A DNA stretch of 36,271 bases from Terramyces sp. JEL0728 (taxonomy: Eukaryota; Chytridiomycota; Chytridiomycetes; Rhizophydiales; Terramycetaceae): assembly GCA_027603945.1 (NCBI GenBank), contig JADIIU010000127.1, positions 1 to 36,271 on the forward strand. The letters are read 5' to 3'. Shown in pieces: positions 1 through 36,271 of the stretch. The notes below the pieces were generated by a model. It saw only the letters and a list, made by a program, of their open reading frames with translations, had not been told where the DNA came from and did no database searches. Positions within the stretch are counted from its first letter, which is position 1, and the number at the start of each line of letters is the position of its first letter. A program made the translations under genes and the position numbers.

Positions 1-1176
1 GGATGTTAATAATGGCATAGTCGCACCTCTTTCGCCGTTACTATCAAGTGATACCTTTCCTGTTGTTGTTTCGTGGTCAGGGAAATTGAAACTCTGCGGA
101 ACTTGCATCTGGCTATTCAATTCTCCTATAATTAGATCCTACGCACCATTGACAAGTTTCGTAATGTTATTTCCGTTTGCTTTGACAAGCGCATCAAAGC
201 CAAGAACCATTAAATCCACACAGCTGCTGTGGAAATAGCCAAAAGGACCGCTACTGTTGGTGGATGAGACATTTGCACCTGGATTGCCAACATTTAATCT
301 GTTTGCCTTCCAATAATCATCAAATGTGTCAGCAACTGAACCATCTGCTCGTTCAAGAGGAAACAAGTATGACGTCCCCACCACAGACTGAATAGGCACC
401 ATTTGCTGAAGGGCATCTGAACCAATCCAAAAGTACCCAGGACCGTAGCAACCAACGATTGTTGCTTGTTGCACAATCATTTCGTATTCCGAAGTAAATC
501 CAAAATACACGATAATTTTCGCCTCGGCAGATATGATTTGCTGGGCAATTTGGTTAGCAGCGTTAACATCTACGTTGGTTTCAACTAGTTGTCGGGATAA
601 TACGGTAATGTTATATTGTGACGCGTAGTTAAGGAATGAAGAAATAGCACCGTTTCCATAATCTTCATCCGTGTTGATGGTAGCGATTTTTAACCATCCG
701 TTTGCTGCCAGATACTGAGCCATTGTCAAAGTAGCAGCATTATCGTTTGGGATAGTTCGGAAAAAGTTGGGGTAGAGAGCCTTGTTTCCCAAAGATGGGT
801 TAGTTGAAGATCCACAGCACATTGGAATCTTGTAGTTTTGCAGAATTAGCGAGCTGACTATTGACATTGACGAGTAACCGGAACCAAACACAAAAAGCTG
901 ATTATTGAGAGCCATATCCAAAGCTTGAGGAACCAACTGTGCTTTGCTACCTTGGTTATTCAACAAAGTAGGCACAATTTTGGCATTCGGGTGTATAAGA
1001 GAGCTGTTTTGATTCATTTGATTAATGCGGAGGAAAACACCTTCAATTTCATCTGACAGATCGTTTGTCCCGCCAATATAAAACATTAATATTCCTACAT
1101 TGATAGGTATGGTGCCGTTTGGAGAGAGGGACTTACATACGCCTAACAGTACTGAAAGCAGCGCGAGCAGTTGCAT
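1..1176 (-). CDS. Class C (GABA-B-like) receptor A, N-terminal ligand-binding part, partial at left edge
   Basis: Starts at the ATG at 1176 with a hydrophobic signal peptide (MQLLALLSVLLGVCKS). It continues as a periplasmic-binding-protein type 1 (ANF-receptor) lobe pair of about 345 residues, with typical stretches such as FVFGSGYSS, FFRTIPND and INTDEDYGNGA. A 21-nt intron at 126-146 (ends CTAATTATAG) joins LVNG to ELNSQ. The next exon runs to LDSNGERG, the usual end of the binding domain, and leaves the window before any membrane segment. Near position 24 the frame breaks by one base compared with the paralogue at the right edge (see findings). By family analogy it would sense an extracellular amino-acid-like ligand at the plasma membrane; the ligand is unknown. 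A GATAAA box at 1213-1218 is a weak TATA candidate. The 159-bp spacer to the amylase stop must hold both that gene's 3' end and this promoter. Confidence 0.85.
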
Positions 1177-1335
1177 AGTAAAATGTTAGGTGATGTCACA
1201 TCGACCTTCGTGTTTATCCCTCAGAGAAAATTCTTCCATTGTTGGCTTCAAAGTTGGAATAAGTGGAATAATTTCAATCATTCTTTCAAATGAAACGACA
1301 AGACGTGGATTGTAACCAGGAAACAATCGTTTATT

Positions 1336-3753
1336 CTAAGTGCAGGATGAAGGAATTCCCAGGTCTGAGCTTGCAGGTAGTCCTACCCAGCTACGCATTG
1401 CGTTGATAATTTGTCGGTCTCTATGGACTCTAGTGTACATGAATGGGATCCAACCGCCTCCGTTATCAAAACAACTATAACCGCAGGCATTTGAATCATG
1501 TGCAGCGACATTTGGGCATGATTTGCATCCAGTTTGGTTACCTTTATAAAGAGCACAGTCAGATAATCCATCCAAGAATCCATTTTCATTGTTTGGACCA
1601 TACGAGAATGAAGACAAGACGACTTTAATTGCCCAATCATTGTCTCTTCTGTTGAAAAGCAACAGCTCAAAGTTGCGATGGGACTGCAGATTCTTATCTT
1701 TGATCAACACAGAGCCGTATGATTGCATATCGCGACTGGACGACCCAGCATTTTGTTGATCGTGATCATCATTTTGGCTACAATTAGGTACGACTTACAT
1801 TACAAATCTTGATGGAGGCAAGATCCAGTTTCCACAAATTGGCATCTCTTTTGGGTAATCTGAGCTCCAAATTTTGATTTGACTGATTTCGGCAGCGGTA
1901 AAGCCATTGGCGGCCAAGGAGTTGTCAAATCCTTGATAAAAGTTGATAGAACTAGTCCCGTCGCAAGCTAGGATATCCTTTTCACCCCCAAGAATAACTT
2001 CCAACCAAGTTAGGAAATCAGCTGGAAGAGCACCACCAAGGTTTCTCTTAACTTTGGCCAATATCTTTGCAATAGAAGCAGGAAGAATTTGTTTGGCAGC
2101 GTCGAATCTGAAACCAGAAAACCCAATGCTGATATAGTCGGTCATTAAATCTGCAATTCTTTCTTGCACTCTATCGTGCCCAGTGTTCAAATCAAGTAAC
2201 CCAGACAACCACCCAGCATCAAGTTGAATAGGATCAGTCCACGAGCCCAAAGTTCGTTCACAGTGAAAATCGGATGGAAAGTATGGAACTGAGGGGAATT
2301 CATTCCCAGGGTACTGTCCATTTTGATTTGCCATATATGTGCCCCATTGTGTAAAGAATGGACTATTATCAGTACCGGATTTCGGACCCCAAGTAGCACA
2401 GCTGTTACCGCCTCCAGGATTTCTGTGATTTTGGATATCATTGCCACCACCAGACATGTGATTAACCACAGCGCTATTGTTAACAATCAATTACTCTGCG
2501 TAGACTCGGACGCCTAGTGATCTGCAAGTTTGAATCATTTTGCGAAGCTCAGCTCTGGTGCCAAATCTTGAGTGAAGACGGTAGGAAACAGGTTGGTAAA
2601 TGAAATACCAAATGTTGAATACATTGTTATCTTGCAGCCAGCTATCAGAAGTTACATGCTCGTTTGGTGGATGAATTTTGACACCCAAGTAGCCTGCTTT
2701 GGCCAACATTGGACACTCTGCTTCAACTTCTGTCCATTTCCAGCCAAACAGATCTACAATAGCACCAAATTGGCCGTTCTTGAATTGAGAGATGTTTGGA
2801 ATTGCGACATTGCTCCACACCAAATCAACTGGATCCAATACAAGCTGCGCGCCATTTGGATCGATTACTTGGATATTGACAGCAGAGGTTTGAGTAGTAG
2901 TGTATGGCTGGGAACTGGAAGTAGAAAAGGTTTTTCCTCCGTCAAACGAATATTGAAGTGGCAGATTCATCTTGGAGTTGGCAAGAACACTGACAGTAGC
3001 AGATTGCATTCCAGAATTGTATACGACGTGAGCATGGCCAGTTAGGACACTGTAGTCTTGGTAGGTTGGTTTGTAATTTGAACTATTTCTGTTTGGGGTC
3101 TGCCATGCACGAACATCTTGGGATGGATCAATCTCAATATTGTTGCCGACACAGCTATCATGTCCATTGAAGTTGTTGCAGCCAGTCAAAACAGGGACGA
3201 CAGTATTAGATGGTACAGTGCCGGCTGTTTGTGTTGCAGGAGAAAGTGTAGTTTGGACATTGGCAGTAGTTGGGGCTGCGGTTGCAGAGGCGATTGGAAC
3301 AGTTGCTACGTCTGTAGTTGAAGTATTGGCAGCAACGATGGTACTCGTAACTGCTGGGATGCTGCTTTGAGAGCATTTGTAACACCTATCTAAAAAGTAA
3401 ATTACCATGGAACGTTGCTTGGGTTTGGACTAATTGGATCCCAGCAGCAACCATTGCTAGCACATTGAGTAGAAGTGACTCCAGTGTAGCCACAATCGAC
3501 TTTTGCAGTAGAAGTAGCAGATTGAGATGAGACAGTAGTTGCTACTGCGACAGAAGCTGTGGAAGTTGTGCATACGTAACACCTAAGATTACATAACACC
3601 GTACCATGGATCATTGTTTGGATTTGGGCTGACAGGAACCCAACAACAGCTTTTAGCTACACACTGGCTTTGGGTAATGCCAGTGTATCCGCAATCTACT
3701 TTAGATGAAGCTCCCAGTGACGCTGAGATTAGAAGGTGGGCGATTAGATTCAT
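1336..3753 (-). CDS. Secreted alpha-amylase (GH13) with two N-terminal trefoil (P-type) domains
   Basis: Five exons (3605-3753, 3406-3582, 2495-3385, 1799-2473, 1336-1777) separated by introns of 22, 20, 21 and 21 nt give a 777-residue protein. Order: signal peptide (MNLIAHLLISASLGAS), trefoil 1 (about 20-55), trefoil 2 (about 80-113), a Ser/Thr/Ala-rich linker, a beta-rich region that may bind carbohydrate, then GH13. The linker suggests O-glycosylation. Catalytic signatures are present: region I DAVVNH (406-411), region II GFRFDAAKQ with nucleophile D530, region III TWLEVILG with acid/base E564, and region IV QNDDHDQQ with D637. Each splice restores a motif: the first two rebuild the PWCY ends of both trefoils, the third DAVVNH and the fourth RFVIQNDDHD. 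It should cleave internal alpha-1,4 bonds of starch or glycogen outside the cell. AATAAA directly follows the stop. A TATA-like box lies at 3780-3787. Confidence 0.9.
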
Positions 3754-3779
3754 TCTATGATAATCTGAAAGAATCTCAC

Positions 3780-3787
3780 TTTAAATA
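3780..3787 (-). promoter_or_regulatory. TATA-like box of the trefoil-amylase gene
   Basis: TATTTAAA on the minus strand, 26 nt upstream of the ATG at 3753. This position implies a 5' UTR near zero or only a few bases. The same arrangement recurs upstream of several other genes here. Confidence 0.5.
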
Positions 3788-4842
3788 CCACTGTTATTCA
3801 CTGCGTACTTGACCGTCATATCTGATGGGCGACATCATATGACCATACCGCAATCAATCAAGGGACATGGATTTACGTTGTTTCCATTTGAGTGTCGTTA
3901 ATTGAACACCAGCAATCCATTCGCGATGTATATCTCTTTAGATACGCCTAATTTTAATGCAGTATGAAGCATAGTAGCCCTTGTATACGATTCCATAGTT
4001 TTCCTTTTGTCACCTGCTATCATACCGGAAGAAGGACATCACATGTTGGGAAACTCATTCATCATGAGACCACATATTGCGGGCCAAAAACGGTGCTCAG
4101 AATGGTAAAAACTATCAAGGGAACTGTTCTACTGTTTTAATTGTCTCTCGGCTATAGGTACGGAAAAGGGTTGACGATAAGGCTGTTTACGAATGTCACT
4201 TGCGCGAATACCTTACAAACACTTCCAAGACCTGTGTCAGATGTAATTACAAGATCAATGCTTACCTGTTTTCCGGGGTTTCAAATGGTGTATTGCGATG
4301 TGCCCTCCGAATTGACAAAGAGCTGTACGAGAGAAAGTAGAGTTGCATAGCGATTAATGGAATGACAGAAGCATAGTTGAACTTATTGTAAGACAGACCC
4401 AAAGATTTTTGCAGAAAGTTCAACCATTGAAGAGTACTGGCCAATCTTTCAAAGGTTCCTAGTTCTATTTATGCAATTGGCTGGGAATTGAAATTTAAAT
4501 CTCGATATTGAATTATCCCAGGCATTTATTGATTTTTGATGACAGAATCGCTAAATTTCAATCCCTATCTCACATTTAATTTGATCCATAACCCAATTAT
4601 TTAATTTGATGAAGCAGTGAGATTTGTAAGTTTGTTTCGACAATACTATTGCCTTCAACCGATTGTCATTGCGAGCTCTGCTTCTTTATTGAAGCACTGG
4701 ATCGAAACTACTAATTGACAGAGGACAATACACCTGGGATCAATAGGAGCTGTCTAGACCAACCTCAGATGTACAACCACACAGATCTACAAGGAGTAAT
4801 GCTAGATTTGAAGCAACCGCATTTGAGAATTAAAAAAATATA
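3788..4842. other. Intergenic region, no gene recognised
   Basis: About 1.05 kb between the amylase promoter and the 3' end of the bZIP gene. Open frames on either strand are short (about 70 codons or less), have no family motif and cannot be extended with the 19-22-nt introns seen elsewhere. No tRNA A/B boxes were found. It presumably carries the upstream control region of the amylase. Confidence 0.5.
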
Positions 4843-5328
4843 TTATTTGGACAAGAATTGGTTTTGAAGTGCCATTGCTACAGCAGCATTGATTTGGTCT
4901 TGTATCTGTTGGGTAGTAACTGGTATAGCTGCATTTTGAGCCTAGAATTAACAATGGATTACTGCTTGCTGCTTTTCATTGACCAACTGTCTCAGCCACT
5001 TAATTTCCATATCTTGTTCCTTGATTTTTTCCTCCAGCTTGGTGACTTTATCCTGTAATTCTTTAGCTTCTTTTTGAATAGCTTGTTCTCTGGCCTTTTT
5101 CTTTGCTCTGAATCTGGCAGAAGCTTCAGTGTTTCTTCGGCGCTTATCGTCTTCGTCGTCTGCTTCTGAAATTGGTGTGCGTTTCTTTTCGTCCTTCTTT
5201 TGTGCTTCTAGTTCTTCTGCTTTGGATGAAAATTCTGTTGCTAGCCAGAAATCAAGGTCACTTGGTCGTTGCTGATTCCAGCTATCGATTGATAGCAGGT
5301 TTTCAATAGAATCATTTTGCGAGTTCAT
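4843..5328 (-). CDS. bZIP transcription factor (GCN4/CYS-3-like basic region)
   Basis: Two exons (4963-5328 and 4843-4941) around a 21-nt intron (ends TTAATTCTAG) give 154 residues. The basic region NTEASARFRAKKK (about 66-78) has the N-x2-[AS]2-x2-F/C-R signature and is followed by a leucine-zipper-like coiled coil (KLEEKIKEQDMEIKWLRQLV). The tail is Gln/Ala-rich. Upstream is an acidic and Ser-rich segment with DLDFWLATEF that may be an activation motif. NTEASARFRAKKK is the form found in fungal regulators of sulphur and amino-acid metabolism, so a nuclear DNA-binding role is likely; the target pathway is inferred only. I start at MNSQNDS because it has A at -3. An in-frame ATG at 5469 would add 47 basic residues and is the alternative. 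Confidence 0.85.
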
Positions 5329-5469
5329 TTTAACTGGTGGTGAAGTTTTGCGTTTTTTTAAAGAAAAATTACGCCGTTTGATAAGAGTGTGGCTTGGGTT
5401 TTTCCGGTGTGGGATCTTAATGCCAGTTCCAATCACGTTCTCTGAGATTATTAACGAGTTATTATGCAT

Positions 5470-7188
5470 TTAAAGCGGCTATGGTACACATTTACTATAT
5501 TGCAATTATCCTTGTGGATATCCTCGCAAAAGAGCTGCGATTGGTTGGTTACTGCAATGATTTGATGACCCGATCCACAAGTGGAAAACGGAAATCGATT
5601 CCTGTGACGAGTAAATGGTGATTGAAAGCGTTTGTGTCGACAATCTAGATTTATCGATCCACTTAATGCGACTATTCCGTTACAAGTAGCTGAATAAAAC
5701 CTTGGCGGTGAGAATCTGACGTTAGTGTATTTTTATAATGATTGTGGCAGCGATTTCTTAGCACGACTAGTTTCGTCCGCGAATAGTGTCATTCAACGCG
5801 CAGTGATTTACGATAGGAGAGAATGGCATTCTGATTTACATTTAGTATCTCACCAACTTCAAAGCTAGCTGTAGCTTCACATGCCAAATTCGTAGTATGA
5901 CATTTCTACGACTCACTGATTTTTTGAGTGATATTCACCATGATGGCGACATATGCTCAAAGCTGCAATGTATGGCAAAGAAAACAGTAAAATGAGAAAT
6001 ATTATAAAGAGTTTTCTGAGATTGTGTTTTGATTGTGCATCTATAATTACGACTATATTTTCTCATTAAGTGGGACTGGAGCGTAGTTGATTGGAATAGA
6101 CTGGTCTGAATTGCTGCCAGCTCCTACAGAATACACCAGGACAAAAAATTAGATCAAATATACTACTCTTTCTTCAATCCTGCTTCAACAAGAACATCAA
6201 ATACTCAATTGTGAATAGGAAATACAGCTATCTTCACCCTTCCTCCTAAAAATACAGATAAAAAGTATAGTAATACTAGCACACTTTTTAACTTTATTTT
6301 GGGACTGTATTGGATGATTTTCAGATTATAGTTTGGAGTAGAACGTGGAACAATTACAGGAGAAATGCCAAAATTATTCAATTTTGAACAGCGAGAGATT
6401 ACTTTGGCTGCTTGCAATATTAAATTCTCTAAATATAATACTTTTGAGCATGAAATCGCAATCAAATGATAAATGAAACAAGTCTTTACAGAACTGTTAA
6501 ATGTTGTGTATAGAATACAAACACTTTGGTACTGCTAAAGTATTCAATTGCTTGCTATAATTCCTTCCTTCAGTGGTACTCTTCACCACCCATCATCGAG
6601 GCATCATGGAATAAGAAACTCTCAGAATAGGACCTGCAATACCCAAGCGAAGGTAAAAAATTGCATCAAGTGTCAATTTTGGGCAGATTACGGTTTGATG
6701 AACTCAAAGGCTTGCCTTTGTGTAGCAATCTGAAATCCCGGAAAGCGGCAGGTGCAGATTCGATGTAGCTTGACAGGTAGGCCGAAATACGGCACACTAG
6801 TTAGACCAGCAACAGGACTGCAGTTTGCACCAGTAAAAAGTACTTTTGATATCGAATTCAAGACAAGTCGCTTCCATTCAACCATACCACTTCCTTTTCC
6901 AGCCAGTCAAAGGCGACCCCCGTTGTTTTGACAAATGGTCTGAAAATGGTAAACCAATGTTGTACAAAAATTAGAAATCCATAAATACAACACTAATCAT
7001 ATATTTTGGCTACTGGGCAATATAATGGAATATTACTGGGCTTTGCTCAAATTTATACCAATTATTCAAGGAAAGGTAACAAGAAAATAGCTGCTAGTTT
7101 AACGTTACACAAGGAAATGTTTGGGTAGCACAAAACGTTGTACAGGAGGGGTAGGGAAAAGCACTTTGGGACACAAAAATCTCTCTCA
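5470..7188. other. Long intergenic region between divergent bZIP and Cys-rich genes
   Basis: About 1.7 kb, the longest gap in an otherwise dense window. It contains AT-rich stretches and a few unrecognised frames on the minus strand: 6205-6465 (86 codons, ATG, no family) and 6688-6885 (65 codons, ATG, four Cys, no family). Neither shows a recognisable fold, a TATA box or a matching ultra-short intron. I see no tRNA, repeat array or transposon. It is the shared promoter region for the flanking divergent genes and may hold a non-coding transcript that I cannot support. Confidence 0.4.
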
Positions 7189-8332
7189 ATGATTGAAACT
7201 CAGCGGGAGATGACGGGGTTGCTGATGACCTTGCTCGATCCCTACCTGGAGTACATTCTGAATACAGTCGGGGAAGTGATTAAAAGCATACCAGATAAAC
7301 CGTATCTGAAAACAAGTTTAAAATGCAAAAGCTGCTTTGCAAAAGAAATAGAATGCTCACACAGGTACACCCATATCCTGTCAATCATCAACCCAAAGAC
7401 AATCAACAACCATGTGATTCAGAAACCAGTCAAGAACCAGTACTATGTACAAAGCAAGTACTTTTACGATCAAATGTTCAAACTGATTGAACAGAAATAC
7501 CACGAGTACTCGAAAACAAACAAGAACCAAGTCAAGTTGGGCAACATACAAAAGCAATTTTTACGTAAATGTCCACCTTTTTGTTATTATTGCCAATATT
7601 GTAAAGAAACGGAGCGGGGATATCAGAAACCAAAGCACAAGCAAACATGTATGCTGTACGTTCCAATTAGGGTTTTGGCAGAGCTGGAATGGACCGATTA
7701 CCAATCAGCCGGAGATAAATTCACCGTTTATCAAAGAGAAAAGTATTTTGAAATCAGCGGCGATTATAAAAAGAGATATCCAACGATGAATCTATCAATG
7801 GTACAATAAACTTACGTAGGCGAACCGCGTATTGAACGAACTCATCGTAAAAGAAACTAGATTTGACCCAAAACTGAACGAGCTTAATATCCTGTTTGAG
7901 CCAGGCAGTGCTCTAGAGTTTAAATTTGGGATCAAGACCAAAAATTGGGTATTTGAAAAACAGAAATTGATGGTGAAGGAGGATATGAAATTGTACGATG
8001 TAAAGAATAGGCTAGGTAGCTGTATAGGTACTTTTGTAAATGGTGCCTTGGAGACACAGGGGTTGGAAGTTACTAGTCCGCTGACACCTACCAGCGTCCA
8101 AGAATTTGACAGCCCTATGCCTGTAAAACAAGAGATATCCAAAAGTAGTGATTCTATTAGCATTGCATCTGAAGTGGATCCAAATTCAGTGGAAATGGCT
8201 GTGGAGGAAACTGGTGAAATACTACCGTCAAAGAGAAGGTTCAAGAGAATCAAAATCGAATACCTGCTCAACCACGACGAAGATGCAAACCTACTCTTGA
8301 ATTTTGCAGAAACAACCAACTCGAGTTACTAA
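7189..8332 (+). CDS. Unrecognised protein with Cys/His cluster and SUMO-consensus lysine
   Basis: Exons 7189-7800 and 7820-8332 flank a 19-nt intron (ends CTTACGTAG) and give 374 residues. The frame opens further upstream but without an ATG, so MIETQREM is taken as the start. A first half has paired cysteines (CKSC near 43-46, then CSH) and a second cluster CPPFCYYCQYC followed by H and C, which could bind zinc. The second half is charged and ends in a low-complexity Ser/Glu segment containing VKQE, which fits the SUMO-acceptor pattern psi-K-x-E, and a basic stretch SKRRFKRIKIE that could be a nuclear localisation signal. I do not recognise a family. The stop lies 30 nt from the stop of the convergent SH3-PX-PB1 gene. 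Confidence 0.75.
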
Positions 8333-8361
8333 ATGCACAAAAAGTAAATATAATCAATATT

Positions 8362-8367
8362 TTTATT
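8362..8367 (-). terminator. Polyadenylation signal overlapping the stop codon of the SH3-PX-PB1 gene
   Basis: AATAAA on the minus strand contains the TAA stop codon (8363-8365). Cleavage 10-30 nt downstream would fall inside or beside the last codons of the convergent plus-strand gene ending at 8332. Confidence 0.65.
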
Positions 8368-9877
8368 TGACATAGAATTTCAATTTCTTGAGTGACAAGA
8401 GTAGGGCAAGATCATCATCACCGCAAAGCGGAATCATATTATTGACTTCATCGTAGTAGTACAAGGATTCAAATGAGAATCCTAGACGATTTTCGCTTTC
8501 AATAATCAAATCTTCAAAAGTGAATCCTTTTGGTTCTTTCCATGCAATGATTTCTTGTCCGAGGACAAGTTTGATTGTGATCGAAGTGTCGTGTTGGTAA
8601 TCTTCTAGTAGATCCATAAGGGTATCGGCTACATCGATTGGATCAATTGCAGATGAATTTAAATCACCTGCACGGACTAAAAAGAATTTAGATACATGTT
8701 CGGAATCTAGCACATGTTCTGGAATAATCACGAGTTCAGATAAATAACGGTGTAAATCAAATCTGCATTGTTGGGCTTGCTGAGGAGTCATTTGTCCTTG
8801 TGGTGGTGCCAAGAATGGAATTGATCTTGGTTCTCCTCCTCTGCCTGCTTCGACTGGGAAACGAGTGATTAATGTAACTTGCAGTGCCCAGAAATCATCA
8901 TAGTTTCTCTTTAAAATGTTTAGACTGTCATCAGAGTACTTGACATGGACAGTAAAGACCCACTTCTTGTCAACCCCCTGTTCGCAGTATTGCACAGTTG
9001 CGGATTCGACATATGGATTGTAATTGTCTTGCTGGTAGCTGTTTTTAGATGGCTCCTTGAATCCCTTGGCATCTCCATAAGGACCTTTTGGCTCTGCAAA
9101 TGGACTCTTCTTTTCACTGTAAGGGCTTTTTTCAAAAGAATTCTTTTGGTCGTAATTGTTCTTTGCTTCGGTCCAAGGAACTTCAGAGTATCTATCACTA
9201 TATTTGTCGTATTTGGCGTTACCGTTCTTTTCGTAGTCGGCTTGCTCTTTTTCATAGTAATCAAATTCATCTTGGTAGCGAGAGTCAGTTTGAGTTTGAT
9301 ATCTAGAGTCTTTTCTGTAACGTTCATCTTCATATTTAGAGTCGTAACGGCCCTCGTCAGGATAGCTATCGTAGTTTTCCTCATATCTTGGTTCTTCGTA
9401 GCTAGGCTCTTCCGGATAATCTTGGTACCTATCGTTTTCATAATTTCCGTTTTGCTGCTGGTATTGTTCTTCAGCAGCATTTCTATTAACATTTTGAAAG
9501 TGAGACATTGGCACAAGCCCACGCAGCTTCAAAATAGGATTCGTAACTTCATAAACTTCCAATTCTGGTCTTTCTTGGATCACCTAATAATTAATGATGA
9601 TTACATAGAAAAAGTCTCCCTTTTGAAACGATAATTCACCAGTTTTAGTTGCTTGGAAGGCTTTGGACGCCTTTATGATCTTTTTTGGAGGTAAATTAAA
9701 GATTTGTTTGGGATTGGAAGAACCTCTTGGCTGAATTTCAATTGGTGGCCTTCTCCTGCTTTTGCTTTTCCTTGGTGGATTTGACGGTTGAGAATCCGCC
9801 TGGTAATATTCGTTTCTTTCTTGTCTATAATCGTTGTCCCTTGGATTTACTGGCACCACAGAGTAGTATGGATTCAT
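8363..9877 (-). CDS. Bem1/Scd2-like polarity scaffold: SH3 - Tyr-rich linker - PX - PB1
   Basis: Exons 9605-9877 and 8363-9583 with a 21-nt intron (ends TTAATTATTAG) encode 497 residues. An SH3 domain (about 66-121) is split by the intron and ends in RGLVPMSHF, as in Bem1 SH3 domains. Residues about 137-225 form an acidic, Tyr-rich repeat-like linker (many YEE, RYE, RYQ units). The PX domain (about 283-397) has the phosphoinositide-binding R in LKRNYDDF and the Bem1-type FPVEAGRGGEPRSIPF. A C-terminal PB1 (about 424-497) has an acidic OPCA motif (YYDEVNN, CGDDDL). Bem1 links Cdc42, its exchange factor and PAK at membrane polarity sites, and this protein plausibly does the same, although it has one SH3 where Bem1 has two. 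I start at MNPYYSV (A at -3); an ATG at 10012 is the alternative. Confidence 0.87.
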
Positions 9878-10322
9878 TGTAAATGGTCGAAAAAATTCAG
9901 GTACCGTTTGAAAAGTGCCTCTCGAAAGTGAAACAATACTTAAGCTGGAGGCACAAAAACTGATTGGAGGAAGCAAATCAGATAGCAATTCCATATCGGC
10001 CCCGCCCCTCATGTTGAATTATGTTTCTTTGATGGAACTCGCTTTGGATTTATCGCTATTTCGCTTTGTGTCAGTTCTGCTTTGCTCTTTTTCAGAGAGG
10101 GGCGTCTTTCCTAAATTGGCGGACTGGAGGGTAAGTGATTGTACCGGCAAACTTTGACGCTGTGGGATTCCGACAAAGCACCGATATTTAATTAAACGAT
10201 CTGTTACGATTCACAAACATAATCGGAGAGTGCTGTCTGACAGCGTGCTGAAATTACTCGCCAAGCGGATCAGAACAAAGCAGGGATAATCGCTGAAGCC
10301 AATCTTTTTAGTGTATGGTTTA
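9878..10322. other. Intergenic region between PX-PB1 genes 1 and 2
   Basis: About 445 bp. It must contain the promoter of the SH3-PX-PB1 gene and the 3' end of the next PX-PB1 gene. AATAAA on the minus strand at 10319-10324 overlaps that gene's stop. No other gene is visible; the plus-strand frame at 9915-10157 has no family features. Confidence 0.5.
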
Positions 10323-11189
10323 TTAGGATACAAATAATGTAATTCTTGGTCTAAAATTCATTATGAGGTAGAGTTCGTTATCAGTCTGGACAACGACTTT
10401 CTTGCCCAGCTCGTTCTTGTAGCGCAAAACAAAAACATGGTCGCCCAAAGCAGCCCTAGCCTTTGTCATAATTTCTTCAACTTTAAGGTCGCCGTATTCA
10501 ACCCAAGTCACAGATCGCTTGCCGTTAGTCAAGACTATATTCCGTTGCGGTGCTGCAGAAAGATCCGACAAGAGATCCATGATTGCATTGGTAGAGTTAT
10601 TGAGGATTTTGTCCTGGCAAGTAATGTCGCCTTGCCTGAAGGAAAACATTTCATTGACGAATTCGCTGCCGATGCCTAAAGAGGATAAAATAAATATCTC
10701 TTGGATATAGAAATTTATAGAATTCCTGATTCTAATTACTTCTAATTCATCCATTGCATGATTAGGCGCATCCATAAATGGTATCGACCGTGGTTTACCA
10801 GTGATGCCAGACTCTATTGGAAACTCCTGCAGTATGCTATTGTGCATCTCCCACAGCTCTGCAAATGAACGAAACATTATTCTGCTATTACCATTGAACA
10901 GCTTGAATTCAATGGTAAACACCCATTCATCGTCCATGAACTGTACACTCTGAACAAATATCGACTCTTTGCCTTTTCCTTCCAACTCTATTCCGGAATC
11001 AAACCTGTTTGAGTGTAAGCTGTTTCTGCGTTTGGAAGCAGTTTCTGTTGGCGATAGTGGTCGGGAGCCAGGGAATGTATTCTTATGTCTTACTGATGAG
11101 CTCCTAGACAGGAATATCGGTCGATCCAATTTAGTTTCCCTCTCGACGCTTGGCTTTCTCTGGTATGGGAGGTAGTAGGTTCCGTACAT
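10323..11189 (-). CDS. Bem1-type PX-PB1 protein lacking SH3 (paralogue 2)
   Basis: Single exon, 288 residues, ATG at 11189. After a basic, Ser-rich N-terminus (about 1-75) comes a PX domain with DDEWVFTIEFKLFNGNSR, FRSFAELW, the Bem1-type block FPIESGITGKPRSIPFMDAP, and MFSFRQGD at its end. A PB1 domain follows with NIVLTNGKRSVTW and an OPCA-like KNELGKKVVVQTDNEL. The R of the usual R-[RNK]-[YF] phosphoinositide site is represented by MFRSF, so lipid binding is likely but unproved. No SH3 precedes it. With its neighbours it forms a tandem array on one strand, presumably from local duplication. A TATA-like box at 11211-11218 lies 21 nt upstream of the ATG. The polyadenylation signal overlaps the stop. 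Confidence 0.87.
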   Translation of the reverse strand: MYGTYYLPYQRKPSVERETKLDRPIFLSRSSSVRHKNTFPGSRPLSPTETASKRRNSLHSNRFDSGIELEGKGKESIFVQSVQFMDDEWVFTIEFKLFNGNSRIMFRSFAELWEMHNSILQEFPIESGITGKPRSIPFMDAPNHAMDELEVIRIRNSINFYIQEIFILSSLGIGSEFVNEMFSFRQGDITCQDKILNNSTNAIMDLLSDLSAAPQRNIVLTNGKRSVTWVEYGDLKVEEIMTKARAALGDHVFVLRYKNELGKKVVVQTDNELYLIMNFRPRITLFVS

Positions 11190-11210
11190 GCAGGAGCGAG
11201 TTGCTGTGGG

Positions 11211-11218
11211 TTTTTAAA
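11211..11218 (-). promoter_or_regulatory. TATA-like box of PX-PB1 paralogue 2
   Basis: TTTAAAAA on the minus strand within GCTTTAAAAACCC, 21 nt upstream of the ATG at 11189. This implies a very short leader. Confidence 0.5.
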
Positions 11219-11588
11219 GCTTTTCAGTGCTTCAGGGGGGTTTCTATGGTATGGAGTGCTTTGATGTCTATCCCCCCAAGGTAATACAAAACACGACTTT
11301 CGGCGCAGGAAAACTGAAGGGGCGAAAGAGGATTTGATGGGTAGGCCATAGGAGGAGTACGTAGGAATGTTCTCAAAGAAAAGTTTGCTGTTAGTTTAGT
11401 TAACTTGCACCAGAGTTTTCTTTGCAAGTCCGGGATTGTTCACCCCCCTACACATTGACACTTGCGGTCGTTGCACCACGAATTCGCAAAGAATTTCGAG
11501 CACAAGATTTTGAGCATCTGACGTACTGGTTTCTGTACCAAGAGTCTTTGAGCGCATTGTTGAGATTCAAATGTTTTTATTAATACAA
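11219..11588. other. Intergenic region between PX-PB1 genes 2 and 3
   Basis: About 370 bp holding upstream control sequence for paralogue 2 and the 3' end of paralogue 3, whose minus-strand AATAAA is at 11576-11581, 7 nt beyond its stop. Includes C/G runs (CCCCCC-like blocks near 11240, 11270 and 11445) that could be regulatory. No gene recognised. Confidence 0.45.
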
Positions 11589-12617
11589 TTATGCAGTGGA
11601 CAAGGACAAACGGTTTCTATAGTTGATGAGCAATCGCAATTCATTATCGCTCTGCAGCACAATCTTTTCACCCATTTCGTTGCGATACTTTAGCCTGGTA
11701 AATGATTCTCCAAACGCTTTTCTTGCACCTTCCAAAAGTGAATCCAAATCTGTTTCCACTGGTGTGCTAAATGTGGCGGATTTCTTTCCATCTGAAATGA
11801 CGACAGAAATTTCCTTAGTGAGGTCAAGGTCGTTTAGGAGGTCCATGATTGCATTCGAGGAGCCGGAAAGAGCCTTGTTCTTGCAGTTCAAGTCTCCGTC
11901 CCGAAGAGCGAAAAAGTCGTTGATTGGGTCTTTACCTACTCCAAGCAGAGATAAAAACATGATTTCTTGGATATAAAAGTTCATGACTTTGCGTCTTCTC
12001 AACGCTTCTTGAAGAGCCATGTTATGTGCAGGTGGATCCAAGAACGGAATAGATCGCGGTGTTCCGTTTGCACCTGATTCTCCAGGGTAGTTCTTCATCA
12101 AGTCAATGTGCAAGTCCCACAAGTCATCGTACTTTCTGAATAGAATTTGGCTGCCGCCAGAGCGTAGTTTGACTTCGATTGTGAATTGCCATTCATCATC
12201 TACGCCTAATTCGCAACTTTGTACATAACCCCCCAATCTGTTACGAGCCTCCATTGATATTTCAACGCCAGAATCTGTCTTTTGGCTATATGATTTGTCA
12301 GAAGTGTCGATTTCTGCTGGCTTGGTTGGCTTTGAGCTTGGGAAATAGTTTGTTCTGTGCGAGTTTTGTGAAGTTGTTCTCTGGACAGGGCTGTTTGGCA
12401 TAAGAGTAGAGTTGCTTTTAAGGCCGCCAACAACCGTGTTGTACGATGGAGGAGGAGAGACTTCTTGTTCTGTTACCTTTTCCTCTTCAGCTTGCTTTAG
12501 CTTTGCCAGCTCAGCCTTCTTCTTGGCGATTAATTCCTTTTTCTTGACCATTGCTTGCTGTCTATAAAACATGGAGTAGTCTGCTCCTACTCCATACCCT
12601 GCTGCCATGCCATTCAT
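11589..12617 (-). CDS. Bem1-type PX-PB1 protein lacking SH3 (paralogue 3)
   Basis: Single exon, 342 residues. The frame opens at a GTG further upstream, but the first ATG gives MNGMAAGYGV. A lysine/alanine-rich predicted coiled coil (VKKKELIAKKKAELAKLKQ, about 25-50) and a Ser/Pro/Thr-rich linker precede a PX domain with DDEWQFTIEVKLRSGGSQ, FRKYDDLWDL and YPGESGANGTPRSIPFLDPP, ending FFALRDGDL. A PB1 domain follows with EISVVISDGKKSATF and OPCA-like RNEMGEKIVLQSDNEL. It aligns closely with paralogue 2 throughout PX-PB1. By family it should bind membrane phosphoinositides through PX and a PB1 partner such as a Cdc24-type exchange factor; this is inference. A TATA-like AATAAAAAGG box lies 24 nt upstream. 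Confidence 0.87.
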   Translation of the reverse strand: MNGMAAGYGVGADYSMFYRQQAMVKKKELIAKKKAELAKLKQAEEEKVTEQEVSPPPSYNTVVGGLKSNSTLMPNSPVQRTTSQNSHRTNYFPSSKPTKPAEIDTSDKSYSQKTDSGVEISMEARNRLGGYVQSCELGVDDEWQFTIEVKLRSGGSQILFRKYDDLWDLHIDLMKNYPGESGANGTPRSIPFLDPPAHNMALQEALRRRKVMNFYIQEIMFLSLLGVGKDPINDFFALRDGDLNCKNKALSGSSNAIMDLLNDLDLTKEISVVISDGKKSATFSTPVETDLDSLLEGARKAFGESFTRLKYRNEMGEKIVLQSDNELRLLINYRNRLSLSTA

Positions 12618-12641
12618 TTTTGGTGATTCCACTCAAGCCGC

Positions 12642-12649
12642 CTTTTTAT
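12642..12649 (-). promoter_or_regulatory. TATA-like box of PX-PB1 paralogue 3
   Basis: ATAAAAAG on the minus strand within AATAAAAAGGCGG, 24 nt upstream of the ATG at 12617. An ATAAAAAG core also precedes the two genes starting at 33173 and 34533. Confidence 0.55.
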
Positions 12650-13559
12650 TCCTCTTACCATGCGCTCGCCCCTTGAAATTCCCTTAATTGTTTGCCACAC
12701 ATGAAATAGGAAACAAAACGTAGTACAAGCGTTGAATTAAAAGCACTGGACTAGAGATTGAGAAGCCAGACTATATATTTGGGTTACTATGTTTGTATTG
12801 AAAGCTACTTTGGATTTTCACTGTTGGAAATTTGAGGCTTTCTTTAGGGACAAAACTGTGCGGAAGCTATTCACAACCATGTGTAGCACAAGCGAATTGG
12901 TGAGATTACAGCGAAAAAAATTGGCGGTGGAATAAATCCATCCGGATATTTATATATTGCTCTGATCGACTGCCGGCAGTCTATCTCTGTCTAGCTCATC
13001 TTAAGACTTGGCCTTTGAAAAATTAATCTTCCGGAATAGGAAGTGTTTATCGCCACGATTGTTTGTCAAAGTGAACCAGGTGCATTCGTTCCGATATCAA
13101 TAGTAACCGCTCTAATTGTTGTCAATGTACACCACCAGACCCACCAGCCCATGAATTTAATTAATAGAGCCCTATTTACCAATCACCAAAAGCAAAAAAT
13201 AACTCCACTGGAGATGGCGGCTTGTCAAGAAACTTGGTTGTTGCACCATTAATCGAATTCGGATTCTCATGGTATCAGTTGATTGATGGTTTCAGTGATT
13301 CAAGGATCCATTTTTGGCATCATCAATAGTGCAATTCTTGAGGATTCGCACTTTCAAGGTAGTGCTGACCATGGAGGCTATACTGAGTTGTCAATCCCTC
13401 ATGGCTCTTGTGATTAACCAACATATCTTTAATGCATTTCTGTTCCTTTGCGATTTAATTCTCCGCCAACCTGTTCTCTTTGTATTGGAAATCCAATCCT
13501 GATAATACAGCTATCTTGCATGTCTTGATATTCTGCTTGTAGAAAAACTCAATCGCCAA
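12650..13559. other. Divergent promoter region with unexplained open fragments upstream of UBA2
   Basis: About 0.9 kb between PX-PB1 paralogue 3 (minus) and UBA2 (plus). On the plus strand two overlapping open fragments look protein-like. One reads ...RNLVVAPLIEFGFSWYQLIDG (ends near 13330). The other is a 43-codon ATG frame at 13286-13417 with GSIFGIINSAILEDSHFQ. They are in different frames and I could not join them with an intron like those elsewhere. A short imperfect direct repeat of ATGGTxTCAGT occurs at 13269 and 13286. No TATA box is seen just before UBA2. Confidence 0.4.
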
Positions 13560-15347
13560 ATGAATTCGGAATCTCTGACTAGAATATTTGGCAAGGAAAC
13601 AGTAAAAAAGATTCATTCAGCCAAAGTGTTGGTAGTAGGTGCAGGAGGTATCGGATGTGAACTGCTAAAAAATCTTGTAATGACTGGATTCCACAACATC
13701 GAAATAGTACCTTGAACTAACCCAGATCGACTTGGATACCATTGATTTATCCAATTTGAACCGTCAATTCTTGTTTCAGAAACAGCATATAAAGAAACCT
13801 AAAGCTGTTGTAGCCAGAGAGTCAGTTTTAAAGTTCAATCCCAATGCGAAAATCGTTTCTCACTTTGCAAGTGTATTCGATGAAAAATATGATCTGGACT
13901 GGTTCAAATCGTTTGATCTGGTAATGAATGCACTGGATAATATCGGTAGCTCTTGTTAATGTAGCTGCTAGGAGACACGTTAATAAAATGTGTTTGGCTG
14001 CTAATATCCCATTGATTGAATCTGGCACAGCAGGCTATCATGGTCAAGTTTCAGTTCATTTCAAAGATATCACTTGCTATGATTGCGTTCCTAAGCCAAT
14101 TGAAAAAAAGACGTATCCAGTTTGTACAATTAGATCAACGCCAAGTGAATCGATCCACTGCATTGTATGGGCAAAGAATTATTTATTCAATACTCTATTT
14201 GGGATCCCGGAAGAAGAAGAACAGTCGCCAGAAGATGACGGTAAGTTAAATTAATGTAGCCAATGAATTAAACAATTTAAAAAAGGAAGCAGAGGCACTA
14301 AGGGATATGTGTGCCTCGATTGGCAAACCAGATGCCGGAAAGAAAGTGTTTACAAAAGTGTTTTCAGTGGATATCAATCGCTTATTAAGCATGGAGGATT
14401 TATGGAAAACAAGACAGAAACCAACACCACTCGGATTTAAAAAAGTTGGAGAGTTTAAACAATCTGACCCGTTAAAGTTTGATCAGTCAGTATGGTCGTT
14501 GGAAGAGAATGTCTCTATCTTTTTACAAACTATTGACGAATTGGGGAAGCAGTTGTGTGCAAATCGTGAAAACGACGCCAAATATGCAATGTCATTTGAT
14601 AAAGATGATGAATTGGCTTTGAATTTTGTTACCGCGACTGCTAATCTTAGAGCGCATATATTCCATATCGAAAAAAAGAGTAGATTCTCAGTCAAAGGTA
14701 TTTTGGGGCTAATTGAGAAATGGCGGGTAATATCATACCTGCTATCGCAACAACAAACGCAATAGTCGCAGGAATGATGATTGTACTAGCAATTAAAGTA
14801 CTTTCCAACCAGAGGGATCAGTGCCAATATTCATTCCTTGCTTATGGTGGAGATAGAACCCACTACTTGATGAATGAACCGCTACAGAAACCTAATCATA
14901 AATGCGCAATTTGTTCAAACAATTACATTACGATTACTATTGAGCTGGAAAAGCCGTTGTCTGCGTTGATTGATTTGATTAATGATATGAATATCAATGG
15001 CGAACTTACTGTTCAAGATCAAAACCGACTTTTATATGATATTGATTTTGAGGACAATACTGACTCGTCACTCTCTTCGTTAGGCATCAAGAAAGGCACT
15101 CAGCTAACCATCACAAACGACGATGACGATGAATCAAAGTGTTATAGCATCATTGCCTTTATCAAAGAGTAAATTTTGTTAATGTAGGGGAGAGCCAACT
15201 GTCGAATACGGTACCTTGAAAGCTCGTCCCGTTGCTGACACTGTAGTTAATGATAGTGGAAAGAGACTGGGTGATGAGCTGCAGAAACCCAATACCAAGC
15301 AAGTCTTTACAATTGGAGATGAGTTTGAACCCATTTCATTAGATTAA
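13560..15347 (+). CDS. UBA2: SUMO-activating enzyme E1 catalytic subunit UBA2
   Basis: Six exons (13560-13706, 13726-13945, 13965-14240, 14260-14697, 14718-15168, 15188-15347) and five introns of 19, 19, 19, 20 and 19 nt give 563 residues, close to the family's length. Visible signatures: nucleotide-binding [34 protein letters not shown] (rebuilt across intron 1), [15 protein letters not shown] (rebuilt across intron 2), the catalytic-Cys block [27 protein letters not shown], and [16 protein letters not shown] (rebuilt across intron 4). The C-terminal ubiquitin-fold domain ([14 protein letters not shown]) is present. With AOS1 it activates SUMO by adenylation and thioester transfer to UBC9, mainly in the nucleus. 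The predicted cysteine of the thioester is in PVCTIR. The human protein carries a longer tail; here it ends soon after the UFD. Confidence 0.96.
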
Positions 15348-15432
15348 TCGTGATAAATGTCTTTGTTTCCAAATATATATTCCATTTGATCTACCTTTTC
15401 ACGAAAATGGTTTCTAGTCGAGAAAATTTTTA

Positions 15433-17951
15433 ATGAATAAACACGAGAGTTTTGATAACCCCTACCCAGAAAGAGATACAAGATATCGGCCAGAGAGGTG
15501 GGAATACGATTACCCAAATTTTGGATCGTACTCATCTGCAAGAGAAGATTATCTACATCAGGAATATTACCCTCCTGGACCATCTCCGGAATATTACTCT
15601 CCTGGACAATTTTCATACAACTACCCCGGAATGAAACCAACTGGCTTCCTAAATAATTCAAATCCTCGTCGAGCAAGTAATTTACCCCCAAAACCAAAAC
15701 CACCCCTTTCAGGATCGCAATATCAGCTATTCAAACCGCTAATCGACTATTTACTAAAATTGTATCCATACCCATCAAACAGCGCGCAAATTGGGCAATA
15801 TGTAACTACTACTAACTGTAGGTCATGCCATTAGTGAAACGCCTTTACCCAACGGATTGGAAATTACATGACTATATCAACAGTGCTGCAAAATTGTCAA
15901 TATTGGAATTGGTTGGCAAAAATCATAATGGTCAAATCCAAGTTGTGCTATCGAAAGAATTCTCTGGTGGAGTACCAGACAGTTCTGCATGTAGATATTG
16001 CAACAAGCAAATCTCTCAGCCGATTTCCATCCACTATAAGGAATGTATAAAATTGAATACCCCAAAGCTGCAACCAGAGATACATCCTCAGTCTTCAGAG
16101 CAAACTTTGCCAAATATTTCGCAACCAACCGCTGAAAAAGGGCAATTTCAATCAAAACTGGCAGCGTATATCTCAGACTCGATTTCACCAGCGGAAACAT
16201 CATTGAGTAGCAATTCAACTCAGAATGTGGACGACTTTCAGATCTCTCTTACAGAACCTCCAAAAGTACCTACCAAGCCAAAACGCAGTTCTGCAAAAGC
16301 TGAAAAGGATCTTGATTTTATACATGATGACGAATTTAATTTCCACCTGACGCACCAAACAGACTACCTTGGAGTACGCAAAACACGGTCTGGAAAGGTT
16401 TACATGCCAACTCCAGTAGTTGACGCAGATCTGTCAACAGAGGATATGGAATCTATCGGTACTGTCAGTTTGCAATCTGATTATGAAATGGACGATACAG
16501 AAGAGGAAGTAGTAGAGCTTGGGACTGTAGAACCAAAAAGGAAAATTATTGAAGCCAAACCTGCTCCTAGAAAGCGTGCGGCAATCATTTCCGACTCTGA
16601 TAGTTCTGATGTACCAATGTTGACTCTTTCACCGGCTTTCAAAAGAATGTCTAAACCAATAATCGAACACCCTGCTGTCGGTAATAAATTAAAGCTTGCA
16701 GAAGAAAAGGTCGCCAGTAAAAACACTGCTGAAAAGGTCGCCAAGAGCAAGGACAATGATACAAGACAATTGAAACCTTCGTACACTCCAAACAGTTCCG
16801 TCGAGCCTAATATTATCCCTCAAAAGAAAAATGCCTTTGAATTGGATACTCAAAGCAGCAGGTCCGCAGTGAGTTCAAATACTCCCCGCCCAATCACTAA
16901 AGTAAATACCAACAAGGAAAAGCCAATGAATATTACGAGCAGATCTAGTGAACCTTTAAACCCATCTTCAAATTACCAAACAAAATCTAAAGATTTGGCA
17001 GACAAAGTTGATAATCGTCGCAAAAGGCCGCTACCCGAGCCAATTTCTTTACCAAAACGAAATGATTCTGATGAACCCCCAGCCGAATCCTATAAAGCAG
17101 TTCACATCGAAAAACCACTGAATACGAAAGAAGCTGCGCAATCAAAGGCAGTCACACCAATTGAAATTCCTGAAGTATACGTAAAATCTTACCGCAAACC
17201 TGCAACCGCTGTCACTGAAAGACAAAACTCGTCTCCGTCAGATCACAGGAAAATTAAGTTTGCGCCGGATACTAGACACTATGTTCATTATGTAGAATGC
17301 AGTGAGTTTGGATTGTTGCCAGAACTCTCTCCTAATGTTAAAAACCCTGATAAATTCCCCAATACCCCAAAATCTATCTTGAAAAATACCAGCTATAACC
17401 CTTACGAATCTATCACAATGTTTAAGGAAGAGTTTGGAACGCCGTTATCGACCAATGTCGCAGCACCAATAGAACAAAAACGCCTTAGTTTCCTGTCGTA
17501 CATGTCAAGCAGATCTACCAAGAAACCCACAGGAACTGACAAAAGGAATGTATCGCCAATGGAGGAGTTGGACCTTGCAAAAGTCTCCAGCCCTGTGAAT
17601 AGAGAGGAATCTTTATCCAAAAGACCAGCCGAACCACAAGTAAATGATTTTAAACAGCCGCAGAATGAAGATGCTAAATCAAGTGGTTTTCCTAAAACTA
17701 ATTCTCCCAAACTTAAATACAAGGCTGTAAGGAAACCAGGGACAGATTTCAAAACAAACAATTCTTATGTGACAAAAGTGCTGGATGACTACACTCCTAC
17801 TGCTACTGCAAATGCGCTGTCTGAGGAAAAGAAATTCGACAGCAATGGCAGGGCGATTATGTGTGCAAAGTGTAAGAATGTTGAATCAACCCCAGCGCAT
17901 ACCGCCTGGCACGCCATGGAAACTCTCAAACAAAGGTTAAAGAAAGACTAG
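15433..17951 (+). CDS. Disordered protein with LOTUS-like winged helix and two UBZ-like zinc fingers
   Basis: Exons 15433-15801 and 15822-17951 with a 20-nt intron (ends CTAACTGTAG) encode 832 residues. Tyr/Pro-rich N-terminus (1-90), then residues about 98-168 (FKPLIDYLLKL, SAQIGQYV, YPTDWKLHDYINSAAKLSI, LELVG) resemble an OST-HTH/LOTUS domain, rebuilt across the intron. It is followed by CRYC...H-x3-C (C180, C183, H194, C198), the spacing of a Rad18-type UBZ4 finger. A long charged, Ser/Pro/Lys-rich disordered region contains AIISDSDSSD, a SUMO-interacting-motif-like patch, and TPKSILK. The extreme C-terminus has CAKC...HTAWHAMETL (C804, C807, H816, H820), reminiscent of polymerase-eta UBZ3 but with a short loop. 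LOTUS domains bind RNA, G-quadruplexes or helicases. I infer a nuclear ubiquitin/SUMO-linked adaptor; function is unproved. Confidence 0.78.
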
Positions 17952-18324
17952 TTCTTTCTGTAGATAGAATTCTTACGTAGATTGGCATTAAATAAATTAC
18001 TCTGTGATATCTATTGTTTGGTCTGAGCAAATTGCACTGAAACTGGCCTTGGCTTGGTGGGTCCTCAAATGCGTGGAAAGGGTAAATAAATAGACAGCGG
18101 AGAGCTTAACCCATCCACGCATCAAACCAAATAAACAACAATCGCACTATGATAGATTAGGGCCACGACAACTCCAAACAAATAGACTTTTCTCCTCATA
18201 TGATCACCATCTAAACATGAGAACAATGTAAGTTTTCCACTTCTTCATGACGGTGGCAAAATGTCATCCGTGGATTATTAACCCCTTTTAAAAGTTTATT
18301 AGTTTACGACTCTTTTTATAATTA
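17952..18324. other. Intergenic region upstream of the CK1-like kinase
   Basis: About 370 bp. AATAAA motifs near 17990 and 18085 fit 3' processing of the preceding gene. An AT-rich run with TTTTTATAATTA directly precedes the kinase ATG. No gene recognised. Confidence 0.45.
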
Positions 18325-19697
18325 ATGACAAAACCTGTCCACGCAATCACCATTCCAGACCTCATCGATCCACCGCAGGTACAAATACCCGATAAACACC
18401 ACACAGATGCTTGCTGTCAGGAATGTTACAACCGCACCAAAAGGCCATTGCAAGTAGCGTATCCCTCCCCTACTGAAAAAAGAATGCGATTGGAGGATGA
18501 CACTATACGTCAGGATTTTGATTTTGACAGTCCCTTTGATGGTGTCCCAATTTCCCCAATTACACCGAAAAGTCCGTACTTGTATCCAAATCCTTTGGAA
18601 CGACCTATCATTCCTTTGAAGAGAAAGACAGTCGAGGCTCCCCGTCTACCAGTACAGGTTCTGCCAATTGTAAATATTTGCTAACGTAGATTATTTCAGA
18701 TAATGGTAAAAGGGAATGGGAGTTGATAAAGTTGCTTGGAAAGGGCGGCTGTGGAGAAGTGTTCTTGGGACGCGAGTTGCATACACTAACCTCGGAGGTG
18801 GTTGCAATCAAGATTATCAAAGACAGGAAACAGTTTCAATCAGAATTAAACACCATGAAAATGCTAAATGCACACTCTCTTGGAAGAGGTTCGTTGTTAT
18901 TGATCGTAGGCTATACCCCCAAACTAATTCTTGCATGCAGAAAACGTAAAACATTAATTATGGAATATTTGTCCGACACTCTGGCTTCAAGATTTGAGCA
19001 ATGCGGATTTAGATTCAGTCTAAAAACCATATGCATGATCGCTATTAATCTGGTAATTGTTGACTTATCCCAGATGACTCTAGTTAGGGACTTTAATCAA
19101 AAAACTAATCAAGCTCACGTCGATATTAAACCATCTAATATCTGCACTAGCGCTAATGGAAAAGACTTATATTTAATTGATTTTGGATATTCTACTTCCC
19201 CTATGGTAAAACTGCCGGGGCAAACTGGAACTCCTTTGTTTATGGCCTGTGAATTACAAACTATCGGCGCAACTTGTAATCTCTTGCTTACAATAGATCC
19301 TTCTATTCAAGACGACTACGAATCGATTGGATATGTGTTGATGTATTTAATCGTTGGAGGAAAGAAAGGCTTGCCTTGGGGAGGATTGCGGACCCACAAA
19401 GACATTGCCTTGGCGAAAAACGACAACATGATTAACCACTTTTGTGCCAGTTTGATTGGAACAGAATACGAACCTCTAATACAGCCTCTGGCTAGTTACC
19501 TGTTTGTAACTAGGGATAGAGCCAGACCATTCACTGTAATTGAATTCGACGCTTTATATCAGCAATTCTATGATACTCTGCATTTTTCAGGATATACGTA
19601 TGATAAATTGTTTGATTGGTGTGATGCGGAAAGCAGCACACGCGGCACGTCTTCTTCGGTTACGTTTGTGGGTGAGCAGTTCTACATGAAGGGGTGA
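18325..19697 (+). CDS. Divergent casein-kinase-1-like protein kinase
   Basis: Four exons (18325-18669, 18690-19052, 19074-19275, 19297-19697) with introns of 20, 21 and 21 nt give 436 residues. The N-terminal 115 residues are Pro-rich with S/TP sites and a CCQEC motif. The kinase domain has a Gly loop LGKGGCGEVFLG (131-142), VAIK lysine, FSLKT, catalytic loop HVDIKPSN, LIDFGYS and the CK1 hallmark DDYESIGYVLMY. Both 21-nt introns are in frame and stop-free. I call them because removal gives INLMTLVRDFNQKTNQAHVDIKP and GATYPSIQDDYESIG, which align with CK1 without the otherwise unexplained 7-residue inserts. The HRD arginine is replaced by Val, as tolerated in some CK1/VRK relatives. Lys and both catalytic Asp remain, so activity is likely. 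Substrates are unknown. Confidence 0.85.
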
Positions 19698-19733
19698 GGT
19701 AAATTAATACCCATAATAAAAATATTAAATATA

Positions 19734-21607
19734 TTAAGTGACTACATAAGAAGGGGCGGATAGAAACCCGTAGACATTACCCCGAATATTCAGAAGCCGG
19801 TGATCTCTTTCTTTAGCTCTATTGCGGGTAATAATCAAATCAAACACATCATCTACGATAAATTTGTTTAGATTAAAGTAGCTGTGTCTTGCCAAATGAA
19901 TATTCATATCAAGTTCAGTCGTGTCAATCACATCTACGTCCATCAGGTATCTGATAGTTTCAAAGTAATTTTCGATATCACCGCTGCCGCTGCCACTTCT
20001 TCTTAATCTATGGACATTGCAGCCCAGTATAGGTTTAAATCCTTCCAAGGCTTCCGCAGTCTTCAAGGCGATGTCTCTATTGTTTCCATAAATGGTTATC
20101 AAGTGAGTGTGATTTCTCATTATATCAATATACTCTTCGCAGAATGGAGTTAGCAGCGCTTCAGGATTAATATAGGTGAGAGATGATAGCACAGGAAGAT
20201 GGCCAGCCTGGCTGAGAGTCGACGAGGAGCGCCTATCCTGAGAGTTTGTTTTGAAGATTTTGTGGAAATCTTTACATGCTGCATTTACCACTCTAGCACC
20301 CATTGAATGGCAGATTAAGTGGATCTTTGTAAATCCTGCGCGGTGAAGTTCTTGTATAAACTTTAAAAAGTCTTCTACGACTTGCTGAGACTGGGCAATT
20401 CTAACAGCTCTAAGAACACCGATTAAATTGCCTCCTGGCCAGCCAAAAATAATCGGTTTCAAGTAACTTGGAACTGTGCCTAAAGTAATCATTTGCCCAA
20501 ACAATCTAAATGCCGCTTCCATTGAACAGTTAAACCCAGGGATAAAAACTATAGCTTCTTTCGGCTTAGGCGATAGTTGCCAACCTTTAATTCTCCAGTG
20601 AAAATCCATATTATCGTTTTCAACCCTTTCAATGACAACCTTGTCAAATGCCAATTCGTTTTCAGGCACATATCCTCGCAAATATAACCCTTGGTCAGTG
20701 TTATCAACGGTGAGCGTGTTTCTCTTTGCTGCTGCAGTTTTTGATTCGGGAAAATCGTCTGGATGAATTATTTGCTCCACCACGGTTTCTATATCATAGT
20801 TTTTATCTTTAAATGGATCCAATATCACTTTAGCCTTTGGTAAATCAGAAAAAAATCTTCCAGAAACTGAGCATTCGACGCACCCTACCCCGAACAGCAA
20901 TTCAGGTGCCCTTGCGAATGAGCTAGCGGTGAATGGGCCGGCACACGAGGTTGCAAAGCCAATACGTACATTAGAGAAAGCATAGCCAGTTCTATATTCT
21001 CTTGAATCAAACGGGCCAATCGGGATACCGTTTTCCCAATATCCCGATAGCGACTCACCTAATCTCCACTCACTTGTCCATTTTCCATATCCGTGAGGGA
21101 GATTTTGTTCATTAGTTGAACCAGTGTAAGAAAACTTGTATCGCTTGCTCCACATAAATAGCGCTCTTCGTGTATACTGGTCTTGCTTGACTGCAGGCTG
21201 TATATCCCAAAAATTAGGGTAGCGCTGAGATAGAACCAAAACCAACTTTGGATAAATGCTCCTAATGTAGATATATACAAATATCGTTATTGCTTCCACA
21301 CAAATGAATCCGATAAACATCCACTTTGAAATCAATATCCGATGATTGTTGTCAACAAATAGCAGAATTCCAGTCGCTACAATAATCCAGTATACAAACC
21401 ATCGCATCAATAGAGACAACTTGAATCAACAAAAGCTACCTTCAAAATAACATAAATAATGACTGGGAACGAGAACGTCAACAATCCAAAACTAGTCCAG
21501 TTCTCTATATAATAAGAAACCGAATTTGAGCCCCAGAAAGCAAATCCGATTAGTGCAGCGAATGTAACTACAAGAAAAAAAGTCCTATTATTAGTGAGGT
21601 GTACCAT
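19734..21607 (-). CDS. Multi-pass membrane protein with MORN-like repeats and DUF900 alpha/beta-hydrolase domain
   Basis: Exons 21440-21607 and 19734-21419 around a 20-nt intron (ends TTGATTCAAG) encode 617 residues. Four hydrophobic segments lie in the first ~120 residues, followed by a MORN-like stretch (PHGYGKWTSE, LSGYWENGIPIG). A DUF900-type serine hydrolase domain comes next: VFIPGFNCSMEAAF as oxyanion strand, FGWPGG, and the nucleophile elbow CHSMGAR. A later ARHSYF may supply the catalytic His. MORN repeats often contact lipids, so a lipid esterase or membrane-remodelling role at an internal or plasma membrane is plausible, but the substrate is not known. It is convergent with the kinase gene (36 nt between stops) and divergent from VIP1 (388 bp between starts). 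Confidence 0.83.
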
Positions 21608-21995
21608 AGTTCTTCCTGTTGAGATTTTTTATAGTGCCCATTCGATACTCTCCGAAGCTCCCTTTTGAACATGTGTCTCATTGTAACTCCCATATTATTT
21701 GTTGAAGCCATTGTGAGGATGATTGTGTTATCCAAATTCGACATGAATCAAACGCAAGTTTTATGGTCAAAAAAATCCCGCAAAATTATGCAAACCACCG
21801 CTGAAATTGATTAGTTAAACTGGCAGGTAAATCTGCCCAATGGTCGCAATTCCATCTCCTGATTTATATTTATATTTGGGGATGACACAATCCACAGTGC
21901 CATCGTGCAGTACTCTCAAAAGAATTGAATTATTATAATCAAATGTGAGTTTCAATAATTGGGAAACGTTTCCATTGTTGCTTTTTTTATCAAAA
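21608..21995. promoter_or_regulatory. Bidirectional promoter region between the DUF900 gene and VIP1
   Basis: 388 bp between two divergent ATGs (21607 minus, 21996 plus). No clear TATA box at the spacing seen for other genes. Contains AT-rich blocks (ATTATTATAATC, CTTTTTTTATC). Both genes probably share this control region; that is inference from geometry. Confidence 0.45.
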
Positions 21996-24618
21996 ATGGA
22001 TGAAAACGAAAAGAAATGTAATGCTATCACTAAACCAGGGACGATTGGCATATGCGCAATGGATACAAAAGCCCGATCAAAACCTATGCGCAACATTCTT
22101 GATCGATTGCTCGCCTCTGGCGATTTCTTGCTTGTTACTTTTGGTGACAAGGTGATTCTTGATGAGCCAGTCGATCATTGGCCTCTTTGCGATTTCCTAA
22201 TTTCATTCTTTTCCACTGGATTTCCCCTAGAGAAGGCTATTGAATATGTGAAATTGAGAAAACCTGTTTGTTTGAATGATTTGCCAATGCAGCAACTGCT
22301 ACTGGATAGAAGACTAGGTATTTGGTTTTAATGTAGTTTTGGCAATGTTGGATGCTGTTGGTGTACCAACTCCAAGCCGTCTTGTCACTTGGCACCAGGA
22401 TGCTCCTGTTCTTACAAAGGAAGTGAAAATGAAAGCCAAACGAATTGGCTTTGATATTGAAAAATATGCAAATACAACAATCACCGCGAATATGGTAGGA
22501 ACAGAAGAAATCCAAGTGGAAAATAATACTCTAAAGAAGCCGTTCGTAGAGAAGCCAGTTTCAGGGGAGGATCACAATATTTACATTTACTACTCTAAAG
22601 AAGAAGGCGGCGGTATTCGCAAGCTGTTTAGAAAGAAGGGAAACAAATCCAGCGAGTACTTCAAAGAAGAATCGGATATCAGATACGACGGAGCGAATTC
22701 TTACATATACGAAGAGTTTATGCAAGTAGATAATGCGGAAGATGTCAAAGTGTATACAATTGGACAGCATTATTCTCATGCCGAAACCAGAAAGTCTCCG
22801 GTGGTTGATGGCGTTGTTCGTAGAAACGCTGATGGAAAAGAAATCAGATATGTCACCGAATTATCTGCAGAAGAAAAGGAAATTGCACGCAAAGTTTGTC
22901 TCACTTTTGGACAAATTGTGTGTGGATTTGATTTGCTGCGTGCAAACGGAAAGTCCTACGTTATTGATGTAAACGGATGGTCATTTGTGAAAGGAAACCA
23001 GGATTATTACGACGAATCGGCTTCAAGAATCAGGAAAATCTTTTTGAATGAGGTTACCAGAAGGGGAAACAAACTCGTAAGACAGCAGACTTTCAGCTCC
23101 AAAGGACAATGGAATATGAAAGCGTTCTTGTCTGTAATGAGACACGCAGACAGAACTCCTAAACAAAAAGTGAAATTCTTTTTTGAAACAAAACCATTCT
23201 TGGAATTGGTAAGAGGATGCGAAGATGAAATTGTGTATAAAACAATAGACAAGTTCCAAATTGTGATAGATACTGTCAAGAGCTGTATCGAAAATTCGAT
23301 TGGCGATGTAGATGCATTGAAGCAGATCGACAACATTTTGGAACACAAAGGAAAGCTTAGTGGAACCAAAGTACAATTGCGACCAATTTTTGACAAGGGA
23401 ACCAAAAACTTTAAGAAAATGCAGTTGATTATCAAATGGGGAGGATTGTTTACACATGCCGGGTATCTCCAGTCCAAAGACTTGGGAGAAAATCTTCGAA
23501 CTGATTTGAATATAATCAACAAGGATCTAATCCAAGATCTCAAAGTAATCAGCAGTTCGGAAAAAAGAGTAATTGATACAGCCGAAACATTTTGCAAGGC
23601 GCTACTAGACAAAGATATTCCATCGGATTTAATTGTAATCAACAAAGAAATGTTGGATGACAGTAATGCTGCAAAGGAACAGACAGACTTTGTCAAGTCC
23701 AAATTACAGCATATTCTAAATCCGGATATGCACGCGAAACCGCCGTCAGTATTTGTAATGCCAGAAGGATGGACTGACTTTGCAGGACCAATCCGAGCAA
23801 TGATTGAGCTAATGAAAAGAATGCGGGTTATTATGGATGAAAATCTCAAAGTACCTCGCTCAAAGGTCGAGTTTTGCTGCTTTGAGAATGAAAAACTGTT
23901 CTTGGAACGCTGGGGTAGCTGATACTAACTTAGAAAAACTCTTTAGAGAATTTTGTGATGTCGAACACAGCAAATTTGAACCATCAAAGATTAGCGAGTT
24001 GTACGATGCTTTGAAATTTGATTTGCTCCACAACAGAGCGTTCTTGTACTACACGTTCAAGTATGATAATGAAAACTTGGTTCAAAGCCTCTGTGTGCAA
24101 TCCAAAGCATTATTTGATATTATTGGTCCGCACGAGTTTGGTATTGAAAATAAGGAAAAACTGGAAATTGGGAAAACGAACACGCGGTTCTTGCTTAATT
24201 CTATTCACACTGGATTGGTGGCTGCATCAATTTCTCCCAACCCGCTTACCAGACTCTATTTCACAAAGGAATCCAAAGTATATTGTTTATTGAATGTCGT
24301 GCTGTTAAACGGATTGAAAACCAAAGTAATCCCGACAGATATTGCTGAGCTTGATTGTAATATTGCTTTAACGTAGACTTGACTCAGATTACATTTGAGC
24401 TTTATGAAAGGAACATGGGGATTGATGAAGATCGCAACGACCCAGAGTTTTCGGTGAGGATCGGTCTAAGCCCTGGAGCTCACGATCCGAACTTGATTGA
24501 GTTGCAATTAGATTCTAGCCATGCCCTTTCCGTTCAATCTCGAAAATGGTTGACTGATCATATCCCTCTTGAAGAAGCCCTAAGGTGTTTGTTGCCTACC
24601 GCCACGGAAGCAGAGTAA
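21996..24618 (+). CDS. Inositol hexakisphosphate/diphosphoinositol kinase (VIP1/PPIP5K/Asp1 family)
   Basis: Exons 21996-22317, 22337-23914, 23934-24356 and 24377-24618, with introns of 19, 19 and 20 nt, give 854 residues. The N-terminal kinase half is highly conserved: [70 protein letters not shown] (joined across intron 1), and an ATP-grasp core with GFDLLR and [18 protein letters not shown]. The histidine-phosphatase half starts with [18 protein letters not shown], continues LERWEKLF (joined across intron 2) and ends [15 protein letters not shown] (intron 3). It makes inositol pyrophosphates (1-InsP7) in the cytosol, affecting phosphate signalling and, in fungi, polarity and microtubules. 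The C-terminal YFTKESK has Lys748 where the family has the catalytic His (YFTSESH), so the phosphatase may be dead. The protein is somewhat shorter than usual. ATG chosen: MDENEKK. Confidence 0.95.
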
Positions 24619-24747
24619 TATACCAGATAAACCATTTATATTTTTTTGTACAAATCTTAATCAGCCTTTGGGCTTTTGCTTTTGCTCCAAAACCAAGGCT
24701 TATGAACCCAACCGCCACTTCACTGCGAAAAAGTTACCAAATATTTA

Positions 24748-27359
24748 ATGCTCCATACTTTATTGCTGGCTTTGGATGTGCTTGCGAGCAGTATATTATT
24801 TTAACATAGTGAATCCGCCGATACGGACTTATGATTTCATAACAAAGCCAACGATATATTCAACAAATGGCAAATTGCACCTAAAGTTCAAAAGCTTCAA
24901 TTCCACCTTTCATGCGGAATTAGAATCTTCAAGTTTGGATTTTAACGGGTTTGCAGAAATACATGGAGACGATGGTGTTCAATTTTTACCACTACCATAC
25001 CACACTGTTTATAACGGGATAATGAAGGAGAATAATAGAATCGTCAAGGGGTCTTCTGCGCAAATAGTTATTACAAGCCAGAACCCGCTGACTATGGAAG
25101 GATCAATCATAATGGATACCAACTACCACATAAAGCAAATTAATCAATACAAGAGGGCACAAAGGAGGGTAAGCTTTATTTGATAGAAGATGGATGTAGA
25201 AATAGCCTCTCCTCTATCTAGACAGCCGGAGGATTACTGGTCGGATTATATTTTGATCAAGGAAGATTACGGGGTTATTGAAAAGCACGACCATATCTCG
25301 CATTTGATCAAGAGAAGCCCTTTTTCTACGTGTGCTACTGATACCTCTGCCTACACTGGCAAATCGATGAAGTTTGGGGTGAGCAAAGATAGTTCGAATT
25401 GTCCACTGCCAAATAAAAAGATACTATTGATGGGTGTCGCTGCCGATTGCTCGTACGTGCAAGCAAAAGGCGGGGTCAGTCAAGCACTACAGTCAATCCT
25501 TTCAAACTGGAACTCTGCAACTCAAACTTACGAATCTGCATTTAATGTTCAATTGGGAGTTGGAAAAGTAATGATTCAACAAAGTTGTACTGCAGATAAA
25601 TCTTTAGCATGGAATGTGGATTGCTCTAATCCTTCTTTCACTATTAGTAACAGACTGTCGGCATTTGCACAATGGAGGGGAACCCTCGGAGATGACGGAC
25701 TTGGGTTGTGGCATTTGATGACCCAATGTAGCACTCAGCCTGCTGTGGGGATTGCATGGCTAAGCACATTATGCCAGCAAAATGCAGTTTCACAGTCAGA
25801 TCCGTCAGGGAGTGGTGGGACGGTGTTTGTGTCTGGCGTTGGAGTATCTTCAATTGTACCAACGGAATGGAAAGTAGTCGCACATGAAATTGGCCACAAT
25901 TTCGGTGCAATTCACGATTGTACTGATTCGACATGCAGTTCAAGTGGAACCTCAAATGGATGTTCTCCATGTTCACCATGCAATTGTAATAGCCAATTTT
26001 GTAACTTGTATCTGATAATAGTGATGAATCCACTGGATACTGCAACGACAAATAACTTTTCCTCGGGATCAACTTCTTTGATATGTTCTGGAATATCGCA
26101 AATGGGCTCAAAGTGCTTGAAAGGTAATGGAAGAATAACACTTAGATCCTTCGCAAGTTTCTAATGTTATTCAACAGGGCATTTGTGGCAATGGAGTTAG
26201 AGAAGGCAACGAGCAGTGTGATTGTGGAACTCCTGACCAGTGCAAAGATAAATGCTGCAATGCGTCTACTTGCACTTTTGCAAGCGGTGCTGTTTGTAGC
26301 GGTGCTGATAATTGTTGCAATGCAAGTACTTGTCAACTGCTTGCGCAAGGAACCAGCTGCCATAAATCTCAAGGCGTTTGTGATACCGATGCTGTATGTA
26401 CTGGCACCAACGCAACTTGTCCTACAAATACATTCTTCAAAGATGGCACCAGCTGTGTTGTTTCTGGCACTAACGCACAATGTGCGTCCGGTATTTGCAC
26501 CAGTAGAGATTTGCAATGTAAAGCGTCTAGTTTGGGATCCGCAGGCACTGGTGGTAATATTAACATTGTTACCAACTCTGCTTGTCCAGGATTTGGAAAT
26601 GACTGTGGGTTAAAGTGCCAGGACAATAGTGGCAACTGTTATGTTCTTAATGGCAACTTTGTTGGTACATATTCTATTAATTTAGATGGAACTTCTTGCG
26701 GGGGCGATGGCCGTTGTAAAAATGGAAGCTGTGAAGGAGCGTCTCTATTTGGAATGGCGTCTGTCTGGATTAATGCCTATCCGCAGTATTTTTACCCTTT
26801 GCTAGTCCTGACGGCATTAGTTGTAATTTCAGTTATTTGGTCGTGTGCCAAGTGCTGCTATTACAAGAGTTTTGCAAGAAAGAAACCAGCCCGTCAGCCA
26901 AGAATGCCAAAAGCACCTAGACCAACGCTTCCCTCCCAAGTGACTGTTGCAGAGAATGTACCTGAAGAATACCCTGGACAAACCTTTCCAGCCCCAGAAC
27001 GACGTGCAAAGAAAGCAAAGAAACCTCGCTCAAATGAATTCCCAAACGGTTCAGGAGAAGATTTGGTTCCGCAAGATGGGCAAAACAACTACACGCAATC
27101 AGATTACCGAGGAGAGCGCAATCAAAGTGGGTATCAACCTGAAGCTTGGCAGGATCAATATCAGTACCGCAGTCTGGATCCTCAACAAGATTATCGCACA
27201 TCGCAATCATACGATCCTAATTCTATATATCCAAACCAAAACGGTCCTAGATATGCTCAACCTCCGAACCAAAGAACATCTCAATCGTATGCTGCGAAAC
27301 CAAGCTACATGCAGCCTGAGTATCAAGATGACTTTTATAACGGACCTGAGCGCAGATAA
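24748..27359 (+). CDS. ADAM-family transmembrane metalloprotease
   Basis: Five exons (24748-24790, 24810-25168, 25190-26000, 26022-26123, 26146-27359), with introns of 19, 21, 21 and 22 nt, give 842 residues. Exon 1 supplies the signal peptide (MLHTLLLALDVLAS). The prodomain ends near a KR site (HLIKRS). The reprolysin domain has the zinc site HEIGHNFGAIHD and the Met-turn QFLMNP. That Met-turn appears only after removing an in-frame, stop-free 21-nt intron at 26001-26021. The disintegrin/Cys-rich part starts ICGNGVREGNEQCDCGT and contains a duplicated CCNASTC unit. A transmembrane helix (PLLVLTALVVISVIWSCA) leads to a basic/Pro stretch and a Gln/Tyr-rich cytosolic tail with repeated RTSQSY. 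By family it sheds or degrades surface proteins. Exon 2/3 could use an 18-nt alternative acceptor, but the 21-nt form fits branch spacing. AATAAA lies 5 nt past the stop. Confidence 0.92.
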
Positions 27360-28027
27360 CCCCCAATAAAACTGTACTCTTTCGCTTTTAGTTCTTGTTA
27401 CTACTCTAGCAGTGGATTCAACAGGATTTGGAACACAATGGCTGGTTTGTAATTCAGAAGCTGCTCAGCTTTTATCGATAAATCTTTTGAAACTTTCTAT
27501 AATAACTTCGTACGGCTCCTTTGTAGCCCAACGTGAGTTTCAACTATCCGCTGGTTCTATTAATTTTCGATAAGCCTTTCACATTTGGTCACTTTCCGCA
27601 AATTTGGAGACATGCATTCCCTGAAAAGTACTCACCCTTTGCAAGCCTTTCAAACGATGATTTAGAAAGATTTCGATCGCAACCTCTAAACGTTTCTATG
27701 ATACGCAATTGTGATTAGTGTTCCACTTATGGCTGCAGAAACGTGTGTGTGCCTGCGGTAGAGAAGGTTCCGGTCGGTTTTTTGTGATTTTCAGTCAAAT
27801 CTTCCTGGAATGGCCGGGAGGTATTCGCCGGATTTTACTCTGATGGTATCGGCAAACATTTCTTGTGTTATTGACGGTATTTTCTATCATTATTCAAATA
27901 TCTAGTGGTTGTCACACCAAGGCCACAGTCAGGACCCGTCTCAAATTCCCCAAATTGGAGTACCCGCGAAAAACGCAGTCAATAAGTTAAATAGCCAAAA
28001 AAATCTCCTCCCTACTAGATAATTAGA
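27360..28027. other. Intergenic region with two protein-like open fragments
   Basis: About 670 bp between ADAM and the S1/P1 nuclease. Plus-strand frames read ...VDSTGFGTQWLVCNSEAAQL (about 27368-27570) and, in another frame, FDKPFTFGHFPQIWRHAFPE (27533-27718). Neither has an ATG start or a recognisable family. They may be the remnant of a decayed gene or chance. The distal part should carry the nuclease promoter; AGTTAAATAG near 27984 is a weak TATA candidate. Confidence 0.35.
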
Positions 28028-29167
28028 ATGCATTCTGCTGCTCTTGCTTTTATTGCTGCATCCTCTGTTGTTGCCTGGGGTAACGACGGACACACTGCCG
28101 TTGGTAACGTCGCTCAAAACTACTTGAACGACCACGCAAAAGCCTACATTGCCTACCTCTTCCCAGACTACGGCGGTGTTTTGGGAACTTACAACGTTTC
28201 CCTTTCCACTGCTATGCTTGATATTCCGAACTGGGCTGATTACATCAAATCACAAACAAAGTACCAGTTTGCTTACAACTATCACTTTTCTGATTCATTA
28301 GATGCCCCACCAAAGAACTGCTCCTATATCGATGCAAGAGATTGTCCAGATAACCTGTGTATCACCGGCGCTATTGCCAACTACACCAGATTAGCTTCAT
28401 GCGATGCCAAAACCGGTTTACCAAAGAGCGACCAACAAAAAGATGCCGTTAGATTCCTTGCTCACTTTGCCGGTGATGTAACCCAACCACTCCACATTTG
28501 CAACAGATCGTTGGGTGGAAACTTAATCAAACCAGTTACTTTTGACGGTGTTACATCAAAAGGTAAATACACGTACAACCTGCACTCTCTCTGGGATTAC
28601 TATATTCCAGAAAAGAGAATCAACAACGACTTTGGCGGTGATTACCATAAATTCAGAGACTACTTGGTAAACAAGGTTGATACTGACAGCTTTGACGAAA
28701 AAGTTTCTACTTTCTTGTCAGACAAAGGAATCTACGATTTGACCACAGTTGGAAACTCTGCCGCTGCTGTCGACTGGGCTGTTGATTCCAACTTGTACGA
28801 TTGCTCCAAAGTCTGGGGTCCAGTTGACGAAAACCCAAAGCAAGATTTCGGCGGCGACTACTACAAGAGTGTTATCTCTACTGTTGAAAAGCAACTCGCT
28901 AAAGGTGGTTACAGACTTGCCCATCTTTTGAATGAAGTTTTGGGCAACTGTCAAGTCCCAGGATCGTCTCCATCTACCACCACCGCAGGTTCTCCCGCAG
29001 CTTCAACTCAAGGCGCCAAAGCTCCTTGCACCACTACCACTACTGTTAACGGGTACAAGGCTGCCCCAACTACTACCGCTGGATATGGCTCCAAGCCAAT
29101 TGCTGCTTCTGCCCTCACTTCATCTGTCTCTATGCTTGCAGTTGTTGCCTTTGTTTTGGCACTTTAA
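28028..29167 (+). CDS. Secreted, probably GPI-anchored S1/P1 nuclease
   Basis: Single exon, 379 residues. Signal peptide 1-16 leaves Trp17 as the mature N-terminus, as required because the S1/P1 N-terminal Trp binds zinc. Further zinc ligands are visible: WGNDGH (H22), MLDIPNWAD, YNYHFSD, FLAHFAGDVTQPLH and LHSLWDYYIP. The enzyme should cleave single-stranded DNA/RNA and remove 3'-phosphates outside the cell, for nutrient scavenging. After the catalytic domain come a Ser/Thr/Pro-rich stalk and a hydrophobic end (SSVSMLAVVAFVLAL), a pattern typical of GPI anchoring. Codons are richer in C-ending forms (AAC, TAC, ACC) than in neighbours, suggesting strong expression. It lacks introns. AATAAA (29167-29172) overlaps the stop. 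Confidence 0.94.
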   Translation: MHSAALAFIAASSVVAWGNDGHTAVGNVAQNYLNDHAKAYIAYLFPDYGGVLGTYNVSLSTAMLDIPNWADYIKSQTKYQFAYNYHFSDSLDAPPKNCSYIDARDCPDNLCITGAIANYTRLASCDAKTGLPKSDQQKDAVRFLAHFAGDVTQPLHICNRSLGGNLIKPVTFDGVTSKGKYTYNLHSLWDYYIPEKRINNDFGGDYHKFRDYLVNKVDTDSFDEKVSTFLSDKGIYDLTTVGNSAAAVDWAVDSNLYDCSKVWGPVDENPKQDFGGDYYKSVISTVEKQLAKGGYRLAHLLNEVLGNCQVPGSSPSTTTAGSPAASTQGAKAPCTTTTTVNGYKAAPTTTAGYGSKPIAASALTSSVSMLAVVAFVLAL

Positions 29168-29172
29168 ATAAA
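29167..29172 (+). terminator. Polyadenylation signal overlapping the stop codon of the S1/P1 nuclease
   Basis: AATAAA begins at the last base of the TAA stop (29165-29167). The next gene's ATG is only 88 nt after the stop. Confidence 0.6.
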
Positions 29173-29255
29173 ACTCCATTAATTTCATTGCTATTCAAAG
29201 CTAATTAAAATCTTTTTGGTTGGATCCTGCTCTTTTACGCGTTCAACTCTTCAAA

Positions 29256-30105
29256 ATGCAACAACCACAGATGACTACGAATTTCGAAGCACCTCCAGCT
29301 TATGCAACCGATGTGCTCAATCCCCCTCAATGGAATGGGCCTCCTGGCCAGCTTATCCCTTGGTTAGCCAATGGGTCGATTTTGGACAAATATGCAATTT
29401 TTGGAGCTGACAGCCAGGTTCTTCAAATCAATTTATTGCCAAATGAAACAGTAGTTTCTCAGCCAGGTGCCATGCTGTACAGAGGAACTGATATTGGAAT
29501 TAAAACCAGCGTTGGTTCGTGTGGAGATGGATGCAGACGAATGATGGGTGGCGAATCATTCTTTAGAAACACTTATACTAACCACGGAAAGACGGTTGAA
29601 AGCATTGCTATCAGCCCTGCATACCCAGCAAAGATTATTCCAATTGATTTGTCACGATGTGGAACTATTCTTGCCAAACCAGGTGGTTATATCGCTCATA
29701 TTGGCGAAGTTAAAATTGCCTTTCAGACAGTCGGGGCTGGAGCAGGTAACTTTAACTAATAAAGCTTGCTTCGGAGGTAACGGGCTGTGGCTATTGAAAC
29801 TCTCTGGAACCGGTACTGTCTTTTTAAATGGTGGTGGATCGGTCATGGAGAAGCTGTTGGCACCTGGTGAGAACTTGCTTGTCTATCACGACGCGTTAGT
29901 TGGTTTCAGCGAAACTGCAAAATATGGAATCAAGAGGACCGGTGGCTGTCTTACGTGCTGCTGTGGCCATGAAGGCTTATTCAATACGATGATTACAGGC
30001 CCAGGTTTGGTCATGGTTCAGTCAATGTCCAAAGAAAGATTAGCAAAGGTATTTGCTCCTCGAGGAATGAAAAACGGCGGTAGAGACGCAAACAACGATA
30101 ACTGA
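29256..30105 (+). CDS. AIM24-family protein (TRAP-like beta-helix), paralogue 1
   Basis: Exons 29256-29745 and 29765-30105 around a 19-nt intron (ends CTAATAAAG) encode 276 residues. A Pro-rich N-terminus (APPAYATDVLNPP, NGPPGQ) precedes the AIM24 / tryptophan-RNA-binding-attenuator-like domain with ETVVSQPGAMLYRG, GGESFFRNTYTN, YPAKIIPIDLS and LAKPGGYIAHIGEV. After the splice come ACFGGNGLWLLKLSGTGTVF and a Cys cluster CLTCCCG near the C-terminus. Yeast AIM24 is mitochondrial and affects MICOS stability, but this protein has no evident mitochondrial presequence, so its site of action is open. I start at MQQPQMT, which matches paralogue 2; a TTG-initiated extension is not needed. Confidence 0.9.
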
Positions 30106-30164
30106 ATCAATATCTCTGTTTAATTCTTAATAAACTCTTTCAAGTCGCGTTCATCGTTCCTAAA

Positions 30165-31042
30165 ATGCAACAAGCGCAAATGACAACAGCTGGCTTTCAA
30201 CCACCACCAGCTTACTCGAATGATATACTATTCCCGCCAATCTGGCAAGGTCCGCCAGGCCAATTAACCAATTACCAAGCCTTAGGTTCTGTTCATCAGA
30301 AATATGCGATTTATGGTCACGAAACACAAGTTTTACAAGTCAACCTCTCTCCAGGTGAAACTGTGGTATCTCAACCAGGAGCAATGTTATACCGTGGCCA
30401 AGACGTTACCATTTCAACTGGGGTTGGTGGTCTTGGACAAGGATTCGGTAGAATTATGGCTGGCGAATCTTTCTTCAAAAATACCTATACAAACAAAGGT
30501 AATATACTTGAAAGTGTTGCTATTAGTCCATCATTCCCGGCTAAAATCATTCCTATCGAGCTGTCACGTAGCGGCACAATTTTGGCCAAACACGGAGCTT
30601 ATATTGCCCATATTGGTGATGTTAACGTAACTTTTCAAATAGTATCAAGTATGACCGCAGGTAGTCTTTATTAATCCCAGGTTGCTTTGGAGGCAATCGA
30701 ATGGTTTTGCTGAAACTTGAAGGTAGTGGTACCGTGTTCTTGAATGGTGGTGGAAGTGTAATGGAAAAAATCCTTGGACCTGGCGAATCGATATTGCCTC
30801 ATCACGATTCTCTAGTTGGGTTTGCCGCAACTGTTCAGTATGGCTCCAAAAAAGTAGAAGGCTGTCTCACCTGCTGTTGTGGTGGTGAAGGTTTATTCAA
30901 CTTTCAACTGACCGGTCCTGGGTTAATCATGATTCAATCAATGTCAAAAGAAAGATTGAAAGCTATTTTCCCTCCTCCTATAACTCATTCTGGTGGTGAT
31001 CTAAACGATACAAAACAAGTGCCAGTTCGACCAAGCAACTAG
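30165..31042 (+). CDS. AIM24-family protein (TRAP-like beta-helix), paralogue 2
   Basis: Exons 30165-30660 and 30681-31042 with a 20-nt intron (ends TTAATCCCAG) encode 285 residues. It is collinear with paralogue 1: MQQAQMTTAGFQPPPAY, ETVVSQPGAMLYRGQDV, GGESFFKNTYTNKG, FPAKIIPIELSRSGTILAKHG, then ACFGG-equivalent AGCFGGNRMVLLKLEGSGTV and CLTCCCGGEGLF. The intron sits at the same codon and phase as in paralogue 1, although its sequence and length have drifted. It starts only 59 nt after the stop of paralogue 1, so promoter and preceding 3' end overlap, or the two are co-transcribed. AATAAA lies at 31069-31074. Confidence 0.9.
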
Positions 31043-31094
31043 AAAAAGTTTCTTTTAATACCTTTCGAAATAAATTCAAATAAAAAAAAGCATT

Positions 31095-32187
31095 TTAATT
31101 GTCATCTTCAAGAACCAGGTAGTCGAGACTGGCTTTACCTCTTCCTGTTGTAGTTTGATTTACTGCTTCGCCAATATTTCCATCCAAGCTTTCAAAAACC
31201 ACTATATCGCCAACAGATAGTTCCACCCAATCGAGAGACTTGGGTTCGTGTTTCTTTTTTACAATAAATCGTTTTCCAATTCGTTCGTCCAAGAGTCCTA
31301 CTTTTTCGTAAGAGATATCCAATTCATGCAAAGAAATGCTCTTCACTAGACCCCTTGAACTGGAGACTGATATTTTATCTGTTTCCTTTTCTGCGGTTTC
31401 TTGTTGGTGTAAAAGGTCGGTATTCACTTTAAAATCAGATTCCGATGTGTAGGAGTGCACTCGAGATACTCGTTTACCTCTTAAATGTGTTAGTAACGGC
31501 ACTGCGCAGAATATGAATGCTCCTACAACGGCTAAGCTGATAGCACAGATCAAAGTAAATCCCGCTGCCGAAGTCCAGTCCGAGGTGCCGCTGGCAGAGC
31601 TGAATTTCTTTTGCTTGCAGCAGCTTTCAGTGGGATAGTCCTTGCAGTATTCGGTATATAGATCATTGTCCAGCAAACCTACGATCAACAGGAGTGTTAC
31701 CACACGAAATTTGATCCTTTTGTACACCAGAGATACAGCTGTTACCGGCACCGTTGCAGAACTTTCCAATGTCAAATATAGTGCTCCTTCGTCTTTCATA
31801 CAATGTTTTCTGTGAATTGTCTTTGTAATCAATTGGACACTTTGATTTGTCTTCCAGCAGTGTTGATAATGCACCTTGGTAGTATTCGCAAACACTTGAA
31901 CAAACAGGTGTTACCTGCTTGTTGCAGTCTTTCGAGTAATGATAAAGGTCAGTCATGCAAATAAACGAAAGGGAGTACTGAATAGACTCACCGTTATATC
32001 CAGGACAGTTGAAATAGTTGCTCCAGATTTCCTTTTTGCGATCTCCTGAAACTAGCTGGTTGATATTGGATTCCCAGCTTGATTGATCGATTTTGGTTCC
32101 GTAGACTTTTGAAAGGACAGTTGTATCAATTGCTCCGGTGAATGGTGCGCATACAGAGGTGCTTGGAATTTGTGTGCAGTTGGCCAT
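31095..32187 (-). CDS. Cys-rich ectodomain - TM - degenerate SH3 protein (paralogue 1)
   Basis: Exons 31701-32187 and 31095-31678 around a 22-nt intron (ends TTGATCGTAG) encode 356 residues. The Cys-rich ectodomain (CAPF, VYG, CPGYNGESIQYSLSFICMTDLYHYS, CSSVCEYYQGALSTLL) is shared with the next two genes. One TM helix (FTLICAISLAVVGAFIFCAVPLL) separates it from a Ser-rich tail with an SH3-like end (RFIVKKKHEP, VELSVGDIVVFES). The SH3 is degenerate: ALYDY-type residues and the tandem Trp are missing. No classical signal peptide precedes MANCTQIPS and no upstream ATG exons were found. Cys spacing loosely recalls Frizzled-like CRDs, which is inference only. A TATA-like TTTAAA lies at 32220-32225. 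Confidence 0.82.
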
Positions 32188-32219
32188 AATGCTTAGAGTG
32201 CGAGCTGGTATTTGTATGA

Positions 32220-32225
32220 TTTAAA
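32220..32225 (-). promoter_or_regulatory. TATA-like box of CRD paralogue 1
   Basis: TTTAAA in CTTTTTAAATC on the minus strand, 32 nt upstream of the ATG at 32187, followed upstream by a CCGCCCC block. Confidence 0.45.
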
Positions 32226-32317
32226 AAGTTGGGGCGGAGCCTTCAAAAAAGTGGGCAGCAAGGTGTGTAATTACAGACTGACAGCAAGAATTGATCAGTA
32301 GACGAAATAATAAACAA

Positions 32318-32323
32318 TTTATT
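32318..32323 (-). terminator. Polyadenylation signal containing the stop codon of CRD paralogue 2
   Basis: AATAAA on the minus strand spans the TAA stop (32319-32321) entirely: the last codons read AGT GAA TAA A. Confidence 0.65.
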
Positions 32324-33173
32324 CACTCGGAACGGCATAGTACATTCTCTTCCCGTGCTTGACCCCCATTGCAATACCAAATGCAACTGGGAATATTACC
32401 ACGTTCACCAACAGAAAGAAGGCTGCAGCCGCGCCAGTAAACAAAAGACCAACAATCAATGGAAGCGAGAAATTGGAATTGGCAAATGGAGACAGCTGAG
32501 GAGATGGCACCGAGCAGCAAGTGACGTTGGGATTCTTTAAGCAGTAGTTTTCTTTAGATCCGGTATCACCACCAAAACCTGTAATTAATTCCTATTTACC
32601 ACAAGTAGAATTGTCCAGTGCTATCCCCGATTGGCACACGTCCTGTCCTTTAAAGTAAGTCCCACTGGTGAATAGAGACTTGCACTGATCGGCGGCATTT
32701 TGAACTACCTTTTTGTGATTATCAAATGCAGTTTGCTGCTGTTGTGTTATATTGGTGGTCAAAAAGTTTGTGCATTCTCCAAGGACGACTTGCTTCAAAC
32801 TGTCGCCGTAAGTATCGCAAGACGATGAACATAATGGCGGGTACTTTAGTGTATCGTTTGTTGGTGGGGTATTGCAGGCAGCACTATAGTAAAAAATGTC
32901 TGTAAGGCAGAGGAAAGTCCTATAGTATTGGATCAGTTCTCCACGATATCCTGTACAGCCAAGGAAATCCGACCATCCTGTGCGCAAATTAAAAGAACCG
33001 GCAGAGTTATCTAGAATCAACTGATTCCAGCTCGTTGCTGTTACGAACGAAACGTTTGCTTTTGGCCCGAAATATACTTGATTTAGTACGTTTGTGTCTA
33101 TGAATGCACCATTTGTCCAAGGTGCACACGCTGATTGGAGTGAAACTGGAACGCAGTTATTTGGTAATGCCAT
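32319..33173 (-). CDS. Cys-rich ectodomain - TM protein without SH3 (paralogue 2)
   Basis: Exons 32600-33173 and 32319-32578 with a 21-nt intron (ends TTAATTACAG) encode 277 residues. The ectodomain has CAPWTNGAF, VYFGP, CTGYRGELIQYYRTFLCLTDIFYYS and PPLCSSSCDTYGDSLKQV, matching its two neighbours. The second exon contains CCSVPSPQ and a TM region (LPLIVGLLFTGAAAAFFLLV) with a further hydrophobic stretch, then ends after a short basic tail (KHGKRMYYAVPSE), so the cytosolic SH3 found in the paralogues is absent. No signal peptide is evident at MALPNNC. The intron position matches that of paralogue 1 (after a conserved CG). TATA-like ATAAAAAG at 33199-33206. A small upstream ATG frame (MVARHR) precedes the TATA and is probably not transcribed. 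Confidence 0.82.
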
Positions 33174-33198
33174 TTTTTTAGATTTCTCAAATCTCCCA

Positions 33199-33206
33199 CT
33201 TTTTAT
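33199..33206 (-). promoter_or_regulatory. TATA-like box of CRD paralogue 2
   Basis: ATAAAAAG on the minus strand (GATAAAAAGTGGG), 25 nt upstream of the ATG at 33173. Confidence 0.55.
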
Positions 33207-33456
33207 CTGTGTCTCGCCACCATTTTAGTTCACTTCGCCTGTCGCAAATCCATAGGCAAAAAGATTAGCTCACTGCCTTCGCAGATAAAGCCTAGACTGT
33301 GGAATTAATAGTCTGGAAATATTCTTGAAGCATACCATACTTAATGCAGCGCTTTGACCAGTTCATGCAAATCAAAGCTGTATCTTTCAAATCAGAGTCA
33401 ATCAAATCTTTCAAAGTCAACTGTTTGAAAAATGAGCATATTTATTTAAAAGTACA

Positions 33457-34533
33457 TCAAAGCTTTTCCATTGATTTGACACAAGCCTTTCCTTTGGCAT
33501 TGGTAACCATATTAACACAATCACCCCAGCCGTCATCGCAAATCTCTGTGAATTCAAAAATATCACCAACTCTGACTTGAACCTCGTCTGGCCGTTGAGG
33601 ATCATAGTCATATTTTGCGATATACCGTGTCCCCAACTGCACATCTTCAAATGCAAGTGAAGAGCGAACCATTTTCAAAAAGCTTTGATTGGCTTCTACC
33701 GGCGATTTTGAAACTTTTTCATAGGTTGCAACTACGCCATCTTCAGCAACTGTAGTCTTTTTCTTGCCTCTGTATCTGACTACCAGTAGCAATAGCACTC
33801 CAACTACGCACGCACCAGCAGATAGTATGACAATCAATGACAAGTTGACGCTTGATCCTGGTTCACTAGCTTCTGCAGCTAGCTTTGTCTGTGTGGTTTG
33901 CATTTTGGTCTGCATACTTTGGCAGCAGCTAGAATTTCCATTTTTGCTGCAGTAATCATCTACTACTTTCATATTTCCGCCAAATCCGCAGTAATCGCTA
34001 TCCGAAGCAACACCCTTGATACAAGTTGATTTATCGCCAAACATTTTACCAGCAGTTTCTTGTTTACATACTTCTCCGGCGTGCAACAGCACATCTATAT
34101 GCGATTGAATATTTGCTGGAGGGGGAGGGCAAGTGGTTGGGTTTTGTAGCATCGTCTCCAAGGCACTTCCGTATTTATCGCATGTGTCGTCACATAACGG
34201 CGGAATGTTCTTTGCTTGGTCATTACAGGTTGCAGAGTAAGTGAATATATCTGTCAAGCAGGTGTAACTTCGTAGATATTGAATCATCTCGCCTTTTAAC
34301 CCCGAACACCCTGTCCATTCTTTCCACAAACTGGATTGATCGTCGCCTCCTGAAGTGGTTTTAATTATTGTCGCTTCCCATATTTCAGCCGATTTAATAT
34401 CCACCCCATAAACTTTAGATATTTCGTCAATGTCAATAAAAAGATCTTTTGACCAGGGATTGCAGGCTGTAGTTGAAGATATTGATACGCAGTTCTTTGC
34501 TGCAGCTGATAAAATTAAATTGAAAATGAGCAT
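33457..34533 (-). CDS. Cys-rich ectodomain - TM - SH3 membrane sensor-like protein (paralogue 3)
   Basis: Single exon, 358 residues, with a signal peptide (MLIFNLILSAAAKN), unlike its two paralogues. Ectodomain: TACNPWSKDLF, VYGVDI, CSGLKGEMIQYLRSYTCLTD, PPLCDDTCDKYGSALETM, and a Cys-rich end (YCGFGGN, SSCCQSM). TM helix: LSLIVILSAGACVVGVLLLLVV. After a basic stop-transfer (RYRGKKK) the cytosolic part ends in a well-formed SH3 (YIAKYDYDPQRPDEVQVRVG, DDGWGDCVN). The architecture suggests a surface receptor or sensor that docks Pro-rich partners inside the cell, comparable in logic to Sho1-type proteins; this is inference. It lacks the intron found at the CG junction in both paralogues. AATAAA at 33441-33446 lies 10 nt past the stop; TATA-like box at 34553-34560. 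Confidence 0.88.
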   Translation of the reverse strand: MLIFNLILSAAAKNCVSISSTTACNPWSKDLFIDIDEISKVYGVDIKSAEIWEATIIKTTSGGDDQSSLWKEWTGCSGLKGEMIQYLRSYTCLTDIFTYSATCNDQAKNIPPLCDDTCDKYGSALETMLQNPTTCPPPPANIQSHIDVLLHAGEVCKQETAGKMFGDKSTCIKGVASDSDYCGFGGNMKVVDDYCSKNGNSSCCQSMQTKMQTTQTKLAAEASEPGSSVNLSLIVILSAGACVVGVLLLLVVRYRGKKKTTVAEDGVVATYEKVSKSPVEANQSFLKMVRSSLAFEDVQLGTRYIAKYDYDPQRPDEVQVRVGDIFEFTEICDDGWGDCVNMVTNAKGKACVKSMEKL

Positions 34534-34552
34534 GGGGATTTTTCTATTCGCG

Positions 34553-34560
34553 CTTTTTAT
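34553..34560 (-). promoter_or_regulatory. TATA-like box of CRD-SH3 paralogue 3
   Basis: ATAAAAAG on the minus strand (GAATAAAAAGCGCG), 19 nt upstream of the first base after the ATG complement at 34533. This would place the transcription start at or even within the first codons unless scanning starts upstream. Confidence 0.45.
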
Positions 34561-34831
34561 TCACCAAAGGCTGAGAGCGAGTCTGTTCTTGGGGCTGAGT
34601 TGCAAAACCACTGAATCAAAATTTTGGCTGCAATTAACTCCCGACAGCCAAATCTGTGGACAGCGTAGCTATAGGACTTGCTTGGTTAAACTTGGGATTT
34701 TCTTGTTGGCCAATGTGTAATTCCTGGTAAATTTTTTGTTTCTTGTTTTGACAGGCAGTGCGTGCATTTCCAAATCAACTGTAGTTGAAGACACAAGAGC
34801 ATGACGTCATAAAAAGAGAAGCTTAAATATT

Positions 34832-34837
34832 TTTATT
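34832..34837 (-). terminator. Polyadenylation signal containing the stop codon of receptor B
   Basis: AATAAA on the minus strand includes the TAA stop (34833-34835) after the last Lys codon. Confidence 0.65.
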
Positions 34838-36271
34838 TAAACTTTGTACCTTCAACCATCGACATGGACATGTGTATATTACTCCATGAATGAAAGTAAG
34901 AATCCCACTCCTTTGCATTTTCAGGAGTTTCATAGGTGATTTCAAAGACCTCATTATCTAGAAAGTATCTTCGGAGAGTTGGAGACACTGAATCAGATTT
35001 AAAAGCCTGCAGATTCCCTAATTTCCATACTTCGCCATCACCCCGCTTGGTAGCTGTTTCGTCTTCAAGGGTTAGCTTTGTTAGTCTGCAGAACGAGACA
35101 ATGTTGGCAGTTTCTGATACCATGTTTCTTGGTTTCGAATCAGAAAAGAATCCAGGTTTTCTAAGGATTACTGCAGTTCCACTCGTTGCCTTTTTAACTT
35201 TTGGTTTTTCTTCTGGCTTTCCATCCGTTGATTTGCCAGTTCTGTTATTGGAGGATCTGCCAAAACTTCTCATAGATACGACATTGCCTTGGACGCAGTA
35301 ACTTATCTTTAACGAGAAGGACGAAATCAAGTTGAATATTAGCAAGTAAAATTCTGCAATCATTTTTACTCCAGCTTTTAGTCTGAATCCTAAACCATTC
35401 GTGAGTAAAATGGAAATTGCAAATAATACAATCTAAATTAGGATAAGAATACTATAACAGCGTTATAAATTGCAATAGTGATTACTTTTGTTTCGCTGTA
35501 TTTCGATGGTACGTTTCTTGTTTTGAAAGCAATGAGAAGGTTGAGTACCAATATAACAGCGCTGTACATAGCTAAAGCAGCGACGATTCCACTTTGGTAG
35601 GATGTCGACGAGGACGAGCACGTCCAAGCATATGTTCCTTTTACAACAGCATGCGCTGCTGGTCTTGGGGCATCCTGGGCATTCCAAATTGCAATAATAA
35701 TTGCTGACGGAATTCCAAAAATGAATCCAATGGCAATCGTAGCATAAGTGTTAAAGATGTACTTTGTTGGATTGGTGAAAATCATGTACAATCGGTAATT
35801 TTTCATAAACATTAATCCATAGTAAACGGCAAAACAAATTGGTAGAATTACAGAGTCAATCGTGCATGTAGCTACAGTTGGTTTGCCGACCATGGTCAAT
35901 AAATCAAACCAAGCAATAAAAATGCATAATTGCATTGCGAAACCAACGAAAACATCTGAAGCCCTTATCATTGGATGGTTTCTGTAGATGAGTGTACCCA
36001 AAATAGTTGTTAAACTAACGATTACTCCAATCAGAAACAGGGCAATTGAGAGAATACCCAAAGGATCCCCACTAGACTGTAAATAATCAGCAACTGTCGT
36101 AGGATCGATAGCGTCGGCTGGCTTGTAACTGGCACCTCCTGGATAATAGTAAGGTTGAAGTTGATATTCAACCCCATTGGACCACTTTGCTACTTGAATA
36201 AGACTTGCGTCTGCTTGAATATTCATTATCGCGTAGTCGCCACCTCTTTCGCCATTACTATCAAGTGATAC
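34833..36271 (-). CDS. Class C (GABA-B-like) receptor B, 7TM domain and C-terminal tail, partial at right edge
   Basis: Exons >36271-35453 and 35432-34833 around a 20-nt intron (35433-35452, ends CTAATTTAG). The fragment begins LDSNGERGGDYAIMNIQ, the end of the ligand-binding lobes, then enters a 7tm_3 domain directly without a long Cys-rich linker. Helices include ILSIALFLIGVIVSLTTILG, CIFIAWFDLLTM, VILPICFAVYYGLMFMKNY and YATIAIGFIFGIPSAIIIAI. The intron falls inside TM6 (NAVI|IVLFAISILLTNG), and TM7 (MIAEFYLLIFNLISSFSLKI) follows, so the downstream 600 bases are part of this gene and not a separate one. The cytosolic tail (about 150 residues) starts basic/Ser-rich and ends in a folded-looking segment. 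Family role: ligand-activated G-protein signalling at the plasma membrane; the ligand is unknown. Confidence 0.9.

Follow-up and report, generated by a model that had tools for sequence, protein, structure and literature searches.

According to excerpts of the published accounts, the chlorarachniophyte (Bigelowiella) nucleomorph has introns of 18-21 nt at high density, with a 5' site that is largely GT(A) (PMC10245619, PMC2483917). In the same kind of excerpt, introns of 15-16 nt are described in Stentor coeruleus, where U2AF2 and all five snRNAs were found (PMC9505925), and 224 introns of 16-17 nt in Mikrocytos mackini, a parasite with a reduced spliceosome (PMC10245619); those of Paramecium and Nyctotherus measure about 25 nt, dicyemids also have short introns, and the introns of the fungus Cryptococcus neoformans have a mean of 63 bp (PMC8476143). 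A first-pass annotation of a contig from Terramyces sp. JEL0728 proposed introns comparable to those of the Bigelowiella nucleomorph and ciliates, and such sizes are indeed published for both, and for mikrocytids as well. Introns of about 20 nt lie far below the usual fungal intron length. No fungal report of introns this short was among the matches listed in the open-access literature, and neither PMC10639083, a survey of minor introns, nor PMC3569864, on Batrachochytrium, gives intron lengths in its accessible portions for the group to which Terramyces belongs.

The window, by which we mean the whole 36,271-nt stretch of DNA analyzed, is one contig of this chytrid fungus (Chytridiomycota), whose draft assembly of 231 contigs totals 15.0 Mb, a nuclear size. 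An automatic gene finder that requires an AG 3' end, and whose score holds motif, 5'-site and length terms, called 25 introns in the window, eight of 19 nt, eight of 20, seven of 21 and two of 22, and none outside 19-22 nt; four further introns, missed by the finder, were read by hand. This is close to the 30 introns first claimed (nine, eight, ten and three of 19, 20, 21 and 22 nt), and all seven of those quoted individually were recovered at their exact coordinates, each with a GT...YTAAY...AG structure. The introns of the window are as follows (quoted, given in the first-pass annotation; called, by the finder; hand, read by hand):

126..146, minus: 21-nt intron with a GTG 5' site, receptor ligand-binding gene; called, outside Pfam match
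1778..1798, minus: 21-nt intron, alpha-amylase; called, outside Pfam match
2474..2494, minus: 21-nt intron, alpha-amylase; quoted and called, junction within Pfam Alpha-amylase
3386..3405, minus: 20-nt intron, cysteine-rich repeat (trefoil-like, hand-read) upstream of amylase; hand, missed by finder
3583..3604, minus: 22-nt intron, cysteine-rich repeat (trefoil-like, hand-read) upstream of amylase; hand, missed by finder
4942..4962, minus: 21-nt intron, bZIP gene; called, outside Pfam match
7801..7819, plus: 19-nt intron, unnamed gene; called
9584..9604, minus: 21-nt intron, SH3-PX gene; called, junction within SH3 match
13707..13725, plus: UBA2 intron 1, 19 nt; quoted and called, within human SAE2 and chytrid UBA2 alignments
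13946..13964, plus: UBA2 intron 2, 19 nt; quoted and called, human SAE2 and chytrid UBA2 alignments
14241..14259, plus: UBA2 intron 3, 19 nt; quoted and called, human SAE2 and chytrid UBA2 alignments
14698..14717, plus: UBA2 intron 4, 20 nt; called, human SAE2 and chytrid UBA2 alignments
15169..15187, plus: UBA2 intron 5, 19 nt; called, past the PDB alignment, matches GenBank protein
15802..15821, plus: 20-nt intron, unnamed gene; called
18670..18689, plus: 20-nt intron, protein kinase gene; called, barely outside Pfam match
21420..21439, minus: 20-nt intron, alpha/beta-hydrolase-like gene (hand-read name); called
21585..21604, minus: 20-nt intron, same alpha/beta-hydrolase-like gene; called
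22318..22336, plus: VIP1 (PPIP5K) intron 1, 19 nt; quoted and called, within PDB alignment, junction gap-free
23915..23933, plus: VIP1 intron 2, 19 nt; quoted and called, within range of PDB match
24357..24376, plus: VIP1 intron 3, 20 nt; called, within range of PDB match
24791..24809, plus: 19-nt intron, ADAM-like gene, 3' of a likely signal peptide (hand-read); hand, missed by finder
25169..25189, plus: 21-nt intron, ADAM-like gene; called
26001..26021, plus: 21-nt stop-free candidate intron, ADAM-like gene; hand, ambiguous, frame open unspliced
26124..26145, plus: 22-nt intron, ADAM-like gene; called
29746..29764, plus: 19-nt intron, AIM24 copy 1; quoted and called, within Pfam AIM24
30661..30680, plus: 20-nt intron, AIM24 copy 2; called, same aligned column as copy 1 intron
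31679..31700, minus: 22-nt intron, cysteine-rich gene with SH3-like tail (hand-read); called
32579..32599, minus: 21-nt intron, cysteine-rich gene; called
35433..35452, minus: 20-nt intron, seven-helix receptor-like gene (hand-read); called

Twenty 10-kb samples from 20 other contigs brought the sequence surveyed to 236 kb, in which the finder called 236 introns, 102 of 158 gene models being intron-bearing; the density is 1.25 introns per kb of coding sequence, and extrapolation from this sample gives about 15,000 introns for the whole genome. The gene models were built in the present analysis, and the motif terms are common to the models and to the intron statistics. The claimed range of 19-22 nt and the absence of anything longer hold in the window, but in the larger sample the range becomes 18-24 nt (230/236), with six introns outside it, and the quantized class has to admit six GC-AG members besides the 230 that begin with GT. 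With the bulk below about 30 nt and in a narrow band, the distribution is that of an ultra-short-intron lineage. The proposal of a fungus-like nuclear genome with such a class is upheld by the identity of the organism, the 15.0-Mb assembly, its U2 and U5 genes and the result at every scale sampled.

The adenosine of a YTAAY branch motif, located by motif rather than by mapping, occupies position 14 or 15 in 211/230 introns; 194/230 combine this placement with a 3' splice site 5 or 6 nt further on. The lengths of the two arms are independent of each other (Fisher p = 0.77), and the quantization is that of two arms, branch-point A at 14/15 and 3' splice site 5/6 later, a sharper description than the 19-22-nt class first proposed. 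Four YTAAY motifs, complementary to GUAGUA of U2, account for 158/230 introns. On the exon side of the 5' splice site the consensus is AAG, and all six introns of the rare GC-AG class have G at -1. A G at +5 pairs with C4 of U1 and with the ACAGAGA box of U6; here it is found in 39/225 introns, the background level, and T is found at +6 in 142/225. The spacer before the branch motif is 42% T and the spacer after it 28%, and 5/225 introns contain an AG that follows the branch point but precedes the 3' site used. Minor, U12-type introns have the 5' consensus RTATCCTTT, from which these sites differ, with A in 54% at +4, C in 17% at +5 and C in 20% at +6.

Judging from these sequence features, a U2-type spliceosome of the ordinary kind very probably removes the introns of 18-24 nt, treating each as a compact unit with two short, near-fixed arms. 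U1 and then U6 would bind GTA together with the exon AG and the T at +6, making little use of G at +5, and U2 would bind the branch motif directly. Because there is no pyrimidine tract 3' of the branch point, U2AF2 cannot sit there; its contact may be with the U-rich sequence 5' of the branch point, or it may work through other proteins. The 3' site would be the first AG about 4 nt or further past the branch point. Historically, the introns may have been shortened by deletion down to the minimum that the geometry of the spliceosome permits, their number meanwhile staying high.

What of the spliceosome itself? The U2 and U5 snRNAs are canonical (140 and 86 bits), and U2 carries the GUAGUA that could base-pair with YTAAY. 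A well-conserved U1-C is encoded as well; its zinc finger match rises from 52.4 to 70.2 bits once a 21-nt and a 22-nt intron flanking a 10-nt exon are removed, and the zf-U1 family also exceeded its cut-off in one control, E. coli. U2AF2 was recognized by RNA-binding domains and by the resemblance of an N-terminal segment to S. pombe U2AF59. Its identity rests on protein comparison other than the family match: on unspliced DNA containing four stops the latter reached 251.7 bits, below the curated cut-off of 310.3, and the family was also seen below cut-off in two bacterial controls. Ultra-short segments occur within spliceosomal genes themselves. Canonical U1 carries ACUUACCU and canonical U6 carries ACAGAGA. 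Searched in the draft assembly without a positive control, the Rfam U1 family gave no match, and a gapped U1 pattern with changes allowed opposite +4/+5 gave 5 matches, its reversed control 3. The Rfam U6 family gave two near-identical 27-bit matches, under the cut-off and without a recognizable AGC triad, that look wrong, and searches with an 18-mer (2 mismatches) and with the human sequence, likewise without a positive control, were empty or unconvincing. One reading of the unfound U1 and canonical U6, together with the background level of +5 G, is that the segments are removed by a spliceosome whose U1 and U6 RNAs have been lost or strongly altered, with the 5' site chosen through altered pairing. 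We consider this unlikely: U1-C is conserved, U2 and U5 are canonical, and the RNA searches were made without positive controls in a 231-contig draft.

It is a little less likely still that there are two size classes, most introns being of about 20 nt and an ordinary minority of 50-200 nt escaping the finder. The gene models do leave out UTR introns, and four of the 236 calls are of 72-210 nt. The six outliers measure 26, 28, 72, 183, 201 and 210 nt; those of 28 and 72 nt sit at locus ends, and hand reading placed ultra-short candidates inside those of 183 and 210 nt. The 26- and 201-nt calls stand without explanation. Protein homology speaks against a second class: in two batches picked non-randomly for recognizable proteins, 35/45 and 16/23 junctions fall within the span matched to a relative in Pfam or PDB, and these 51 introns comprise 50 of 19-23 nt and one of 26 nt, none longer. 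RuvBL1 and human RUVBL1 align gap-free along 449 residues, across six introns of 20-22 nt, and the AIM24 paralogues carry their introns of 19 and 20 nt at an identical junction column. The GenBank UBA2 protein uses the same junctions at four of five introns; at intron 1 it is ten residues short, as though the intron measured 49 nt, but those residues are retained in register by all five of the further chytrid sequences aligned. Two calls of 14 nt were rejected, both being readable as 20-nt GC-AG introns, one of them in farnesyl diphosphate synthase, where the alignment has two extra residues. In-frame stops are present in 37/69 introns of 19 nt, 63/97 of 20 nt, 43/45 of 21 nt and 4/14 of 22 nt; we make no claim of selection for stops in the 21-nt introns, because stop-free 21-mers escape calling more easily.

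Could the segments be kept in the mRNA, the ribosome bypassing them or shifting frame? The evidence is DNA, and restoration of the reading frame fits splicing and bypassing alike, yet GT/GC...YTAAY...AG signals complementary to the genome's own U2, the AAG exon consensus, a G at -1 in all six GC-AG variants, and segments in the spliceosomal genes themselves speak against bypassing, which is highly improbable.

The uniform length might instead be imposed by a motif-trained finder forced into 19-22-nt calls. Permutation of the branch-point columns left the informed finder with 96, 78, 128 and 118 calls of 18-23 nt, where the real motif gave 224. The 5'-site and length terms remain in the score, so many calls persist; we judged this control unclean for that reason and used dinucleotide decoys instead, with which the informed finder called 7, 8 and 5 introns against 224 at real sites. 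A run with neither motif nor length terms placed 36/101 GT-AG introns at 19-21 nt, compared with 3/98 and 6/96 for decoy dinucleotides. In 200 kb from the 20 other contigs, and with no gene model, GTA...YTAAY...AG patterns peaked at length/spacer combinations of 19/2 (47), 20/2 (22), 20/3 (25) and 21/3 (24), the remaining 339 cells (lengths 12-60) reaching at most 6 each. A position weight matrix scan at high threshold gave 18 matches at 19-22 nt and 0 in its reversed control; lone matches scattered at other lengths appeared in real and reversed sequence alike, the numbers being small and of little added weight. The motif-blind run and the raw spacing peaks refute a finder artefact as the full explanation, and with the few decoy calls and the gap-free RuvBL1 alignment they leave it a negligible probability.

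Introns this short would have practical and mechanistic consequences. Gene prediction that accepts no intron below 30-40 nt would disrupt a large fraction of the genes in a genome of this kind, given that 102 of 158 models bear introns. Fungi have some of the best-understood spliceosomes, and 20-nt fungal introns bring the question of the minimal intron to tractable genetics and structures, offering two measurable distances with which to probe the geometric limits of splicing and raising the sharp question of the role left to U2AF2 where there is no pyrimidine tract.

Among the systems known in part from the excerpts cited, the Bigelowiella nucleomorph is like Terramyces in length range, high intron density and a 5' site that is mostly GT(A), but it is a relic green-algal nucleus rather than a fungus with a 15-Mb genome, and no branch-point signature is reported for it in the available text (PMC2483917), in contrast to YTAAY at a fixed position. 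S. coeruleus shares a near-fixed branch-point A (10 or 11), a 3' site 5 nt on, and U2AF2 (PMC9505925); unlike Terramyces, it has no strong branch motif in that account, its first arm is 4 nt shorter (10 versus 14), and its five snRNAs were found, whereas U1 and U6 of Terramyces were unfound. M. mackini has a similarly narrow length range and conserved sequence (PMC10245619), but 224 introns compared with an extrapolated 15,000 or so. Paramecium, Nyctotherus and dicyemids also combine ultra-short introns with intron-rich genomes; the range in P. bursaria is wider (15-100 nt), and the available text reports no branch-point signature for P. tetraurelia or dicyemids (PMC2483917). C. neoformans is fungal and intron-rich with short introns, yet these are threefold longer. 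Unlike the intron-rich lineages with short introns that Irimia and Roy examined in 2008, as far as the available text of that survey goes, Terramyces keeps a clear branch point, and so uncouples the shortness of introns from the disappearance of a branch-point consensus. On balance, we favor the view that Terramyces, intron-rich as it is, provides the first fungal case of nuclear introns that are nearly all of about 20 nt, built on a two-arm ruler (14/15 + 5/6) that goes against the rule of branch-signature loss, with U2AF2 retained without a fitting pyrimidine tract and U1 and U6 possibly altered.

The first-pass annotation had claimed that every intron it reconstructed in the window is 19-22 nt long, and the seven introns that it placed individually all lie where it put them, each with the structure GT...(C/T)TAA(C/T)...AG. 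Our gene finder called 25 introns in the window (8, 8, 7 and 2 of 19, 20, 21 and 22 nt, respectively), and four more were read by hand. The observation of ultra-short introns is confirmed, and its interpretation as an ultra-short intron class in a fungus is supported, the segments presumably being removed by splicing. The source, the chytrid Terramyces sp. JEL0728, belongs to the order Rhizophydiales; its assembly comprises 15.0 Mb in 231 contigs, of which the window is contig C127. To the window we added bases 10,001-20,000 of contigs C1-C20 (200 kb), picked by position with content ignored. The combined 236,271 bases hold 158 gene models, 102 of them intron-bearing, and 236 introns, a density of 1.25 per kb of coding sequence. 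Two of these introns are 18 nt long, 69 are 19, 97 are 20, 45 are 21, 14 are 22, two are 23 and one is 24 nt; the outlying lengths, one intron each, are 26, 28, 72, 183, 201 and 210 nt. Scaled from this 1.6% of the assembly to 15.0 Mb, the density would correspond to about 15,000 introns genome-wide.

Could such a length peak arise by chance or from the way genes were called? A raw scan of the 200 kb for GTA...YTAAY...AG, with no gene model, lengths of 12-60 and spacers of 0-6, peaked at four length/spacer combinations (47 matches at 19/2, 22 at 20/2, 25 at 20/3 and 24 at 21/3), and none of the remaining 339 cells exceeded 6. A motif-blind gene finder that used only codon usage and GT...AG, allowing any length of 10-300 equally, placed 36 of its 101 introns in the range 19-21 nt; with the decoys TG...GA or GA...TG the corresponding figures were 3 of 98 and 6 of 96. 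The informed finder, which uses a learned splice-site model, returned 224 introns of 18-23 nt with the real sites, against 7, 8 and 5 when three decoy dinucleotide pairs replaced them. When the branch-point columns were permuted it still gave 96, 78, 128 and 118, and we judged this a poor control.

Homology spans many of the junctions. In RuvBL1 (contig C14) six introns, each 20-22 nt long, interrupt the coding sequence, and the predicted product lines up with human RUVBL1 along 449 residues with zero gaps. Solved structures match the window's UBA2 and VIP1 across their junctions, and UBA2 also aligns there with other chytrids. In two batches picked for recognisable proteins, 35 of 45 junctions (ten multi-intron proteins) and 16 of 23 (11 proteins: UBA2, VIP1 and nine others) fall within a Pfam or PDB match. 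Fifty of these 51 homology-covered introns are 19-23 nt long and one is 26 nt. For a single junction of the set (WD-repeat protein, residue 383), the profile that covers it scores below its curated cut-off. Spliced UBA2 also matches a deposited protein, 'E1 ubiquitin-activating protein uba2 [Terramyces sp. JEL0728]', at 98%, with four of five junctions the same as in our model, so at least one public gene model already has ultra-short introns, with one missed. The deposited protein is without ten residues at junction 1 that are in register in five other chytrid sequences, and their absence implies a 49-nt intron (13677-13725) with an upstream start.

The introns consist of two arms, from the 5' site to the branch-point A and from there to the final G. 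In the 18-24-nt class of 230 introns, position 14 holds the branch-point A in 113 cases and position 15 in 98, the final G is mostly 5 or 6 nt past that A, and 194 fall inside this two-by-two core, where the arm lengths vary independently (Fisher p = 0.77). Base composition was taken from the 225 introns with the branch-point A at 14-16. The exon side of the 5' site reads AAG; A occupies +3 in 92% and a pyrimidine (T or C) -3 in 90%, T occurs at +6 in 142, and G occurs at +5 in only 39. T makes up 42% of the spacer preceding the branch motif and 28% of the one following it. The tandem copies of AIM24, identical at 179 of 275 aligned residues, have introns of 19 and 20 nt in one shared aligned column. 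Six introns of 20-21 nt are GC-AG, each with G at -1 (loci L007, L014, L019, L020 and L024); two initial calls of 14 nt were rejected, both being 20-nt GC-AG introns. Retention would introduce an in-frame stop in 43 of 45 21-nt introns, compared with 37 of 69 of 19 nt and 63 of 97 of 20 nt, an excess that could stem from detection bias or from selection acting by way of nonsense-mediated decay.

Parts of the splicing machinery can be recognised. U2 snRNA (140 bits, carrying GUAGUA) and U5 snRNA (86 bits, loop included) are present; two tRNA genes of 55.8 bits each lie directly past the U5 gene (L025, 1901-1982 and 2330-2411). Searches of the assembly for U1 and U6 RNAs, run without positive controls, found none, and a near-identical U6-like pair (L003 and L004; G000:C199:4823-4928 and C111:34941-35045) was rejected at 27 bits with no recognisable AGC triad. 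Genes for U1-C and U2AF2 are present, the former arranged as follows.

L035, about 1500-1655 (G000:C76), minus strand: U1-C gene, in which 21- and 22-nt introns flank a 10-nt exon.

Its second 5' site is GTT. The zinc-finger match, 52.4 bits over positions 7-38 before both introns are spliced, rises to 70.2 bits over positions 1-38 afterwards. A 5'-splice-site recognition protein thus has an exon shorter than the introns that flank it. The U2AF2 family match over unspliced DNA scores 251.7 bits, below the curated 310.3; once spliced, the protein aligns with structures of human U2AF65 at 212 bits in the tandem RNA-binding domains and at 75 bits in the third domain, and its N-terminus matches S. 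pombe U2AF59. We take this N-terminal segment to be the binder of the small subunit, and a U2AF small subunit is therefore predicted.

The simplest reading is that a U2-type spliceosome acts by intron definition on a unit without spare sequence; judging from the motifs, U1 and U6 would bind GTA..T and U2 would bind YTAAY. Because mostly 2-3 bases separate the branch motif from the AG, a pyrimidine tract does not fit there, and U2AF2 would presumably sit on the T-enriched stretch before the branch point or else act by protein contact.

The window has other features. Hand reading of 24749-27359 points to an ADAM-like metalloprotease-disintegrin that has a transmembrane segment, here in a chytrid. 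Related receptor-like genes are partly represented at the window's two ends (1-1176 and 34833-36271): one end has a ligand-binding domain (Pfam ANF_receptor), the other a seven-helix part, read by hand, and both contain the stretch VSLDSNGERG. Three adjoining genes on the minus strand at 8363-12617 resemble, by eye, diverged copies that have in common the C-terminal part of one SH3-PX protein. The stretch 31095-34560 contains three adjoining cysteine-rich membrane proteins, two with an SH3-like tail, according to hand reading.

Among the matches listed in the open-access literature, which takes in few subscription papers, none describes introns of this size from a fungus, and an earlier report may exist. 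Cryptococcus introns with a mean of 63 bp are given as relatively short in a fungal intron survey (PMC8476143), Trichomonas introns are as short as 23 nt (PMC12316389), the median for Paramecium bursaria is 24 nt (PMC12862383), and introns are 18-21 nt in chlorarachniophyte nucleomorphs and 16-17 nt in mikrocytids (PMC10245619). Stentor introns, of 15-16 nt, have their branch A at position 10 or 11 (PMC9505925); a 5-nt second arm is common to both organisms, whereas the first arm in Terramyces is 4 nt longer. Irimia and Roy report three short-introned, intron-rich lineages to be without a branch-point signature (PMC2483917); Terramyces, likewise short-introned and intron-rich, has one. What makes the Terramyces introns important is the lineage and the two-arm regularity.
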